Source: Sphingobium sp. EM0848 (GTDB lineage: Bacteria > Pseudomonadota > Alphaproteobacteria > Sphingomonadales > Sphingomonadaceae). From it: 64,000 nucleotides of DNA. How positions within the stretch are numbered: the stretch's first letter is position 1; every line of letters starts with the position of its first letter. This document shows, in pieces, positions 1-64,000 of the stretch. Where the stretch lies: NCBI RefSeq assembly GCF_013375555.1, contig NZ_JABXWB010000005.1, positions 1,315,501-1,379,500 on the forward strand, given 5' to 3'. The notes below the pieces were generated by a model, which saw only the letters and a list, made by a program, of their open reading frames with translations, made no database searches and was not told the DNA's origin. The position numbers and the translations under genes were made by a program.

Positions 1-1050
1 GTCGTCGGGCTGGGCGTGCTGACGATCGGGCTCGGCATCGTGTCCGTCGTCGCGGCCAATTGGGATGCGATACCGGGCGAAACGCGCCTTGCGATCCACT
101 TCGCGCTGATGATCGGCTGTGCGGTTCTGCTCTGGTGCTCTCTGGCCGGGGCGGCGGCGAAGGATGGTTATTGCAGCGACGGCCTGTTGTTCGTGGCAGC
201 GGTGCTGGGTCTGACCTTTTTCGGCCATGTGGGTCAGGTCTACCAGACATCGTCGCCGCTCTGGCAGCCGCTATTGGCATGGTTGATCATCTTTTCCCCG
301 CTGCTGCTTCTGTTCGGGCGGGGGTGGCCTGTCGCAGGCCTCTGGCTGGCCGGCGTCATCGGCACGACATGGTCCTATGCCGACGAATATGGCCTTTGGT
401 CATGGGGCCGTCACATGCCGCAACCTGCCTTTCCCACCTTGTTCTGGGGACTGATCGGCTGTCCGCCGATGGCGGTCGCGGCCTTTGCCGCGCTGATCCG
501 CGACCGTAGCGATCGTCCGGCTTTCTGGCGCGTGCTGGAACTGCTGGCCATCGCCACCATTTTGATCGGCCTCACCATCGTCATTATCGTTGGCCAATGG
601 GATGGCCGGTCGCATGGCATGGTCGGCAGCGTCGCGATCCAGAGCCTGGCGTTGATCGGTGCGGCGGCGGCGATCCTGTCGGTCAGGGGAGCGCGATCTG
701 GCCAAGCGATGGCAGGCATATTGGTGGTCACGGCCATGGTGCATTTCGCTGACGCCTTATTGCTTGCCATGCATGGCCCGATCCGTGGCCCATGGATCGG
801 CGCATTATTCTTCCTCATCCTCTGGGGCGCGGTCGCCGGAGGCGCTCTTTTCGCCCGGCAGCGGCGCCTGTTTCAGGGCGCGATCGCGCTGCTTGCCATT
901 CGCATCATCATCCTCAGTTTTGAACTGAATGACGACCTGTTGGGGAACGGCGCCGGCCTTATTCTTTCCGGGGCTTTCGCCATGGCTGTGGCATGGGTGA
1001 CGGTGCGTATATCGAGGCGCTATGCCCCCGAGGGGAGGGGCGGGGAATGA
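1..1050 (+). CDS. DUF2157-type membrane protein, 5' truncated by window edge
   Basis: The reading frame is open from base 1, so the true start lies upstream. A GTG at 16 is only an internal possibility. The product is almost entirely hydrophobic, with about ten predicted membrane segments. It opens with a segment ending in VAANWDAIP, the pattern seen at the start of the DUF2157 family of bacterial inner-membrane proteins. It is followed with an ATGA overlap by a GDYXXLXY-type protein, the usual partner of DUF2157 proteins, so the pair is probably cotranscribed. The function of the family is unknown; a joint membrane role with the partner is inference. Confidence 0.75.
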   Translation, partial: VVGLGVLTIGLGIVSVVAANWDAIPGETRLAIHFALMIGCAVLLWCSLAGAAAKDGYCSDGLLFVAAVLGLTFFGHVGQVYQTSSPLWQPLLAWLIIFSPLLLLFGRGWPVAGLWLAGVIGTTWSYADEYGLWSWGRHMPQPAFPTLFWGLIGCPPMAVAAFAALIRDRSDRPAFWRVLELLAIATILIGLTIVIIVGQWDGRSHGMVGSVAIQSLALIGAAAAILSVRGARSGQAMAGILVVTAMVHFADALLLAMHGPIRGPWIGALFFLILWGAVAGGALFARQRRLFQGAIALLAIRIIILSFELNDDLLGNGAGLILSGAFAMAVAWVTVRISRRYAPEGRGGE

Positions 1051-1607
1051 TAAGGATTGTTTCGCCCCGCCTTCTGCTCGCCGCCGCCCTCCTGCTGCCG
1101 CTGGTAGTGCTGGCTTGTAGCTGGGCGGCAACCTATCGCCTTGCCCGGCAGGGGCAGGAATGGCTCATCCCCATCAAAGGCTATGATCCCAGAGATCTGC
1201 TGCGGGGGCACTATGTCCAATATCGATATGACTGGCCTGTGGACCGCGCACCGGCGGACGGCCTCGATGAGGGAGGGGTGTCGTTCAACGCGTCCTTCGT
1301 GGATCAATTATGCATCGAAGGGACGGCGCCCAACATCGTCAGGGTGCGTGAATTGCCGGTCGTCATGGGCTGGTCCGATCCCGACAAGGCAAAAGGATGC
1401 GCCATCATTGCGCGTGCTTCCGTTGGCGCCCGGCGGGAAGTCCGGGGGCTGGAATCAGCTATTATTTTCACGTCCCAGTCGCGTGCGCTGGCATTGTCGC
1501 GCCAATTGGCAAGCCCGGACACCCAGGGTTTCGTTCGGGTCAGGATCAGACCAGACGGCGTGATGCGACCGATCGATCTGGAGTTCAGGCGGCGCAAGAG
1601 CCATTAA
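1047..1607 (+). CDS. GDYXXLXY domain membrane-anchored protein
   Basis: A protein of 186 aa with one N-terminal membrane segment (about residues 8-28) and a periplasmic remainder. The segment around residues 45-65 contains GYDPRDLLRGHYVQYRYDW, matching the defining G-D-Y-x-x-L-x-Y motif of this family in relaxed form (DLLRGHYVQYRY). The start chosen is the ATG that overlaps the stop of the preceding DUF2157 gene (ATGA), which implies translational coupling. An upstream in-frame start at 993 would bury the signal anchor and is less likely. The biochemical role is unknown. Confidence 0.75.
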   Translation: MIRIVSPRLLLAAALLLPLVVLACSWAATYRLARQGQEWLIPIKGYDPRDLLRGHYVQYRYDWPVDRAPADGLDEGGVSFNASFVDQLCIEGTAPNIVRVRELPVVMGWSDPDKAKGCAIIARASVGARREVRGLESAIIFTSQSRALALSRQLASPDTQGFVRVRIRPDGVMRPIDLEFRRRKSH

Positions 1608-1659
1608 GGTATCCTGTGCACTTATGATAAACCGTGCCGCAGGTCCGGGGAGGCATGAA

Positions 1660-2481
1660 ATGGCGGAAAGTCTGACAGAAGCGCAATTGGATGCCTATCT
1701 TGCACGGATCGGGGTCCGGCGACCCGAAAGGACCGATCCAGCCGCGCTAAAGGCGATCCATCGCGCCCATGCATATGGCTTCACCTGGGAAGCCATTGAT
1801 TGTTTCATGGAATGGCCCACCAGCGTTGATCCCCAGGACGCATTTGCCAAGATGGTGGAGCATCGCCGGGGGGGCTGGTGCTATGAAATGAACGGTCTGC
1901 TTGGCGCAGCCCTGTCCGCTTGCGGTTTCGCCGTGACGCGGTTGTGCGGTGGAGTTCGCCGGGCTGAGCTGGGCGATCTCGCCATCGGCAACCATTTGAC
2001 GCTGCGGGTCGATTTTGAGGAACCCTGGCTTGCGGAAGTGGGCCTTGGCGACGCGTTGGTGGACCCGATTCCTTTGGTTGTCGGCTCGGCCGAACAGCGC
2101 GGTTATGCCTTCGCGCTTGAACATGCGGACGGAGACTGGTTGCGGTTCCGCAATCACGCATATAGCGGCGCGCCCAGTTTCGACTTCCGGGCGGACTATG
2201 TCGATGAACCGGCGCTGGGGCATGCCCAGAGGTACCTCCGGGAGGCCGAGGCGTCGCCGTTCAGGACCAATCTCGTGATCCAGCGTCACTTTCCCGATCG
2301 CATAGAGGCCGTCCGCAACGCCACGCGATACACAACGACGCCGCGGGGCGTTTCAGAGCGACCCATCCGGGACGCCGAGGAATTTACCGCGCTGCTGGAT
2401 GGCGTATTTCAGATTGTCGTGCCCTGCCCGGAGGCCGTATGGGATCGCGTCTGCCAGGTGATTGATCTGTCGCCGAACTGA
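1660..2481 (+). CDS. nat: Arylamine N-acetyltransferase
   Basis: A 273-aa member of the NAT family, which transfers acetyl from acetyl-CoA to arylamines, arylhydroxylamines or hydrazines in the cytoplasm. The Cys-His-Asp triad is visible: Cys74 in RGGWCYEMN, His112 in GNHLTLRV and Asp131 in EVGLGDALVDP. Length and spacing are normal for bacterial NATs. The ATG at 1660 is preferred over 1624 because GGGGAGG lies about 7 nt upstream of it. It stands downstream of the GDYXXLXY gene with no clear operon partner. The substrate is unknown; in a catabolic context it may modify aromatic amines. Confidence 0.88.
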   Translation: MAESLTEAQLDAYLARIGVRRPERTDPAALKAIHRAHAYGFTWEAIDCFMEWPTSVDPQDAFAKMVEHRRGGWCYEMNGLLGAALSACGFAVTRLCGGVRRAELGDLAIGNHLTLRVDFEEPWLAEVGLGDALVDPIPLVVGSAEQRGYAFALEHADGDWLRFRNHAYSGAPSFDFRADYVDEPALGHAQRYLREAEASPFRTNLVIQRHFPDRIEAVRNATRYTTTPRGVSERPIRDAEEFTALLDGVFQIVVPCPEAVWDRVCQVIDLSPN

Positions 2482-2744
2482 AACCGGTGCGGCGCAGGCG
2501 CGACCCATGCGTTTGCCGATCACGAATGGCGATCAGCACTGCGACGAAAAGGGCGCCCGACAGGACAATGTTGAGTGCCATGTCGCCATATGCCTCAAGC
2601 GATACATCCTTTTGTACGGAATGGAGCGTAGGGGGAGCATTTGAACGCCATTCTATGCGTATCAATGTCGTCCAAAAATTATGCAATTTCCATGAAGACT
2701 ATGGCCGGAACAATGATTATTCGTGACGATCCAATGAGATGACA

Positions 2745-3506
2745 GGATGGGAGAAGGATATGCATGATCTTGACGGCCAAGTCGCGCTTGTTACGGGCGC
2801 TGCGACCGGCATCGGTCGTCAGGCGGCCTTGAGCTTTGCCGCAGCGGGCGCGCATGTGGTGCTCGCCGATGTAGCGAAAACCGCTGGCGAGGAGGCTGCC
2901 CATGCCGTGGAGGCGGCAGGCGGACGCGCGATCTTCGTGGCGACGGATGTGTCGCGCGACGCCGATGTCGCCCATGCCGTCACCCTGGCGGTCAAAAGCT
3001 TCGGCGGGTTGCAGTGCGCCTTCAACAATGCGGGCATCGCGCCGCGTGGCGCGCCCGTGGCCGAGATGTCGGAAGAGGATTGGGACCGCACCATCGGCGT
3101 CAACCTGAAGGGCGTCTGGCTCTGCCTGAAGCATGAATGCGCCCATATGCTGGCCCATGGCGGCGGCGCCATCGTCAACACATCGTCGATCATGGGTGTG
3201 GTGAGCGGACCGGGGCTGGCCGCCTATTCCGCGTCCAAGACCGGAGTGGTCGGTCTCACCCGCGCCGTCGCGCTGGATTACGCACGGGCGGGCATTCGGG
3301 TGAATGCGGTCTGCCCAGGCGGCATCGCCCATACCGGGATGACCGATCACCCGGATAACCAGAAGGACATGGAACAGTTGATGCAGGCGACGCCCATGGG
3401 CCGGCTGGGGGAACCCCATGACATCGCCAGCGCGGTGGTCTGGCTGTGTTCGCCGCAGGCCGGCTTCATCACGGGGCAGGCGCTCAGCATCGATGGCGGA
3501 TTCACC
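2745..3506 (+). repeat. 762-bp duplicated segment, copy A (inverted relative to 38598-39359)
   Basis: This segment runs from the ribosome-binding site of an SDR gene almost to its stop codon. It matches the reverse complement of 38598-39359 over the same length with only a few base differences. Translated, the copies differ at four residues (Q/H, M/I, H/R and, at the edge, V/T). Sequence similarity ends abruptly on both sides, so the unit is a single-gene duplication in inverted orientation, 35 kb apart. Confidence 0.93.
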
Positions 3507-3515
3507 GTCTGGTGA
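2760..3515 (+). CDS. SDR family oxidoreductase, copy A
   Basis: A classical short-chain dehydrogenase/reductase of 251 aa that interconverts alcohol and carbonyl groups with NAD(P). The Rossmann motif TGAATGIG is at residues 13-20, NNAG near residue 89, and the catalytic Ser with YSASK near residue 153. GGF near the C terminus is also typical. The start at 2760 follows GGGAGAAGG with good spacing; the upstream ATG at 2739 includes the ribosome site and is rejected. It is nearly identical to the SDR at 38589-39344. The Asp in VVLADV after the second strand suggests NAD preference. The substrate is unknown. No neighbour in the same direction is close enough to assign a pathway. Confidence 0.9.
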   Translation: MHDLDGQVALVTGAATGIGRQAALSFAAAGAHVVLADVAKTAGEEAAHAVEAAGGRAIFVATDVSRDADVAHAVTLAVKSFGGLQCAFNNAGIAPRGAPVAEMSEEDWDRTIGVNLKGVWLCLKHECAHMLAHGGGAIVNTSSIMGVVSGPGLAAYSASKTGVVGLTRAVALDYARAGIRVNAVCPGGIAHTGMTDHPDNQKDMEQLMQATPMGRLGEPHDIASAVVWLCSPQAGFITGQALSIDGGFTVW

Positions 3516-3603
3516 ACCTCGTCGGGGTCGCGCGCGAAAGTCTGGAACGCGGCCCGATCGATATGCTATAGTCCCCCGGTACCCACATAAGGGGGAACTT
3601 GCC

Positions 3604-4239
3604 ATGGTCTATTGGAAGCTCAAGGGCCGGGAATTCGCGAACTGCAATTGCGAATATGGCTGCAACTGCCAGTTCGGCGGTCTGCCCGACAAGGGACGTT
3701 GCCAGGCCGCTGTCGGCATCGCCATCGATGAAGGACATCATGGCGACACAGACCTGTCCGGTCTCAACATAGCGGGCGTCTTCAGTTGGCCGGGCCCGAT
3801 CCATGAAGGGCAGGGCGAATGCGTCGCCTTCGTCGATGAGCGGGCCACGCCTGCGCAGCGCGATGCCCTACTGACCATCCTGACGGGCGGCGATACCGAT
3901 CCGTTCGCGACCGTTTTCGCGGTCTTCGCCTCCACCATCACGACCATGCATGAACCCTGTTTCGTGCCCGTCGATTTCGAGGTGGATGTGGAAGGGCGCA
4001 AGGCCCGGCTGCGCATAGCCGGCCATCTGGAAATGGACGGCGAACCGATCCGCAGCCCGGTCAATGGCAGCGAAGTCCGCGCCCGGATACAATTGCCCGA
4101 CGGCTTCGAATATGAAGTGGCGGAGGTCGGTTCGGGCGCCACCCGGTCCGTCGATCCGATGCCGCTCGCCCATGCGTCGAGCTACGGCCAATTCGCCCAT
4201 CTGCATCTCGACAGCCATGGCGTCGTGCGGGGGCAATGA
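3604..4239 (+). CDS. DUF1326 domain protein
   Basis: A cytoplasmic 211-aa protein whose N terminus carries the cysteine-rich signature of DUF1326 (residues 13-21, NCNCEYGCNC). The clustered Cys residues suggest metal binding, but no function is established. The start at 3604 has GGGGGAA upstream; the longer frame beginning at 3418 runs back into the SDR gene and is not used. The stop overlaps the ATG of the next gene (ATGA). DUF1326 and DUF2182 genes are commonly neighbours, which supports both calls. A joint role in metal handling is inference. Confidence 0.85.
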   Translation: MVYWKLKGREFANCNCEYGCNCQFGGLPDKGRCQAAVGIAIDEGHHGDTDLSGLNIAGVFSWPGPIHEGQGECVAFVDERATPAQRDALLTILTGGDTDPFATVFAVFASTITTMHEPCFVPVDFEVDVEGRKARLRIAGHLEMDGEPIRSPVNGSEVRARIQLPDGFEYEVAEVGSGATRSVDPMPLAHASSYGQFAHLHLDSHGVVRGQ

Positions 4240-5039
4240 GGGCTGAGGTGGAAGCGGTGCTTGCCCGGCATCGCATCCTGTCGGTAATGGCGCTGGCCGC
4301 ATTGATCCTGCTCGCCTGGGGCTGGCTGTTGCTGGGGGCGGGCATGGGTATGGCGCCGATGGCGTCGCTCGCGCCCTCCGGACTTCAGCCGCAAGACCCC
4401 ATGATGGCGATGATGATGCCTGTGGTCGGCCCGTGGACGGCGGCGCAGTTCGCGCTGACGCTGATCATGTGGTGGGTGATGATGGTCGCGATGATGCTGC
4501 CTTCCGCCGCGCCGACGATCCTGCTCTACGCCCGTGCCGCCACCCATCGCAAGACGATCGTCCGCCCCGCGACGGAGAGCTTTCTGGCGGGCTATCTGCT
4601 GGTCTGGGGCCTGTTCTCCCTGCTCGCGACGACCGCGCAATGGCGGCTGAGCGCCGCAGCCATGCTGGCCCCGATGGCGATGGCGTCGTCCAGTCACTGG
4701 CTGTCGGCGGGACTGCTGGCGGCAGCTGGCCTCTACCAGTTCAGCCCATGGAAGGACGCTTGCCTGCGTCAGTGCCGCAACCCGGCCACTTTTCTCAGCC
4801 GCTATTATCGCCCAGGTCGGACGGGCGCGCTGCGCATGGGCATGATCCACGGTGCATGGTGCGTGGGATGCTGCTGGATGTTGATGGCGCTGTTGTTCGT
4901 CGGCGGCGTCATGAACCTCGTGTGGATCGCGTTGTTGACGCTGCTGGTGGCGATGGAAAAGCTGCTGCCCTGGGGGCGGCTGATTTCTGTGGCCACGGGG
5001 CTGGGGTGTATTGCTTGGGCGGTACTTCTGGTGATTTAA
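4236..5039 (+). CDS. DUF2182 domain integral membrane protein
   Basis: A 267-aa membrane protein with about six hydrophobic segments. It has the Met-rich loop (MMAMMMPVV) and the WWVMMVAMMLPSAAP segment typical of DUF2182, and YQFSPWKDACLRQCR followed later by GMIHGAWCVGCCW. These conserved Cys, His and Met residues are why the family is annotated as predicted metal binding. It is translationally coupled to the DUF1326 gene by a 4-bp overlap. The transported or bound metal is unknown. Confidence 0.87.
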   Translation: MRAEVEAVLARHRILSVMALAALILLAWGWLLLGAGMGMAPMASLAPSGLQPQDPMMAMMMPVVGPWTAAQFALTLIMWWVMMVAMMLPSAAPTILLYARAATHRKTIVRPATESFLAGYLLVWGLFSLLATTAQWRLSAAAMLAPMAMASSSHWLSAGLLAAAGLYQFSPWKDACLRQCRNPATFLSRYYRPGRTGALRMGMIHGAWCVGCCWMLMALLFVGGVMNLVWIALLTLLVAMEKLLPWGRLISVATGLGCIAWAVLLVI

Positions 5040-5097
5040 GCTAGTTGGGTGGTTTGGCGATAGTCTGCCTACAAGCATGAAAGCCAGAAAGCTGACC

Positions 5098-5373
5098 TCA
5101 ACTAATGCGCGCGCCGTCATCTAGCGTCAACGACATGCCGCGTGCGGAACCGTGAACCGTATCACCAATGCGACAGTGCAGGCGGGTCCTCAGAACAGCT
5201 TTTGATCCGAAGGCTCCATCTTGACTTCGTGCTGTTACGATCAACTCGTCGGGGTGCCATTTGGGGTTCGCGTGTTCCGCAATATTAACAACCACGGCCC
5301 AAACCTCGCGCTTCGGCTGCTCGGAGCAAGCCGACATCGCGCAAAGCAAAAAAAGGATACCAAACAACCTCAT
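5098..5373 (-). CDS. Small putative lipoprotein
   Basis: A 91-aa product beginning MRLFGILFLLCAMSAC, a signal peptide ending in a lipobox-like A-M-S-A-C, so it is probably a lipid-anchored envelope protein. The rest has no recognised domain. The ATG at 5373 is preferred over longer in-frame starts because those lie inside the adjoining IS630 element and would not give an N-terminal signal peptide. The IS630 end at 5435 lies only 61 bp upstream, so the insertion may have removed the native promoter. Confidence 0.55.
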   Translation of the reverse strand: MRLFGILFLLCAMSACSEQPKREVWAVVVNIAEHANPKWHPDELIVTARSQDGAFGSKAVLRTRLHCRIGDTVHGSARGMSLTLDDGARIS

Positions 5374-5434
5374 GCGGCAAGGTTCGCATAGACGACGAAC
5401 GTCTGCAATCCGGCGAAGTTCAGGGCGCCTTCTA

Positions 5435-6484
5435 GAACGGTGAGCGATTAGTTGGACGCATATCCGGCGGCCTTGAAATATTCCCAACATTCTTCGGCAG
5501 AATAGAGGTCGCAGATATGTCCGAGAGCCTTCCATAGCTCATCGATGGTCCGCGCCCCGATCCGTCGCAGGTGCGATTTCAATTTAGCGAAGGCCATTTC
5601 TATTGGGTTCAAATCGGGTGAATAAGCGGGGAGGAAAAGGATCCACGCACCTCGCTCTTTAAGGCAGGCTTTGACCTTTTCGCTTTTGTGGCTCGACAGA
5701 TTGTCGGCGATCACAACATCGCCGGGGCTGAGCGTTGGCGCCAACTGGGTTTCGATATAGGTTTCGAACAGGCGCCGGTTCATCGGTTGGTCGATCACCC
5801 ACGGGGCAACCAAGCAATCGCAGCGCAGCCCCGCGATGAAGGTTTGCGTTTTCCAATGACCGAACGGAGCGCGGGCCTTGAGACGCTCTCCTTTTGGCGC
5901 CCGGCCACGAAGCTTGGTCATCTTCGTGGTGGTCGCCGTCTCATCCAGAAAGACGAGGTGATGAGGCTTTGCGCGCATCTGCGGCTGCCGGTCGAGGCGC
6001 CATCGCAGTCGCGCATGAGCGACATCATCGCGTCCGCACTCGCTGGCCAGCAGCGTTTTTTTTACCCGATAGCCAGCCTGGATCAGCACCCGCGAGAGGG
6101 ATGCCGGATGGGCAACTACGCCCGTCTCCGCTGCAAGCTTGTTGGACAGCTCCGACATGCCGATGTCTGGTTCCCTATCCACCCAGCCCGTCAACCGGGC
6201 CATATACGGCGCCAACTTACCAGCGCCGCGTGGCCGCCCTATTCGTGAAGAAGCAGCCGAACCTGTTCGTTCCACTCGCTGCAACAACTTCACTGCGCAA
6301 CTCGCGCTCACACCGAAATGGCGGGCCGCCGCCCGGCGCGAGTGTCCCGCCCTTACGTGCGCCGATATCCGTTCCCGCAAATCAGCCGAATATGCTCTGC
6401 CCATGGTTCACCTCCACAGGCACATGAATCACAAATCCGCGCAAAAAGGAATCGTCCGCGATTCCTACTTTGCGCTCACCGCTC
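5435..6484 (-). mobile_element. IS630-family insertion sequence, complete
   Basis: A 1,050-bp element bounded by imperfect terminal inverted repeats: GAACGGTGAGCG at 5435-5446 and, on the other strand, GAGCGGTGAGCG at 6484-6473. Both ends are flanked by TA (5433-5434 and 6485-6486), the target duplicated by IS630/Tc1-type transposition. One intact transposase gene fills the element. Confidence 0.85.
5448..6404 (-). CDS. IS630 family transposase
   Basis: A full-length DDE transposase of 318 aa. An N-terminal helix-turn-helix region (about residues 1-60, AARHFGVS) is followed by the catalytic domain with Asp154 (VFLDETATT), Asp234 (VIADNLSSHK) and Glu269 (LNPIEMAFAK). The downstream signature LPAYSPDLNPIE is characteristic of the family. 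No frameshift or stop is seen, so the element is potentially active. Confidence 0.93.
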   Translation of the reverse strand: MGRAYSADLRERISAHVRAGHSRRAAARHFGVSASCAVKLLQRVERTGSAASSRIGRPRGAGKLAPYMARLTGWVDREPDIGMSELSNKLAAETGVVAHPASLSRVLIQAGYRVKKTLLASECGRDDVAHARLRWRLDRQPQMRAKPHHLVFLDETATTTKMTKLRGRAPKGERLKARAPFGHWKTQTFIAGLRCDCLVAPWVIDQPMNRRLFETYIETQLAPTLSPGDVVIADNLSSHKSEKVKACLKERGAWILFLPAYSPDLNPIEMAFAKLKSHLRRIGARTIDELWKALGHICDLYSAEECWEYFKAAGYASN

Positions 6485-6552
6485 TAAGGCTTGGAATGGT
6501 CGTTTCCTGCAATTCCTGACCCAGAAGCAAACGGCTCCACAAAATTTCCGCG

Positions 6553-7176
6553 TTAGGCTTCGTTCTTCGCCAGTCCGGCGTGGAAGGCAATCCTCAGCGC
6601 TTCGGCCAGGCTCTTTACCTCCAGCTTCTGCATCAGATTGGCGCGGTGGATTTCCACCGTGCGCGGGCTGATCCCCAGATCATAGGCGATGGTCTTGTTG
6701 GGCAGCCCCTCGACCAGCCCGTCCAGCACTTCCCGTTCCCGCTCGGTCAGGACGTTGAGCCGCGCCTTTGCATCCTCCGTCCGGGCGCTGGCGCCGCGAT
6801 CGGCCACGGTCAGTCGCTGCGCCGCCTCGATGCAGCCAAGCAGCGCGCTTTTCTCGAACGGCTTTTCGATGAAGTCGCTCGCGCCTGCCTTCATCGCCGT
6901 TACCGCCATGTCGATGTCGCCATGGCCGGTCATGATGACTACCGGCAACATGATGCCCCGCGCGCGCAATTCCCGCTGCACCGCCAGCCCATCGATATCC
7001 GGCATCCGCACGTCCAGCAGCACGCAGCCCGGCGGCAGGTCGGCGGCTTCCTTCAGGAAGGCGGTGCCGCCATCGAACAGCTTCACCGCGAAGCCGCTGG
7101 TCTTCAGCATGAAGGACAGCGACCGCCGGATCGCTTCGTCATCGTCCACGACATAGGTGGGATAGGGTTCGCTCAT
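6553..7176 (-). CDS. FixJ-family response regulator
   Basis: A 207-aa two-component regulator. The receiver domain is at residues 5-120, with acidic pocket DDD at 11-13, phospho-acceptor Asp55 in LLDVRMPD, and Lys in EKPF. A LuxR/FixJ helix-turn-helix follows at about 143-200 ([12 protein letters not shown]... [19 protein letters not shown]). The ATG at 7176 overlaps the stop of the sensor kinase gene by ATGA, so the pair is coupled. It should activate transcription after phosphorylation by the adjacent kinase. Targets cannot be read from the sequence; the neighbouring stress genes are candidates. Confidence 0.9.
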
Positions 7177-8324
7177 GCTGGCTCCACTGCGTCCAGGGTG
7201 AAGTGAAAGGCCGTGCCGCCCCATTGGGAGGGCGTGGCCCAGATGCGTCCTCCATGCCCCTCGACGATGGTCTGGCTGATCGACAGGCCAACGCCCATGC
7301 CGGACGCCTTGGTGGTGGTGAAGGGGGTGAAGAGCGTGCGCGACATGTCGGGGTCCAGCCCCGGCCCGCTGTCGGCGACGATCACCTCGACCCGGCCGCT
7401 TTCGCCCGGAATGGCGGACAGGCGCAGGATGCGGACCGGACTTTCCGCCATAGCCTCGACCGCATTCTTGGTGAGGTTGATGATGACCTGCTGCAACTGC
7501 ACGCGATTGACCAGCACCTTGTCGACGCGCGGGTCGACGCTGATGTCCATGTCCAGCCCCCGGCTGTCGACGCCGATAAAGGCCAGCGCCGCGCCTTCTG
7601 CCAGCAGCCCGCGGAGGGGTTCGGGCTGGCGCATCGTTTCGCCGCGCTTGATGAACTCGCGCAGGGACCGGATGATCTCGCCCGCACGCAGGGCCTGGCG
7701 CGCGCTCTCGTCCATCGCCTCGCGCAACAGTTCACGGTCGACCGGTCCCTCGCCGTCGAGCAGGTCGCGCCCCGCCTCCAGATAATTGGCGATGGCGGTC
7801 AGCGGTTGGTTCAATTCATGCGCCAGCGCGGCGGCCAGCGTTCCCATTGCCGTCACCCGTGATGCATGGGCCAGTTCCGCCTGCAAATCGGCCACCCGCC
7901 GCTCGGCCTGCTGCCGTTCGGTGAGGTCGCGGATGAAGCCGGTGAACAGCCGCCGCCCTTGATCGCTGACCTCGCCCACCGACAACTCGATGGGAAAGAC
8001 GGACCCGTCCCGCCGCCGCGCGCTGGTCAGGCGGCCGATGCCGATGATCCGTTTCTCACCAGTGCTCATATAATGGTCGATATAGCCGTCATGTCGTTCC
8101 CGGTCGGGGGAAGGCATCAGCATCGAGATATTCTCGCCCAGCACGTCGCTTTCGGCATATTGGAACATGTGCTGGGCGGCTGCGCTGAACGACACGATCT
8201 GTCCACGCATGTCGATGACGATCAGCGCATCGGGCACGGTCGCCAATATGGAGCCGAGCAGCGCCTGTTCCAGACTATGCTCACGCTCACTCAAGCCATC
8301 GGTTTCATCGTCCGCTACCGCCAT
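7173..8324 (-). CDS. FixL-like PAS sensor histidine kinase lacking the heme histidine
   Basis: A cytoplasmic 383-aa kinase. A PAS domain spans about residues 20-135, HisKA contains His169 ([10 protein letters not shown]), and the ATPase domain has the N box [10 protein letters not shown] and DSGPGLDPD. The PAS segment closely resembles FixL (HDGYI, then IIGIGR at residues 93-98). In oxygen-sensing FixL the residue immediately before IIGIGR is the proximal heme ligand His; here it is Arg92. Heme-based oxygen sensing is therefore unlikely, and the ligand is unknown. No membrane segment is present. It is coupled to the FixJ-type regulator downstream. Confidence 0.88.
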
Positions 8325-8344
8325 GCCCCCTCCATGCCGTGCCT

Positions 8345-9160
8345 TCAGTGCGCCAGCAAGAGCGGGACGTGCACTTCGCGCAGCATCGTGCGGGTGACGC
8401 CGCCGAACACCATTTCGCGCAGGCGACTATGGCCAAATGCGCCCATCACCATCCAGTCGGGCTTCAGCACGCCGATCGAGGCCTTCAGCGCGGCTTCCAC
8501 GGTGCGGCCGTCCTGCGGCCAGGTGTGGAACTGGCATTTGATGCCGTGGCGAGCCAGATATTCCGGCGCATCGGTAGCGGGGAAGGGATATTTGCCTGCT
8601 TCCTCCACGGTCACGACATGGACTTCCTCCGCCAGCTTCAGCAGCGGTATGGACAGCCGCAGCGCGGCGGAGGCTTCCTGCGACCCCTCCCAGGCCACGA
8701 CCGCGCGGCCTGTCACGGGAAAGGATTTCGCATCCTGCGGCACCGCGATCACCGGCGTCCGCCCGGCCAGCGCCAGATCGGCGGCCAGATGCAGCGGATC
8801 AGCCAGTTCCTTGCGTGCGCCTGACGGCAGGGTGACGATGATCCCGTCGGTCAGCGTGGCGGCAGAGAGCAGGCCGTGCACCATGTCGCCCTCGACATGG
8901 CGCCAGTCCCAGCTCACATCTTCCCGCCGCAGCCGCTCCTCTGTGCGCCGCCGCGCCTTTTCGTCGATGTCGTACAGTTCCGCCATCATGGCCGGCGCCA
9001 TGGATGCGCCGCCATACATGTCCGCCGCGACGAAATCAGGCATGGCCGTCACTTGCACGCAATGGATATGCGCGCCCGACGCGCGGGCCAGATCGCAGGC
9101 CGCTTGCAGACGGCTTTCCGCGCCATGATCTTCATGAATGTGCAGCAGGACCGATTTCAT
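8345..9160 (-). CDS. Universal stress protein, tandem UspA domains
   Basis: A 271-aa protein made of two Usp folds. The first starts at [11 protein letters not shown]; the second runs from about residue 145 and ends with the nucleotide-loop pattern [22 protein letters not shown], typical of ATP-binding Usp domains. Start 9160 is preferred to 9181 because it begins the conserved first strand. It lies 20 bp upstream of the FixL-like gene on the same strand and is probably cotranscribed with it, which points to a stress or low-energy response role. Confidence 0.85.
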
Positions 9161-9272
9161 CGACTGTCTCCCGGCAAGCAACGCTCTTGCCCTGCCTGAC
9201 TAGGCCCTTCCCGGACGCCATCGCCATCAGGGATAATCCTTATATCGCTTTTCGCCGCAGAATCCGATTGGA

Positions 9273-9641
9273 ATGGCTATGAGCTGGATGACGATACGCC
9301 TGGAACTGGCACGAACGCCCACCTTTCCCAACGGGTCGGCCGCACGCAGCTATGTGTTGCGCCTGCCCCTCGGGACGGAGGGTCTGATCGATGAGAGGGA
9401 GTATCGCGTCCATCCGGAACTGGCCACGGTGCGCCGCTTCTGGCCCAATGAGCCGGATCGCCACGGCACGCTGCTGCGCACCGCCGACGGTTGGGCACTA
9501 TCCTACGAACCGGGAGAAGAGGATGATGAAAGGATCTTCCGGCTGGAGGCCCATGCGATTCGGCCGGGGGGGTATCTGACCCTGACCGAGCCGGACGGCG
9601 CGCGCCTGCCTTTCGTGGTCAAGGCTCTGGCGCCGGCATGA
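9273..9641 (+). CDS. Conserved hypothetical protein
   Basis: A 122-aa soluble protein with no family I recognise. Codon usage and base composition resemble its neighbours, and it ends 13 bp before a GNAT gene that has its own ribosome site, so it is probably real and in an operon with it. Starts at 9273, 9279 and 9288 are all possible and none has a strong ribosome site. It is divergent from the Usp/FixLJ operon. Confidence 0.6.
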   Translation: MAMSWMTIRLELARTPTFPNGSAARSYVLRLPLGTEGLIDEREYRVHPELATVRRFWPNEPDRHGTLLRTADGWALSYEPGEEDDERIFRLEAHAIRPGGYLTLTEPDGARLPFVVKALAPA

Positions 9642-9653
9642 GGAGGATTGATC

Positions 9654-10148
9654 ATGACCGAACTTTGCACCCGCAGCGGTTTTGTTTTCCGCCTACGCCC
9701 CGCGATCGCCGATGATGGCGAGGCACTGACGGCCTTTTTCGGGCAGGTGTCCGATGATGATCGACGCTTCCGCTTCCTGAGCGCGGTTCAGGCGCTGACA
9801 TCCGGGCAATTGGCGGAGCTGACGCGGCATGAGCCGCAAATGCATGAGAATTTCCTGGCTCTCGACACGGAGGGCGCGATCATCGCCGTTGCCACGCTGG
9901 CGGCGGACAAGGCGCGCGAAACCGGCGAGGTCGCCATCGCCATTCGTGCCGATCACAAGGGACGCGGCATAGGTTGGACCCTGCTCGATCATATGGCACG
10001 GGAGGCGAAAGGGTGGGGGATCAAACGACTCCAGTCGATCGAGAGCCGCGAAAATCACGCCGCCATCACGCTGGAACAGGAAAAGGGCTTCTCCGCCTTG
10101 CCGGTCGAAGGGGATTCATCGCTGATACTGTTGGAACGAAGGTTCTGA
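9654..10148 (+). CDS. GNAT family N-acetyltransferase
   Basis: A 164-aa protein with the GNAT acetyl-CoA binding signature in the second half (VAIAIRADHKGRGIGWTLLDHM, where the R/Q-x-x-G-x-G/A element is KGRGIGW). The substrate is unknown. The ATG at 9654 lies 7 nt after AGGAGG at 9641-9646; the TTG at 9648 is rejected. It is downstream of the hypothetical gene and divergent from the Usp/FixLJ genes. Similar GNAT proteins are often linked with Usp genes, so a stress role is possible (inference). Confidence 0.82.
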   Translation: MTELCTRSGFVFRLRPAIADDGEALTAFFGQVSDDDRRFRFLSAVQALTSGQLAELTRHEPQMHENFLALDTEGAIIAVATLAADKARETGEVAIAIRADHKGRGIGWTLLDHMAREAKGWGIKRLQSIESRENHAAITLEQEKGFSALPVEGDSSLILLERRF

Positions 10149-10351
10149 CGTTCCCCCATCCATAATCGCAATTGAGCGTCCGCCGCGCCGTTCGCTCGCC
10201 CATCCGGTGGACGTACACGCTGCATGCGCTGCGCCTGTCGCGGCTCGTGCCATTGCGATGTCACGCTGGGGTGGAAGCCGCGCTGGACCAGCGCGAATCA
10301 GGGACGAAAAGGGATTGCCCATTCATATCGAAGCAAAATGGGAAAGTGGCG

Positions 10352-10377
10352 GGGCGACCCGCGTTGCCGGGTCGCCC
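10352..10377 (-). terminator. Stem-loop terminator candidate after the aldo/keto reductase
   Basis: A 10-bp perfect stem (GGGCGACCCG with CGGGTCGCCC) and a 6-nt loop lies 15 bp past the stop of the minus-strand aldo/keto reductase. No strong T-run follows. The rest of 10149-10391 shows no gene. Confidence 0.55.
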
Positions 10378-10391
10378 AAGCCTGATGCCGG

Positions 10392-11357
10392 TTATTCCGC
10401 CCGCAGCGCGGTCAGCTCTTCTGATGACAGGTGCAGTTCGGCTGCCTTCACGCTTTCCTCCACCCGTTCCGGGCTGGATGCGCCGAAAATCGGAATGGTC
10501 TGCTGCGGTTGATTGACGAGATAGGCCAGCGCGACATCATTGATGCCGACGCCATGCTGTCCGGCGATCCGCCGGGCCGCCTCGAACCGGGCATCATTGG
10601 CCGGATTGTTGTAGAAGGCGTTCAGCCAGTCAGGCACTTCGCCCTTCTCGCGCAGGGCGAAATAACCGCGGCTCTGCGAGCAATAAGGCATGATGGCAAG
10701 GCCGCTGTCCTTCAGTGCCTGTTCGCCATGCTCCTCGAAATAGAGCACATAGCCCTGCTGCGCCGCATGGGCTTCATCGGGCTTGGCGAGGCCCCAGAAC
10801 GGTTCCAGCGCGACAAAGCCTTCGCTACCCTTGGCCCGTGCATATGCATTGGCTTCCAGCACGCGGGCGGCGGTCCAGTTCGACGCACCGAACCAGCGGA
10901 TCTTGCCTTCGGCCTTGGCGTCAATCAGCACGTCCATAATGGGGCCGACCGACGCATCCGCATTGTCCATGTGCAGCCAGTAAAGGTCGATCGTGTCGAC
11001 GCCCAGATGCGCGAGGCTCTCCATGAGGTCGCTGCGAATATCCTCGGGCGTCACGCGATTGCGATAATCACCCGCCCGCATGTCGTAGAAACCGCCCTTT
11101 GTGGCGATGACGAAATCCTCCCGCCTGCGACCCTTGAGCCAGGCACCGATCGCCCGCTCGCTCGCGCCTTTGGGCGCATCAGGAATCCAGTCCCCATAGG
11201 AACGGGCGGTGTCCAGAAAATTGCCGCCCAGCGCCGCGAAGCGGTCCAATATCGCATCCGCTTCCGGCTGGCGGATGGCTGTCCCTAACTGGTTGGTGCC
11301 GTAGCACAGGGGGCTGACCGAAAGATCGGTGCTGCCGATCCTGACCTTTGAAAGCAT
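10392..11357 (-). CDS. Aldo/keto reductase
   Basis: A 321-aa TIM-barrel NADPH-dependent oxidoreductase. The family tetrad is visible: Asp in NFLDTARSYGD with Tyr five residues later, Lys in VIATKGG and His in YWLHMD. The C-terminal segment TIPIFGASSPERVEESVKAA is the usual cofactor-binding helix region. Substrate unknown; likely an aldehyde or ketone. It is transcribed divergently from the first Lrp pair across about 260 bp, so it may be one of that pair's targets. Confidence 0.88.
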   Translation of the reverse strand: MLSKVRIGSTDLSVSPLCYGTNQLGTAIRQPEADAILDRFAALGGNFLDTARSYGDWIPDAPKGASERAIGAWLKGRRREDFVIATKGGFYDMRAGDYRNRVTPEDIRSDLMESLAHLGVDTIDLYWLHMDNADASVGPIMDVLIDAKAEGKIRWFGASNWTAARVLEANAYARAKGSEGFVALEPFWGLAKPDEAHAAQQGYVLYFEEHGEQALKDSGLAIMPYCSQSRGYFALREKGEVPDWLNAFYNNPANDARFEAARRIAGQHGVGINDVALAYLVNQPQQTIPIFGASSPERVEESVKAAELHLSSEELTALRAE

Positions 11358-11618
11358 TGTCCTCTCCCGAATATCGCTGTCCTACTGACAGGCAGAATCG
11401 ACTGAATTTGGTATTCCACGTTGCCGATATGCTAAATTGTTACGCATTGCATGAAAATTGGAAAAGAAAATTATTTTCTTTCGTAATGCGGGGCGATAGA
11501 GATGCGTCAACTACAGTTAGAGGCGAAGCCGGGTTCGAACGGCGGGATTCCATTGTATCTGGAACTCCTTACGTTCGCGGGCTATGGGGGCATGCATCTA
11601 AAGGGAAGGCGGGCGATA

Positions 11619-12101
11619 ATGCAGATCAGAAGCGGGCGGGTCACGACACCGCCGTCGCTGGACAGTCTCGACACCAATATTATCGAGATATTGCGTACCA
11701 ACGGACGGGCCACCAACCAGGAAATAGCCGAGCGATTATCCGTCACTGCCGCGACCGTTTCTGCCCGCCTGCAGAAGATGGAGGACGCCCGCGTCATGCG
11801 CGTCGTTGCGGTCACTGATTTCGCGGCGCATGACTATAATGTCATCATCGCGCTTGGCGTGAACGTTCAGGGCCGCGATGTAGAGGCGGTCGCACGCGAT
11901 CTGGCCAAGCTGAACGAGGTGTTGAGCGTCAACATCATGAGCGGCAGCCACGATATCGAATTGCTGGTCGCCCTGCATGATTTCGCCGAGGTGCAGCAAC
12001 TGCTGTTCGCCCATATCGCCGACATCGAGGGCGTGTCGCATATCACGCCGGGGATTGCCGTCGATATGGTGAAGTTCGAATTCAACGTGGTGCCGCTGTG
12101 A
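11619..12101 (+). CDS. Lrp/AsnC family regulator, pair A, first gene
   Basis: A 160-aa regulator with an N-terminal winged HTH (SLDSLDTNIIEILRTNGRATNQEIAERL with recognition helix TAATVSARLQKM) and a C-terminal RAM ligand-binding domain. Start 11619 gives the normal family N terminus and has AAGGGAAGG upstream; the longer frame from 11502 adds a tail unlike the family. It overlaps the next Lrp gene by 4 bp (GTGA). It clearly resembles the first gene of the second pair (58561-59040), for example VVAVTDFAAH versus VVAVSDFAAH. Confidence 0.88.
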   Translation: MQIRSGRVTTPPSLDSLDTNIIEILRTNGRATNQEIAERLSVTAATVSARLQKMEDARVMRVVAVTDFAAHDYNVIIALGVNVQGRDVEAVARDLAKLNEVLSVNIMSGSHDIELLVALHDFAEVQQLLFAHIADIEGVSHITPGIAVDMVKFEFNVVPL

Positions 12102-12589
12102 GCAATTCCGTTTCTACATCCCGCCTTGACCAGCTCGACCATGGCATCGTCGAAAGACTTGCCCGCGACGCGCGCATTTCCAACCGGGCCATCGCTGCCG
12201 AGCTGGGCGTGACCGAAGGCACCATTCGCACCCGCATCAAGCGGTTGCAGAATGAAGGGCTGATCCAGTTCACCGTCGTCACCGACTTCCGGATGGCCGG
12301 ATCACCCAATCTGTGCATGCTGGGGATCGATGCCGAACCCTCCCATGTCGAGGAACTGGCGCGCAGCCTGTCGGACATTCCGGAAATCACCTGCGTTATT
12401 CTGCTGCTCGGCCGTTACAGCCTGCTGGCCATGGGCTTGTTCACCAATTTGGAGCAGTTGAACGATCTGGTCGTACAACGCATCCGGCCTCTGCCGGGGG
12501 TGCAGCGGGTGGAGACTTCCATTTCGGTGCATAACCTCAAATATGAGGCGGGTATTGCCAAGATCACGCGGAAGGAAGGCGAGGGTTAA
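12098..12589 (+). CDS. Lrp/AsnC family regulator, pair A, second gene
   Basis: A 163-aa Lrp-type protein starting at a GTG that overlaps the previous stop. The HTH (LDHGIVERLARDARISNRAIAAEL, then TEGTIRTRIKRLQ) differs from that of its partner, while the RAM domain follows at about residues 75-150. Its best match in this window is 59037-59531, the second gene of the other pair (SNRKIAADLG, EGTIRGRIKRLQ). The strict coupling suggests a heteromeric regulator. Its end overlaps the convergent LuxR gene by 4 bp. Confidence 0.88.
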   Translation: MSNSVSTSRLDQLDHGIVERLARDARISNRAIAAELGVTEGTIRTRIKRLQNEGLIQFTVVTDFRMAGSPNLCMLGIDAEPSHVEELARSLSDIPEITCVILLLGRYSLLAMGLFTNLEQLNDLVVQRIRPLPGVQRVETSISVHNLKYEAGIAKITRKEGEG

Positions 12590-13701
12590 ACCGCCAACCC
12601 TCCCGCGCTGGTCCGCAGCAGATGCACCAGCTGGCCCTGTCGGTGCGTGCCTGTTTTGGCGAAGATCGCGCGCAGATGCGCCCGCGCCGTATTATGGGCG
12701 ATATCGAGCGTTCGCGCTGCATCCACCAGCGATGCGCCTTGGGCCAGCTGCACCGCAAGTCCCGCCTCGGCGGGTGTGAGCTGGAACCGATCGCGCAGCG
12801 ATTCGGGATCAGGTCCCTCGACCCGCGCCGGATCGGCCAGAAACAGCGCCAGACTGGCCCCGTCGCCATAAGCGTCGGTCGGCAATGCCCGAGCCACCCC
12901 GCGCAGCGCCTGGCCCTGCGGAACGGCGATTTCCAGCCTTTGCTCTTCCCCGGCCGCGGGCGGGTTGCGCAACAGGCGATCCAGTGTGGCTGCGGCAGCG
13001 TTCAGCCGTGGTTCCAGCCGTCCATTGCGTTCTGCCAAGGCGGTCGCATCGCCCAGCATCCGGTCTGCCACGGCGTTGCGCCGCAGAATTCGCCCATCGC
13101 GCGCCAGAATGAAGCTCGCGACCGCCAGCCCTTCCATCGCGCTGCTGAATATCTGTCGCTCGGCCTGGGTCGATGTCAGTCGGGCGTGCAGGTCCAGTGC
13201 GATCCGTAGATGTGGCACCAGCCGCGCCATCAGAGCCAGTTCCCGTTCTCCGAAATCGGGCCAGCTCATGTCGCGGGTGATACGCAGCCGCACGGATGCG
13301 CCGGATGGCGCATGCAGGTCGACTCCCATGATCTGGCCGCTTCCGGTCTTGTCCAGCCATTCGCGGAAGCGGGGCGGAACATGTCGCACGAAATCGCTGA
13401 AGATCACGGCCTGGCCTTCGGGCAGGTCGACGAAAGGGTCGGCGGTGAAAAGCTGCTGATATTCGGCGGAACGGGTCGGATCGGCACCGGGGGTGACTTG
13501 TGACGCGATCCCGCTATGCCCGGTGGCGACCAGCAACGTAGCGAAGGGTGCGTCGGCCGCCACCGCCAGCGCGCGCAGGAACGCCTCCCACGGCGGATTT
13601 GCCGTCAACCCGCCATAAAGCGCCTGCAGCAGGGAGAAGGCGTCCGCCTCATCGGCAATAGCCGTCACCGGCACGGCATCGGGATCGTTCGGATCATCCA
13701 T
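12586..13701 (-). CDS. LuxR-type transcriptional regulator
   Basis: A 371-aa protein with a C-terminal LuxR helix-turn-helix (about 305-365: FQLTPAEAGLAVQLAQGASLVDAARTLDIAHNTARAHLRAIFAKTG pattern). The N-terminal 290 residues resemble GAF/PAS-type sensory regions (FILARDGRILRRNAVADRML looks like a PAS core). No receiver Asp or quorum-sensing autoinducer domain is evident. It is convergent with the Lrp pair and upstream of the SnoaL/SDR block, so a local regulatory role is plausible. Confidence 0.8.
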   Translation of the reverse strand: MDDPNDPDAVPVTAIADEADAFSLLQALYGGLTANPPWEAFLRALAVAADAPFATLLVATGHSGIASQVTPGADPTRSAEYQQLFTADPFVDLPEGQAVIFSDFVRHVPPRFREWLDKTGSGQIMGVDLHAPSGASVRLRITRDMSWPDFGERELALMARLVPHLRIALDLHARLTSTQAERQIFSSAMEGLAVASFILARDGRILRRNAVADRMLGDATALAERNGRLEPRLNAAAATLDRLLRNPPAAGEEQRLEIAVPQGQALRGVARALPTDAYGDGASLALFLADPARVEGPDPESLRDRFQLTPAEAGLAVQLAQGASLVDAARTLDIAHNTARAHLRAIFAKTGTHRQGQLVHLLRTSAGGLAV

Positions 13702-13761
13702 AGCCCCGCTATAGAGCCACGCCGCTGCATCCCGCGCAAGAGCGGAGAAGCGCCTTTCGCG

Positions 13762-14295
13762 TCAGCCATTATCCCATTGGATGAAATGGCTGATGTCGGT
13801 GCGTTCGTGTGGCTTGCGTCCGACGGTACCAAGCCGGTGAGCAGTGATTCGCGTCTGCGGATCCAGCGGCAGGACGATCTCGATCACCCGGTCATATTCG
13901 GTCCGCGCGATCCGCCAGGCGCCGTCTTCCCGGCGATAGTGGTCGCGGTAGATGGCGGTGCCGCTTGTGTGGAGCTGATCCTCGACATTGATGAAGATAT
14001 CTTCGAGATACCAGAGGCCCTCCGCCTCATCCGCGCCGGTCAGGGTGATTTCGGGCATATGGCCATGATGCATTGCGGCCGTGCCGGAATGGAAGCTGTT
14101 GGCCAGGAAATCCATCATATTGTCCCGCCCGGCTAGCTTCACCTTATAGCCGCCGCCACGATATTCGACGCTGACATCGTCCGTGAAGAGCGTTGCCAGC
14201 AAGGCCATGTCTGCCGTATCGATGCCCCGGAAATAGCGATGCTTGAGCGTGCGGATATCCTCCATGTCGCTCAGCTGCTGCAGCGAATATGCCAT
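13762..14295 (-). CDS. SnoaL-like (NTF2 fold) protein
   Basis: A 177-aa protein of the SnoaL/NTF2-like superfamily, a cone-shaped fold used by small hydratases, isomerases and ring-hydroxylating dioxygenase beta subunits. The signature is the N-terminal helix ending in DIRTLKHRYFRGID and then the LFTDDVSVEY strand, with GxWRIARTEYDRV near the C terminus. The start MAYSLQQ at 14295 has GAGAGGG just upstream. It is divergent from the SDR/SnoaL/SDR operon across a 110-bp region with a palindrome. Its reaction is not deducible. Confidence 0.8.
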   Translation of the reverse strand: MAYSLQQLSDMEDIRTLKHRYFRGIDTADMALLATLFTDDVSVEYRGGGYKVKLAGRDNMMDFLANSFHSGTAAMHHGHMPEITLTGADEAEGLWYLEDIFINVEDQLHTSGTAIYRDHYRREDGAWRIARTEYDRVIEIVLPLDPQTRITAHRLGTVGRKPHERTDISHFIQWDNG

Positions 14296-14303
14296 CCCTC
14301 TCT

Positions 14304-14356
14304 CCATAACGCAAAATATATATGTTATGGACTAATAGCTGGCATATGCGTATTTG
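14304..14356. promoter_or_regulatory. Divergent regulatory region with palindrome and ATATGCG motif
   Basis: Perfect arms CCATAAC (14304-14310) and GTTATGG (14324-14330) enclose a GCAAAATATATAT core. A second element, ATATGCGTATTTG, lies at 14344-14356. Both sit between divergent SnoaL and SDR genes and resemble motifs at 50-51 kb, 59.6 kb and 63.9 kb. Confidence 0.55.
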
Positions 14357-14407
14357 TCATCATCATATATTACGTTGTTGGATGAAAGAGCGGCAGGAGA
14401 AGGTGGC

Positions 14408-15181
14408 GTGAGCAGGGCAGGGCAAGGCAAGGTGGCAATCGTCACAGGCGGGACGCGGGGAATTGGTGCCGCCATCGTCCGCCGGCTGCTGGAGGAGGGC
14501 TATGATGTCGCCACCTGCGGCCGCACCGCGCCCGAGGCACCGATCGCCGCCGATGGACGCGAGGCGGTATTCGATGCCTGCGATATTCGCGATCCCGCGG
14601 CCGTGGCCGGCTGGATCGCCGCCGTGGCGCAACGCCATGGCCGCATCGACCTGGTCGTCAACAATGCCGGCGGCTCACCTCAGGCCGATGCCGCCACAGC
14701 CAGCGCCCGCTTTTCCGAACGCATATTGCAACTGAACCTGCTCGCGCCCCTCTATGTGGCGCAGGCCGCCTATCCGCATCTGAAGGCGGCGGGCGGTTCG
14801 ATCGTCAATATCGCCAGCGTATCGGCGGTCCGGCCCTCGCCGGGCACGGCCATTTACGGCGCGGCCAAGGCGGGACTGGTCAGCCTGACGACCAGCCTCG
14901 CGCAGGAATGGGGGCCGGAGGTGCGCGTCAACGCGATCATCGTCGGCCTCATTGAAACCGAAACGTCGGAACTGACCTATGGCAGCGAAGGCGCGCAGGA
15001 TCGCATCGCCGCCTCCCTCCCGCTCAAGCGCATGGGCCGCGGGACGGACATTGCCGATGCGGTGCTGTTCCTCGGCTCGCCGGGAGCCGCCTATATCAGC
15101 GGCGCACGGCTCGACGTCCATGGCGGCGGAGAACGGCCGCTGTTCCTGGAAATCGTCAAGCAGGAAGCCGGGCAGGCGTAA
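14408..15181 (+). CDS. SDR family oxidoreductase
   Basis: A 257-aa classical SDR. TGGTRGIG forms the cofactor loop, NNAGG follows near residue 90, and catalytic Ser (NIASVSAV) and YGAAK are present. The GTG at 14408 has AGGAGAAGG 6 nt upstream and starts just ahead of the first strand; the frame from a TTG at 14354 is rejected. It heads a three-gene block (SDR, SnoaL-like, SDR) with short gaps. The substrate is unknown. Confidence 0.87.
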   Translation: MSRAGQGKVAIVTGGTRGIGAAIVRRLLEEGYDVATCGRTAPEAPIAADGREAVFDACDIRDPAAVAGWIAAVAQRHGRIDLVVNNAGGSPQADAATASARFSERILQLNLLAPLYVAQAAYPHLKAAGGSIVNIASVSAVRPSPGTAIYGAAKAGLVSLTTSLAQEWGPEVRVNAIIVGLIETETSELTYGSEGAQDRIAASLPLKRMGRGTDIADAVLFLGSPGAAYISGARLDVHGGGERPLFLEIVKQEAGQA

Positions 15182-15192
15182 AGCAAGGAAGC

Positions 15193-15720
15193 ATGGAAAT
15201 GACAGTCACTCTGGAAAGCCTCGCTGCGCGCATCGCCGCGCTGGAGGATATCAATGCCATCCGCCAGCTCAAGGCCCGCTATCTGCGCGCCTGTGACCTC
15301 AAGCAGGTGGACGATCTGCGCGACACGCTGCTGCCGCAGGGGCTGAAGCTGGACTATCAGAATTTCCCCCTGTTCACGGATCGGGAGGCCTTCATCGCCC
15401 TCTTTGAGAGCATGGCCTGTCAGGGCGGCGTCTACGACCTGCATCATGCGGGCAATGCGGATATCGAACTGACGGGGCCGGACGAGGCGCGGGGGCGCTG
15501 GACGCTCAATTTCCGCACCATCATCCTGGGACTGCGCTCCGTGACGCAATTGGTGGTGGAATATGAGGATGTCTACCGCCGCCAGGACGGCCGCTGGTGG
15601 ATCGCGGAATCGGTCAGCCGCATCAGCTCCATGCTGACGGAGGAAATCGCGGAGGACGGTGTGTCCCGCTATCTCGTCTGGGGTGAGGCGCCGCCCGCTC
15701 CGGCGCAGGCCGCTGAATGA
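15193..15720 (+). CDS. SnoaL-like (NTF2 fold) protein
   Basis: A 175-aa protein with the same fold signature as 13762-14295: LEDINAIRQLKARYLRACD at the N terminus, a central HHAGNADIELTG strand, and a C-terminal DGRWWIAESV strand. It lies 11 bp downstream of one SDR and 28 bp upstream of another. The gene starting at 63928 shares its N-terminal pattern (LESLDAIRQL). It probably acts on the same intermediate as the flanking SDRs. Confidence 0.83.
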   Translation: MEMTVTLESLAARIAALEDINAIRQLKARYLRACDLKQVDDLRDTLLPQGLKLDYQNFPLFTDREAFIALFESMACQGGVYDLHHAGNADIELTGPDEARGRWTLNFRTIILGLRSVTQLVVEYEDVYRRQDGRWWIAESVSRISSMLTEEIAEDGVSRYLVWGEAPPAPAQAAE

Positions 15721-15748
15721 AATCCCTGAACAGGCAAGTGAGGATGCA

Positions 15749-16504
15749 ATGATCAATTACGGCATGGACGGCAAGGTTGCGCTGGTTACAGGCGCGGGCG
15801 GCGGCATCGGCCGGGCGGCGGCGCTCGCCTTCGCCCGCTCGGGCGCCGCGGTTCTCGTCAGCGACGTGAACGAGGCGGGTGGCCTGGAAACCGTGGCTCT
15901 GATCGAGGCACAGGGCGGCAAGGCGGCCTGGCAGCAGTGCGACGTCAGCGATGGCGCGCAGGTGAAGGCGATGGTCGCCGCCGCCGTCACGCATTTCGGG
16001 CGGCTGGACTATGCGTTCAACAATGCCGGGATCAACAATCTGGGCCGCGACGAATATGAGGAAGAGGTCTGGGCGAAGGCGATCGGCATCAACCTCAGCG
16101 GCGTGATGCTCTGCATGCGCGAAGAGGCGGAAGTAATGCTGAAGCAGGGTGGCGGCGCGATCGTCAACACGGCCTCCATCAACGGTCTGGTCGGTAATCC
16201 CAGCCAGCCCGGCTATGTCGCGTCCAAGCATGGCGTCGTTGGTCTGACCCGCCACGGAGCGCTGCGCTGGGCAAAGGCTGGCATCCGCGTCAATGCGGTC
16301 TGCCCCGGCGTCATCGAAACCGCGATGACCGCAGCAGTCACCGCCGATCCGCAGCTGCGTACGGTGGTCGAGAGCATGACCCCCATGGGCCGCATGGGCA
16401 AGGCGGAAGAGATCGCTGAAGCGGTGGTCTGGCTCTGCTCCGACGCTGCCAGCTTCGTGACGGGCCATCCGATGGTCGTGGACGGCGCCGCGACGGCAGT
16501 TTGA
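15749..16504 (+). CDS. SDR family oxidoreductase
   Basis: A 251-aa classical SDR. TGAGGGIG, NNAG and YVASK are all present, with Asp in VLVSDV favouring NAD. It resembles the duplicated SDR at 2.7 and 38.6 kb (for example GAIVNTASI, VCPGVIETAMT) but is clearly distinct. The start at 15749 is chosen because the earlier frame begins within the previous gene. It is the last gene of the operon; a strong palindromic stem-loop follows. Confidence 0.9.
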   Translation: MINYGMDGKVALVTGAGGGIGRAAALAFARSGAAVLVSDVNEAGGLETVALIEAQGGKAAWQQCDVSDGAQVKAMVAAAVTHFGRLDYAFNNAGINNLGRDEYEEEVWAKAIGINLSGVMLCMREEAEVMLKQGGGAIVNTASINGLVGNPSQPGYVASKHGVVGLTRHGALRWAKAGIRVNAVCPGVIETAMTAAVTADPQLRTVVESMTPMGRMGKAEEIAEAVVWLCSDAASFVTGHPMVVDGAATAV

Positions 16505-16514
16505 CTTTAATGCG

Positions 16515-16546
16515 CCGGGCGGGAGGGAACGTTCCCTCCCGCCCGG
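16515..16546. terminator. Perfect palindromic stem-loop terminator candidate
   Basis: A 32-bp perfect inverted repeat (CCGGGCGGGAGGGAAC and its complement) sits 10 bp past the SDR stop, between it and a convergent gene fragment. No T-run follows, so it could be a bidirectional or RNA-stabilising hairpin. Confidence 0.65.
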
Positions 16547-16555
16547 TGCGTCGCA

Positions 16556-16810
16556 TCAATCCAGATGCGCGAAATCGAATTGGCTGGACGAGATGATGTC
16601 CACCCGGCCGAAATCGATGAAGCCGCCGCAGCTCTCCATCATCTTTCCCAGATTTTCGGTATATTTTGCTTCGTCCCCGATCGCATCGAAAAAGACCTGG
16701 GGATTGCTCATGGCCTCCAGCGGGAAGCATTTCTCGACAGAGGTGTCATAATCGGGCGCATCTGGACGGCTCGAAAAACCGGTATCGTCTGACGGCTTGA
16801 GGTGATTCAC
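16556..16810 (-). pseudogene. Probable C-terminal remnant of an EthD-like protein
   Basis: An 84-aa open frame with no visible ribosome site. The segment FFDAIGDEAKYTENLGKMMESCGGFIDFGRVDI resembles the C-terminal end of larger EthD-domain proteins from sphingomonads, judged by eye only. The N-terminal catalytic-like part is missing, so it is best read as a remnant, though a short real gene cannot be excluded. Confidence 0.35.
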
Positions 16811-16843
16811 TGCCCGGGCGCGGCAGCGGAGGAAGAATTGGCA

Positions 16844-18028
16844 TTAATGGCCTGTTTCAAAGCTCGGGGCAGGCCCTCGCGACATTACACTGCGCATGTT
16901 GAGCAGTACTGCCGCTAGGCCGATCGCCGAAGTCGCGGCACCCGCGATCGCCACTGCCGGATAGCCAAGCCCGCTTGCGATTACACCACCGCCCAAAGCC
17001 GCACCAAAGGCATTGCCCAGATTGAAAGCGCCGATGTTGACCGCCGATGCGAGATTAGGGGCGTCGGCCGCAGCGGTCATCACGCGCAGCTGGAGGGGCG
17101 GCACCAGGGCGAAGCTGGCAACGCCCCATAGGAAGATCAATACTGCGCTGGCTATAGCGTTACCCATGAGGAAAGCGAATGCGATCAGGATCGCCGAAAG
17201 CGATGCGAGCGTTGCGGCAAGGGTCAGATCGACCGAGCGATCGGCATAGTGCCCGCCCAACCAGTTGCCGACGGTAAGACCAACCCCATAGGTGACCAGC
17301 ATCGCCGTCACAAAAGCGAGCGATGCATGGGTCGCGTCGTGAAGAATGGGCGCGATATAGGTGAACACGGTGAACATCGCGCTCGACCCGATGACGGTGA
17401 GTGCAAGCGCTCCAAGGACGACCGGTCGGAGGAGGACGCGAACCTCGGCCAGAGCATTTCCGCCCTGCGCGGCGGGTAGGACGGGAAGGGTGAGACGTAA
17501 TGCGGTGATAGTGGCCACGCCAAGCCCCGCAATGCCCCAGAAGGACGCGCGCCAGCCGAGATGTTCCCCTACCCAGGTCGCCAGTGGAACTCCAACGACA
17601 TTGGCGATCGTCAGCCCCATGAACATGGCGGCGACTGCGCCTGCCTGGCGCTGTGGCGGCACCAGGCTTGCAGCCACGATCGATCCGACGCCGAAGAAGG
17701 CGCCGTGATTGAAGGAAGTGAGCACGCGTGCGGCGAGCAACATGCCGTAGCTGTCCGACATCGCGGCCAGAAGGTTGCCGAGCGTGAAGATGCCGGCAAG
17801 GCCGATCAGCAAGGTCCGTCGCGGCATCCGACCTGTGGTCAACGTCATAAGGGGTGCGCCGATCATCACGCCAAGCGCATAGGCGCTGATCAGGAGGCCC
17901 GCACCCGGTATCGACACCCCCAGATCCCGCGCGATGACCGGGAGCAGGCCCATCGGAGCAAATTCTGTAACGCCGATGCCGAATGCGCCGATTGCGAGGG
18001 CCAAAAGGCCGGAATTCAACTTGATCAT
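16844..18028 (-). CDS. MFS transporter (drug:H+ antiporter type)
   Basis: A 394-aa integral membrane protein with 12 predicted segments in two halves. The loop between segments 2 and 3 holds LMTLTTGRMPRR, a relaxed form of the MFS motif A. It resembles AraJ/CmlA-type DHA1 exporters. The ATG at 18028 is preceded by an AGGGA ribosome site; a start at 18085 would add a soluble tail. It is divergent from a LysR regulator, the classical arrangement for an inducible efflux gene. The substrate is unknown. Confidence 0.85.
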   Translation of the reverse strand: MIKLNSGLLALAIGAFGIGVTEFAPMGLLPVIARDLGVSIPGAGLLISAYALGVMIGAPLMTLTTGRMPRRTLLIGLAGIFTLGNLLAAMSDSYGMLLAARVLTSFNHGAFFGVGSIVAASLVPPQRQAGAVAAMFMGLTIANVVGVPLATWVGEHLGWRASFWGIAGLGVATITALRLTLPVLPAAQGGNALAEVRVLLRPVVLGALALTVIGSSAMFTVFTYIAPILHDATHASLAFVTAMLVTYGVGLTVGNWLGGHYADRSVDLTLAATLASLSAILIAFAFLMGNAIASAVLIFLWGVASFALVPPLQLRVMTAAADAPNLASAVNIGAFNLGNAFGAALGGGVIASGLGYPAVAIAGAATSAIGLAAVLLNMRSVMSRGPAPSFETGH

Positions 18029-18113
18029 GGGACTTCCCTGAAACCTTCCATCAGACGCTTGATATTCCGGTGCATAGATGATCATGAAAGCGGCGGCTGA
18101 TTAGAGGGGCTGG

Positions 18114-19034
18114 ATGCGAAAGATTTTTGCTATGGACGCAAAATTGGTCAATGAAGATCGTGCACGATCCCTGGCGCTCTTCGCCACGGTGCTGGACATG
18201 GGGAGCTTCTCCGCCGCCGGCCGCGCTCTTGGGCTCAGTCCTTCCGCGGTGAGCCGCGCCATCGATCGGATCGAAGCACGACTGGGTGTGCGGTTGCTGT
18301 TGCGGACGACGCGCCTGCTGACGCCGACAGCGGAGGGGCAGGCCTATTTGCAGGCAGCGCGGCGCATCCTCGCGGATCTCGACGAGGCTGAGCAGTCAAT
18401 CTCGGATCAGGGCACGCCGCGCGGGCGACTGCGGGTGAGCGCGTCCCTGGCGCACGGTCGGCTCTGCGTCGTGCCATTATTGAGCGCCTTTCTCGACCTT
18501 TATCCGAACGTCTTGATTGATATCGCGCTGACTGACACGACAGTGGATATCGCCGCTGGTCAGGCTGACGTCGCGATCCGCTTCGGGCCGCTCTCGGACA
18601 GCAGCCTGACCGCGCGGAAACTGGGTGATAATGGCAGAGTTATCGTGGCGTCGCCCGATTACCTCACCCGGCACGGCACTCCGAGCGCTCCAGAGGAGCT
18701 GCACGATCATAATTGCCTGAACTTCAATTTTCGCCGCGCTGAGCCGGTGTGGCCTTTCCGACGCGATGGGCAGGATTTCGCTTTGTCGGTGAAAGGGACG
18801 ATTGAAGCCAATAACGGCGAAACACTTGGTCAACTTGCGGCCGCCGGTGTCGGCATCGCGCGCGTCGGCGCCTTCAGTGTCGCGGAGGAACTGGCTGATG
18901 GCAGGCTGGTGCCGATCCTGGAAGAATTTAATCCGGGCGATATTGAGCAGATTCACGCAGTCTTCGTCGGTGGCGCAAATACGCCCGCGCGCGTGCGCGT
19001 TTTTGTCGATTTCTTGGCTGCCAATCTTGGTTGA
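18114..19034 (+). CDS. LysR-type transcriptional regulator
   Basis: A 306-aa regulator with an N-terminal winged HTH (about 15-75: LFATVLDMGSFSAAGRALGLSPSAVSRAI pattern) and a C-terminal substrate-binding domain. It is transcribed away from the MFS gene with an 85-bp shared promoter region, so it most likely controls that exporter and itself. The start is ATG 18114 or 18132. It belongs to the subgroup beginning with a conserved ALFATVLDMGSFSAAGR segment. Confidence 0.9.
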   Translation: MRKIFAMDAKLVNEDRARSLALFATVLDMGSFSAAGRALGLSPSAVSRAIDRIEARLGVRLLLRTTRLLTPTAEGQAYLQAARRILADLDEAEQSISDQGTPRGRLRVSASLAHGRLCVVPLLSAFLDLYPNVLIDIALTDTTVDIAAGQADVAIRFGPLSDSSLTARKLGDNGRVIVASPDYLTRHGTPSAPEELHDHNCLNFNFRRAEPVWPFRRDGQDFALSVKGTIEANNGETLGQLAAAGVGIARVGAFSVAEELADGRLVPILEEFNPGDIEQIHAVFVGGANTPARVRVFVDFLAANLG

Positions 19035-19100
19035 GTGAGCCGGACACGGCTTCATTGGTCGTGTGGCAGTAACGGACCAGCTGCTTATGGGAACATGGCT

Positions 19101-19157
19101 TCGGCCATTAAATGGCCGACAGGGCTTGCTGGCGGCGGGGTCAGATGCCCCGCCGCC
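19101..19157. terminator. Two stem-loops between convergent genes
   Basis: TCGGCCATT and its complement with a single central A form a palindrome at 19101-19119. GGCGGCGGGG (19131-19140) pairs with CCCCGCCGCC (19148-19157) around a 7-nt loop. They lie between the LysR gene and the convergent Fsr-like MFS gene and probably terminate one or both. Confidence 0.6.
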
Positions 19158-19169
19158 CGTTACGACGGG

Positions 19170-20375
19170 TTATTTCGATTTAGGATCGGGCAACAGGATG
19201 GCTAACAACCCTATGGCGGGCAGGAAGGCGCAGATCGCATAGACCATCTCTATCCCGCTGCGGTCGGCGACTTCGCCCAGCACCGCCGCGCCCACGCCGC
19301 CCATGCCGAAGGAGAAGCCGAAGAAAAGGCCGGAGATCATGCCGATCTTGCCCGGCACCAGATCCTGCGCGAACACCACGATCGCGGGGAAAGCAGAGGC
19401 GAGGATCAGGCCTATCACTACCGTCAGCGGTCCGGTCCAGAACAGGCTGGCGTGCGGCAGAAGCAGCGTGAAGGGCAGGGCGCCGAGGATTGAGAACCAG
19501 ATCACATATTTTCGCCCGAACCGGTCGCCCAGCGGCCCGCCCGCGATGGTGCCCACGGCCACCGCGCCGAGAAAGGCAAACAGGTGCAGCTGCGCCACCT
19601 CGACCGACACGCCGAAACGGTGAATCAGGTAGAAGGTGAAGTAGCTGGTGAGGCTGGCCAGATAGACGTACTTGGAAAAGATCAGCGCCAGCAGCACCGC
19701 GATCCCGCCCAGCACCTTGCCGCGCGGCAGGGTGACTAACGCCTTCGCGCCGCTCTTTCCGGTGGACAGGCGGGCGAGGCCGTGATGGCGGTACCATTGG
19801 CCGACATTCCACAGGATTGCGCAGGATAGCAGTGCCAGCATAGCGAAGAAGGCGAGGCTCGACTGGCCCCAACGCATAACGACAATGGCGGCCGCCAGCG
19901 GTCCCAGCGCTGAGCCGGCATTGCCGCCGACCTGGAACATCGACTGCGCCAGCCCGTGTCTGCGACCTGCGGCCATGCGCGCGACGCGCGAGGATTCCGG
20001 ATGGAAGACCGAAGACCCCATGCCCAACAGCGATGCACCCACCAGCAGCAGGCCATAGCTATGCGCCACCGATAGCACGACGAGTCCCGCTAGCGAAAAG
20101 ACTGTGCCGCCGGGCAGCGCGAGTGGCGTGGGCCGCTTGTCGGCGTACAGGCCGATCAAGGGCTGCAAGATTGAAGCTGTCATTTGATAGACGAAGGTCA
20201 CTAGCCCGATCTGGCTGAACGAAAGGCCCAGTTCCGCCTTGAGGTCGGGATAGATGGCCGGCAGCAGCGATTGCAACATGTCATTGATGAGGTGGCAGGC
20301 GCTGATCGCCGCGATGATCCCGAAGACCGTGGTTTCCCCGGCGGGTGGAAGTGAGGCGGCTCTGGTGGCGTTCAT
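19170..20375 (-). CDS. Fsr-like MFS transporter (fosmidomycin resistance family)
   Basis: A 401-aa membrane protein with about 12 segments. The N-terminal HLINDMLQSLLPAIYP and FHPESSRVARMAAGRRHG segments match the fosmidomycin-resistance (Fsr) group of MFS exporters. The ATG at 20375 starts the standard N terminus. It is divergent from an AraC-type regulator, so it is probably inducible. The natural substrate in this organism cannot be told from sequence. Confidence 0.85.
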   Translation of the reverse strand: MNATRAASLPPAGETTVFGIIAAISACHLINDMLQSLLPAIYPDLKAELGLSFSQIGLVTFVYQMTASILQPLIGLYADKRPTPLALPGGTVFSLAGLVVLSVAHSYGLLLVGASLLGMGSSVFHPESSRVARMAAGRRHGLAQSMFQVGGNAGSALGPLAAAIVVMRWGQSSLAFFAMLALLSCAILWNVGQWYRHHGLARLSTGKSGAKALVTLPRGKVLGGIAVLLALIFSKYVYLASLTSYFTFYLIHRFGVSVEVAQLHLFAFLGAVAVGTIAGGPLGDRFGRKYVIWFSILGALPFTLLLPHASLFWTGPLTVVIGLILASAFPAIVVFAQDLVPGKIGMISGLFFGFSFGMGGVGAAVLGEVADRSGIEMVYAICAFLPAIGLLAILLPDPKSK

Positions 20376-20471
20376 GGTGTTTCCGTTCCTGATGACGGCC
20401 CCCGCTATAAGCCCTCCCACCATGGCCCGCATTCCATTATGGGTCTTTTACTTTTGTGATTGGGACAACGC

Positions 20472-21242
20472 ATGCGCTGGAATGACCCCGCCTCTGTCGA
20501 GCATATTGATCGGCCCATTATCGGCGTCGGAAACGAATATCCGCCTGCCTTCGAACTGGACTGGCATGAACATCGGCGCGGGCAGCTCCTCTATGCCGCA
20601 CGGGGCGTGGTGGTGGTCAGCACAGCGCATGGCGCCTGGATCGCGCCGCCGGAGCGGGCAGTCTGGACACCGGGCGGCTGTCCGCACGCTGTCAGGATGA
20701 TCGGTGCTGTCAGTACGCGTAGTGTCCTGATTGAAGCGGGCGCCGAGGGGGCGCTGGGTGAAAGCAACAAGGTCATCCAGGTGTCGCCGCTGCTTCGCAG
20801 TCTGCTCGAAGCGGCTTGCGACATTCCGCCTGAATATGATCGCGGTGGGCGGGATGGTAAGCTGATGGCTCTGCTCCTCGCAGAACTAGCCGCTGCGCCC
20901 ACCGTTCCGCTGGCCGTGCCCTTCCCACAGACGTCCGCAATGGCTGCACGCTGTCAAGCTTTTCTGGCGCAGCCCACGCCGCATGACAGCATCGACCAGT
21001 GGAGCGCCGAGCTTGGCATGGGACGGCGGGCTTTCACCCGCGCCTTTCGACGGGAAACGGGGCTCAGCTTTGGCGCATGGCGTCAACAGGCCTGCATATT
21101 GGTCGCCCTGCCAAGGTTGGCGGAGGGCGAGGCCGTCACGACCATCGCCTTCGATCTGGGTTATGACAGCGCAGCGGCGTTCACGACGATGTTCAAGCGG
21201 CGTGTCGGTGTCTCACCCAGCAGATACAAGCCGAGCGTTTGA
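20472..21242 (+). CDS. AraC family transcriptional regulator
   Basis: A 256-aa regulator. The N-terminal cupin-like sensor has FELDWHEHRRGQLLYAARG, with the His residues typical of cupin AraC proteins. The C-terminal double HTH covers about residues 165-250 (WSAELGMGRRAFTRAFRRETG and TIAFDLGYDSAAAFTTMFKRRVG). It begins at ATG 20472, 96 bp from the divergent Fsr-like gene that it probably controls. Confidence 0.88.
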   Translation: MRWNDPASVEHIDRPIIGVGNEYPPAFELDWHEHRRGQLLYAARGVVVVSTAHGAWIAPPERAVWTPGGCPHAVRMIGAVSTRSVLIEAGAEGALGESNKVIQVSPLLRSLLEAACDIPPEYDRGGRDGKLMALLLAELAAAPTVPLAVPFPQTSAMAARCQAFLAQPTPHDSIDQWSAELGMGRRAFTRAFRRETGLSFGAWRQQACILVALPRLAEGEAVTTIAFDLGYDSAAAFTTMFKRRVGVSPSRYKPSV

Positions 21243-21434
21243 GGCGCTTCGCTTTGGCCTGAACCGAGGTCCGTTCCCAGGAGATCAATTGCACGCATCG
21301 AATGGCGATAATGGGTTGTTTCCTCCCGATGGCTACAGCGATATCGGAAGTGATCACGTGACCGCCAGCGATTTACGGTCTCAGACTTCATGAATACTAG
21401 AAGGAAGTCTGGCGTGGGCACCGAGCATTCCCGT

Positions 21435-21890
21435 TTAGGCCTCCTGTCTGGCTTCAATTCGGGCGAGGCTGACCGTAAAACCGCAGCGCACGCCTGTATC
21501 GAGGTTGAATTCCTGATACCGCTGGAACAGACCGCCCAGATACCGGTCGATTTCGGCCTGCGTATAATCAAGAGAGTGCACGCTGTTGTAGCCGTGCTGG
21601 ATGGCACGATCCATCGCGACCTCTCCATCAGAGACGTTGAAAAATACACTCATAACGCCTTCTCCGTGGGTCGCGATGAAGCCCGTTACCGCGCTGCTGT
21701 CCTCTCTGCCGGGGAGCGGTGCGCACAACTCGATCCCGGCATCCCATGCGATAGACACGGCTATGCCGAACGGTTCTCCGGTCCAATGCGCGTCCACGAA
21801 AGTAGCGCCGAGCAGGTCGTGATATTTCTTCTTGGCACTTTCCAGATCGTGGACGGCGATCATGATACGATTTACTCCATTGACGGTCAT
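21435..21890 (-). CDS. VOC (glyoxalase/dioxygenase fold) protein
   Basis: A 151-aa protein of the vicinal oxygen chelate superfamily, with the repeated beta-alpha-beta-beta-beta start (GVNRIMIAVHDLESAKKKYHDLLGATF). The metal-binding His of the first strand is replaced here (RIMIAV), and the acid ends are not obvious, so catalytic competence is uncertain. The ATG at 21890 has AGGGGGT upstream. It stands alone between the AraC gene and the flavin reductase gene; 21243-21434 contains no gene. Confidence 0.72.
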   Translation of the reverse strand: MTVNGVNRIMIAVHDLESAKKKYHDLLGATFVDAHWTGEPFGIAVSIAWDAGIELCAPLPGREDSSAVTGFIATHGEGVMSVFFNVSDGEVAMDRAIQHGYNSVHSLDYTQAEIDRYLGGLFQRYQEFNLDTGVRCGFTVSLARIEARQEA

Positions 21891-22002
21891 AAACACCCCC
21901 TATGTTGAACCTCGAATACGGATATGTAACGTTCGTTCGCAAGCATATTAGGACAGGGTATGCATGCGGGCGGATTGTTCCGGCGGGGCACCTTGAGTCC
22001 CG

Positions 22003-24123
22003 TTACAGGGTGCGCGCCAGCTCCGCGGCGCTTCTCATGGCCCCTTCGATATAGCCAACGCCCAAGGCATCACCGACGATGTGCGGGGCAAAGCCTGCGG
22101 CCTGAAGCGTTTCGGCAAAGCGGAGGTCCGCGCCGGCACCGCGCGCCAGCACGACATTGTCTGCAGGAAAGCGGATACGCTGCCCGTCAGACCGAGTTGC
22201 GTGAACGGCGGTCTTATCAATCGCAAAGTCGCTCGCCCCTGGTTCGAAGTGCACGCCGGCCTGCCGCAGATCGTCGAGCACGCGCCAGCGGCGGACGATC
22301 TGGAGGCCGCGCCCGAATTTTGGGGTGTCATCCAGGATGGTGACCTGGCGCCCTCGATGAACAAGAAATTCCGCCAATTCCAGCCCGACAAGATCCCCGC
22401 CGATGATGACGATATGTTGGCCAAGCGGCATCCAGGCTCGGGTCGCCTCGCGGACCAGCGAAGGGCGGCTCGTCGCACCGGTCAATGCTCCCGCCCTGGC
22501 GAGTGCGCGGCTCGTCCAGCCCAGCTTCGTGCGCCCGGGCAACGCCTTGTCGCCGAGCATCAGACGCCGCATATCGTCGCCGTTGAGGACATGGTCATGA
22601 TCATCGCCGGACACGGTGAAGAGATCCCGCCGTGCGCCCGTCGCGACCACAACCGCATCGGCGGCGATGGATCGCAGCAACTCAGGTGTCGCGTCTTCGC
22701 CCAGCCGAACTTCGACATTCGACTGCCCGATCTGGCGGATCAGCCAATCCAGCAGACGCTCATTGGAGTCATATGCGATCGAGGCGAAGCGCAGCGTTCC
22801 GCCGAGCATCCGGCTGCGTTCGAGAAGCGTGACGCGGTGGCCGCGCAGGGCCAATCGGCGTGCCGTTTCCATCCCGGCTGGACCACCGCCGATCACGGCG
22901 ATATGCCGCGCGACGGCAGCGGGCGATAGCCAGTCTTCGCCTTCGAAGGCGGTTTCCGGATTGACCGCGCACCGCACCGATCCGCCATAGTAGATGGAGC
23001 TGATGCAGGTGTAGCAATAGATGCATGGCAATATCGCCGATGGATCGCCCTTTGCGATCTTTGCGGGGAGGGCAGGGTCCGCGAGAAGCTTGCGCCCCAT
23101 GCCAAGGAAATCTCCCTCGCCGCGCGCAATGACCGCATCGGCAAGCTCTGCTTCTATCCTTCCCGAGAAGATCACCGGGATCGATACCGCACGCTTGATG
23201 GCCGCGGCTTTAGGAAGGTTCAGGCCGGGCGTCTGGGGGGTGTGCGAGCCCGAGTGCAATGCACCGCGCGATCCCTCGTGGTTGGCTGTGACAGTGATGG
23301 CATGCGCACCGGCCGCCTCCGCCAGTCGGGCGGTTTCGAGCGCATGTTCGATGCGTATGCCACCTTCGCGTTCATATTCTTCGGTGTCGATCTTGCACCA
23401 GACGGCGATGTCGGGGCCCGCTCCGTCCCGCACCGCCTCTATGATCTCGATGAGCAGCCGTGCCCGATTGGCCACGCTGCCGCCATATTCATCGTCGCGC
23501 CTGTTTGTCGCGGGGGAGAGGAAGGAGGATATGATGTAGCCGTGGCCGCCATGGATCTCGATGCCATCAACGCCGGCCCGCCGTGCCCGGTCAGCCGCCG
23601 CGCGGAACATTTCCACCAGGGCGGCGATATCCTCGCGCGCCATCACCTTGTACCGCACATCGCGCAGCTGGAAGAATGGCGCGCTCGCGGCCTCTTCGTC
23701 GAGGAAACCGTCCAGCATATCGCCCTCGACGGCCACCGGCAGCGACGGCGTCCATGCGGGGCGCCCCGCAAGCATATCCTCCATCCCGACAAGGCCGCCG
23801 AAGTGTAATTGGACTGCAAAGCGTGCACCATGTTGCTGCACGGCTTGCGCCATGGCTGCGATCCCCGCGATGTGCCGATCTTCGGAAAGCGCGGGTTGTC
23901 CTTTCATGTTGCCACCAATCGGCCAGCCGACGCCGACGACGCCCAGCGTGACGAGCCCAATGCCACCTTCGGCCTGCTGGCGGTTGAATGCCAGCGCACG
24001 CGCACCGCAGGTGCCGTCATCTTCGGCGAGGCCCGTTCCCATGGCCGTGAGGAGCATGCGGTTGCGCAGCATCATTGGACCGATCTGACCGGGGGCGAGA
24101 AGGTTTTCGAATTGTGCCGTCAT
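22003..24123 (-). CDS. NADH:flavin oxidoreductase, 2,4-dienoyl-CoA reductase (FadH)-like
   Basis: A 706-aa multidomain flavoenzyme. An Old Yellow Enzyme TIM barrel (residues 1-370, with HGGHGYIISSFLSPATNRR) binds FMN. A Cys cluster (CIYCYTC... VRCAVNP) should hold a 4Fe-4S centre. Two Rossmann halves follow (VIGGGPAGMETARRLA for FAD, VIIGGDLVGLELAEFL for NAD(P)). This layout is that of 2,4-dienoyl-CoA reductase and related enoate or trimethylamine-type enzymes. It starts 2 bp after the TonB receptor stop, so both are in one operon. The substrate is probably something imported by that receptor (inference). Confidence 0.88.
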   Translation of the reverse strand: MTAQFENLLAPGQIGPMMLRNRMLLTAMGTGLAEDDGTCGARALAFNRQQAEGGIGLVTLGVVGVGWPIGGNMKGQPALSEDRHIAGIAAMAQAVQQHGARFAVQLHFGGLVGMEDMLAGRPAWTPSLPVAVEGDMLDGFLDEEAASAPFFQLRDVRYKVMAREDIAALVEMFRAAADRARRAGVDGIEIHGGHGYIISSFLSPATNRRDDEYGGSVANRARLLIEIIEAVRDGAGPDIAVWCKIDTEEYEREGGIRIEHALETARLAEAAGAHAITVTANHEGSRGALHSGSHTPQTPGLNLPKAAAIKRAVSIPVIFSGRIEAELADAVIARGEGDFLGMGRKLLADPALPAKIAKGDPSAILPCIYCYTCISSIYYGGSVRCAVNPETAFEGEDWLSPAAVARHIAVIGGGPAGMETARRLALRGHRVTLLERSRMLGGTLRFASIAYDSNERLLDWLIRQIGQSNVEVRLGEDATPELLRSIAADAVVVATGARRDLFTVSGDDHDHVLNGDDMRRLMLGDKALPGRTKLGWTSRALARAGALTGATSRPSLVREATRAWMPLGQHIVIIGGDLVGLELAEFLVHRGRQVTILDDTPKFGRGLQIVRRWRVLDDLRQAGVHFEPGASDFAIDKTAVHATRSDGQRIRFPADNVVLARGAGADLRFAETLQAAGFAPHIVGDALGVGYIEGAMRSAAELARTL

Positions 24124-24125
24124 GA

Positions 24126-26426
24126 TCAGAACTCCACGCGCAAATCGATGCCATAGGTGCGGGGCTGGGCGTATCCGACCGTCCCAAAGCCAAGCGATCC
24201 GAAATCAACCGCACCCAGAAGATAATCCTTGTTGGTGATGTTGTGGACCCAGCCCGACAACTGTGCTTTGCCGCCACCCAATTTCATGTCCGCCAGCGTG
24301 ATCCGGCCGTCGAGCAGACCGACCTTACCGTCCGATAAAACATCGTTGAACGGATTGAGGATCGTCGTCGAATGGAAATAGGTGCGGCCGCGATAGGAAT
24401 AGTCGAGGCGCGCGGACAATGTGCCGACGCCAACATCTCCGAAGCGATATTCCGCCCCGACATTTGCCGTCGTGCCTGCGGAGTAGATGAACCGCGCGGT
24501 TTTCGCGATATCGACGAGAGCATCTGTGGCAGGGTCGCGAATGATGAAGCTCTTATACTTGCGATCGACATGGCCGAAATTACCGTTGATCGTCAGGCGC
24601 TTACCAAGCAATAAGGTCCATTCTGCCTCGATCCCGTTATATTCCGCCTTGCCCGCGTTGACCGTGATGCCGACGGAGCCTCCCGATCCGGCAAGGAACT
24701 GGCCGACCTGCACGTCGCGGTGATCTGCGTGGAACGCGGTCAGGTTGAGCCGCAGATGGCGATCAAACCATTCGCTCTTCAGGCCGACCTCATAGGATGT
24801 CAGATCCTCCGGCTCGAAACCGTCATTCTGCGACCGTGCATTGAAGCCCCCAGCCTTGTAGCCGGTTGCGATGCGCGCATAGGTCATCAGATCGTCGTTC
24901 CAGCGATAGTCCAGGGTCGCCGCCCAATTGAGCTTTTCGAAATTACGATCGAGATCGCGGATATAGGGTTCGCGCTGGCGAAGTTTTCGATCGTCGCGGG
25001 TGTAACGCAGCCCGCCTGTTGCGCTCAGGCGGTCGTTGAGCCGGGCAGTAAGCTGTCCGAAAAGCGCCTTTGACTGGGATTTGAAGCGGTAATTGAAGTT
25101 GCTGTTGAGGTTTACGCCGAAGGAATCGACGAACACCCCCGGTGCAGCTTCGATCGGGACGGGGGAAGGGAGAATATAGGTGAGGAAGGTTGGATTATCC
25201 TCATGGGCGACCTCCCGGAAATAAAAGCCGCCCAACACGAAATCGACATTGTCGCCGATCTTGCCGATCAGGTTCAGTTCCTGGGTCCATTGCCGTTGAC
25301 CGCGTTCGAAGGTCAGGTTGAACAGGCTGATCGGCCGGACACCGAGCGGCAGGAACGGTCCTCCGGCAAAGAGTACGGGATCGACTACGAAGCCGACCAG
25401 GCCGCCATTGCCGTCCTGATCGCTGACGACCCGATTGGACCAGCGGCGATAGCTGGTGAGCGACCGGAGCGTAAGATTGTCACCAAGATCGATTTCGGCG
25501 GTGAGCGCATGCCCCGTGACGCGGTCCTTGATGGGGCCGTCGGCATCAAGGCGCAACGATTTCAGCCGGTCGCGAGAGATCTGAAGGGGAGCACCGCCAA
25601 GTGCTGCAGAGGCACTGGCATAGGCAAGAATGTCAGGGCGAGCGACCGCGAGTTGCATGGGGTTGGCGACGCTGCGCCGATCATTGAAGTCATAGGCGTA
25701 ATTAAGCCGTACTGCGCCGCCCTTATCGTAACGAAGAGCCACGCGGAGCGCGTCCACATTATAGGCACCGGGGTCTCGTGAATCTTTTGTCAGGACATTG
25801 TCGACATAACCACTGCGCTGCTTGTGGAGATAGGTCAGTCGCGCGCTGATCCCGCTATTGCCCCATTCGCCGGTGTCTATGCTGCCCTTGAGCTGAACTG
25901 CATCGAGATTGCCGTAACTGGTGAGGAAATCGGCATCAAATTTGTCCGATGGCCGCTTGGAGATGAGATTTACGGCACCGCCTGTGGTGTTGCGGCCATA
26001 TAGCGTTCCCTGCGGACCGCGCAGCACTTCGACCCGTTCAAGATCGACAAGGTCGAAGACGGCACCGGAACTGCGGCCAAGCACGATGCCATCGACATAG
26101 AGGCCAACGGGGGAGTCGACCGTCAGGATTGTTTCGGATTCTCCGATCCCGCGGATGAACAGGGCGATATTGGATGTCGAGGCTCCCGTCGTCGTCACGG
26201 TCAGATTGGGTGCCGTTGCCGTCAGCGAAGACACATCGGTGATCCCGCGCCGCTCGATCGTCTCTGCCGTCAGTGCACTTACTGCAAGGGGTGTTTCCTG
26301 CAGGTTTTCGCGGCGCTTCTGGGCGGTGACAATGATGTCCTCAAGCCCAGCGGGCGTCTGCGCGTATGCCTGCCCCGAAACAAAACATGCTATTCCCATT
26401 ATCGGGCTCAAAAGTCCCTTCGTCAT
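24126..26426 (-). CDS. TonB-dependent outer-membrane receptor
   Basis: A 766-aa receptor. A signal peptide (residues 1-22, ending QAYAQ) is followed by a TonB box-like EDIIVTAQKR, the plug domain (LQETPLAVSAL... VLRGPQGTLYGRNTTGGAVN) and a C-terminal barrel ending in a terminal Phe (DLRVEF). The RGPQGTLYGRNTTGG type is common in sphingomonads and takes up unknown hydrophobic or carbohydrate-like ligands, not only siderophores. It heads an operon with the FadH-like reductase and is divergent from an AraC regulator. Confidence 0.93.
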   Translation of the reverse strand: MTKGLLSPIMGIACFVSGQAYAQTPAGLEDIIVTAQKRRENLQETPLAVSALTAETIERRGITDVSSLTATAPNLTVTTTGASTSNIALFIRGIGESETILTVDSPVGLYVDGIVLGRSSGAVFDLVDLERVEVLRGPQGTLYGRNTTGGAVNLISKRPSDKFDADFLTSYGNLDAVQLKGSIDTGEWGNSGISARLTYLHKQRSGYVDNVLTKDSRDPGAYNVDALRVALRYDKGGAVRLNYAYDFNDRRSVANPMQLAVARPDILAYASASAALGGAPLQISRDRLKSLRLDADGPIKDRVTGHALTAEIDLGDNLTLRSLTSYRRWSNRVVSDQDGNGGLVGFVVDPVLFAGGPFLPLGVRPISLFNLTFERGQRQWTQELNLIGKIGDNVDFVLGGFYFREVAHEDNPTFLTYILPSPVPIEAAPGVFVDSFGVNLNSNFNYRFKSQSKALFGQLTARLNDRLSATGGLRYTRDDRKLRQREPYIRDLDRNFEKLNWAATLDYRWNDDLMTYARIATGYKAGGFNARSQNDGFEPEDLTSYEVGLKSEWFDRHLRLNLTAFHADHRDVQVGQFLAGSGGSVGITVNAGKAEYNGIEAEWTLLLGKRLTINGNFGHVDRKYKSFIIRDPATDALVDIAKTARFIYSAGTTANVGAEYRFGDVGVGTLSARLDYSYRGRTYFHSTTILNPFNDVLSDGKVGLLDGRITLADMKLGGGKAQLSGWVHNITNKDYLLGAVDFGSLGFGTVGYAQPRTYGIDLRVEF

Positions 26427-26566
26427 TGTAGATCCCCTCCTCTTTGTCTTGAAACGTGCATAGGGTCAGCCGCCTTCGGTGATGGAGGCATTCACGTGCA
26501 AAATGAGGGGCATTGGAGAGCGATTGTGCTAGAATCCTTTCAGGACGGCTATCTGGAGTGCCTAAC

Positions 26567-27658
26567 GTGCGTCACGCGACTTCGACATCGCCACGGTTTG
26601 TTCCGGCCTCGGCCATGGTTGTGCTACTCGATACATTGGCGGATATCGGAGGCGACGTTCGAGGCGTGCTCAAGCGCTCGGGCCTTGGCCTGCTCGAACG
26701 TGAAGCACGTCAGGGGCGGGCGATGCTCATTCCGCGGGCAGCCTTTGCTCAGCTGGCGTCGGATTGCGTACTTGCCCTGCACGATGAGAGTTGTCGCAAG
26801 AACGGGCTCAAACCCTTCCCGGTCCGTAATCATCGCATATTGCTGATGGCCATGCTGGGATGTTCGACGTTACGTGAGGCAGTGGGGATCATGACTGATT
26901 TCTACGCGATGCTCGGTGAACGCTCGGCGCAGTGGATCGTCATGATCGATGGAAATGTGGTCAATTTCGCGCTGGACAGGCGAACGCGCGAAAAGAGCAT
27001 TGCCGAATTTCTTATCTCGTTGTTCTCGCTAGCCTCCTATCATCGAATCCTCGGCTGGGTGATCGGTGAGGAAGTACCCCTGATTGATGTGACGCTGGCC
27101 TTTCCTGACATGCTGGATGAAACCGGCCTCCAGGACCTGTTCAGTATCAATCCCCGTTTCGGCCAGCCGAAAGACAGTTTTTCCTTCGCCGGACATTATC
27201 TGGACTGGCCGATTGCCCGCAAGCCATCCGAAATCGATGATCTGTTCGCATTGTTCCCGTTCGATTTGCTACCGCCGGACTATGGGACCGAGACATTATC
27301 GCAGCGTCTGGTGAGCGCCATGCGCGCGTCGCTGTCGATGGGAGAGGGCATTCCCGGGATACAGACAATGGCGCGGATGTTTGGCCTTACCCCGGCAACA
27401 TTGCGTCGCAGGCTTGCGCGCGAAGGCGTTTCGCTGGTTGAGCTGCGTACCCATTGTCGCCGAGATCTGGCGATGACCATGCTGGCGGGAACCAATCTCA
27501 CCGTGAGGGAGATCGCGTCGCGCCTGCAATATGCCGATGTGGCAACTTTCCGTCGAGCCTTTCTTGGTTGGACGAAGACGACGCCGAGCGCCTGGCGGAT
27601 AGCAAATTGTTTGCTTGATGGTACGTCGGTATCTGCGTTGGGAACTCTTCCGCAATAA
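26567..27658 (+). CDS. AraC family regulator (long ligand-binding N terminus)
   Basis: A regulator of about 363 aa. Residues up to about 250 form the large N-terminal domain seen in OruR/ArgR-like AraC proteins, and the C-terminal HTH is at about 265-350 (MARMFGLTPATLRRRLAREGVS, and VREIASRLQYADVATFRRAFLGWTKTTPSAWR). It resembles the protein at 62777-63844. GTG 26567 is preferred because GGAG lies 9 nt upstream; TTG 26513 and ATG 26615 are alternatives. It is divergent from the TonB receptor/flavin reductase operon, which it probably controls. A weak hairpin with TTTTT follows at 27663-27681. Confidence 0.85.
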   Translation: MRHATSTSPRFVPASAMVVLLDTLADIGGDVRGVLKRSGLGLLEREARQGRAMLIPRAAFAQLASDCVLALHDESCRKNGLKPFPVRNHRILLMAMLGCSTLREAVGIMTDFYAMLGERSAQWIVMIDGNVVNFALDRRTREKSIAEFLISLFSLASYHRILGWVIGEEVPLIDVTLAFPDMLDETGLQDLFSINPRFGQPKDSFSFAGHYLDWPIARKPSEIDDLFALFPFDLLPPDYGTETLSQRLVSAMRASLSMGEGIPGIQTMARMFGLTPATLRRRLAREGVSLVELRTHCRRDLAMTMLAGTNLTVREIASRLQYADVATFRRAFLGWTKTTPSAWRIANCLLDGTSVSALGTLPQ

Positions 27659-27898
27659 TATTCTTCAGAGCTGAAGTTTTTGCTGGTCCTCACTCCTGAG
27701 CGATCGGAGAGATCGGAGAGATCGTATTGGGAGTTTGTTAGATCAGCGAGCGATACCTTCGCGCCGAGTGGCAGAGATTTGCACCCTTGCCTCTTCTCTC
27801 TAATCAGTAGGCCGCAATTACCGTACCTACAGCTTCGTGAGCGGGAAGAGGAATGCCGATATCTGATCGCACGGAATGGAAAAGCTGCCGTTCGCACT

Positions 27899-27965
27899 AG
27901 AGCGCGCTGCGTTAAATCGTACGCAGGAAGCACGCTCTAAGTTTTTGTTGTCGCATCGTTTAAAG
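27899..27965. repeat. Dispersed intergenic repeat, copy 1
   Basis: The stretch starting AGAGCGCGCTGCG and containing AAATCG, ACGCAGG and TTGTCGCATCGTTT has a diverged counterpart at 41058-41120. It lies in the 438-bp gene-free gap 27659-28096, which also holds a 9-bp tandem repeat (GATCGGAGA, from 27702). No gene was recognised in the gap. Confidence 0.55.
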
Positions 27966-28096
27966 CGGAAACGCAGTTCAGCGAAGCTAAAACCGGTTCC
28001 CACTTTTCCGCACGATGCTCTCGGGTAGCGGAAACCGGCGGCTGAACGGCGACTAAGGGGCGAGGGCGGAATATCTGAACAAAATAATATAGGTAT

Positions 28097-29626
28097 CTAT
28101 TTCGCAGTTGGCCCAAACATGGATCTCAGTGTCCAATCCGCCAATCGGCCATAGGGCGCACGAAGCAGGCTGGGCAGGTTCCATCGGCTTTGCGCGAACA
28201 CGCCCTTGGCATGGCTCATCGTTCGGAAGCCTTCAATCCCATGATAGGCGCCCATGCCGCTCGGTCCGATTCCTCCGAACGGCAAGTCATCCTGCGCGAC
28301 GTGCAGCAGTGTGTTGTTGATGCCGACATTGCCTGATGTCGTCGATGCCAGCAGCTTCGCGCAATCCGCGTCCTCAGGTCCGAAATAATAGAGCGCGAGC
28401 GGGCGTGGCCTGCCGTTCACATGGCCGATCACCTCGTCGATCGAACGGTAGGTGCGCACCGGCAGGATCGGACCGAAAATCTCTTCTCGCATGATCGCGC
28501 TTCCGTCGTCGGCACCGATGACGAGGGTCGGAGCGATTGTCCTGCCGCGCTCAACTGCCGCTTCAGGCTTACGCCCCGCTTCAACGATGCGGGCACCGGC
28601 ATTCCGTGCATCCTCAACCAGGCCCTTCAGGCGATCATAGTGCCTGTCGCTAACGATCGAAACGTAATCCCTGCCGGTCGGACCATCGGGATAGATGCGC
28701 GAGACAGCTTTGTCATAGAGCGTGACGAAGATGTCCAGATCATCCTCATGCACCAGAGCATAATCCGGCGCGACGCAGGTCTGGCCAGCGTTCGACAGCT
28801 TGCCGAACACGATGCTTTCGATGCTGCGCGCGTTGACGCTACCGCGCGCAACGATCGCCGGGCTCTTGCCACCCAGTTCCAGCGTGACGGGCACGAGATT
28901 GTGGCTGGCCGCTTGCATCACCTTGCGGCCGACCTGGGTACTGCCGGTGAAGAAGAGGTGATCGAAGGGCAAGGCGCTGAAGGCGGCGCCAACCTCAGGG
29001 CCGCCGAGGACGACGGCGACCTCATCCTCCGAAAATGCGTCAGCCAGCATCTGCCGGATTACCTCGCTGGTGCGCGGCATGAGTTCGGACGGCTTCAACA
29101 TCGCCCGGTTGCCGGCCGCCAGCGCGGTGACAAGCGGGATGATCGTCAGCGAGAAGGGATAGTTCCAGGGCGCCATGACGCCGATCACACCCTTGGGCTG
29201 ATACTCCACCCAGGCACGGCCTGCACGATAGGGCAGCGCGACATGCCGCCGCTCCGGCTTCATGAAGCGCTTCAGGTTACGGGTCAGATAGTCGATCGTC
29301 TGGATGACGCCCATAACCTCCATGATGTCGGTCTCGTGGCGCGAGCGATGGCCGAAGTCGGCGCTGATTGCCTCGCCGATGTGCGCACGACAGGCGAGGA
29401 CGGCGGCGCGGAGGCCGGCCAGCTTTGCCTTGCGATCGCGCAGGTTCGGCGCACCGACCCATAAAAAGGCGGCGCGCTGCTGTTCGAGCAGCGATACCAT
29501 GTCTTTATCTGACGCATCCTGATCTGACGCATCCTTCGGATCGTGAACGACAGCCGGGCTCCCGGAAGAAACCCCGCCGGCCGCTCCACGGGAGCCGGAA
29601 CAATCCCGCGGGTTGAAATCAGCCAC
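28097..29626 (-). CDS. Aldehyde dehydrogenase (coniferyl-aldehyde type)
   Basis: A 509-aa NAD(P)-dependent aldehyde dehydrogenase. Catalytic Glu is in LELGGKSP and Cys in GQTCVAPDY; the class III-like GQTCVAPDY version and the C-terminal FGGIGPSGMGAYHGIEGF match coniferyl-aldehyde dehydrogenases. The first 42 residues (with a DASDQDASDKD repeat) are not part of the fold, so translation may begin at ATG 29500 instead of GTG 29626. It is the last gene of the MerR-facing operon. Substrate inference: an aryl or allylic aldehyde. Confidence 0.87.
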   Translation of the reverse strand: MADFNPRDCSGSRGAAGGVSSGSPAVVHDPKDASDQDASDKDMVSLLEQQRAAFLWVGAPNLRDRKAKLAGLRAAVLACRAHIGEAISADFGHRSRHETDIMEVMGVIQTIDYLTRNLKRFMKPERRHVALPYRAGRAWVEYQPKGVIGVMAPWNYPFSLTIIPLVTALAAGNRAMLKPSELMPRTSEVIRQMLADAFSEDEVAVVLGGPEVGAAFSALPFDHLFFTGSTQVGRKVMQAASHNLVPVTLELGGKSPAIVARGSVNARSIESIVFGKLSNAGQTCVAPDYALVHEDDLDIFVTLYDKAVSRIYPDGPTGRDYVSIVSDRHYDRLKGLVEDARNAGARIVEAGRKPEAAVERGRTIAPTLVIGADDGSAIMREEIFGPILPVRTYRSIDEVIGHVNGRPRPLALYYFGPEDADCAKLLASTTSGNVGINNTLLHVAQDDLPFGGIGPSGMGAYHGIEGFRTMSHAKGVFAQSRWNLPSLLRAPYGRLADWTLRSMFGPTAK

Positions 29627-30455
29627 GGATGAACGCCAGAAGATCGGCGTTGATCACCTCGGCGTTCGCCGTGTGCATGCCGTGCGAGAAGCCCGCATAG
29701 ATTTTGAGCTGGCTGTTCCGGAGGAGTTTGTCCTGCATGATCGCAGCGGTCCTGTACGGGACGACCTGATCGTCGTCGCCCTGCATGACGAGCGTCGGCA
29801 CGGTGATCGCCTTGAGATCCTCCGTCTGGTCGGTCTCGGAAAAGGCCTGGATGCCCTCATAATGCGCCTTGGCGCTGCCGATCATGCCCTGGCGCCACCA
29901 ATTGTCGATGACGCCCTGCGATACCTCCGCGCCCTCGCGGTTATAGCCGTAGAACGGGCCGGTCGGCACATCGAAGTAGAACTGCGCGCGATTGGCGGCG
30001 AGCGCCGCGCGGAAGCCGTCGAACACTTCGATCGGGGTGCCATCGGGATTGCCGTCGGTCTTGACCATCAGCGGCGGGACCGCGCTGATCAGCACCGCCT
30101 TGGCGACCCGGCCCTGCGGCTGACCATGCTGGGCGACATAGCGCGCGACCTGCCCGCCGCCGGTCGAGTGGCCGATGTGGATCGCATTGGTGAGATCGAG
30201 ATGCTCGGCGACGGCGGAGGCGTCGGACGCATAATGATCCATGTCATGGCCCTCGCTCACCTGGGTCGAGCGGCCATGCCCGCGCCGGTCATGCGCCACG
30301 ACGCGAAAGCCCTTGCCCAGAAAGAACAGCATCTGCGCGTCCCAGTCGTCCGCGCTCAGCGGCCAGCCATGATGGAAGACTAGCGGCTGCGCTTCCCTCG
30401 GACCCCAATCCTTGTAGAAGATCTCAGTCCCGTCCCCGGTTTTCACGAAAGGCAT
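29619..30455 (-). CDS. Alpha/beta hydrolase (non-heme chloroperoxidase type)
   Basis: A 278-aa alpha/beta hydrolase. The nucleophile Ser97 is in GHSTGGG, the acid is in the DDDQVVPY region and His in GFSHGMHT. The N-terminal HHGWPLSADDWD and DRRGHGRS segments match the cofactor-free haloperoxidase/arylesterase subfamily. Its native reaction is probably ester hydrolysis or perhydrolysis. The gene end overlaps the aldehyde dehydrogenase start by 8 bp if that starts at 29626. Confidence 0.88.
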   Translation of the reverse strand: MPFVKTGDGTEIFYKDWGPREAQPLVFHHGWPLSADDWDAQMLFFLGKGFRVVAHDRRGHGRSTQVSEGHDMDHYASDASAVAEHLDLTNAIHIGHSTGGGQVARYVAQHGQPQGRVAKAVLISAVPPLMVKTDGNPDGTPIEVFDGFRAALAANRAQFYFDVPTGPFYGYNREGAEVSQGVIDNWWRQGMIGSAKAHYEGIQAFSETDQTEDLKAITVPTLVMQGDDDQVVPYRTAAIMQDKLLRNSQLKIYAGFSHGMHTANAEVINADLLAFIRG

Positions 30456-30543
30456 GATACCGTCTCCTTGTGCGTTGCAGGAATTTCACCGCGCTTATTG
30501 CCCCACGGTGATGAAGGGTGCCGATTTCCAGACTATCGACTCG

Positions 30544-31440
30544 CTAATAGGCTCCCATGGGCGTCGGCATGTTCAGGACGAACTGCGCATCCTTGACGAC
30601 ATCGAGCCGGAGCATGGTGCGAGCGCCGAGGCCGTCGAGCAATGCGCTGAGCGGACCGCCATGGCGCGACAGCGTCACATCGCGTGGGAACAACCGCCGG
30701 GCGAATGTCAGCATGTTCGACAGGACACGCGACTGGTGCCAGCGTCCGTCGATCAAATGGACCATCATGTTGGTGTCCATGCTGGACTGGGAGGGCACCG
30801 TCTCCAGCTTGGGCAGCGGCGCCGTCAGCACAAGGTCGGGCGTACCCTCGCCGGTCGCAATGCTGGCCCGCACGTCCACGCCAATCTCCAGCCCGATATC
30901 GGCGAGCCATTTCGGCAACTGATAGCCCTGAACGCCTCGCACACGTGCGATCTCGGTGGTGACGGGCAGCGCCAGCACATGGACGAAGAAGCTGCGGCGA
31001 CGCATCGATTCGAGCAGTTCGCGCATGTTCGACCCACGGCCGCCTGGCCTGCGGATGACGATGGCGACCGAGACTTCTCCATAGGGATCATTGTCGCAGA
31101 CCGCGTAGGAGAAGAAGGTCAGCGCGACCAGGCCATGGCCCGGCAACGCCCGCAGCGGTTCCAGAGGCACGGGGAGCATGGCGCGCAGTCGGTTCAGCGG
31201 CGCCAGCATGAGCAACTGCACGCTGCTGGCGCGGTAGTAGAAGTTCGGCGCCCAGACCGGGCCTATGCGTGAAGGAACCTTCTGCTTGGGAAACCGGCGG
31301 AAGAAATCGACATTGCCGGCAGCGGGATCGCGCGCCACGGCATCCAGATCCGGTTGCCGGTGGAAGCGATCATAATAACCACCGACGGGGATCGCCACTT
31401 CGGTCCCGCCAAACTCGACCATGGTCGTGTCCGTGGTCAT
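30544..31440 (-). CDS. Acetoacetate decarboxylase-like (ADC fold) protein
   Basis: A 298-aa protein of the acetoacetate decarboxylase superfamily. Conserved elements are the Ala/Val-rich VALTFFSYAV strand, YGEVSVAIVI, and GYQLPKWLADI, which aligns with the region holding the Schiff-base Lys of ADC. True ADC has two adjacent Lys there; here the second is Trp, so a hydratase, aldolase or other imine chemistry is as likely as decarboxylation. The start at 31440 overlaps the flavin oxidoreductase stop (ATGA). Confidence 0.75.
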   Translation of the reverse strand: MTTDTTMVEFGGTEVAIPVGGYYDRFHRQPDLDAVARDPAAGNVDFFRRFPKQKVPSRIGPVWAPNFYYRASSVQLLMLAPLNRLRAMLPVPLEPLRALPGHGLVALTFFSYAVCDNDPYGEVSVAIVIRRPGGRGSNMRELLESMRRRSFFVHVLALPVTTEIARVRGVQGYQLPKWLADIGLEIGVDVRASIATGEGTPDLVLTAPLPKLETVPSQSSMDTNMMVHLIDGRWHQSRVLSNMLTFARRLFPRDVTLSRHGGPLSALLDGLGARTMLRLDVVKDAQFVLNMPTPMGAY

Positions 31441-32732
31441 GCCCTTGCCTCCGCACAGGTCTGCAATCGGGCGGCGTGCGCCGAACTGGCTCGCCCCGTG
31501 TCGGCGGCGCGCCGTCTGATCCATTCGCGATATTGGCGCGCGCGCTTCTTCCCGTCGAACTGCGAGAGGATCAGCGCCCAGATCGGCGAGACGCCGGGCC
31601 GGGGGCGTCGTCCCCGGCTCAGGCGGCTGAGCTGATATTTGACCGCCGACATGTGCGCGGTCGCGGCGAGCGGCTTGTTCTTCCAGCGGATGGGCCGCAG
31701 CATCGGCGCGTCCGTCCGCCCGTTCCGCCAGTGGCGAGGCAGGTCCGGTTCAATCGCGAGCGCGGTGGCGATTCCGGCCATCGCGATGCCGCTGTCGATC
31801 ACTGTTTCGGCCACCTTGCGGCGGCGGATACCGCCCGTCACCATCAGCGGCATGGTCGCGACCACTGCGATATCACGGGCGAACTCCAGGAAATAAGCTT
31901 CGCGGGCAAGGGTTCGCTCGTCGCGCGAAGAGCCCATCATCGCAGGCGCCTCGTAACTGCCGCCGGAAAGCTCGACGAGATCGACGCCCAGTGGCGCCAG
32001 CATCTCGATCACTGCACGCGCATCCTCCGGCGAAAAACCGCCGCGCTGGAAATCGGCGGAGTTGAGCTTCACCGAGACTGCGAAGCCAGGCGATACGGCG
32101 GCGCGAACACCGCGCACGATATCCACCAGCAGCCGTACCCTGTTCTCGAGGCTTCCGCCCCAGCGGTCCTGCCGCCGGTTGGTCAGCGGTGACAGGAACT
32201 GGCTGAGCAGATAGCCATGCGCGGCATGAACCTCGACGCCAGTGAAGCCGGCACGCTCCGCCAGCAGAGCCGTTTCGATGAAGCGCCGCTCAACGTCCGC
32301 AATGTCGGCCGACGTCATCGCGCGCGGAGCCGGGAAGAGCTTCGACTGCGCGCCGAGATCGATCGCGACCGGCGACGGGGCGAGCGTCTCCTGACCAAGG
32401 CCTGTCGGCATCTGGCGGCCGGGGTGGTTGATCTGCATCCAGACATGCCCGCTGCCCGAGCGCGCGGCCTTAGCCCATGCTCGAAAGCGGTCGAGATGCC
32501 GATCATCTTCCAGTACGACACCGCCAGGACCGGTCATGGCACGGGCATCGACCATCACATTGCCGGTGATGATGAGACCGGCCTTGCCCTCGGCCCATGC
32601 GCGATAGAGGCGGATCAGGTCATGTGACGGCGCATGGTCGTCGTCCGCCATATTTTCTTCCATCGCCGCCTTGGCGATGCGGTTGGGGATCACGGCGCCA
32701 TTGGGCAGCGTCAAAGGGGAAAACAGCGTCAT
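31437..32732 (-). CDS. Old Yellow Enzyme-family NADH:flavin oxidoreductase
   Basis: A 431-aa FMN-dependent ene-reductase-like TIM barrel. The HAAHGYLLSQFLSPLTNRR segment gives the conserved His and substrate loop, and VTGGIRRRKVAE the phosphate-binding region. It lacks the Fe-S and Rossmann domains of the larger 22003-24123 enzyme but has a basic C-terminal extension of about 60 residues. The ATG at 32732 is 8 nt from GGAG. It is the first gene of a minus-strand operon, divergent from a MerR regulator with a MerR-type promoter between them. Confidence 0.88.
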   Translation of the reverse strand: MTLFSPLTLPNGAVIPNRIAKAAMEENMADDDHAPSHDLIRLYRAWAEGKAGLIITGNVMVDARAMTGPGGVVLEDDRHLDRFRAWAKAARSGSGHVWMQINHPGRQMPTGLGQETLAPSPVAIDLGAQSKLFPAPRAMTSADIADVERRFIETALLAERAGFTGVEVHAAHGYLLSQFLSPLTNRRQDRWGGSLENRVRLLVDIVRGVRAAVSPGFAVSVKLNSADFQRGGFSPEDARAVIEMLAPLGVDLVELSGGSYEAPAMMGSSRDERTLAREAYFLEFARDIAVVATMPLMVTGGIRRRKVAETVIDSGIAMAGIATALAIEPDLPRHWRNGRTDAPMLRPIRWKNKPLAATAHMSAVKYQLSRLSRGRRPRPGVSPIWALILSQFDGKKRARQYREWIRRRAADTGRASSAHAARLQTCAEARA

Positions 32733-32762
32733 CGGCACGACTCCGAAAAAGGATTTTGGTGT

Positions 32763-32793
32763 TGTCTAACCTTTAAGTTAAGTTTAAGGTCAA
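32763..32793 (-). promoter_or_regulatory. MerR-type promoter with 19-bp spacer
   Basis: On the minus strand TTGACC (-35; 32793-32788) and TAGACA (-10; 32768-32763) are separated by exactly 19 bp holding an imperfect dyad (32769-32787). This over-long spacer with a central operator is the hallmark of MerR-activated promoters. It drives the flavin oxidoreductase operon. Confidence 0.75.
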
Positions 32794-32820
32794 TAGGCTA
32801 TTTTTGGGAGCGCGAAACGC

Positions 32821-33324
32821 ATGAACATCGGGGAATTGGCGAAGCGGAGCGGGCTCAGCCAGTCGCGCATCCGCTTTTACGAGAGCATCGGTCTGTTGCG
32901 GGTCGATCGGAAGCCAAACGGCTACCGCACATATCCGACGGAGGCCGTGCTGGTACTCGACCTGATTGCGAGCGCACAGCGGGCGGGCTTCAGTCTGGAT
33001 GAGATCCGCACGCTCCTGCCGACCGATCTCGAGCATTGGGAGCATGATGCGCTGATCGGGACACTGCGCGCCAAGGTCGCCGACATAGAGGCGCTGGAAG
33101 CACGGCTGACTCAGAGCAAGGCGCATCTCATCGCTGTGATCGCCGACATCGAAGCGAAGCCCGACCATCTAAGCTGCGCCGCCAATGCCCGGCGCGTCCT
33201 ATCCCGCCTCACCGATCATGATGCCGACCACGAGGAGATGGCGTCAGACGATGTTCGCCTGCTCGACAAGACGCATCGTCGGCAGTCGGTCAAGCAGGTT
33301 CGAACCGCCAATATCCCCGCATAG
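32821..33324 (+). CDS. MerR family transcriptional regulator
   Basis: A 167-aa MerR protein. The winged HTH covers residues 1-70 (MNIGELAKRSGLSQSRIRFYESIGLL, NGYRTYP). The dimerisation helix follows, and there is one Cys (SCAANARR) beyond residue 115. No paired Cys metal loop or SoxR Fe-S motif is seen, so an organic effector is likelier. It is divergent from the OYE operon whose promoter has a 19-bp spacer. Confidence 0.9.
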   Translation: MNIGELAKRSGLSQSRIRFYESIGLLRVDRKPNGYRTYPTEAVLVLDLIASAQRAGFSLDEIRTLLPTDLEHWEHDALIGTLRAKVADIEALEARLTQSKAHLIAVIADIEAKPDHLSCAANARRVLSRLTDHDADHEEMASDDVRLLDKTHRRQSVKQVRTANIPA

Positions 33325-33620
33325 TTATCGGTCGAGCAGAGCCGCGACTGCTTTTGCGGTCGCCTTTGCCGAGAAGGGGCTTTGCCCCGTCACCAGCCTG
33401 CCGTCGGTAATGACGTGAGGCATGAAGGGCAGGAGAGCCTTGTCATAGAGCGCGCGCCGCCGCTTCATCTCGGCCTCGGCGTTACAGGGCATCAGCCGGG
33501 CGACGCCCGCCAGCACCTCCTCCGCCCAGGAGAAGCCGGTGATATGCTTGCCCGCGACCAGCAACGCGTCCAACCGGCCGGTCGCGGGGTGACTTTTAAG
33601 TACTCGGCCGCGCTTCACCA
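33325..33620 (-). pseudogene. C-terminal remnant of a DJ-1/PfpI family protein
   Basis: The segment DALLVAGKHITGFSWAEEVLAG through PHVITDGRLVTGQSPFSAKATAKAVAALL matches the C-terminal third of DJ-1/PfpI (class I glutamine amidotransferase-like) proteins. The nucleophile-elbow Cys region is absent: the frame upstream continues to 33765 without family similarity. This is a 5' deleted pseudogene, convergent with and abutting the MerR gene. 33766-33891 shows no gene. Confidence 0.72.
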
Positions 33621-33891
33621 AGCGCACCGGGATGTCCCTGCCGGACGTTAGTCGGCCCATTCCGTGAGATGGCGTTGCACGGTCAACCGACTTGGCGCGT
33701 GCGTTTTGCACATAGGAAGGGCTGCTCAGCGAAGGCCCATCATGCAGCGATCCCGGATCGGGCATCTCATGATGCCCAAACAGGCGTAAAAGTCATAAGA
33801 CAAGACGACGTCTTTCCACATTTTCGCCTGGAGCCGTCGCCGATGTATCTCCGACAGCTTAGTAGAACGCCGTGCGGCACTTCTCACGCCA

Positions 33892-36198
33892 TCACTTCAC
33901 GTCCACGGTGATCCGCTTGATTGTGCCGGTAAAGGAAAAGGCGCCGTCATAGGCATCAACGACGGGTCCGCCATGCGACCGGCCGATACCCATGCTGCCG
34001 AACTGGGCCGGTGCGCCGATCCGGTCGAAACGATGCAGCGCAACCGCTTTGCCATTGACGAGCAGCCGACCCGTCCCGCCGCCAAATAGCTTTGGGTCTT
34101 CGCGGTCATAGTCATAGGCGATCTCCAACGATCCGGTTGGTAACGGTGCTTCCATTATTGCGGCCGACTTTCCGAAGAAATTACTCGCATAAAAGAGCCT
34201 GCCGTCCTTGGCATAGAGGGTGAAGCCACCATAGCGACCGCCATTGGTCAGAAGGACGCCCTCTGCCCCGGCTGGCGGAATGTCCACATCAGCGGTGATC
34301 CGGTGGGACTTGAGAAAATTCGGTGCTTTGGCGACCGGCAGCCGCGCCATCCCGGCATGGTAGACGAAATGAGACGGCGGCGCGGCGGGCGCGCTCTTGC
34401 CGTCGATCGGCTGGCTGCCCGCCGTCTTGACGATGCAGCCATCCTGCATGGGATAGACGTGGTTCGCCCGTGCTTCCCGTTCGAACAGCGCCTGAAGCGC
34501 CTTCAGCTTTTCCGGGTTCTGCGCCGCGACATCATGCGCCTGTGAGAAGTCCTTCTCGATGTCATAGAGTTCCCAACTGTCCGTCGAGAAATCGGGCTTG
34601 CATGAAAGCTGCCACGGGACAGACCGGCGCACGGTGGCGATCCATCCGTCCTGATAGATAGCGCGGTTTCCCGTTTCCTCGAAATATTGGACGCGGTGCT
34701 GCGAGGGCGCGGACGGATTGTCGAAACTATAGGCGAAGCTCACCCCGTCGAGCGGCTGTTGCGCGACGCCATCCACTGAATCCGGCGCGCGAATACCAGC
34801 GGCGTCGTAGATGGTCGGTGCTATGTCATTGACGTCAGTGAACTGAGACCGGGGCCGCGCATCGGTCTTGATCCCGTCGGGCCAGGACACGACCATCGGG
34901 TTGCGGGTTCCTCCAAAGAAGGAGGCGACCCGCTTCATCCAACGGAACGGCGTGGCGGTCGCCCACGCCCAGCCGGCGCTGTAATGATTGTCGTACAGTT
35001 TCGATCCGAGTTGATCGACATGTGAGAGCTGTTCGTCCACAGGCGATGGCAAGCCGTAGATGATATTGGCCAGACCGACATCCGACCCGTCGATCGCGCC
35101 TTCGCCGCTGGCCCCATTGTCGCCGACAATGTAGAAGATCAGCGTATTATTACCATTGGGGCCTTGGCGGACCTGTTCGATCAGGCGACCAATCTCATGA
35201 TCGGTATATTCGAGAAAGCCCGCGAACACTTCCATCTGATGAACATAAAGCCGTTTCTGGTCGGCGGATAGTGTGTTCCATGCAGGCAGTTCGGCCGGGC
35301 GCGGTGTCAGCGTCGTGTCATGCGGGATCACGCCCATCTTCTTCTGGCGGGCGAACACCTCCTCTCGATATTTGTCCCATCCGCCGTCGAAACGACCCCG
35401 ATATTTGTCGATCCATTCCTTGGCGACATGATGGGGAGCGTGCGCGCCGCCCGCCGCATAATAGAGAAAATAGGGCCGGTTTGAGGCAAGCGATGCCTGT
35501 GTCTGCAACCAGTTGATCGCCCGGTCGGTGATGTCGGCGGCGAAATGATATTCGCCCTTTGCCGGCCTGGGCGGGTCGACTGCCGTGGTGTCATTATACA
35601 GCAGCGGCTCCCACTGGCTGTCTTCGCCCTGCATGAAGCCGTAGAAATGTTGGAAACCAAGGCCGGTCGGCCAGCGGTCGAACGGTCCGACGGGGCTGAT
35701 TTCCGCAATTGGCGTGTTATGCCATTTACCGAAGGCAGCTGTGTTGTAGCCATTGTCGAGCAGCACCCGAGCCACTGTTGCAGTGCTTTTCGGCCAGGAC
35801 CAGTCATAGCCCGGATGGGGATATTCGACGACAGTGCCCGCGCCCACACGATGGGCATTGCGGCCTGTCAGCAAAGCGGCCCGCGTGGGTGAGCAGACCG
35901 AGGTGGTGTGAAAGCGGTTGTAGGTGATCCCGCTGGCTGCCAGACTGTCCAGGGCAGGCGTTCGTACCGCTCCGCCGAACCGCTCGCTCGCAGCGAAGCC
36001 GACATCGTCCAGCAGGATAACGACGATATTGGGACGGGACGATTGTTGTTGCACCGACACAGGCCGAGGCGTGTCGGGCCGCGATGACGGGACGGCCTGG
36101 GCCGGCATCGACGCCCACAGGAACGCGCCCAAGGCAATGCTTGCCGCCACCGGGCGCAAGCGGATACGGATTCGTCCTTGATAGCTGTCAGTCACCAT
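33892..36198 (-). CDS. Arylsulfatase (type I, formylglycine dependent)
   Basis: A 768-aa secreted sulfatase. A signal peptide ends near residue 35 (MPAQA). Metal-binding DD is at 64-65 (VVILLDDVGF), and the C-x-P-x-R activation motif is at 102-106 (CSPTR, then AALLTGR), where the Cys becomes formylglycine. The last 150 residues form a beta-sandwich-like extension. It removes sulfate from aryl or alkyl sulfate esters in the periplasm. No formylglycine-generating enzyme gene is in the window. It is the third gene of an SDR-TonB receptor-sulfatase series, 71 bp after the receptor. Confidence 0.92.
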   Translation of the reverse strand: MVTDSYQGRIRIRLRPVAASIALGAFLWASMPAQAVPSSRPDTPRPVSVQQQSSRPNIVVILLDDVGFAASERFGGAVRTPALDSLAASGITYNRFHTTSVCSPTRAALLTGRNAHRVGAGTVVEYPHPGYDWSWPKSTATVARVLLDNGYNTAAFGKWHNTPIAEISPVGPFDRWPTGLGFQHFYGFMQGEDSQWEPLLYNDTTAVDPPRPAKGEYHFAADITDRAINWLQTQASLASNRPYFLYYAAGGAHAPHHVAKEWIDKYRGRFDGGWDKYREEVFARQKKMGVIPHDTTLTPRPAELPAWNTLSADQKRLYVHQMEVFAGFLEYTDHEIGRLIEQVRQGPNGNNTLIFYIVGDNGASGEGAIDGSDVGLANIIYGLPSPVDEQLSHVDQLGSKLYDNHYSAGWAWATATPFRWMKRVASFFGGTRNPMVVSWPDGIKTDARPRSQFTDVNDIAPTIYDAAGIRAPDSVDGVAQQPLDGVSFAYSFDNPSAPSQHRVQYFEETGNRAIYQDGWIATVRRSVPWQLSCKPDFSTDSWELYDIEKDFSQAHDVAAQNPEKLKALQALFEREARANHVYPMQDGCIVKTAGSQPIDGKSAPAAPPSHFVYHAGMARLPVAKAPNFLKSHRITADVDIPPAGAEGVLLTNGGRYGGFTLYAKDGRLFYASNFFGKSAAIMEAPLPTGSLEIAYDYDREDPKLFGGGTGRLLVNGKAVALHRFDRIGAPAQFGSMGIGRSHGGPVVDAYDGAFSFTGTIKRITVDVK

Positions 36199-36269
36199 CG
36201 TCTTTTTCCTGTTCTATCCATGCGGATTCCATGTGCTGGCGACCCGCCGGCCGCCAGCACATGCCCGGT

Positions 36270-38513
36270 TCAGTTGCCGAAGCGCATCCGGGCCGAAATC
36301 CCGTACATTCGCGGTTCGCCATAATAAGCGGATTCAAACCCGAGGCTGCTGGTCAGGGGGAAGCCGCCCAGAATATAGGTCTTGTTGGTCAGGTTCGACC
36401 CGAACACCGCCAGATCGATGCCGGAGCGCGCCACGTCCTTGAGCTCCACGCGCGCACCGAGCAGGCCGTAGCTGGGATAGGTGGTGAGATAGGCGGCGTT
36501 GGTTTCGTTGGTATTGACCTTGCCCTGCCAGCTATAGTCCACGCTGAGGCCAAGGGTACCCAGCGCGTCACTCACCGGCAGGTCGAGCTTGCCGCTTACG
36601 CCATATTTCCACTTCGGCTGGAATGCGGTCTGCCGCCCCTTGATCGCGGCGGTGCCGGGCACCGTCACATTGCTGTGCGCATCGAGGTAGGAGACGAAGC
36701 CGTTGATGGTGAGTATTTCGAGCGGCCTGATCGACCCTTCGAATTCAAAGCCCTTGTTCGTCGCCTTGCCCGCATTCTGGACCAGGGATGTGATCGCAAC
36801 GCCCGGAATGACGACCGGCTGCGAAATCTGGATGTCCTTATATTTGTCGATAAAGGCGGACAGATTGGTACGCAACGGCACGCCGACATTCCAGTCGGCC
36901 TTGAGCCCGGCTTCGAAGCTGTCCACATGTTCGGGGCGGAAAGCGGTGAATTCCGGCGCCGGCGATGGCAGGTTCAGGCCACCGCTCTTGTAACCGCGGC
37001 GATAGGACAGATAGGCCAACACCCGGTCCATCGGCTTATACTGGATCGTGGCGTCATAGGACGGCGCCTTGAACTTGCCGCTCGCTTCGAACGGACAGGT
37101 GATCGGCCCGGTCCCGGCGGGAACACGCTGTGTACAATCGCCAGCGGTGTTGAACACGCCGATGCCCGCCGCTCGCTTGTCCCAAGTATAGCGGAAACCA
37201 CCGCTGAGTTGGAACTGGTTGGTCAGATCGATTTCCGCATGGGCGAACAGGGCGTCGCTCTGGTCGCGATAGTCAAGCCTGCGCACCGAAACGTTACCCG
37301 ACAGGCTTTGCCGTACCTCTTGCGGGAAACCCGGTTTCGTCAGTTCATGATAATAGCCGACGATATATTCGAGACCCATGGACGGTACTTTGCCCTGAAC
37401 CTGGAACTCTTCGGTGAACTGTTCCTGCCCGATCTGCCAACCGCGCTCGCCGGGCACATTTTCGATGAAGAAGGTGTTGACGGGCGTGCCGTCGAAATCG
37501 CTCGCCTGATCGACGCGGTTGCGGCGGAAGGAGACGATGTTCTTGAGCGTGATCGCGTCCGATGCTTCCCAGGTGGTCTTGTTGGTGACGCCGAAGCCGG
37601 ACTGACGATCATAGAGCGCCACCGGAAGCAGCGTCCGGCGCACGCCCAGCGCCCGCTGCTGCGCGAGATAGGGGGCGATCAGCGCGCCTGTGGGAGATGC
37701 CGGATTGACCTGACGGATCACGGCGGACGTGCCGCTTTGGTCCTTCACCCTGCCATCGATAATGGTGAGGTTTTCAAGGCCGGCGGCCGGCGTGAAGAGG
37801 ATAGACGCGCGATAGGCCTGATAATCGCGCCCGTCGAGATGCTGGCCAGTCAGCACGCTTGTGGTGAAGCCGTGCCGCTCAGCGACATTGCCTGCCAGCC
37901 GGATCGACAGGAGATCGGGACTGATCGGCAGGTTCATGACCGCTTCCAGTTCCCGATAACCGTAATTGCCAGCCGAAAGCTGGACATAGCCCTCAATCTT
38001 CTGCGTAGGCCGCTGCGGTTCGAACAGAACGGCACCGCCTGTCGTGTTGCGACCGAACAGGGTGCCCTGCGGCCCCTTCAATATCTGCACGCCGCTCAGG
38101 TCGAAAAACACGCCGGGGCCGCTCACCAGGGCGGGCACTTCGGCGAAATAGGTCGCGACGCTGGTGAAATTGCGCTGGCCGAAGCTGAAGATGCCCGGCC
38201 CCTGGCCGCGGATGTAGAAACTGGCATCGTCGCGGCGCTGGCCCGATACGTTGACGCCCGGCAACGCCTTTTGCAGGTCGTCGGTCGAGCGCACGCCCAT
38301 CTCCTGCAGAGCCTGCCCGGAAAGCGCCGTGATGGCGACGGGCACGTCCTGAAGCGGTTCGGCGCGGCGACGCGCGGTGACCACGATATCGTCAAATCCG
38401 GCAGCCTGCGCCTGTAGCTGCTGAGCAGAAGCTTGGTCGACCACATCTTGCGCGACGGCCGATCCACCGAACAAGAGCCCGGCGATGCTTGCCGACAAGT
38501 AAAGATACTTCAT
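36270..38513 (-). CDS. TonB-dependent outer-membrane receptor
   Basis: A 747-aa receptor with a signal peptide ending SAVAQ (about residue 22), TonB-box-like DDIVVTARRR, plug (LQDVPVAITALSG, ILKGPQGTLFGRNTTGGAV) and a barrel. The plug contains an RDDASFYIRGQGPG motif. It lies between the SDR copy B and the arylsulfatase on the same strand, which suggests import of a sulfated compound or of the desulfated product (inference). Confidence 0.93.
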   Translation of the reverse strand: MKYLYLSASIAGLLFGGSAVAQDVVDQASAQQLQAQAAGFDDIVVTARRRAEPLQDVPVAITALSGQALQEMGVRSTDDLQKALPGVNVSGQRRDDASFYIRGQGPGIFSFGQRNFTSVATYFAEVPALVSGPGVFFDLSGVQILKGPQGTLFGRNTTGGAVLFEPQRPTQKIEGYVQLSAGNYGYRELEAVMNLPISPDLLSIRLAGNVAERHGFTTSVLTGQHLDGRDYQAYRASILFTPAAGLENLTIIDGRVKDQSGTSAVIRQVNPASPTGALIAPYLAQQRALGVRRTLLPVALYDRQSGFGVTNKTTWEASDAITLKNIVSFRRNRVDQASDFDGTPVNTFFIENVPGERGWQIGQEQFTEEFQVQGKVPSMGLEYIVGYYHELTKPGFPQEVRQSLSGNVSVRRLDYRDQSDALFAHAEIDLTNQFQLSGGFRYTWDKRAAGIGVFNTAGDCTQRVPAGTGPITCPFEASGKFKAPSYDATIQYKPMDRVLAYLSYRRGYKSGGLNLPSPAPEFTAFRPEHVDSFEAGLKADWNVGVPLRTNLSAFIDKYKDIQISQPVVIPGVAITSLVQNAGKATNKGFEFEGSIRPLEILTINGFVSYLDAHSNVTVPGTAAIKGRQTAFQPKWKYGVSGKLDLPVSDALGTLGLSVDYSWQGKVNTNETNAAYLTTYPSYGLLGARVELKDVARSGIDLAVFGSNLTNKTYILGGFPLTSSLGFESAYYGEPRMYGISARMRFGN

Positions 38514-38588
38514 GATGATATGATTTCCCTTTTAGATATTGTCTTTTGTGGCGGTGCTGTTGGAGGATCGGGGGCACCTTCCCCGTTC

Positions 38589-39344
38589 TTACCAAGTGGT
38601 GAATCCGCCATCGATGCTGAGCGCCTGCCCCGTGATGAAGCCGGCCTGCGGCGAACACAACCAGACCACCGCGCTGGCGATGTCATGGGGTTCCCCCAGC
38701 CGGCCCATGGGCGTCGCCTGCATCAACTGTTCCATGTCCTTCTGGTTATCCGGGCGATCGGTGATCCCGGTATGGGCGATGCCGCCTGGGCAGACCGCAT
38801 TCACCCGAATGCCCGCCCGTGCGTAATCCAGCGCGACGGCGCGGGTGAGACCGACCACTCCGGTCTTGGACGCGGAATAGGCGGCCAGCCCCGGTCCGCT
38901 CACCACACCCATGATCGACGATGTGTTGACGATGGCGCCGCCGCCATGGGCCAGCATATGGGCGCATTCATGCTTCAGGCAGAGCCAGACGCCCTTCAGG
39001 TTGACGCCGATGGTGCGGTCCCAATCCTCTTCCGACATCTCGGCCACGGGCGCGCCACGCGGCGCGATGCCCGCATTGTTGAAGGCGCAATGCAACCCGC
39101 CGAAGCTTTTGACCGCCAGGGTGACGGCATGGGCGACATCGGCGTCGCGCGACACATCCGTCGCCACGAAGATCGCGCGTCCGCCTGCCGCCTCCACGGC
39201 ATGGGCAGCCTCCTCGCCAGCGGTTTTTGCTACATCGGCGAGCACCACATGCGCGCCCGCTGCGGCAAAGCTCAAGGCCGCCTGACGACCGATGCCGGTC
39301 GCAGCGCCCGTAACAAGCGCGACTTGGCCGTCAAGATCATGCAT
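38589..39344 (-). CDS. SDR family oxidoreductase, copy B
   Basis: A 251-aa classical SDR, almost identical to the gene at 2760-3515 (residue differences Q/H, M/I, H/R and V/T). All SDR motifs are intact (TGAATGIG, NNAG, YSASK). It heads an SDR-TonB receptor-sulfatase series. The homologous region ends just 8-10 bp short of an ISNCY-type element, so its native promoter was replaced or displaced and expression may depend on the IS. Confidence 0.92.
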   Translation of the reverse strand: MHDLDGQVALVTGAATGIGRQAALSFAAAGAHVVLADVAKTAGEEAAHAVEAAGGRAIFVATDVSRDADVAHAVTLAVKSFGGLHCAFNNAGIAPRGAPVAEMSEEDWDRTIGVNLKGVWLCLKHECAHMLAHGGGAIVNTSSIMGVVSGPGLAAYSASKTGVVGLTRAVALDYARAGIRVNAVCPGGIAHTGITDRPDNQKDMEQLMQATPMGRLGEPHDIASAVVWLCSPQAGFITGQALSIDGGFTTW

Positions 39345-39359
39345 ATCCTTCTCCCATCC
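38598..39359 (-). repeat. 762-bp duplicated segment, copy B
   Basis: The inverted partner of 2745-3506, of equal length and nearly identical. Homology stops at GGATGGGAG on the 5' side and at GGATTCACC on the 3' side, so only the gene and its ribosome site were copied. Confidence 0.93.
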
Positions 39360-39369
39360 CCTTAATTAG

Positions 39370-41051
39370 TGCCTGCCCATAAACGCTAAGATATTGAAAT
39401 ATTGCGTTTAATCCAGGAATTCGGGCTTTGAAGGCCCGACGGTGTCGGTTATGCTTTGGGCTCAAACCACTGAGATCATGGCATAATCAACACACGCCGG
39501 AGCCGACAATGCGCCAGAAACGCATCATCCAGAGCAGCCTATTCGATCTGTTTGCCGATCACCAGATCGGACGTGAGCTCAAGGCTATTTCCGGGTGGCT
39601 CGAGGCACACAGTGAGCTGCTGACACTGGTGGCGGCTGATCTTGGCGAGGCTGGCATCAAGGACACGGGGCGCCAGGGTTTGCCGGTGGAATCGGTTCTG
39701 CGATGCGCCGTGCTCAAGCAGTATCGCCAGCTGAGTTACGAGGAACTGGCCTTTCACCTTGAGGATTCCTCTTCGTTTCGCGCCTTCGCCCGGCTGCCCC
39801 TGGCATTGTGCCCGAAGAAGTCGGTGCTGCAAAAGACGATTAGTCGGATCAGGGCGGAGTCCTGGGAACAAATCAATCGGGCGTTGCTGAGCGATGCCAG
39901 GCAGGAAAAGATCGAGCGCGGGATGGCCGTGCGGATCGACAGCACCGTGTGCGAGGCGCTGATGCACGCCCCCAGCGACAGTTCGTTGCTGTTCGACAGC
40001 GTGCGGGTCATGACACGCTTGCTCAAGCAGGCCGCCAGCCTTCCGGGCGGCACCGCCGTCGCCTGGCGCAATCGCCAGCGGCTCGCCAAGAAAAGGGCGC
40101 TGGCGATCCGATACAGTCGGGGCAAGGACAGGAAAGCCCGGCTGTACCGGGACTTGATCGATGCCACCCAGGCCACGATGGCATCGCTCCGGAGCCTTGC
40201 GTTGCACCTTGCCTCGAGCATCGAAAGCGCAGCCTGGCGTCTTGAGGTCGAACACTATCTGCCCCTGATCGAACGGGTCATCGACCAGACCCGGCGACGG
40301 GTCTTCACCGGCGAGCGCGTACCGGCGGCCGACAAGTTGGTCAGCCTGTTTGAACCGCATGCCGAAATCATCGTCAAAGGCGGCCGTGATGTCCAATACG
40401 GCCACAAGCTCAACTTCTCCACCGGCAAGAGCGGCATGATCCTCGACGCCGTCATAGAGGATGGCAATCCGGCGGATGCGGCACGCTTTCTGCCCATGCT
40501 CGAACGGCATGTAACCTTGTATGGCCAACCACCGCGCCAGTCAGCTGCCGACGGTGGCTTTGCCAGTCGTGACAATCTCAAACAGGCCAAGGCAATCGGA
40601 GTGCGCGACGTCGCATTCCACAAAAAGTGCGGTCTAAAAATCGAGGACATGACCAAGAGCAAATGGATCTATCGCCAGCTGCGTAACTTCCGAGCTGGGA
40701 TCGAGGCTGGCATCTCGTGCCTCAAGCGAGCCTACGGCCTGACGCGATGCACATGGCGTGGGATCGACCACTTCAAATCCTATGTCTGGTCGTCGGTCGT
40801 CGCCAACAATCTCGCAATCTTCGCCCGCCTCAAGCCAACATAGTCAGATCCGCACCCCCAGAACACTTCACCGGACGCCACCGGGCGATCCCTCTTGTCT
40901 ACTGCCCGGGCAGAAGTGCCAGTCTCCCCTTAATCCTGCCCTCGGGCGTCAAAACAGCGACCCGTCCAACTCATAATGCGCTGTCGATGCTGATCCAGCC
41001 CGAGCCCAAAGCCCAACCAGATCGCAAAAACACCCCGTTTATGGGCGGGCA
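39370..41051 (+). mobile_element. ISNCY (ISDol1-like) insertion sequence, complete
   Basis: Terminal inverted repeats TGCCTGCCCATAAACG (39370-39385) and its near complement CGTTTATGGGCGGGCA (41036-41051), with one mismatch, bound a 1.68-kb element. AATTAG occurs at both flanks (39364-39369 and 41054-41059) and is the likely target duplication or part of it. It carries one intact transposase gene and about 190 bp of noncoding DNA after it. Confidence 0.8.
39509..40843 (+). CDS. ISNCY family transposase
   Basis: A 444-aa DDE-type transposase beginning MRQKRIIQSSLFD, with the family-typical LFDLFADHQIGRELKAISGWL start, SVLRCAVLKQYRQLSYEELAFHL, the RIDSTVCEAL strand holding the first catalytic Asp, and AADGGFASRDNL for the second. 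AGIEAGISCLKRAYGLTRC contains the Glu. Start 39509 is used; the longer frame from 39428 has no ribosome site. No disruption is seen. Confidence 0.88.
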   Translation: MRQKRIIQSSLFDLFADHQIGRELKAISGWLEAHSELLTLVAADLGEAGIKDTGRQGLPVESVLRCAVLKQYRQLSYEELAFHLEDSSSFRAFARLPLALCPKKSVLQKTISRIRAESWEQINRALLSDARQEKIERGMAVRIDSTVCEALMHAPSDSSLLFDSVRVMTRLLKQAASLPGGTAVAWRNRQRLAKKRALAIRYSRGKDRKARLYRDLIDATQATMASLRSLALHLASSIESAAWRLEVEHYLPLIERVIDQTRRRVFTGERVPAADKLVSLFEPHAEIIVKGGRDVQYGHKLNFSTGKSGMILDAVIEDGNPADAARFLPMLERHVTLYGQPPRQSAADGGFASRDNLKQAKAIGVRDVAFHKKCGLKIEDMTKSKWIYRQLRNFRAGIEAGISCLKRAYGLTRCTWRGIDHFKSYVWSSVVANNLAIFARLKPT

Positions 41052-41057
41052 CTAATT

Positions 41058-41120
41058 AGAGCGCGCGCTGCGCCAAATCGGACGCAGGCTGCCCACATCC
41101 TTTGTCGCCGTATCGCTTTG
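41058..41120. repeat. Dispersed intergenic repeat, copy 2
   Basis: A diverged copy of the 27899-27965 repeat (AGAGCGCGCGCTGCG, CCAAATCGGACGCAGG, TTTGTCGCCGTATCG). It begins at the outer edge of the ISNCY element. 40844-41156 holds no gene apart from the IS end and this repeat. Confidence 0.5.
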
Positions 41121-41156
41121 AGCAAGCCGGGGTCATGTGCCTCCGGCTCGACCACT

Positions 41157-43487
41157 TTAATTGAGCGTCACGCGAACTTCGCGAAGATCGCCGCTGAACG
41201 CAGCCGTTCCCTGCATCGAAGGACTAATCGCCGCCTCGCCGTTGCGCCCGATGGTAAACATGTCATACTCGCTGGTGAAGGTCGGCGGCTCGAAATAGGG
41301 AATCTCCGCTTCTGCAACGACCGTTCCGTTCAGACTCAGTCGTCCCGTGCCGCTGCCTTTCTTGGCTGGGTTCGCCACATAGTCATAGGCGACCTCCACC
41401 TTGCCGGTCGGCAGCGACGTCGAGGCGACAAGCGTTTGCCGATGGGCGCCGCCACGGAAGATATTTTCGTAAACCACATGGCCATCCCGGACATAGAGCA
41501 GGAAGCCGCCCTGATTGCCGCCGTCGGCAAGGATCACGCCTTCAGGCGGCTGATCGCCCACGACGATGTCCGCCGCGATCCGATGCGAGCGGCTGAAATC
41601 GGGCGCTTGCGATGCCGGCATGCGCTGAAAACCTGGCTGGAATGTGAAGCTTTTGCGGCCATCCAGCAATCGTGGCTGCTCGCCCCCAAAACCATTCTTG
41701 CCGAACGAGTTGTTCAACGGAAAGACATTGTTGGCGCGCGCTTCACGGTCGAACAGCGCCTGCATCTCACGCAGTCGCACAGGCTCTTTGGCGGCGAGAT
41801 CATTGTTCTGGCTATAGTCTACATTGAGATTATAGAGTTCCCAACGGTCCTTGGAGAAATCTTCGCTGCGCTGGTAATTCCATGGCACCGAATGCATCGC
41901 TCCGGCCCACCAGCCATCCTTGTAGATGGCGCGATTGCCCATCTGCTCAAATATCTGGATATTGTGCCGTGAGGGCGCCTTGGGCTGGGTGAAACTATAG
42001 GCAAAGCTCACCCCATCCATCGGCAACTGCAGGACGCCATCGACCGTTTCCGGCACCTTGATGCCGATCACATCATAGAGGGTCGAGGCGATGTCGTTGA
42101 CATGGGTGAACTGGGTGCGCAGCCCGCCGTGCTCCCTGATGCCCGCCGGCCAGGATACGATCAGCGGGCTGGTCGTGCCGCCCAGATGTGAACCGACCTG
42201 CTTGGTCCATTTGAACGGCGAAGAGGTCGCCCATGCCCATCCCGCCGAATATTGCGCGGCGTGGTTCGGCATGCCCAGCTCATCGACCCGGCGCGCCCGT
42301 TCCGTGTCAGAGGCGGCGAAACTGTTCAGCCCGGCGATGTCGCGCCCTTCCGGCCCGCCCTCCGCGCTCGCACCATTGTCGCTCACGACATAGAGGATGA
42401 TGGTGTTGTCGCCGCCCGGCGCGGCGCGCACAGCGCTGACCAGGCGATCGATCTGGGCATCGGTATAGGCCAGGAACGCTGCGAACACTTCCATCTGGCG
42501 CGCATAGACCCTCTTCTGATCGGGCGAGAGATTGTCCCAGGCCGGCAGTTCCGCAGGGCGCGGCGTCAGCTTGGCATTGGCGGGAATGAAGCCGAGTTTC
42601 TTCTGCCGCGCAAAACTCTCCGCTCGCAGCACGTCCCAACCTTTGTCGAAGCGACCGCGATATTTCTCGATCCAGTCGCGCGGCGGCTGATGCGGCTCGT
42701 GCGTGGCGCCGGTCGCGAAATAGAGCATATAGGGCTTGTCTGTCGCCAGCGCATTATGCGTGCCGATCCAGGCAATTGCATCATCGGCGAGGTCGGCGGT
42801 CAGATTATAACCTTCGGCAACGGACCGGGGCTGCGCGACCGGGACAGTATTGCGGTAAAGCGCCGGATTGAAATGGTCCATCGCCCCGGCCATGAAGCCG
42901 TAGAAATAATCAAAACCCCGTCCCGTCGGCCACCGCTTGAACGGTCCGGTGGGGTTGATCTCGAAATAGGGCGTATTGTGCCATTTGCCGAAGGCGGCCG
43001 TGCTGTATCCATTGTCTTGCAGTACCTTGGCGAAGGTTGCCGCATCGTCTCGTAGCACGCCGTCATAGCCGGGATGGGGGCTGGCGGATTCGCTCACCGT
43101 GCCGAATCCCACGCGATGATCGTTGCGCCCGGTCAGCAGGGCAGCGCGCGTCGGCGAGCACAGCGCGGTCACATGGAAATTATTGTAGCGCAGCCCTTCG
43201 CCCGCCAGCTTGTCCATGGCCGGGGTGGGGACCACGCCGCCAAAGGTGCTGGCGGCAGCAAAGCCGACATCGTCGAGCAGGATGACGACGACATTGGGTG
43301 CGCCCTTGGGAGCGACTGGCTCACCGATCCATTTCTCCTTGGTGCCGGCCACGGCGATTCGGCTGTCGGCGCTCTTGACCTGTTCAAGTACCTGCGCTCG
43401 CACGCCGGGCGCCAACAACGCCAAGACCAGACTCGCAGAGGCAAGCAACTTTCGCGTGGCGTTCAATGGGTCCTCCCGGCGTTTCAT
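41157..43487 (-). CDS. Arylsulfatase (type I, formylglycine dependent)
   Basis: A 776-aa secreted sulfatase, paralogous to 33892-36198 with the same layout: signal peptide (hydrophobic run about residues 14-27, ending RAQ), DD at about 72 (VVVILLDDVGFA), C110-x-P-x-R (ALCSPTRAALLTGR), conserved AAFGKWHNTP, and a C-terminal beta-rich extension. TTG 43466 has GGGAGGA 5 nt upstream and may be the real start. The gene is divergent from the double-TetR gene; a perfect palindrome lies between them. Confidence 0.92.
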   Translation of the reverse strand: MKRREDPLNATRKLLASASLVLALLAPGVRAQVLEQVKSADSRIAVAGTKEKWIGEPVAPKGAPNVVVILLDDVGFAAASTFGGVVPTPAMDKLAGEGLRYNNFHVTALCSPTRAALLTGRNDHRVGFGTVSESASPHPGYDGVLRDDAATFAKVLQDNGYSTAAFGKWHNTPYFEINPTGPFKRWPTGRGFDYFYGFMAGAMDHFNPALYRNTVPVAQPRSVAEGYNLTADLADDAIAWIGTHNALATDKPYMLYFATGATHEPHQPPRDWIEKYRGRFDKGWDVLRAESFARQKKLGFIPANAKLTPRPAELPAWDNLSPDQKRVYARQMEVFAAFLAYTDAQIDRLVSAVRAAPGGDNTIILYVVSDNGASAEGGPEGRDIAGLNSFAASDTERARRVDELGMPNHAAQYSAGWAWATSSPFKWTKQVGSHLGGTTSPLIVSWPAGIREHGGLRTQFTHVNDIASTLYDVIGIKVPETVDGVLQLPMDGVSFAYSFTQPKAPSRHNIQIFEQMGNRAIYKDGWWAGAMHSVPWNYQRSEDFSKDRWELYNLNVDYSQNNDLAAKEPVRLREMQALFDREARANNVFPLNNSFGKNGFGGEQPRLLDGRKSFTFQPGFQRMPASQAPDFSRSHRIAADIVVGDQPPEGVILADGGNQGGFLLYVRDGHVVYENIFRGGAHRQTLVASTSLPTGKVEVAYDYVANPAKKGSGTGRLSLNGTVVAEAEIPYFEPPTFTSEYDMFTIGRNGEAAISPSMQGTAAFSGDLREVRVTLN

Positions 43488-43528
43488 TCTCGTGGATCGA
43501 GCGCCACATGTGTAGCTATGTCGGATTG

Positions 43529-43542
43529 GTACCGATCGGTAC
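43529..43542. promoter_or_regulatory. 14-bp palindromic operator candidate (TetR type)
   Basis: GTACCGATCGGTAC is a perfect 14-bp palindrome in the 167-bp region between the divergent sulfatase and double-TetR genes. Its length and centre fit TetR-family operators. A repressor acting on both genes is inferred. Confidence 0.65.
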
Positions 43543-43654
43543 GGGACCTGTCAACAATATCCGTTTGACTGCGCCGCATCACGTCCCTTCGGATGGACAT
43601 GGTTTTACCGAGGCGCTATTCGCACCGCTCCGGAGGAAGGCAGTCACTTCATTC

Positions 43655-44911
43655 ATGACAACAGAAATCGACAGACAGACCCGGATCCTCGATGCCGCTG
43701 AACGCCACTTTCTCGCTGATGGATTTGAGCGGAGCAGCGTAGAATCCATCGCCAAGGGCGCCCATGTCAGCAAACGCGAAATCTATCGGGATTGGAAAAG
43801 CAAGGCGGATCTGTTTGTTGCTGTTGCAAGCCGGATATTAGCTGACAATGATGTCGATCTTAGCACCGTCCACCCACAACAGGATGAGATGCGGTCGGTG
43901 CTCGGTTTCCTCGCGCGCCATTTGCTTGACCAGTTCGCCAGCGACCGTAGCCGTGACATATTTCGTGCAAGCATAGCCGCTATTCGCGATTTCCCCGATG
44001 TGGCGAACGACATTCACAACAGGCGCCTGACTGCCTGGGTTCAGTTCGGCGGCTATTTTGAAAAGTTGATCGCTGACGACAAGATTCGGGTTACCAGCGC
44101 TGCCGCTGCCGCCAATCGATTCGGCAGCCTGTGCATTGAAGGCCTGCGCTATCTTCTCAGCTATCCTGCCCCAACAGAGTCCGTGCAAACCGTGCATGGG
44201 GCAAGAATGGTCGATCTATTCCTCAACGGTTATCAGGCAGGTAACCTGCCTGTCGATCCGACCGAGGAGAGTGCACTCACGACCTGTGCTGCACCCCTTG
44301 AAGCACGCACGCCGGTTGAAATCCGCATGTCTCCGGAAAAGCAGTCCATTATGTCGGATGCTCTGCTGACCGAATTTCTTGAGAAGGGATATTATCACGC
44401 CAACTTCGCGCAGGTAGCGGGGGCAATTCACGCCAGTAAATCAAGTATCTACAGGCAATTCGGTAGCAAGGCAGGCGCCTTCGAACAACTCGTAAAGCGA
44501 CGTGTGCAGCAGTTGGCTGACATGGAGCCATTTTCGCTGAGGTCTGGAGAAACGCTAAATCAGACGCTGGTCCGTTTGTGCCGAAATATTCTGGACAGGC
44601 ACCTGGCGCCGGAGAACATTGCCATCATCCGGGCGTTGATCGAGGAAAGCCGGACATTTCCTGGTCTTGGCCAGATTTATTATGAAAGTCGTCTGCAACT
44701 GACTACTCGTGATCTGCGAGCGGTGCTTTGCAAATATGAGGCTGCCGAACCCGACGACTTGGCCATCAGTGCCTTCCATATCCTGGCGACCTACGGCTCT
44801 CGATTCATCGCCTTTCCGACGCCGCCAGAGGAAGACGAACGAGCTGCGCTGTCCGCTGAAGCCGCCTCGATCTTTCTAATCGGAGTTTCAGGAAACCGCC
44901 ACAGCATATGA
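43655..44911 (+). CDS. Double TetR regulator (two TetR modules in one chain)
   Basis: A 418-aa protein made of two consecutive TetR-like proteins. The first module has its HTH at about residues 8-55 (ILDAAERHFLADGFERSSVESIAKGAHVSKREIYRDW pattern) and a ligand-binding half to about 215. The second HTH is at about 228-280 (FAQVAGAIHASKSSIYRQFGSKAGAF) with its own C-terminal half. TetR proteins normally have one HTH and about 200 aa and work as dimers. One continuous frame with no stop joins them. Start 43655 precedes the first HTH; a GGAGGAAGG lies rather far upstream. It is divergent from the arylsulfatase and ends in an ATGA overlap with a truncated gene. Confidence 0.88.
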   Translation: MTTEIDRQTRILDAAERHFLADGFERSSVESIAKGAHVSKREIYRDWKSKADLFVAVASRILADNDVDLSTVHPQQDEMRSVLGFLARHLLDQFASDRSRDIFRASIAAIRDFPDVANDIHNRRLTAWVQFGGYFEKLIADDKIRVTSAAAAANRFGSLCIEGLRYLLSYPAPTESVQTVHGARMVDLFLNGYQAGNLPVDPTEESALTTCAAPLEARTPVEIRMSPEKQSIMSDALLTEFLEKGYYHANFAQVAGAIHASKSSIYRQFGSKAGAFEQLVKRRVQQLADMEPFSLRSGETLNQTLVRLCRNILDRHLAPENIAIIRALIEESRTFPGLGQIYYESRLQLTTRDLRAVLCKYEAAEPDDLAISAFHILATYGSRFIAFPTPPEEDERAALSAEAASIFLIGVSGNRHSI

Positions 44912-44958
44912 AGTTTGGGATCCTGTTGACGGCACAGCCCATGCATCCAACGGAATGA
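44908..44958 (+). pseudogene. 5' remnant of a luciferase-like monooxygenase gene
   Basis: Sixteen codons starting at an ATG that overlaps the TetR stop (ATGA) read MKFGILLTAQPMHPTE before a stop. The M-K-F-G-I-x-L start is typical of bacterial luciferase-like (LLM) flavin monooxygenases. The rest of the gene is gone, so a once-coupled gene was cut off here. The identification rests on very few residues. Confidence 0.4.
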
Positions 44959-45057
44959 AGTTCGGTGGCCAGATGGTTACATCCGTTCTGTCGTAAATAT
45001 CCGGGGCAGGCGCGGAGTGTTTTTTGAAGTGGTAAATTATGTCGCGAGGCGACTGAA

Positions 45058-45420
45058 CTAATCGGCGAGCGACGGATTTCGGGCGTCATGGCCTTCCATC
45101 TGTCCCTTGCGGCTCATGTGGACAAGTTTGATGCAGTTTTCATGTACTGGCTCTGTCGGACCTTGAGTGGCATTGCCTGCGATCGAGTTCGCATCTGAAC
45201 CTTGGCCCGACAGCGGCTGGCAGCTTCCACATTGGTCGGGTTTCCATCGATGGTGACCTGATCGGGAAGACCATGCCGCGCATAGGCCCGCCAGCAGAAG
45301 CGTTTCGCATCGCCAGGATTGCGGGTGGACGAGAACAGGAAGTCGACCGTGGCGCCGCTCTTGTCGATGCTCGGCGAGCATTTCCTCCAGATCCCGCAAG
45401 CTCAAGGCGTAGCTCAGCTA
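45058..45420 (-). pseudogene. Decayed IS6-family transposase remnant
   Basis: Pieces of an IS6/IS26-type transposase can be read in two frames on the minus strand. MSLRDLEEMLAEH matches the conserved N-terminal segment, ATVDFLFSSTR and the LPDQVTIDGNPTN segment (catalytic-region pattern), and MHMxRKGQ-like VHMSRKGQ at the end. Frameshifts and internal deletion mean it is not functional. The identification is by pattern, without database search. Confidence 0.6.
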
Positions 45421-45519
45421 TTGGGAAATCGCGCACAGTTTGGCGCTGCTGTCGGGCCTGCACCTCCGACAATCTCCTGTGGGGGCATAGTCGATCTGAA
45501 ATCTCGCGACATTGAACCG

Positions 45520-45731
45520 GGTTCCCTGTCAGAATCATTTCGTCCCACGATGTCATTGAAGCAAGGGCCGTGGCAGATGCGACCCTTCGTACCGGCGTCG
45601 TATCGATCGCCCACGGCTGGGGCGATGGAGCCGGGGTGAACGTCAACATGCCGATCAGCCTCAGCGGCACGGACCCCATCGATGCAATGCCTGTCATGAC
45701 GGGCTTTGGCGTCAGGATCGAGCCGATCTGA
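45520..45731 (+). pseudogene. C-terminal remnant of a molybdopterin oxidoreductase
   Basis: In the frame ending at TGA 45729-45731 the translation reads VRIISSHDVIEARAVADATL, then VSIAHGWG and finally DPIDAMPVMTGFGVRIEPI. This matches the C-terminal dinucleotide-binding domain of molybdopterin (DMSO reductase family) oxidoreductases, which typically end this way. An in-frame stop closes the frame upstream and the rest of the large gene is absent. Confidence 0.65.
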
Positions 45732-45763
45732 TTATCTTTTCGGCCTTTTCAGTCGGCCTCGGG

Positions 45764-45793
45764 GCCGATGCAGGGCTGAAGCCCTGCATCGGC
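45764..45793. terminator. Strong stem-loop near the VOC gene end
   Basis: GCCGATGCAGGG (45764-45775) and its complement CCCTGCATCGGC (45782-45793) form a 12-bp perfect stem with a 6-nt loop just beyond the minus-strand VOC gene. It is probably the terminator; no long T-run is seen. Confidence 0.6.
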
Positions 45794-45800
45794 GACCGGA

Positions 45801-46313
45801 TCAGTTGACGCTCCCCGCTGCGAGGGTTTGCTGAGCCTTGATGATAGAATCCATCAGACTCGGCTTATCAAGAGCGAAGGGCAGCTTTTCCATGCCACCA
45901 TAGGGATTTGCGAAGCTCGCAACCTCTTCTGGCGAATTGTCGGCATAGACTTCCAGTTCATGGCCGTCAGGATCGTAGAAATAGACGCTCTTCGTCACGC
46001 CATGATTGACGGTATAGGCAATTTCGACGCCCTCGCGCAGGAAGGTGTCATAGGCCTCTTGCAGATCATCCTCATTGCGGAGACGAAACGCGAAATGCAA
46101 CATTCCGATCTCGTTGATCTTGGCCTTGTCAGCCTGAGAACCGATTTCCGCCAGCCCCAGTTCATGATGGTCGCGTCCGCCCGCCGACAGGAATATGACG
46201 CCCTGAATTTCGCCCATCACCTGCAATCCAAGGATGCGGGTATAGAAATCGCGTGATTTCTGCATGTCACGAACGCTGATGACGACGTGAGCCACCCTCT
46301 CGATCTTGATCAT
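45801..46313 (-). CDS. VOC family, extradiol dioxygenase-like protein
   Basis: A 170-aa vicinal-oxygen-chelate protein. Metal-ligand candidates are His9 (VAHVVISVRD), His in the second module (GMLHFAFRL) and the Glu of DPDGHELEVYAD, which resembles the extradiol dioxygenase signature. Such single-pair VOC proteins include catechol 2,3-dioxygenase-like and glyoxalase-like enzymes. A role in ring cleavage is possible but unproven. The gene stands alone, downstream of a 560-bp region without genes. Confidence 0.8.
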   Translation of the reverse strand: MIKIERVAHVVISVRDMQKSRDFYTRILGLQVMGEIQGVIFLSAGGRDHHELGLAEIGSQADKAKINEIGMLHFAFRLRNEDDLQEAYDTFLREGVEIAYTVNHGVTKSVYFYDPDGHELEVYADNSPEEVASFANPYGGMEKLPFALDKPSLMDSIIKAQQTLAAGSVN

Positions 46314-46873
46314 TGTTCTCCAGCCTTTCTCAATTCCGTTTCCGCTTGATACAGCGTGTACATCCGCTCTGTTCCGTGCCTCATCCTCTCACTGCACTCG
46401 TCGCCTCGAGTGCCAGGAGGGGTGGTCATTCGTTCGCGCCGTTGCCCATTTGCTCCAGTAAGCCTCGTCAAATACCGGTGTGGTTGCTCAAGTCATGCAA
46501 TCGCAATAAACAGAATGATCTAATATTTATACATGCACGCCTCGTGACACGTCAACCGTTTTCGAACGATTTCTCCCAAGCAAATGCCAATGCCGAAGCG
46601 GAACACCAGTATCATTGGCGTTGAGATGTCGCACGGCCGGCGACTGGCCGCCGAATGAGTGGGTGGTAAGTGCCGGTAGCCCGGATCGGAAGGCGGCGGC
46701 ATGGGGCGTGGGTCTGCTTGCGATACTGCCGACTATTGCGGCTTAATCAACCCGGTCAAACCTGAGGTCGCCGCGGCTATGTCGAAGAACCTGCACTATG
46801 CGTTTTGGCGATGAGCGAAGGCGAACGCAGGCTTACGAAAGCCGCAGAAGTCTGCGGCTTTTAGCTGTCTTGT
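46314..46873. other. Gene-free interval with a hairpin at 46838-46861
   Basis: No convincing gene is seen. AAAGCCGCAG (46838-46847) and CTGCGGCTTT (46852-46861) form a stem with a 4-nt loop and T-rich flanks. It could be a bidirectional terminator for the small gene ending at 46874 or for an unrecognised RNA. The rest has mixed base composition and only short open frames. Confidence 0.5.
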
Positions 46874-47110
46874 TCAGGCGGGGCTGTTGTCGAGCAGCGG
46901 ATAGCGCATCCGCCAGTCATCCAGCAGCGTCTCGACCGCCGCATTTTCCTGAAAGGTCCCGCTCGGCGTGGCGGCCCAGTTGCAGTGCGGATGGGTTTCG
47001 CGCGCATAGAGCCGGATCGGTCCGACCACCCTGCGCCAGTGATGCTTGCTCCGACCGTGGTCGCGCACCAGGCGCGCCAGGATCAGGTCGATAAGCTTGT
47101 CAGCCGTCAT
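46874..47110 (-). CDS. Small conserved-looking protein of unknown function
   Basis: A 78-aa product starting MTADKLIDLILARLVRDHG, with RVVGPIRLYARETHPHCNW and LLDDWRMRYPLL. The ordered hydrophobic and charged pattern suggests a real helical protein. It overlaps the upstream 67-aa gene by 11 bp, so the two are probably translated together. No family is recognised. Confidence 0.6.
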   Translation of the reverse strand: MTADKLIDLILARLVRDHGRSKHHWRRVVGPIRLYARETHPHCNWAATPSGTFQENAAVETLLDDWRMRYPLLDNSPA

Positions 47111-47303
47111 GATCGTCCTTGTCCCCACCCGACCATTGGCCGGGCAGCTCCAGATAAGCCTCCAGTTCCCGCCAGTGCCGGTCCCATCCGGGGCCGCGGC
47201 GTTCCTCCGGCACATGGGCCTCCACCATCCGGCGCGCCCGCGCCACGACATTGTCGGCGGGGGTGCGCAGCCGGTCGAGAATGGCCCTGATGCCGTCCGT
47301 CAT
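47100..47303 (-). CDS. Small protein of unknown function
   Basis: A 67-aa product (MTDGIRAILDRLRTPADNVVARARRMVEAHVPEERRGPGWDRHW pattern), mostly helical and charged. The start at 47303 is chosen because the longer frame up to 47555 runs into the terminator and TonB receptor gene. It overlaps the next small gene by 11 bp. No homologue family is recognised. Confidence 0.5.
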   Translation of the reverse strand: MTDGIRAILDRLRTPADNVVARARRMVEAHVPEERRGPGWDRHWRELEAYLELPGQWSGGDKDDHDG

Positions 47304-47405
47304 GCGCGTTTCAACTTTCCCCGGGGCAGGATGCGGGCGGATCGGTCCCCTATGCGCCAGTGAATGCGGCGGGGCAAGATGCAGCCGATGCCCGCCAATA
47401 AGGAA

Positions 47406-47435
47406 AAACCCCGCCTCGCATAAGCGAGACGGGGT
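47406..47435 (-). terminator. Rho-independent terminator of the TonB receptor gene
   Basis: Read on the minus strand, AACCCCGTCTCGC and GCGAGGCGGGGTT form a stem with a short ATAA/TTAT loop, followed by TTTTT. It sits about 25 bp past the receptor stop. Confidence 0.85.
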
Positions 47436-47460
47436 TCCGTCGCAGCAAATTCCGTGGACT

Positions 47461-49989
47461 TCAGAATTGCGCGTTGAAGGTGATGCCGTAGGTCCGCGGC
47501 TCGGCATAATAGCCGCCCGCAAAGCCCAATTGGCCAAAGTCCACGCCGCGGACAAAATCCTTGGCGTTGGTCAGATTCTTCGCCCAGAGCTTCACGCCGC
47601 CAGTGCCGCTACCCAGCGGGATGCCGTCGATCCCGACCTGAAGGTCGAGGATGTCGCGGTTGTCGCCCTTCAGCTCCTCATTGAACGGCGAGGTGCTGCT
47701 GGTGGTGAAGCTGTACTTGCCGTCCTCATGGGTATAGCCCAGCCGTCCGACGATCTTCGCCGAACCCCAGTTGAGCGGGAACTGCGCATTGATCGCGGCA
47801 TTGGCGGTCAGCGGCGAGGTATAGCCCGGCGTCACGATCGACGCGATATTGACCGGCGCGGCGCCCGAAATGGTCGACTGACCGGCCAGGAACTCCTTAT
47901 ATTTGATATCGACATAGCCGATGCTGCCGTCGACCGAGAAATTCTCCGTCAGGATCGCCTGCGCTTCCGCCTCGACGCCGTTATAGACGACCTTGCCGGC
48001 ATTGCCGATGCGGGTGGCGAAGGTGCCGACCGGCGCATTGGTGAGCGGCACGTTCACCGCCAGGTCCTTGTAGATGTTGTGATAGCCGGCGATGTTGAGG
48101 CGCAGGTGACGGTCGAACAGCTCGGTCTTCAGGCCCACTTCATAGGACGTCACATTTTCAGGCTTGAAATAGGGGAGCTTGTTGGTGCCGGTGATCGCGG
48201 CATCCTGCGAGTTGAAGCCGCCCGAACGATAGCCGGTCGCTGCACGCGCATAGAAGTTGATGTCGCGCGTGATGTCGTAGCCCGCCATTAGGTTCCAGGT
48301 GAACTTGTGGAACTTGGCCGTGCCGGTTTCCGGAACAGTCGGGGCGACGGCGCCATTTTGCAGGCGGAACATCGTCTTGTCGTCCCAGGTGTAGCGGCCG
48401 CCGGCGGTCAGGCGGATGCCGCTGTTGCGCCCGCCCGGATAGAAGGTGGCTTGGCCGTAAACCGCCGTGCTTTCGGCAGTGGCGGTGTAGTTGAGCCGCG
48501 CGAGCGTCTGCACCATGCGGTAGCGCGCCGGATTGGCGGCGGCCAACGAAGGACCGAGCCCGCCGAAGTTCGCGAGCAGGATGTTGTTGGTGTCGAGTAT
48601 AAAGCCGCTGTTCTGACGGCCGTTCTCCGAACCCTTCTCCCAGAAATAGAAGCCGCCCACGACCCAGTCCAGCGTGCTGGTGTCGCCGGAAATTTCGATT
48701 TCCTGGCTGAACTGCTTGTGTCGGCGGCTGTTGCTGACGTCATACAGATTCTGCGAGGTGGTCGGCACCTTTGCCGCGGCGAGCGCCGCCGCGGTCCCGG
48801 CCGGGTAGATATTCTGCAGCAGCGTGGCCGGCATGCCGTTCAGCAGCGATGCGCTGGTGAACAGCGGGCCGGTGAAGGCGCCGATGCCGTCCAGATCTGT
48901 CACGGAGTCGCTGTGCCAGTAGCGCAGGCCGGTGGTGGACTTCACCTTGAAAGCGCCGAAATCATTCTGGATCTGGAGGTTATGGCCCCAGCTCTTGTCG
49001 GTGGCGCTGCTCAGAATGTCGTTGCACACCGTCTTGCGATAGACGCGTTCGGGCGTGGCGAGCGCGGCGCAGCGCGCGTCGGCGAAGGTCACGCCCGCCA
49101 GATATTGTTGCACGGGTGCCTGCTGCGTCACCATGATGGACTGGCCGTTGACCACCATCGGCGGACGAGTTGTGCCATCGGCGACATCGGTGAGGATGAA
49201 CGGCATCGGCGTGCCGCGCACCTTGCTCCAATCGAAAATGTAGCGGATGGAGCCGGTACCGCCCAGATTGGCCTTGGCCGCGAAGCGGACGGAGTCCGAC
49301 TTGCGCGCGCCCGGATCACGGCTGTCCTTGGGCTGCATGAGATTGTCGACCAGGCCGTCGCGCTGGCTGTGGCTGTAGGACAGGCTGGTCGAAATGCCGG
49401 CGATCTCACCCGGATCGAGCATGATCTTGCCGTTCCAGGCGTTGAAATTGCCATAGCCCGCCTCGCCCTTCAAACGGAAGGTGGAGGAAGGATCGCGCGA
49501 GATGAAGGCGATCGCGCCGCCGGTCGTGTTGCGGCCGAACAGCGTGCCCTGCGGCCCGCGCAGCACTTCGACCCGCTGCACGTCCATCACGTCCAGGCCC
49601 ATGGCACCAGCGCGGGCGATGTAGATGCCGTCGACATAGAGGCCGTTGGCCGAGTCCACGCCGAAGCTTTCGCTGCCGCCGTTGGAAATGCCGCGCATGG
49701 AGAAGACGGCGGCGCTGTTGCTGGTCGTGCCCTGAACGATGGTGACGTTGGGGGCCAGGCCGCTGAGATCGCGCGAATCCTTGACGCCCAGCTGCTCGAT
49801 CTTTTCAGATCCGATGGCGCTGATGGCGATGGGGACGTCCTGAAGCTTCTGTTCGCGCTTCTGCGCGGTCACGACGATTTCGCCCAGCTGGCCCGATGCG
49901 GCGCCGTCGGCTTCCTGCGCCAGTGCGGCGCTGACATGTGCGATGCTGCTGGCGCCCAGCATGAGGCTGAATAATGCGATGCGTGTCAC
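47461..49989 (-). CDS. TonB-dependent outer-membrane receptor
   Basis: An 842-aa receptor. A signal peptide (VTRIALFSLMLGASSIAHVSAALAQ pattern) leads into GEIVVTAQKREQKLQDVPIAIS, the plug with VLRGPQGTLFGRNTTGGAIA, and a C-terminal barrel ending YGITFNAQF. The GTG at 49989 with GGAGGGG 5 nt upstream is preferred to the frame from 50061. It is the proposed uptake step of the 47-64 kb catabolic region. It is preceded by two copies of the ATATGCG-type motif and followed by a strong terminator. Confidence 0.92.
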   Translation of the reverse strand: MTRIALFSLMLGASSIAHVSAALAQEADGAASGQLGEIVVTAQKREQKLQDVPIAISAIGSEKIEQLGVKDSRDLSGLAPNVTIVQGTTSNSAAVFSMRGISNGGSESFGVDSANGLYVDGIYIARAGAMGLDVMDVQRVEVLRGPQGTLFGRNTTGGAIAFISRDPSSTFRLKGEAGYGNFNAWNGKIMLDPGEIAGISTSLSYSHSQRDGLVDNLMQPKDSRDPGARKSDSVRFAAKANLGGTGSIRYIFDWSKVRGTPMPFILTDVADGTTRPPMVVNGQSIMVTQQAPVQQYLAGVTFADARCAALATPERVYRKTVCNDILSSATDKSWGHNLQIQNDFGAFKVKSTTGLRYWHSDSVTDLDGIGAFTGPLFTSASLLNGMPATLLQNIYPAGTAAALAAAKVPTTSQNLYDVSNSRRHKQFSQEIEISGDTSTLDWVVGGFYFWEKGSENGRQNSGFILDTNNILLANFGGLGPSLAAANPARYRMVQTLARLNYTATAESTAVYGQATFYPGGRNSGIRLTAGGRYTWDDKTMFRLQNGAVAPTVPETGTAKFHKFTWNLMAGYDITRDINFYARAATGYRSGGFNSQDAAITGTNKLPYFKPENVTSYEVGLKTELFDRHLRLNIAGYHNIYKDLAVNVPLTNAPVGTFATRIGNAGKVVYNGVEAEAQAILTENFSVDGSIGYVDIKYKEFLAGQSTISGAAPVNIASIVTPGYTSPLTANAAINAQFPLNWGSAKIVGRLGYTHEDGKYSFTTSSTSPFNEELKGDNRDILDLQVGIDGIPLGSGTGGVKLWAKNLTNAKDFVRGVDFGQLGFAGGYYAEPRTYGITFNAQF

Positions 49990-50042
49990 GGACACCCCTC
50001 CATCTCCCAAAAAAGCGTGCTTGTTACGCAGCGCAGTGAATG

Positions 50043-50080
50043 TATGCGGATATATTGTCAATTAAAATTACGCAAATTAG
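50043..50080. promoter_or_regulatory. Two ATATGCG/CGCAAAT-type motifs upstream of the TonB receptor
   Basis: TATGCGGATAT (50043-50053) and ATTACGCAAATTAG (50067-50080) lie in the 160-bp region between the SDR stop and the receptor start. They match the motif at 14.3, 51.1, 59.6 and 63.9 kb. Confidence 0.5.
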
Positions 50081-50152
50081 CTATTATATCTAAATAATGG
50101 CCGATTTGCGGTATTAATGGTATTGAAAATTACGACTTTATACCCTTGGCCG

Positions 50153-50926
50153 TCAGCCTGGCATGTAGAGTTGCGCCGCCTTGCCTCCGTCGACGGGCAG
50201 CGCGGTGCCGGTAATGTAGCTCGCCGAATCCGACAGCATGAACGCGATGGCATGGGCCAGTTCGTCCGGCGTGCCGCCGCGTCCCATCGGGATGGCGTCG
50301 GTCGTGCGGGCGGCGATATCGGGCACGCGGGTGGCGAAATCGGCGGTTCCCGCCGTCTGCACCTGACCTGGAATGATGGCGTTGACGCGGATGCCGGAAC
50401 GGGCGCCCTCCATCGCGGCAACGGCGGTGAAGTGGATCAACGCAGCCTTGGATGCGGAGTAGCTGGCCATATTGGGTGCGGCGCGAATGCCGCAGGTCGA
50501 CGCGATATTGACGATCGACCCCTTGCCGACGCGGGCCATGACGGCCATCGCCGCCTTGGTGCTGACAAACACGGCGTCGGCGTTGACGGTGAAATCCTTG
50601 CGCCAATGTTCCAGCGTCAGACGGCTGATCGGGGCATAATGGGTCGACATGGCGTTGTTCACCAGCATGTCCAGCCGGCCGTAATCCGCCGCTACCCGTT
50701 CGATCATCGCGGTCAGCGCGGCATCGTCGGCCACGTCGAGCTGGACCGTTTCGACCTTGCCGCCTTCCGCCTTGATCTGCGCTTCTGCCTGTTCCAGCAT
50801 CTCAAGCCGCCGCCCGCAGATCACGACCTGCGCGCCCCCGGCAGCCAGCAATTTTGCCGTGGCAAGGCCGATCCCGTCGCTGCCGCCGGTGATGATGGCG
50901 ACCTGACCCTCGAAATTCGGAAACAT
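50153..50926 (-). CDS. SDR family oxidoreductase
   Basis: A 257-aa classical SDR with TGGSDGIG, NNAM in place of NNAG near residue 91, Ser (IASTCGI) and YSASK. It probably oxidises or reduces a hydroxyl in the pathway encoded around it. It lies upstream of the TonB receptor on the same strand, separated by 160 bp with its own motifs, and is divergent from the acyl-CoA ligase across a 301-bp, AT-rich, motif-containing region. Confidence 0.88.
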   Translation of the reverse strand: MFPNFEGQVAIITGGSDGIGLATAKLLAAGGAQVVICGRRLEMLEQAEAQIKAEGGKVETVQLDVADDAALTAMIERVAADYGRLDMLVNNAMSTHYAPISRLTLEHWRKDFTVNADAVFVSTKAAMAVMARVGKGSIVNIASTCGIRAAPNMASYSASKAALIHFTAVAAMEGARSGIRVNAIIPGQVQTAGTADFATRVPDIAARTTDAIPMGRGGTPDELAHAIAFMLSDSASYITGTALPVDGGKAAQLYMPG

Positions 50927-50990
50927 TTTCTCTCCTGTTGCGAATCTGTCCGCCCGCCAGGGCAGAGCCTGTTGTGGGGGATTGTCATCG

Positions 50991-51149
50991 ATATGCGGAA
51001 AATGTAAACCTTCAAAATCCGAATATGTCGAAATTAGGGGTGGATTTTTCCACGTATATGGGAAAGACTGCTATAGGAAATGCCGCGTTTCTGCGGATTT
51101 CCGATGAAAATGATATGCGTAAAATAAATTCGTTTGAAATACGCATATT
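50991..51149. promoter_or_regulatory. AT-rich divergent regulatory region with repeated ATATGCG motifs
   Basis: Elements seen: ATATGCGGAAAAT (50991-51003), AATCCGAATATG (51017-51028), CTGCGGATTT (51091-51100), ATATGCGTAAAA (51113-51124) and AAATACGCATATT (51137-51149). The last two give perfect arms ATATGCGT and ACGCATAT. The stretch separates a divergent SDR and acyl-CoA ligase. The 92-aa frame here is rejected as a gene. Confidence 0.6.
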
Positions 51150-51227
51150 GCTGAATATGATCATGGAAAATTCGGCCAATGCGGCGAATCGGGTGAGGAT
51201 GAATGTCAGTTTATAGAAAGGCCCCCC

Positions 51228-52877
51228 ATGGCTAGCGTCGATCCCGTTTTTGCCGAGGTAACGGCGGCCGGCACCCCGTTCGAGATCGGGGAGCGAGGCG
51301 GCATTCGCTATTTTTCCCGCGCGCCCGATGATCTGGCGCTATTGATCGAAAGTGCGCGTCGCCATGGCGACGCGACTTTCCTCGTTGAACAGGACGATTT
51401 CGGCCAGGAGCGGCGGCTGAGCTATGCGCAGACGTTCGACTGGCGCGACCGGATGGCATCGCGACTGGGGATTAGGCGCGGCGACCGGGTAGCGATTTGC
51501 ATGCGCAACCGCGCCGAATGGATGATCGCCTTCTTGGCGGTAATCCGGCTGGGCGGCGTTGCGGTGTTGCTCAACAGCCGGGGCGCGCCCGCCGAACTGG
51601 CGGCGATGATCGAGGATGCGGAGCCGGCGCTGGTGCTGGCCGATGCTGAGCGCGCCGCGCTGATCCGGGAAAGCGGGTGCCCGGTGCCGGTGCTAGATGC
51701 ATTGCAGCCGGACGATCTGGGCGAGGCCGGGGAGCTGCCCGAAATTGGCGGAGCGAACGCCGACGATCCCTGCGCGATCCTCTTTACCTCCGGCACCACG
51801 GGGCGGGTCAAGGGCGCGGTGCTGTCGCATCGCAGCCTGATCACCGGGCTGCTCGGCACGCAGCTGACGGGCATGATGGTGCTGCACAATATGGCGCGCA
51901 ACTATGGCGTGTCGGTCGAAAGCATCATGGCGCAGGTGCCGCCGCAGGCGACGCTGCTGGTCTATCCGCTGTTCCATATTTCGGGGCTTGGCTCCGCTTT
52001 TCTGGCGCCGCTGCTGTCGGGTGCGAAGATCGTCATCATGCGCCGCTGGGATGCAGCGGAGGCGGTGCGGATCATCGCGCGGGAGAAGATCACGATGCTG
52101 ACGTCCGTCCCGACCATGTTGTGGGACATGATCCGCCACGCACAGCAGGGAGAAATGGACCTGTCGTCGCTGCGCAATATCGGATCGGGCGGGCAGGCGC
52201 TGCCGCTCAACCTGCTGGATGAGGTGCGGGCGCTCTGCCCCCATGCGATGATCGGCGTCGGCTATGGCATGACCGAGACTTCAGGCGCCATCGCGCAGGC
52301 TGTAGGTGCCGATTTCCTGAACAACCCCGCCGCTGCCGGCCGGGTGCTGCCGCTGATCGACCTTCGCATTGCCGGGGCAGATGGCCAGGCCACGCAGACC
52401 GGGGAGAGCGGCGAGATCCAGGTCCGGGGTGCCATGGTGATGAGCCAATATTGGAACCGGCCGGAGGAGAACGCCAAGGCCTTCACCGAAGACGGTTGGC
52501 TGCGCACCGGCGATGTCGGGCGGCTGGACGAGGACGGCTATCTGTTCATCGTCGACCGGATGAAGGACATGGTCATTTCAGGCGGCGAGAACATCTATTG
52601 CGCGGAGGTTGAGCGGGTGCTTGGCGAAATGCCGCAGATCGTCGAATGCGCGACCTTCGGCATTCCCGACGAGCGGCTGGGCGAGCAACTGGTCGCCATC
52701 GTCGTCGGCCGCGACGTCGATGAGCGCGCGGTGACGGACTGGGTGGTCGAACGACTGGCCCGTTACAAGGCGCCCGGGCGCGTGGTTGTGATACCCGACC
52801 CGCTGCCGCGCAACCATCTCGACAAGATCGACAAGATCGCGCTCCGCGCGCTGTGGCCGGAACTGGCCAGAATATAA
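51228..52877 (+). CDS. Acyl-CoA synthetase (AMP-binding, ANL superfamily)
   Basis: A 549-aa enzyme that activates a carboxylate to its CoA thioester through an acyl-adenylate. The P-loop-like AMP motif ILFTSGTTGRVKGAVLSH is at about residue 184, GYGMTETSGA is the A5 motif, and the C-terminal TGDVGRLDEDGYLFIVDRMKDMVISGGENI and PRNHLDKIDKIALR are A8 and A10, the last holding the catalytic Lys. It opens the plus-strand catabolic series, 14-20 bp before the amidohydrolase. The substrate acid is unknown. Confidence 0.93.
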   Translation: MASVDPVFAEVTAAGTPFEIGERGGIRYFSRAPDDLALLIESARRHGDATFLVEQDDFGQERRLSYAQTFDWRDRMASRLGIRRGDRVAICMRNRAEWMIAFLAVIRLGGVAVLLNSRGAPAELAAMIEDAEPALVLADAERAALIRESGCPVPVLDALQPDDLGEAGELPEIGGANADDPCAILFTSGTTGRVKGAVLSHRSLITGLLGTQLTGMMVLHNMARNYGVSVESIMAQVPPQATLLVYPLFHISGLGSAFLAPLLSGAKIVIMRRWDAAEAVRIIAREKITMLTSVPTMLWDMIRHAQQGEMDLSSLRNIGSGGQALPLNLLDEVRALCPHAMIGVGYGMTETSGAIAQAVGADFLNNPAAAGRVLPLIDLRIAGADGQATQTGESGEIQVRGAMVMSQYWNRPEENAKAFTEDGWLRTGDVGRLDEDGYLFIVDRMKDMVISGGENIYCAEVERVLGEMPQIVECATFGIPDERLGEQLVAIVVGRDVDERAVTDWVVERLARYKAPGRVVVIPDPLPRNHLDKIDKIALRALWPELARI

Positions 52878-52897
52878 CCGGAAAGGAGAGTTTTCCC

Positions 52898-53767
52898 ATG
52901 GCCATGCCCAAGGATATCAAGATCATCGACTGCATGCTGGGCATTCCGGAGGCGGAGGACCGTTCCGAATGGTTCGCGCCCTTCCGCCCGCTGATCAAGG
53001 ACCAGCAGACGCTTCAGCAGTTCGCGATGCCCGCGCAATATATGTTCAAGGACATTCCGCAGACCGGCAAGGTCGACGATTTCGTGTCCTGGACCGTCGA
53101 GCAGATGGACCAGCACAATATCGACAAGGCGCTAGTCGGCTGGAACGACAATGCAACATCTTACCGCGCCAAGGAAATGTACGGCGACCGTTTCTTCTTC
53201 GACCTGCCCTGCAACCCGAATGGGGGTATGGAGGAAGTGCGCCGGATCAAGCGCATCCATGCCGAAGTCGGTCTGTCGGCGATCAGTGTGTTTCCGGCGG
53301 GTACGCTGCCGCAGGTCGCGATCAACCATAAATATATGTTCCCACTCTACACCTGCGCGGCGGAACTGGGCCTGCCGGTGCTGCTCAATGTCGGCATTCC
53401 CGGTCCCCGCATCCCGATGGAGACGCAGAAGGTCGAGCATCTGGACGAAGTCTGCTGGTACTTCCCGGACCTCAAGATCGTCATGCGCCACGGCGCCGAG
53501 CCGTGGGAGGCGTTGGCCGTCAAGCTGATGCTGAAATGGCCGAACCTCTATTATTCGACCAGCGCCTTCGCGCCCAAGCACTATCCCAAGGCGATCATCG
53601 ACTACGCCAATACACGTGGCGCCGACAAGATCATCTATGCTGGCTATTTCCCCATGGGGCTCAGCCTCGACCGCATCTTCAGCGATATGCAGAATGTGCC
53701 GTTCAAGGATGAGGTCTGGCCGAAATTCCTGCGCGAAAACGCCCTCAAGGTCTTTGACCTGAAATAA
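52898..53767 (+). CDS. Amidohydrolase-fold protein lacking usual metal ligands
   Basis: A 289-aa protein with the shape of Amidohydro_2 (ACMSD/decarboxylase) enzymes: FPDLKIVMRHGAEPWEALAVKLMLKWPNLY and ADKIIYAGYFPMGLSLDRI. However, the N-terminal D-x-H-x-H motif reads D11-C-M-L-G, the strand normally giving a His reads LPVLLNVG, and the G-S-D-Y-P strand reads AGYFP. Only the His of RHGAEP remains. It may be a non-metal or inactive relative. AAAGGAGAG lies upstream of ATG 52898. It is 17 bp before the Rieske oxygenase gene. Confidence 0.82.
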   Translation: MAMPKDIKIIDCMLGIPEAEDRSEWFAPFRPLIKDQQTLQQFAMPAQYMFKDIPQTGKVDDFVSWTVEQMDQHNIDKALVGWNDNATSYRAKEMYGDRFFFDLPCNPNGGMEEVRRIKRIHAEVGLSAISVFPAGTLPQVAINHKYMFPLYTCAAELGLPVLLNVGIPGPRIPMETQKVEHLDEVCWYFPDLKIVMRHGAEPWEALAVKLMLKWPNLYYSTSAFAPKHYPKAIIDYANTRGADKIIYAGYFPMGLSLDRIFSDMQNVPFKDEVWPKFLRENALKVFDLK

Positions 53768-53784
53768 GATAGCGGAGCTTTCCC

Positions 53785-54873
53785 ATGTCGAACACGCATG
53801 ACGCAACAGACGCCCGCACCCCCCCGGTGGCGGTCTGGCAGATCCTCGAAAAGCTGAAGGGCCAGGACCTGGCCGACTGGCGCCTGGCCGAAGTGAAGGG
53901 CCGCGCCTCGATCGAGGAACGCAACCTGAATATCGGTATTCCCTTTGGCTGGTATCCGATCCTGCTCTCGTCCGAACTGCAGGTGGGCGAGGTCCAGCCG
54001 CTGCGCTATTTCTCCAAGGATTTGGCGATCTGGCGCGGAGAGGACGGCAAGGTCCGGATGCTCGACGCCTATTGCAAGCATCTGGGTGCGCATATGGGCC
54101 ATGGCGGCAAGGTGCATGGCAATCTGCTGGAATGCCCCTTCCACGCCTGGCGCTATGATGGTGACGAGGCGGCGGTGAAGGAAATTCCCTATGCCCGCGT
54201 CGTCCCGCCTCAGGTGAAGCGCAAATGCACGCGCAACTGGCACATCACCGAAGCCAATCGCTGGATCTGGGCTTGGTATCATCCGGAGGATGTCGCGCCG
54301 CTGTTCGAGGTGGCCGTGTTGCCCGAAGCGACCGATCCCGAATGGACCGACTATGAGATCCATGAATGGAATGTCTGGGGTTCGATCCAGAACATGGCCG
54401 AAAATGGCGTGGACGTGGCGCATTTCCGCTACATCCATGGAACCGCCAATGTGCCGCTGGGCGAGCTGCGCTGGGGCGAATGGGGCCGCGGCGCCGACGT
54501 CAAGGCGAAGATGGGCACGCCCTGGGGCGAGGTGGACGGCCTGATCAGCTATGACACCATGGGCCCGGGCCAGAGCTGGACGCGCTTCACCGGCATTTCC
54601 GAAACGCTGCTGGTCGCCTGCCTTGCGCCGGTCGAGCTGGACCATGTTCATGTCCGCTTCTGCTTTACCCAGCCCAAGGCGCAGGCCGAGGGCGAGCGCG
54701 CGGGCGTCGCCAAGGCGATCATCCGCGACATCTGCAAGCAGTTCGATCAGGACAAGGTCGTCTGGGACCGGCAGAAGTTCGAGCCGAACCCGATCATCTG
54801 CGATGGTGACGGCCCGATCCCGCAGTTCCGCAAATATTATTCGCGCTACTATGTGGATCAGGCTGCTTCGTAA
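53785..54873 (+). CDS. Rieske non-heme iron oxygenase alpha subunit (KshA-like)
   Basis: A 362-aa oxygenase component. The Rieske 2Fe-2S motif is C97-K-H99...C117-P-F-H120 (YCKHLGAHMGHG, ECPFHAW). The mononuclear iron site contains D210-V-A-H213-x4-H218 (ENGVDVAHFRYIHG). It resembles 3-ketosteroid 9-alpha-hydroxylase (KshA) and related ring hydroxylases more than benzoate-type dioxygenases. No beta subunit, ferredoxin or reductase gene is adjacent, so an external electron donor is needed. It is in operon with the acyl-CoA ligase and amidohydrolase. Confidence 0.9.
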   Translation: MSNTHDATDARTPPVAVWQILEKLKGQDLADWRLAEVKGRASIEERNLNIGIPFGWYPILLSSELQVGEVQPLRYFSKDLAIWRGEDGKVRMLDAYCKHLGAHMGHGGKVHGNLLECPFHAWRYDGDEAAVKEIPYARVVPPQVKRKCTRNWHITEANRWIWAWYHPEDVAPLFEVAVLPEATDPEWTDYEIHEWNVWGSIQNMAENGVDVAHFRYIHGTANVPLGELRWGEWGRGADVKAKMGTPWGEVDGLISYDTMGPGQSWTRFTGISETLLVACLAPVELDHVHVRFCFTQPKAQAEGERAGVAKAIIRDICKQFDQDKVVWDRQKFEPNPIICDGDGPIPQFRKYYSRYYVDQAAS

Positions 54874-54972
54874 CTGGATGAAGTGACCGATCCGCTGCGC
54901 AGGCGCTCGAGCGAGACGAGTGCCTGCGCAGGACGATAATGAAACAGGCGGCGCACGCGGGAGAGGATTTGA

Positions 54973-56481
54973 ATGGACATGACACGCCGGGAAAGCATGG
55001 CGGGGGTCGGCGCGGCGGCGCTGCTGGGAATGACAGGCGCGGCGAAAGCGGCGACATCCTCCAGCCCGCTCGACACGCAGGATTCGCTGGGGCTGGCCGA
55101 TCTGGTCCGCCGCAAGAAGGTTTCGCCCACCGAATTGCTCGACGCCTCGATCGCGCGGGTGGAGACGATGAACCCGCGCTTCAACTTCATGGCGCAGGAA
55201 CATTATGACTATGGCCGCGCCGCCATCAAGCGGGGCCTGCCGGAAGGGCCGTTCAGCGGTGTTCCCTGGCTGCTGAAGGATCTCAACACCTATATCGCCG
55301 GCCTGCCGACCGATAATGGCAGCCGCTTTTATAAGGGCTACAAGCCCGAAGTGACCTCCGAACTGGTCCGTCGGATCGAGCGGGCGGGTTTCGTCATCTT
55401 CGGCAAGACCACCGTGCCGGAAATGGGGCTGACCGGCACGACCGAGAACAAGCTGACCGGCGCAACGCGCAATCCGTGGAACCCGGCCCATATTGCGGGC
55501 GGCTCCTCCGGCGGCGCGGCGGCGGCGGTCGCGGCAGGCGTGTTGCCCGCAGCCCATGCCACGGACGGCGGCGGTTCGATCCGCATTCCAGCTTCCTGCT
55601 GCGGCCTGTTCGGTTTGAAACCCAGCCGGGGCCGCGTGCCGATGGGTCCGCCGCGCACGGAGGGCTGGGGCGGGCTGTCGGTCCACCATGCCGTGACCCG
55701 GTCGGTGCGGGATTCCGCCGCGATACTGGACGCGACCCATGGGGTGGAGCCGGGCAGCCGCTATGGCGCGCCGACGCCCGAGGGCAGCTTCCTGTCCCAG
55801 CTTGAAAGGGCACCCGGACGGCTGCGCATCGCCTTCATGAAGGATGCGCCTGCCGGATCGCCGGTCGACCCCGAATGTCTGGCGGCGGCGGAAAAGGCCG
55901 CGCGGCTGTGCGAGAGCCTGGGCCATCATGTCGAGGAGGCTGCGCCGAAACTCGACATCGCGGCGATGGGCGCGGCCAGTTTCGTGCTGATCGGTTCCTC
56001 GGTCGCGGCCGACATGCTCGACCGGGCGAAGGCGACCGGCGTGGCGATCGGCCCGGATGTGCTGGAGCCGATTACGCTCGGCTTCATCGCCTATGGGCAG
56101 AAGACCACGGGCATGGACTATGCCCGCGCCAATGCCACGCTTCAGACCGCGGCGCTGACCATGGCGCAGTTCATGAGCAATTATGACCTGATCCTTTCTC
56201 CCACATTGGCGGCGCCGCCGCTGGAACTGGGGAAGATCAACCTGTCGCCCGATACGGATTTCGCGACCTGGGGCCAGCGGGCGGCAACCTTCTCCCCCTT
56301 CACCCAGATCGCCAACATGACCGGCCAGCCTGCCATGTCGATGCCGCTGGGCATGTCGTCTGGCGGCCTGCCGATCGGGGTCATGTTCATGGGCCGTTAT
56401 GGTGACGAAGCAACGCTGTTCCGGCTTGCCGGGCAGCTCGAAAAGGCGGCGCCCTGGTGGGACCGGCGTCCGGCGCTCTGA
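54973..56481 (+). CDS. Amidase (Ser-cisSer-Lys family), Tat-exported
   Basis: A 502-aa amidase signature family member. The N terminus MDMTRRESMAG with a hydrophobic run and AKAATSS is a twin-arginine signal, so it should fold in the cytoplasm and work in the periplasm. The catalytic triad is Lys102 (LLKDLNTY), Ser178 (GGSSGG) and Ser202 (DGGGSIRIP). It hydrolyses an amide or possibly an ester. In this operon it could release an amide-linked group (for example from conjugated substrates) before uptake; that is inference. 100 bp separate it from the Rieske gene. Confidence 0.92.
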   Translation: MDMTRRESMAGVGAAALLGMTGAAKAATSSSPLDTQDSLGLADLVRRKKVSPTELLDASIARVETMNPRFNFMAQEHYDYGRAAIKRGLPEGPFSGVPWLLKDLNTYIAGLPTDNGSRFYKGYKPEVTSELVRRIERAGFVIFGKTTVPEMGLTGTTENKLTGATRNPWNPAHIAGGSSGGAAAAVAAGVLPAAHATDGGGSIRIPASCCGLFGLKPSRGRVPMGPPRTEGWGGLSVHHAVTRSVRDSAAILDATHGVEPGSRYGAPTPEGSFLSQLERAPGRLRIAFMKDAPAGSPVDPECLAAAEKAARLCESLGHHVEEAAPKLDIAAMGAASFVLIGSSVAADMLDRAKATGVAIGPDVLEPITLGFIAYGQKTTGMDYARANATLQTAALTMAQFMSNYDLILSPTLAAPPLELGKINLSPDTDFATWGQRAATFSPFTQIANMTGQPAMSMPLGMSSGGLPIGVMFMGRYGDEATLFRLAGQLEKAAPWWDRRPAL

Positions 56482-56499
56482 TAGACAAGGATAGACATT

Positions 56500-57258
56500 A
56501 TGCGTGGATTGAAGGGTAAGACCGGCATCGTCGCGGGCGGTGGGCGCGGCATCGGCGCGGCGACGGCGCGGCGTCTGGCGGACGAAGGCGCGCAGGTCGT
56601 GATCGGCGACATCATGGCGGAATGGGCGATGGATACCGCCGCAGCGATCCGCGAGCAGGGCGGCAAGGCGATTGGCGTGGCGTTGGACGGCACCAGCGCG
56701 GCGTCGCAGGCGGCCATCGTACAGGCGGCGTTGGATGAATTTGGCGGCCTCGACTTCTACCATTCCAATCTGGCGGGCGGGACAGAGGGGGATATCGATA
56801 TCCTCAATTGCAGCGAGGAAGTGCTGGACCGCAGCTTCGCCATCAACGCGAAGAGCCATTTCCTGGCCACGCAGGCGGCGCTGCCCGTGTTGATCGAGCG
56901 GGGCGGCGGGGCGATGATCTACACCTCCTCCGGCGCGGCGATTTCCGGCAATCCGTTGCAGGTCGCCTATCCCATGACGAAGAACGCGCTGCATGCGCTG
57001 GTCCGCCATGTCGCGCGCAAATTCGGCAAGCAGGGCATCCGCGCCAACGGCATCTGCCCCGGCGTGGTGATGACCGAAGCCGTCGCCCAGCATTTGACCC
57101 AGGATTATGTCGACTCCATGCTGGCCGCCATTCCGCACCGGCGGTTGGGCCAGCCGGACGATATTGCCGGGGCCATCGCCTTCCTCGCCTCCGATGACGG
57201 GGTGTGGGTCAATGGCCAGCTCTGGCATGTGAACGGCGGATCGCTGTTGCGGGATTGA
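56500..57258 (+). CDS. SDR family oxidoreductase with altered NNAG motif
   Basis: A 252-aa SDR. VAGGGRGIGAAT gives the cofactor loop and Y-P-M-T-K the catalytic Tyr/Lys, with Ser in IYTSSGAAI. The NNAG segment is replaced by HSNLAGG, so the fold stabilisation there differs. It lies 18 bp downstream of the amidase and 4 bp before the MFS transporter and is part of the same operon. Confidence 0.88.
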   Translation: MRGLKGKTGIVAGGGRGIGAATARRLADEGAQVVIGDIMAEWAMDTAAAIREQGGKAIGVALDGTSAASQAAIVQAALDEFGGLDFYHSNLAGGTEGDIDILNCSEEVLDRSFAINAKSHFLATQAALPVLIERGGGAMIYTSSGAAISGNPLQVAYPMTKNALHALVRHVARKFGKQGIRANGICPGVVMTEAVAQHLTQDYVDSMLAAIPHRRLGQPDDIAGAIAFLASDDGVWVNGQLWHVNGGSLLRD

Positions 57259-57262
57259 TGCC

Positions 57263-58564
57263 ATGAACAGCCGGACAGCTTCCGTGCCCCCCTCCAATCC
57301 GTGGGTCGTGCTGGCGATGCTGCTGGCGATCTACATCTTCAACTTCGCCGACCGTTATCTGATCACGGGACTGATCGGGCCGATCAAGGCGGAGTTTGGG
57401 TTGGGCGACGGGATGATGGGCCTGCTGATGGGGCCGGCTTTCGTCGTGTTGTACGTCGTGCTGGGGGTGCCCTTTGCGCGGATGGCTGACCGGGGAAGCC
57501 GAATCCGCATCATCGCGGCGGGCTGCGTGTTGTGGAGCGGCGCGACGGTTGCGACCGGGCTTGCTACTGGCCCGATCAGCCTGGCGCTGGCACGGGTCGG
57601 CGTCGGCGTGGGGGAGGCGGCCTTCGTCGCCCCGGCCTATTCGTTGCTGTCCGATTATTTCCGGCCTGAAAAGCGCGGCTTCGCCTTCGCGCTGCTGGGG
57701 TTGGCCACTTATTTCGGCCAAATTGCCGGGCAGGGCGGCGGTCCCGCGATCGCGGCGGTGCATGGCTGGCGGCTGGCCTTTATCGGCATGGGCGTGGCGG
57801 GCGTGGCGCTGGGGGTGCTGGCGCTGTGGCTGATTCGAGAGCCGGTGCGCACGAAACTGGCGGAGGATGGGGTCATGCCCTTCGGCCGGCTGGTGGCGCT
57901 GCTGCTGCGGCGACCTGCCTTCCTGCTGATGGCGTTGACTTTTGGGCTGGCCGCGCTGTCGGGCGTTGCCTTTTCCTATTGGGGGCCGGAACTGTTCGCG
58001 CGGCGTTATGGGCTGGACCCGGTGACCGCCAAGTCCGCTTTCGCGCTCAATTTCGGTCTGTCGGGGTTGATCGGCACCCTGTTGTTCGGTGCGCTGGCCG
58101 ACCGGCTGTCGGCACGCAGCATGATATGGCCCTCGCGCCTGTCTGCGCTGGCTATTGGCGCGGCGACGGCGGCGATTCTGGCTGCGACCTGGGCGGACAG
58201 CTTCACGCTGGCGCGCTGGCTGGCAGTGCCGGCGGGGCTGCTGGGGGGCGGTTGGCCGGTGGGGCTCCTCGCCACCCTGCAGTATATGCTGCCCGCGTCG
58301 ATCCGCGCCTCGTCCACCGCCTTGTTCCTGGCGGCGACAACTTTGCTGGGCTATTTCGTCGCGCCCTGGGCGACTGGCGCGATCAGCGGCTGGCTCGGCA
58401 ATGACGGGCATTCGCTCGCCATTGCGCTCAGCCTGATCATTCCCTTCGGTTTCCTGGCTTCGGCGCTTGGCTGGCTGGCCGGCGCCCGGCTGGAGCGGGA
58501 CCGGCAGGCATTGGCACAGGCCCCGTTTCCATCGGCCGGACATTGTGCCATGGAACCCGCATGA
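57263..58564 (+). CDS. MFS transporter (ACS/spinster-like)
   Basis: A 433-aa membrane transporter with 12 predicted segments. NFADRYLITGLIGPIKAEFGL at the start and GVPFARMADRGSR (motif A-like) are typical of the anion:cation symporter and spinster group, which imports organic acids. It sits at the end of the ligase-Rieske-amidase operon and overlaps the first gene of a Lrp pair (ATGA), so transporter and regulators are coupled. Probably takes up the acid substrate or product. Confidence 0.88.
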   Translation: MNSRTASVPPSNPWVVLAMLLAIYIFNFADRYLITGLIGPIKAEFGLGDGMMGLLMGPAFVVLYVVLGVPFARMADRGSRIRIIAAGCVLWSGATVATGLATGPISLALARVGVGVGEAAFVAPAYSLLSDYFRPEKRGFAFALLGLATYFGQIAGQGGGPAIAAVHGWRLAFIGMGVAGVALGVLALWLIREPVRTKLAEDGVMPFGRLVALLLRRPAFLLMALTFGLAALSGVAFSYWGPELFARRYGLDPVTAKSAFALNFGLSGLIGTLLFGALADRLSARSMIWPSRLSALAIGAATAAILAATWADSFTLARWLAVPAGLLGGGWPVGLLATLQYMLPASIRASSTALFLAATTLLGYFVAPWATGAISGWLGNDGHSLAIALSLIIPFGFLASALGWLAGARLERDRQALAQAPFPSAGHCAMEPA

Positions 58565-59040
58565 ATGAAGGCTTTTCCATCGACGAGATCGACCGCAAGA
58601 TCATCGGCCACCTGCGCCGCAACGGACGGTCCACCAACCAGCAGATCGCAGAATCGCTCGACCTGACAGCCGCCACGGTGTCGGGTCGCATCCGCCGGAT
58701 GGAGCAGTCCGACAAGTTGAACGTGGTCGCCGTGTCGGACTTTGCGGCCCATGGGCTGGACGTGTTGATCCAGATGGCGATCGAGGTCGACGGTCGCGCC
58801 GCGTCGGACGTTGCCGATGAACTGGCGACGCTGCCCGAAGTCTTCGCTGTTTTCCTCGTCACCGGGCGGCATAATATCGACCTGCTGCTGGCGCTGCGGG
58901 AATATGGCGACCTGCCCAATCTGATGATCGACAAATTGTCCAAGATCCGGGGGGTACGGACGATGCGGCCCTCCATCGTGCTGGACGTCATCAAATATCA
59001 GTTCGAATCGGGGCCACTCGTTTCGGGAGGTGGTGCATGA
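58561..59040 (+). CDS. Lrp/AsnC family regulator, pair B, first gene
   Basis: A 159-aa regulator: HTH (IDEIDRKIIGHLRRNGRSTNQQIAESLDL, TAATVSGRIRRM) plus a RAM domain at about 75-150. It starts at ATG 58561, overlapping the MFS stop; the frame from 58543 is rejected. It matches the first gene of pair A (11619-12101) and overlaps the second gene of its pair by ATGA. Confidence 0.88.
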   Translation: MNEGFSIDEIDRKIIGHLRRNGRSTNQQIAESLDLTAATVSGRIRRMEQSDKLNVVAVSDFAAHGLDVLIQMAIEVDGRAASDVADELATLPEVFAVFLVTGRHNIDLLLALREYGDLPNLMIDKLSKIRGVRTMRPSIVLDVIKYQFESGPLVSGGGA

Positions 59041-59531
59041 GCAAGGCGTCCATCGATGATCTCGACCGTCAGCTGATCGACATGCTGGCGCGCGACGCCC
59101 GCGTGTCCAACCGCAAGATCGCTGCGGATCTGGGCGTCAATGAAGGCACGATTCGTGGCCGTATCAAGCGGTTGCAGCAGGACGGGCTGCTCGCCTTCAC
59201 TGCGATCACCAGCCTCGACCTGGACAGGGATGTTCGTATCGCCTTCATCGGCATCCAGGCCGATATAGAGAATATCCGCGACATTGCGCGGCAGATCGCG
59301 GCCATGCCCATGGCGCGGGCGGTGATGATCGTGGCTGGTCAGTTCAACATCATGGTGACCTGCCTGTTCACCGATCTGGGCAAGTTTCATCATGTGGCCG
59401 CAGACCAGATCCTGGCGATGCCGGGGGTACACCATATTGAAACCTCGATTGCGGTGGGCGCGGTCAAATATAATTCGCGGATCGTGCGCATCACGGAAAA
59501 GCCCCAGCCAGACGGTGATGATATCGGCTGA
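59037..59531 (+). CDS. Lrp/AsnC family regulator, pair B, second gene
   Basis: A 164-aa Lrp-type protein with HTH (LDRQLIDMLARDARVSNRKIAADLGV, NEGTIRGRIKRLQ) and RAM domain. It resembles 12098-12589. Translationally coupled to its partner. It is followed by an AT-rich region with two identical 12-bp motifs, ahead of the acyl-CoA dehydrogenase operon, a likely target. Confidence 0.88.
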   Translation: MSKASIDDLDRQLIDMLARDARVSNRKIAADLGVNEGTIRGRIKRLQQDGLLAFTAITSLDLDRDVRIAFIGIQADIENIRDIARQIAAMPMARAVMIVAGQFNIMVTCLFTDLGKFHHVAADQILAMPGVHHIETSIAVGAVKYNSRIVRITEKPQPDGDDIG

Positions 59532-59573
59532 TTAAGGCGACGATTCGACTTTTTCGTAAAACAGAATAGAAAA

Positions 59574-59648
59574 ATATCCGCAAATATCGAAAATGCCCCG
59601 GTTTCGATCTTGCAATTTATGGATTTTTAGATAATTATATCCGCAAAT
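59574..59648. promoter_or_regulatory. Two identical 12-bp motifs, 63 bp apart
   Basis: ATATCCGCAAAT occurs at 59574-59585 and again at 59637-59648. The 63-bp spacing is about six helical turns, so both would face the same side of the DNA. The stretch is AT-rich and precedes the acyl-CoA dehydrogenase operon. Confidence 0.65.
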
Positions 59649-59739
59649 GGTGGCGAGTTGCGCTTTCGTACCCGCCATTGCGGAACCGATAGCGGGCGTA
59701 AATCCGCGCAATGGGCCAAGGAAGAGGATTACCAGGCAA

Positions 59740-60798
59740 ATGGAATTCGCCTTTACCGAAGAGCAGCAGATGATTGCGGAGACGGCGCAGGCCTTCTTCC
59801 GCGACAATGCGACGAGTGAGCGCGTGCGTCGTGCCATGGCCATGGATGGCATCGATCAGGAATTGTGGACCGCCTTTTGCCGCGAACTAGGGTTGAGCGG
59901 CATCGGCCTGCCCGAAGAGACGGGCGGATCGGGGCTGGGCATGGTCGAACTGGCGATCATCGCGGAGGCTGCCGGCGCGCAGGTCGCCGCGCTGCCGATG
60001 CTGGGCAGTCTGGTGCAGGCGGCGCAGGCGATTGCGGCTGGGGGCACGCAGGATCAGAGTGCGGCGCTGCTGCCCGAGTTGATCTCTGGCGAGGCGATTG
60101 GCGGCTATTTTTATGACAGCGCGCTGAAGGTCGAGGGCGATCGGCTGACCGGCGGGGCGCAATATGTGACTCATGGCGCCAGTGCATCGCTGTTCGTCGT
60201 CACCGATAATCGGGGCATGTGGGTGGTCCGGGCCGATGATCCGGGCGTGACCGTCACAGCGCAGACCAGCATGGACCAGACCCGCCCGCTTGCCCGCGTG
60301 GCGCTGGACAGCGCGCAGGGTGAGGCGCTTGCCAATCCCGCCGCCGCGCTGGTCGCAGTGCATCGCGCCGCCTTCATTGCGGTGGCGGCGGAGGCTTTGG
60401 GCGGCGCGCAGGCCTGTCTCGACCGCACCGTCGCCTATTCGCAGGAACGCGTCCAGTTCGGCCGTCCGATCGGTTCGTTCCAGGCCTATAAGCACCGGCT
60501 GGCCGACATGATGATCGAGATCGAGCAGGCGCGTTCGGCGGTCTATTGGGCGGCCTGCGCGGTGGACGAGCGGTCCGATGAGGCTGATCTCGCGATCCAC
60601 GCCGCCAAGAGCTTCGCCGCCGATACATATTTCCGGTGCGCGGGTGACATGATCCAGCTGCATGGCGGCATCGGTTTCACCTGGGAACATGACGCGCATC
60701 TCTTCTTCAAACGCGCCCGCTCGCTCCAGACCATGTTGGGCAGCGGCAACTGGCACCGCGAACGCATTGCCACGATGATCCTGGGGGAAGCAGCATGA
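59740..60798 (+). CDS. Acyl-CoA dehydrogenase family protein
   Basis: A 352-aa flavoprotein of the acyl-CoA dehydrogenase fold (N-terminal FTEEQQMIAETAQAFF, C-terminal MIQLHGGIGFTWEHDAHLFFKRAR). Where helix G of long-chain/isovaleryl types carries the catalytic Glu this chain has AAEALGG. It may be the partner subunit of the next protein in a heterotetramer, as in steroid side-chain dehydrogenases. ATG 59740 has GGAAGAGGA upstream. It overlaps the next gene (ATGA). Confidence 0.87.
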   Translation: MEFAFTEEQQMIAETAQAFFRDNATSERVRRAMAMDGIDQELWTAFCRELGLSGIGLPEETGGSGLGMVELAIIAEAAGAQVAALPMLGSLVQAAQAIAAGGTQDQSAALLPELISGEAIGGYFYDSALKVEGDRLTGGAQYVTHGASASLFVVTDNRGMWVVRADDPGVTVTAQTSMDQTRPLARVALDSAQGEALANPAAALVAVHRAAFIAVAAEALGGAQACLDRTVAYSQERVQFGRPIGSFQAYKHRLADMMIEIEQARSAVYWAACAVDERSDEADLAIHAAKSFAADTYFRCAGDMIQLHGGIGFTWEHDAHLFFKRARSLQTMLGSGNWHRERIATMILGEAA

Positions 60799-61979
60799 AA
60801 CTGGGTTTTTCGCAGGAAGACGAACTGTTCCGGCAGGAATGCGCCGACTGGCTGAATGGCCAGATGGCGGGCGAGTTCAAGGATATCAAGGGCATCGCCA
60901 AGCTGACCGGCAGCCCCGAGCGCCGCAAGGAATGGGAGCAGCAGCTCGCCGCCCATCGCTGGTCCTGCATCGGCTGGCCGTCGCAATGGGGCGGGCGCGA
61001 CGCGACGCTGGCGCAGCAGGTGATCTTCGCGGAGGAATATGCCCGCGCCGGGGTGCCGGGTCGTATCAACCATATCGGCGTCGAATTGGCCGGGCCGACC
61101 ATCCTGGCCTTCGGTACGGAGGAACAGAAGCGCCAGTTCCTGCCCGGCATCGCAGGTGGCACGACGATCTTCTGCCAGGGCTTTTCCGAACCCAATGCGG
61201 GGTCGGACCTGGCCAGCGTCCGCACGCGCGGGCGGCTGGAGGGCGGCGAATGGGTGGTGAACGGCCAGAAGATCTGGACCAGCCTTGCCCATATCTCCGA
61301 CTGGATCTTTGTTGTCACCCGCACGGAGGAAGGGTCGCAGGGACCCAAGGGCCTGACCTTCCTGATGATGCCGCTGGATCAGCCGGGCATTGAGGTGCGC
61401 GGCATCCGCCAGATCAATGGCGATGCTGAGTTCAACGAGACTTTCTTCACCGATGCGCGCTGTCCGGCGGACAGCCTGATCGGTGCGGTCGGGCAGGGCT
61501 GGGGCATCGCCATGGGCCTGCTCGCCTTCGAACGCGGCGTGTCGACGTTGGGCCAGCAAATGGGTTTTCGCAACGAACTGGACGAGATCATCGTGGCGGC
61601 CAAGGCCAATGGCGCGGCCAATGACCCGCTGATCCGCCAGCGTCTTGCGAAGGCGGAGATTGGCCTGCGGCTGATGCGCTATGGCGCGCTGCGGATGCTG
61701 TCGCAGACCGATCACAAGAAGATCGATGGCGCCGCGCTGACCTACAAGATCCAGTGGGCCAGCTGGCGCCGCAATCTGGGTGAACTGGCGATGGACGTGC
61801 TGGGGCAGGCGGGCGAAGTCACGGACCATGCGGAATATGAATGGGATATGCTGCCCAATCTGTTCCTCTTCTCCCGCGCTGACACCATCTATGGCGGCAC
61901 CAATCAGATTCAGCGCAACCTGATCGCGGAACGCGGGCTTGGCCTGCCGCGCGAACCGCGTTACGTCCCGAAAGGATGA
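60795..61979 (+). CDS. Acyl-CoA dehydrogenase family protein
   Basis: A 394-aa acyl-CoA dehydrogenase. The canonical catalytic position of medium-chain enzymes (Y-E-G-T) is YGGT here, whereas LLAFERGVST supplies a Glu where long-chain/isovaleryl types have theirs. Translationally coupled with both neighbours by 4-bp overlaps. The pair probably forms a 2,3-desaturating complex for a bulky acyl-CoA, consistent with a ring-containing substrate (inference). Confidence 0.9.
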   Translation: MKLGFSQEDELFRQECADWLNGQMAGEFKDIKGIAKLTGSPERRKEWEQQLAAHRWSCIGWPSQWGGRDATLAQQVIFAEEYARAGVPGRINHIGVELAGPTILAFGTEEQKRQFLPGIAGGTTIFCQGFSEPNAGSDLASVRTRGRLEGGEWVVNGQKIWTSLAHISDWIFVVTRTEEGSQGPKGLTFLMMPLDQPGIEVRGIRQINGDAEFNETFFTDARCPADSLIGAVGQGWGIAMGLLAFERGVSTLGQQMGFRNELDEIIVAAKANGAANDPLIRQRLAKAEIGLRLMRYGALRMLSQTDHKKIDGAALTYKIQWASWRRNLGELAMDVLGQAGEVTDHAEYEWDMLPNLFLFSRADTIYGGTNQIQRNLIAERGLGLPREPRYVPKG

Positions 61980-62404
61980 CGCAAGAGGAAGATCTGTTCG
62001 AGCGGCTGAAGAACCTGCCGCCGCGTGGCCATCATGCCATGCTGGGGCTGTATTCGGTCGCCGACGGGCCTGACTGGGTGGAAATGGCCTGCCCCTATGA
62101 TCCACGCTTCCTGATGGATGCCGACAAGGGGCTGGTATCGTCAGGGCCGATCCTCTCGCTGATCGATGCGGCGGCGGGTGCGGCGGTGATCGCGCGGACG
62201 CGGCAATGGCGGCCGATGGCGACGCTGGACATGCGGGTTGATTATCTGCGCGGGGCGCGGGTGGGGCAGACTCTCCATGCCCGCGCCACCTGTCATCATC
62301 TGACGCGGCAGGTCGCTTTCCTGAATTGCGAGGTGCATGACGGAGCGCCGGAGGACCGCGTGGCCTCCGCCGCGATCAGTTTCTTTTTTATGGATGACGC
62401 ATGA
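61976..62404 (+). CDS. PaaI-like hotdog thioesterase
   Basis: A 142-aa hotdog-fold protein. SLIDAAAGAAVIARTRQWRPMATLDMRVDYLRGA is the PaaI/thioesterase core with the helix holding the catalytic Asp. It should cleave acyl-CoA thioesters or act as an enoyl-CoA hydratase-like partner. Overlaps both neighbours by ATGA, so it is made in step with the dehydrogenases and the second hotdog protein. Confidence 0.85.
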   Translation: MTQEEDLFERLKNLPPRGHHAMLGLYSVADGPDWVEMACPYDPRFLMDADKGLVSSGPILSLIDAAAGAAVIARTRQWRPMATLDMRVDYLRGARVGQTLHARATCHHLTRQVAFLNCEVHDGAPEDRVASAAISFFFMDDA

Positions 62405-62766
62405 TCGCGGACACACCTTATGCACAGATGCTGGGGATTCGGACCCTTGATACCGGCACCTTGATGATGCCGGTGTCGTCCGATCTGGAGGGTCGGACTG
62501 GCTTTCTCTATGGTGGCGTGATCGCCAGCCTGTTGGAACTGGCCTGTCTGGAGGCGGTGTCGCTGGAACTGGGCGGGATCGACCGGCGGCCGCGGCCGGT
62601 GAATATTTCCTTCGACTTTCTGCGCGGCGGTGAAATGGCGGACAGCTTTGCGCAGGCACGGATCGTTCGGATCGGCAAGCGTATCGTGAACGCCAGCGCG
62701 CTTTGCTGGCAGCGTGACAGGGACAAGCCGATCGCCAGCGCGCGCATGCATTTGATGCTGGATTGA
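62401..62766 (+). CDS. PaaI-like hotdog thioesterase
   Basis: A 121-aa hotdog-fold protein: GRTGFLYGGVIASLLELACLEAV is the core helix, with Glu instead of Asp in the usual catalytic place, and RPRPVNISFDFLRGG the following strand. Adjacent hotdog genes often form heteromers. It ends the operon, 10 bp before the end of a convergent AraC gene. Confidence 0.83.
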   Translation: MIADTPYAQMLGIRTLDTGTLMMPVSSDLEGRTGFLYGGVIASLLELACLEAVSLELGGIDRRPRPVNISFDFLRGGEMADSFAQARIVRIGKRIVNASALCWQRDRDKPIASARMHLMLD

Positions 62767-62776
62767 GGGAATCCCC

Positions 62777-63844
62777 TCACCCCAACCCTGCCCGCCAGGC
62801 TGCGGGCGACTGACCGGTCCATTGGTGGAAGGCCCGCCGAAACGCGGTGGCATCGCTGAAATGGGTGCGTCGCGCTATCTCCGTGATCGACAGTCGGGGA
62901 TCGGACAGCAGCCTTTCCGCAATATCCTGCCGGGCCTGGGCGCGAAGCGCGATCAGCGCGGTTCCCTCCGCCGCCAGCCGGCGTTTCAGCGTCGCTTCGC
63001 TGATGCTGAAGGACCGGGCCAGCCACGCTGCCGTCGCAGGCGCTTCGCCGCTGGTCAACATGGCCGCGAAGAGGTGCAGGATGCGTTCCGACAGGGGCGC
63101 GTCCTTCGACAGCGGCACGGCCAGATCGAAGGGAAAGCTGCGGATCAGCGGCTTCAGCTCCGGCGGCGTGCGGATGACGGGCCGGTCCAGATAGTCGGCG
63201 GCAAAGCGCAGGCTGTTTTCCGCCGCGCCATGGGTCAGCGGATGCGGCATCAGGTAGAAGATCGTCCGTTCATCCAGCAAAGGCGGATAGCGCATCGCCG
63301 CGCCCGTCAGCCGGATATCCTCCCCGATCAGCCAGCCGAACAGCCGATGATAGGTTGAAAGGCCCGTCAGGTCGGACAGATAGGCGCAGGCGTTGTGCAC
63401 CGTGCGCGCCGTTTCCATGTCCAGCCGCGCCATGCCGCCTTCCTCATGGAGGCGCAGCCGCCCGGCGCGCGGGCCGATGAGCAGGGAAAACTGGTCTGTC
63501 CGCTCAATCGCCTCGCGCAGTGTGCGGCTGGTGATGACGCAATGGCACAGCATGTCGATGCCGAGCTTGGTCAGGGGCTCGCGCCCCTCCTGCCGGGCGG
63601 CGCATTCGTCGAGTGCCCAGGTGCAACGGGCATAGAGCCGGGCGAACTCGTCATGGGACAAAGCAGGGGCAGGAGCGGTGGGGGAAAGCAGGCTGGCGGA
63701 GAGATGGGTCAACCCCGCATCACGCAGCAAAGCGGGCTGGTTGCCGCCATAGGCACCCACCAGGCGCAGCAGGTCGCGCGCCACCGTGGCCGAGGCGCGG
63801 CCCGGCGCTGGGCGGGAAAAATGTCTGTTGAGCTCCTTTGTCAT
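62777..63844 (-). CDS. AraC family regulator (long ligand-binding N terminus)
   Basis: A 355-aa regulator of the same type as 26567-27658: N-terminal domain with HRLFGWLIGEDIRL and SFPFDLA, and C-terminal HTHs (ARSFSISEATLKRRLAAEGTAL, SITEIARRTHFSDATAFRRAFHQWTGQSPAAWR). It is divergent from the SnoaL-like gene at 63928 across an 83-bp region with inverted AATTTGCG arms. It probably controls that gene or the upstream operon. Confidence 0.88.
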   Translation of the reverse strand: MTKELNRHFSRPAPGRASATVARDLLRLVGAYGGNQPALLRDAGLTHLSASLLSPTAPAPALSHDEFARLYARCTWALDECAARQEGREPLTKLGIDMLCHCVITSRTLREAIERTDQFSLLIGPRAGRLRLHEEGGMARLDMETARTVHNACAYLSDLTGLSTYHRLFGWLIGEDIRLTGAAMRYPPLLDERTIFYLMPHPLTHGAAENSLRFAADYLDRPVIRTPPELKPLIRSFPFDLAVPLSKDAPLSERILHLFAAMLTSGEAPATAAWLARSFSISEATLKRRLAAEGTALIALRAQARQDIAERLLSDPRLSITEIARRTHFSDATAFRRAFHQWTGQSPAAWRAGLG

Positions 63845-63869
63845 TGCTTTTGACCTATTTTAACATTTT

Positions 63870-63907
63870 AATTTGCGCTTACAATGGTGAAAATCACTAC
63901 GCAAATT
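63870..63907. promoter_or_regulatory. Inverted AATTTGCG/CGCAAATT arms, putative operator
   Basis: Perfect arms AATTTGCG (63870-63877) and CGCAAATT (63900-63907) lie between the divergent AraC and SnoaL-like genes, centre to centre 30 bp apart. They share the TTTGCG core with motifs elsewhere in the window. Confidence 0.5.
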
Positions 63908-63927
63908 CAAAGGAGTTGAGGGAGAGC

Positions 63928-64000
63928 ATGAGCGAGACCGAAAGCCTGTTGGCGCGTATCGATCGGCTGGAATCGCTGGATGCGATCCGCCAGTTGCCCG
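63928..64000 (+). CDS. SnoaL-like protein, 3' truncated by window edge
   Basis: Only 24 codons are present: MSETESLLARIDRLESLDAIRQL. The pattern equals the start of the SnoaL-like protein at 15193-15720 (LEDINAIRQL). GGAGAG lies immediately upstream of the ATG. It is divergent from an AraC gene. Confidence 0.6.
   Translation, partial: MSETESLLARIDRLESLDAIRQLP

Follow-up and report, generated by a model that had tools for sequence, protein, structure and literature searches.

Probable bile-salt side-chain cluster of the Chol11 type in Sphingobium sp. EM0848, encoding a barrel protein that has lost its metal ligands

The 64,000-nucleotide stretch of Sphingobium sp. EM0848 DNA analyzed here (the window) carries, at positions 47461-62766, a cluster that, judging from gene order and protein identity, very probably serves bile-salt uptake, deconjugation, and side-chain degradation in the manner of Sphingobium Chol11. 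The first-pass annotation had proposed that these genes break down a bulky ring-bearing acid or amide by a route matching no named pathway, with steroid-like substrates as a guess. Both the substrate class and the steroid guess fit what the counterparts in Chol11 encode, namely an amidase for bile salts, a CoA ligase for the steroid side chain, and two subunits of a steroid acyl-CoA dehydrogenase, but the claim of novelty fails, as the neighborhood comparison found the identical order in a published, characterized pathway, the Chol11 side-chain cluster with SclA, Bsa, and Scd4AB (PMC8399759). By its gene-for-gene match to Chol11, the cluster is thus of a known kind rather than uncharacterized. 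New here is the complete loss of metal ligands in a barrel protein encoded alongside a Rieske oxygenase with intact motifs. Bile-salt side-chain removal in sphingomonads has been described as unknown or largely unknown, with the usual enzymes lacking (2021 review, PMC8399759; a 2025 paper), and the barrel protein, lacking the metal site that its family would predict, makes a good candidate for the unexplained key step.

The cluster begins on the minus strand with a TonB-dependent receptor (47461-50061; counterpart of Chol11 Nov2c232, 74% identity) and a first SDR dehydrogenase (50153-50926; Nov2c231, 77%). Across a divergent intergenic region (50927-51227), all further genes are on the plus strand: an SclA-type acyl-CoA ligase, a predicted steroid-24-oyl-CoA ligase (51228-52877; Nov2c230, 69%), an Amidohydro_2 TIM-barrel protein without metal ligands (52898-53767; Nov2c229, 95%), a monooxygenase with Rieske and KshA_C domains (53785-54873; Nov2c228, 91%), an amidase whose start, inspected by eye rather than with a predictor, has a twin-arginine motif (54973-56481; Nov2c227, 83%), a second SDR dehydrogenase (56500-57258; Nov2c226, 88%), an MFS transporter (57263-58564; Nov2c225, 74%), and two Lrp/AsnC regulators (58543-59040 and 59037-59531; Nov2c224 and Nov2c223, 58% and 60%). 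A second intergenic region (59532-59739) precedes two acyl-CoA dehydrogenase subunits (59740-60798 and 60795-61979; counterparts of Scd4B, Nov2c222, 79%, and Scd4A, Nov2c221, 93%) and two hotdog (4HBT) proteins (61976-62404 and 62401-62766; Nov2c220 and Nov2c219, 71% and 68%). In the ORF list, 4-base overlaps couple the genes within the Lrp, dehydrogenase, and hotdog pairs.

The Chol11 locus (L011) matches all 14 genes in order and strand, at 58-95% protein identity, and a rough gene caller found no inserted genes. Six published pairs of Nov2c number and function (232, 230, 228, 227, 222, and 221) fit this order exactly. In Chol11, Nov2c230 is SclA, Nov2c227 is Bsa, and Nov2c222/221 are Scd4B/Scd4A (PMC8399759, Table 1); the activities of Bsa, SclA, and Scd4AB have been reported by others, and the Nov2c232 receptor was reported to be 15-fold more abundant on cholate. 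As in Chol11, the SclA-type ligase gene adjoins the amidohydrolase and Rieske genes in order and strand, and the amidase, whose activity is predicted from sequence, sits at the Bsa position.

All genes named by the first-pass annotation are present as long open reading frames with matching NCBIfam or Pfam domains, and its observation that the cluster includes no ring-cleavage enzyme, thiolase, or reductase component was borne out by NCBIfam and Pfam domain scans of the cluster genes. The NCBIfam scan covered 12 cluster proteins, with the Lrp and AraC proteins scanned by Pfam only. Because none of the 12 passed an equivalog cut-off, the protein names used here are taken over from Chol11 by synteny and sequence identity. 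The best NCBIfam model for the ligase was CasG, at 382 bits against a cut-off of 750, and the nearest PDB entry to the amidase was 6-aminohexanoate-cyclic-dimer hydrolase. The best PDB matches of the dehydrogenase subunits were Tcur3483 and Tcur3481, which are chains of a single complex of known structure (6wy8/6wy9) that we take to be a steroid enzyme.

An AraC regulator was also assigned to the cluster in the first pass. The gene is present (62777-63844, minus strand), but as a divergent neighbor it belongs with the operon that follows outside the window (L006:1339-6375), and in Chol11 an AraC homolog (66%) likewise sits with the counterpart of that block. The block, cut by the window end, contains Hsh1-, Sor1-, SteA-, and KSTD-like genes of a steroid A-ring/12-OH type, and the part directly behind the window matches part of the Chol11 Nov2c11-17 region, for which 12-OH handling and a 5alpha-KSTD are listed (PMC8399759). 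Ring-degradation-type genes lie about 380 kb from the cluster in the same genome (C5:1761-1780 kb), including HsaA-, HsaC-, and IpdE2-like genes that all score below NCBIfam cut-offs, a FadD3-family ligase above its cut-off, and a CoA-transferase subunit gene adjoining the HsaC-like gene.

The substrate in this strain could in principle be another steroid acid or amide, since a Sphingobium sp. TomTYG46 plasmid carries a near-identical gene order, relatives of the amidohydrolase are found on further such plasmids, and S. estronivorans AXB (L054) carries the cluster. This minor alternative is nevertheless very improbable, given the Bsa-type amidase within the cluster and the adjoining 12-OH-type block. 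Against it, too, N. aromaticivorans DSM 12444 has the cluster core on pNL2, and strain F199, presumably the same strain, has been reported to degrade bile salts.

Among 396 genomes of the order, one and the same set of 28 carries the ligase, amidohydrolase, and Rieske genes, and all 28 also carry the dehydrogenase (29 of 396) and a ring-degradation marker (38 of 396). The ligase count was obtained at an E-value of 1e-130 without a further cut-off, and the others with identity cut-offs set after viewing gaps in the match lists (82% for the amidohydrolase, 63% for the Rieske protein, 75% for Scd4A, and 53% for the ring marker); all matches at the E-values used total 53, 34, 37, and 41 genomes of 396, respectively. 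These data point to four linked genes, in 28 genomes that span 10 genera and are not independent, 14 of them coming from one genus. Three further genomes encode a more distant amidohydrolase (G054, 65%; G085, 63%; G333, 56%), and in these the ligase is absent at its cut-off. At the level of loci, the ligase-amidohydrolase-Rieske core is present in 58 of the 62 with enough upstream DNA; one locus (L069) has the ligase and Rieske genes, with no amidohydrolase gene above the cut-off in its 21 kb.

Metal ligands of Amidohydro_2 enzymes comprise an (E/H)xH motif, a histidine after strand 5, and an aspartate after strand 8. The protein at 52898-53767 has the TIM-barrel fold of this family, yet all four ligand positions, matched through HMM and structure alignments, are replaced (M10, G12, N161, and Y247) in 73 of 73 distinct sequences of its clade. 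The lost metal site argues against the hydrolase label. Annotation and the authors of work on Caenibius tardaugens would make such a protein a conjugate hydrolase that releases glycine or taurine, and the C. tardaugens amidohydrolase EGO55_16305 is indeed about 21-fold up on cholate (PMC12882949). However, that protein has no predictable secretion signal (PMC12882949), and a Bsa-type amidase gene directly follows the Rieske gene in 50 of the 67 loci that reach far enough. With the metal site lost and a Bsa-type amidase adjacent, a conjugate-hydrolase role was judged unlikely for the barrel protein.

The neighboring Rieske protein retains its CxH-CxxH and DxxHxxxxH motifs, for the Rieske cluster and mononuclear iron, without variation in 75 of 75 matches. 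Its KshA_C domain scores above the cut-off (93 bits) and its best PDB matches are KshA entries, so that it might be a further 9alpha-hydroxylase rather than a side-chain enzyme. The same genome, however, encodes five other proteins that reach 190-203 bits with this model, and the Chol11 KshA homologs named for C9-hydroxylation are Nov2c407/430/440, while the Nov2c228 monooxygenase is called a probable side-chain-related hydroxylase; a 9alpha-hydroxylase thus seems a poor prospect here.

Scans of the cluster genes with NCBIfam and Pfam found no Shy/Sal-type side-chain aldolase or thiolase and no MaoC-type hydratase. Chol11 is stated to lack Shy1, Sal, Sad, and the C3 side-chain enzymes (PMC8399759), which makes the conserved pair of oxygenase and barrel protein a natural candidate for filling this gap. 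The route would start with import of the bile salt through the TonB receptor and release of glycine or taurine by the Bsa-type amidase; SclA would then form the C24-CoA ester of the oxidized steroid, and Scd4AB would introduce a delta22 double bond. We propose that the Rieske enzyme then hydroxylates the steroid and that the metal-less barrel protein breaks the C17-C20 bond, which would yield a 17-ketosteroid and a C5 acyl-CoA. Where the hydroxyl group is placed, the break between C17 and C20, and the enzyme that makes this break are all put forward tentatively, and this version of the cleavage step is possible rather than probable. In its specific form, which is similarly speculative, the barrel protein may be a metal-free C-C lyase acting by a vinylogous retro-aldol reaction after 17-hydroxylation, so that the entire C5 side chain would leave in one step as pentenoyl-CoA, without a second round of beta-oxidation. 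No earlier proposal of the retro-aldol idea was found in the literature searched, although Feller et al. 2021 (AEM 87:e01453-21), which by its title concerns a novel side-chain pathway, may propose something similar.

Another possible, though doubtful, course is hydration by a hotdog or MaoC-type protein, with an SDR then oxidizing the product to a 22-keto acyl-CoA; the Rieske and barrel proteins would still act, and the barrel protein would cut a 17-hydroxy-22-keto thioester to 3-oxopentanoyl-CoA. The cluster encodes two SDRs and two hotdog proteins, the SDR genes are above their cut-offs in 35 (first) and 36 (second) of 72 loci, and a MaoC-like protein is encoded in the C. tardaugens cluster (PMC12882949). 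The hotdog genes, however, exceed their cut-off in only 9 of 72 loci, several of which are truncated. Proteins of the 4HBT type are usually thioesterases, which also speaks against hydration.

The motif ATAT(G/C)CGNAAA has four matches in the window, all in the two intergenic regions, two exact (50991-51003 and 51113-51125) and two that depart from the longer pattern at a single position (59574-59586 and 59637-59649). With 0.70 matches expected, at least four occurred in none of 100 shuffles, a post hoc count, as the pattern was first read by eye in both regions. Among nine loci examined, S. estronivorans L054 retains the shorter form (one and two copies), L036 has it once, and the other seven lack it. 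Shared 12-mers, allowing up to one mismatch between the two regions, were sought in eight sequences: CG-centered ones occur in L011, L010, and L073, an unrelated pair occurs in L054, and none occurs in the window itself, L009, L041, or L044. The motif is thus no more than a hint of a single regulon.

With clusters of the Chol11 type, certain soil and water bacteria import bile salts and strip them of their side chains. If the lyase reading of the barrel protein is true, it would represent a new way of cleaving steroid side chains and would give the metal-less amidohydrolase fold an activity of a new kind, which would bear on how manure, soil, and water lose bile salts and other steroids.

Among known systems, Chol11 is the closest, differing in that its counterpart of the next block lies about 230 kb away on the same contig, whereas here the block follows directly. 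The C. tardaugens bsd I cluster (EGO55_16295-16335), which is induced by cholate, shares amidohydrolase, monooxygenase, Scd4AB, and SclA genes and, compared by the paper's description only, differs in its TetR regulator, MaoC-like protein, and alpha/beta hydrolase (PMC12882949). Its MaoC-like hydratase would suit a hydration route and counts against the main course proposed above. The barrel protein shares its fold and a histidine after strand 6 with ACMSD, LigW, LigY, and gamma-resorcylate decarboxylase; it differs from metal-dependent Amidohydro_2 enzymes in lacking all four metal-ligand residues, and is 22% identical to PDB 3irs, the uncharacterized BB4693 of Bordetella bronchiseptica. The StdA1-Scd1AB-Shy-Sal-Sad route of Pseudomonas stutzeri Chol1 likewise begins with CoA ligation and dehydrogenation by a two-subunit acyl-CoA dehydrogenase (PMC8399759), but where that route has an aldolase, a MaoC-type hydratase, and an aldehyde dehydrogenase, the present cluster has a Rieske enzyme and an amidohydrolase-fold protein.

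A homology search with the Rieske protein as query returned 79 loci, including those of S. estronivorans AXB and of Sphingobium sp. Chol11, formerly Novosphingobium sp. Chol11, a model bile-salt degrader. All 14 genes from the TonB receptor through the second hotdog protein (47461-62766) are syntenic in Chol11 at 58-95% identity, with no inserted genes found in that run by a rough gene caller, and all 15 genes, including the AraC gene (62777-63844, minus strand), are present in S. estronivorans AXB at 89-97% identity. Published Chol11 genes include Nov2c230 (the ligase SclA), Nov2c227 (the amidase Bsa), and Nov2c222 and Nov2c221 (the acyl-CoA dehydrogenase subunits Scd4B and Scd4A), as listed in Table 1 of a review (PMC8399759), as well as Nov2c228, described as a monooxygenase (PMC12175502), and Nov2c232, described as a TonB receptor whose abundance rose 15-fold with cholate (PMC12882949). 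These numbers agree with the positions of the matching genes. Computed positions on the 380,199-base Chol11 contig, with 8-15 kb occupied by an AraC-to-KSTD block and ~243-258 kb by the side-chain genes, are also consistent with the numbering. Together, synteny, gene numbers, and contig positions identify the cluster, on sequence grounds, as the sphingomonad bile-salt side-chain cluster. The first-pass annotation had matched it to no named pathway, a view that gives way to a cluster of known kind with its gene order matched in Chol11.

The open reading frames of that annotation were all recovered in place, with their assigned domains, by ORF and domain scans of the window, which covers C5:1315501-1379500 of a 5.64 Mb genome. 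The first two cluster genes are read from the minus strand and every gene between 51228 and 62766 from the plus strand; the two genes of each of the Lrp, dehydrogenase, and hotdog pairs overlap by 4 bases. The ATG at 52898, preceded by the Shine-Dalgarno-like GGAAAGGAGA, is probably where the amidohydrolase gene (52898-53767) begins; for the first dehydrogenase gene, the most likely start is 59740.

Core genes were surveyed in 396 genomes from the order, with cut-offs of at least 82% identity for the amidohydrolase, 63% for the Rieske protein, 75% for Scd4A, and 53% for an IpdA-like marker, and E 1e-130 for the ligase. The amidohydrolase clade occurred in 28 genomes, the ligase and Rieske protein in those same 28, and Scd4A in the same 28 plus one more (G389). 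The IpdA-like marker occurred in 38 of the 396, including all 28 core carriers (hypergeometric 7e-35, kinship ignored). Ligase and amidohydrolase genes are 27-43 bases apart in 27 of 28 genomes and on different contigs in the other (G394). No more than 272 bases separate the amidohydrolase gene from a Rieske gene in 27 of 28 genomes, and in the remaining one the distance is 1009 bases. Gene order was counted in 72 named loci, after exclusion of seven distant ones from the 79. The order ligase-amidohydrolase-Rieske held in 58 of 62 loci with enough upstream DNA; of the exceptions, L057 is rearranged, L069 has no visible amidohydrolase gene, and L071 and L076 have no ligase above the cut-off. 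The amidohydrolase gene is immediately 5′ of the Rieske gene in 60/62 loci, and the amidase gene immediately 3′ in 50/67. Three of 15 own-genus genomes listed are carriers, so the core has a patchy distribution. Amidohydrolase relatives (E 1e-40) occurred on 15 of 72,556 plasmid records, all from Sphingobium or Novosphingobium; in the two examined, pTomTYG46a and pNL2 (N. aromaticivorans), ligase, amidohydrolase, Rieske, and amidase-type genes are grouped.

Side-chain removal in sphingomonads has been described as largely unknown (PMC12175502), and one review gives Shy1, Sal, Sad, and C3-side-chain enzymes as not found in Chol11 (PMC8399759). Hydroxylated compounds seen in sclA and scd4A deletion strains (PMC12175502) suggest that at least one hydroxylation needs neither a CoA ester nor a double bond. 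In a possible route, SclA and Scd4AB would form a Δ22-enoyl-CoA and the Rieske enzyme would place a hydroxyl on C17. As this 17-hydroxyl would be vinylogous to the thioester, retro-aldol cutting of C17-C20 would yield a 17-ketosteroid directly, plus pentenoyl-CoA; a 22-keto group could replace Δ22. A barrel that supplies H195 and Y247, the latter at a former metal-ligand position, for acid-base chemistry might suffice as catalyst. The route employs four genes found together in 28 of 28 genomes; the completed context, this linked core, and the lost metal site make the cleavage step testable. A wider Amidohydro_2 branch without the HxH metal motif includes paralogues below 40% identity among loci L140-L154 and PDB 3irs, its closest solved member, an uncharacterised protein.

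At 1761-1785 kb of the window's own contig (C5) lie HsaA-, HsaC-, and IpdE2-like genes (scoring below their cut-offs), a pimC-like dehydrogenase, a thiolase, an enoyl-CoA hydratase, a FadD3-family gene, and a CoA-transferase subunit adjoining HsaC, taken for IpdA. With five further KshA_C proteins of the genome (190-203 bits), these indicate that ring-degradation-type genes are present outside the cluster. A second Rieske protein (C5:411644-412597) has 44% identity to that of the cluster. Similar proteins (43-44%) accompany an Scd4A-like gene (68-70%) in genomes G144, G215, G260, and G327, which have neither amidohydrolase nor ligase at the cut-offs used.

Left of the cluster are two large sulfatase-family genes (33892-36198 and 41157-43487), with a TonB receptor (36270-38513) and a DUF772/DDE transposase (39428-40843) between them. 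Given these genes and an arylsulfatase reported as cholate-induced in C. tardaugens (PMC12882949), sulfated bile salts could conceivably be substrates. An apparent tandem TetR repressor is encoded at 43466-44911, an ORF of 481 aa that matches TetR_N twice. The pattern TAT(C/G)CGNAAA occurs four times in the 64 kb window (50991-51003, 51113-51125, 59574-59586, and 59637-59649), always within the two intergenic regions of the cluster; it is a possible operator of the Lrp pair, but was recognized post hoc and is poorly conserved among relatives.

Divergent from the AraC gene, SnoaL-like, old-yellow-enzyme (OYE), two SDR, and flavoprotein genes extend beyond the window (C5:1379338-1384374; 1339-6375 of the source locus, L006). 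The flavoprotein best matches PDB 4at0, a Δ4-5α-3-ketosteroid dehydrogenase (E 1e-99), and the SnoaL-like protein weakly matches BaiE (E 6e-4), ranked after a putative scytalone dehydratase entry. Chol11 has counterparts of the SnoaL-like protein (89%), OYE (80%), second SDR (88%), and flavoprotein (83-84%), adjoined by an AraC homologue (66%); its block has no close counterpart of the first SDR. The Chol11 AraC gene is the 11th called on its contig, and the SnoaL gene, found by search and absent from the gene calls, and the OYE gene rank 12 and 13, the numbers of Hsh1 and Sor1 in the review's table (PMC8399759). The SDR and flavoprotein genes would be 15 (SteA) and 17 (5α-KSTD) if one uncalled gene lies in the 0.8 kb gap after the OYE gene. 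Handling of the 12-hydroxyl is typical for cholate and deoxycholate. In the source genome, this steroid A-ring/12-OH-type block is joined to the side-chain cluster, whereas in Chol11 the two lie far apart.
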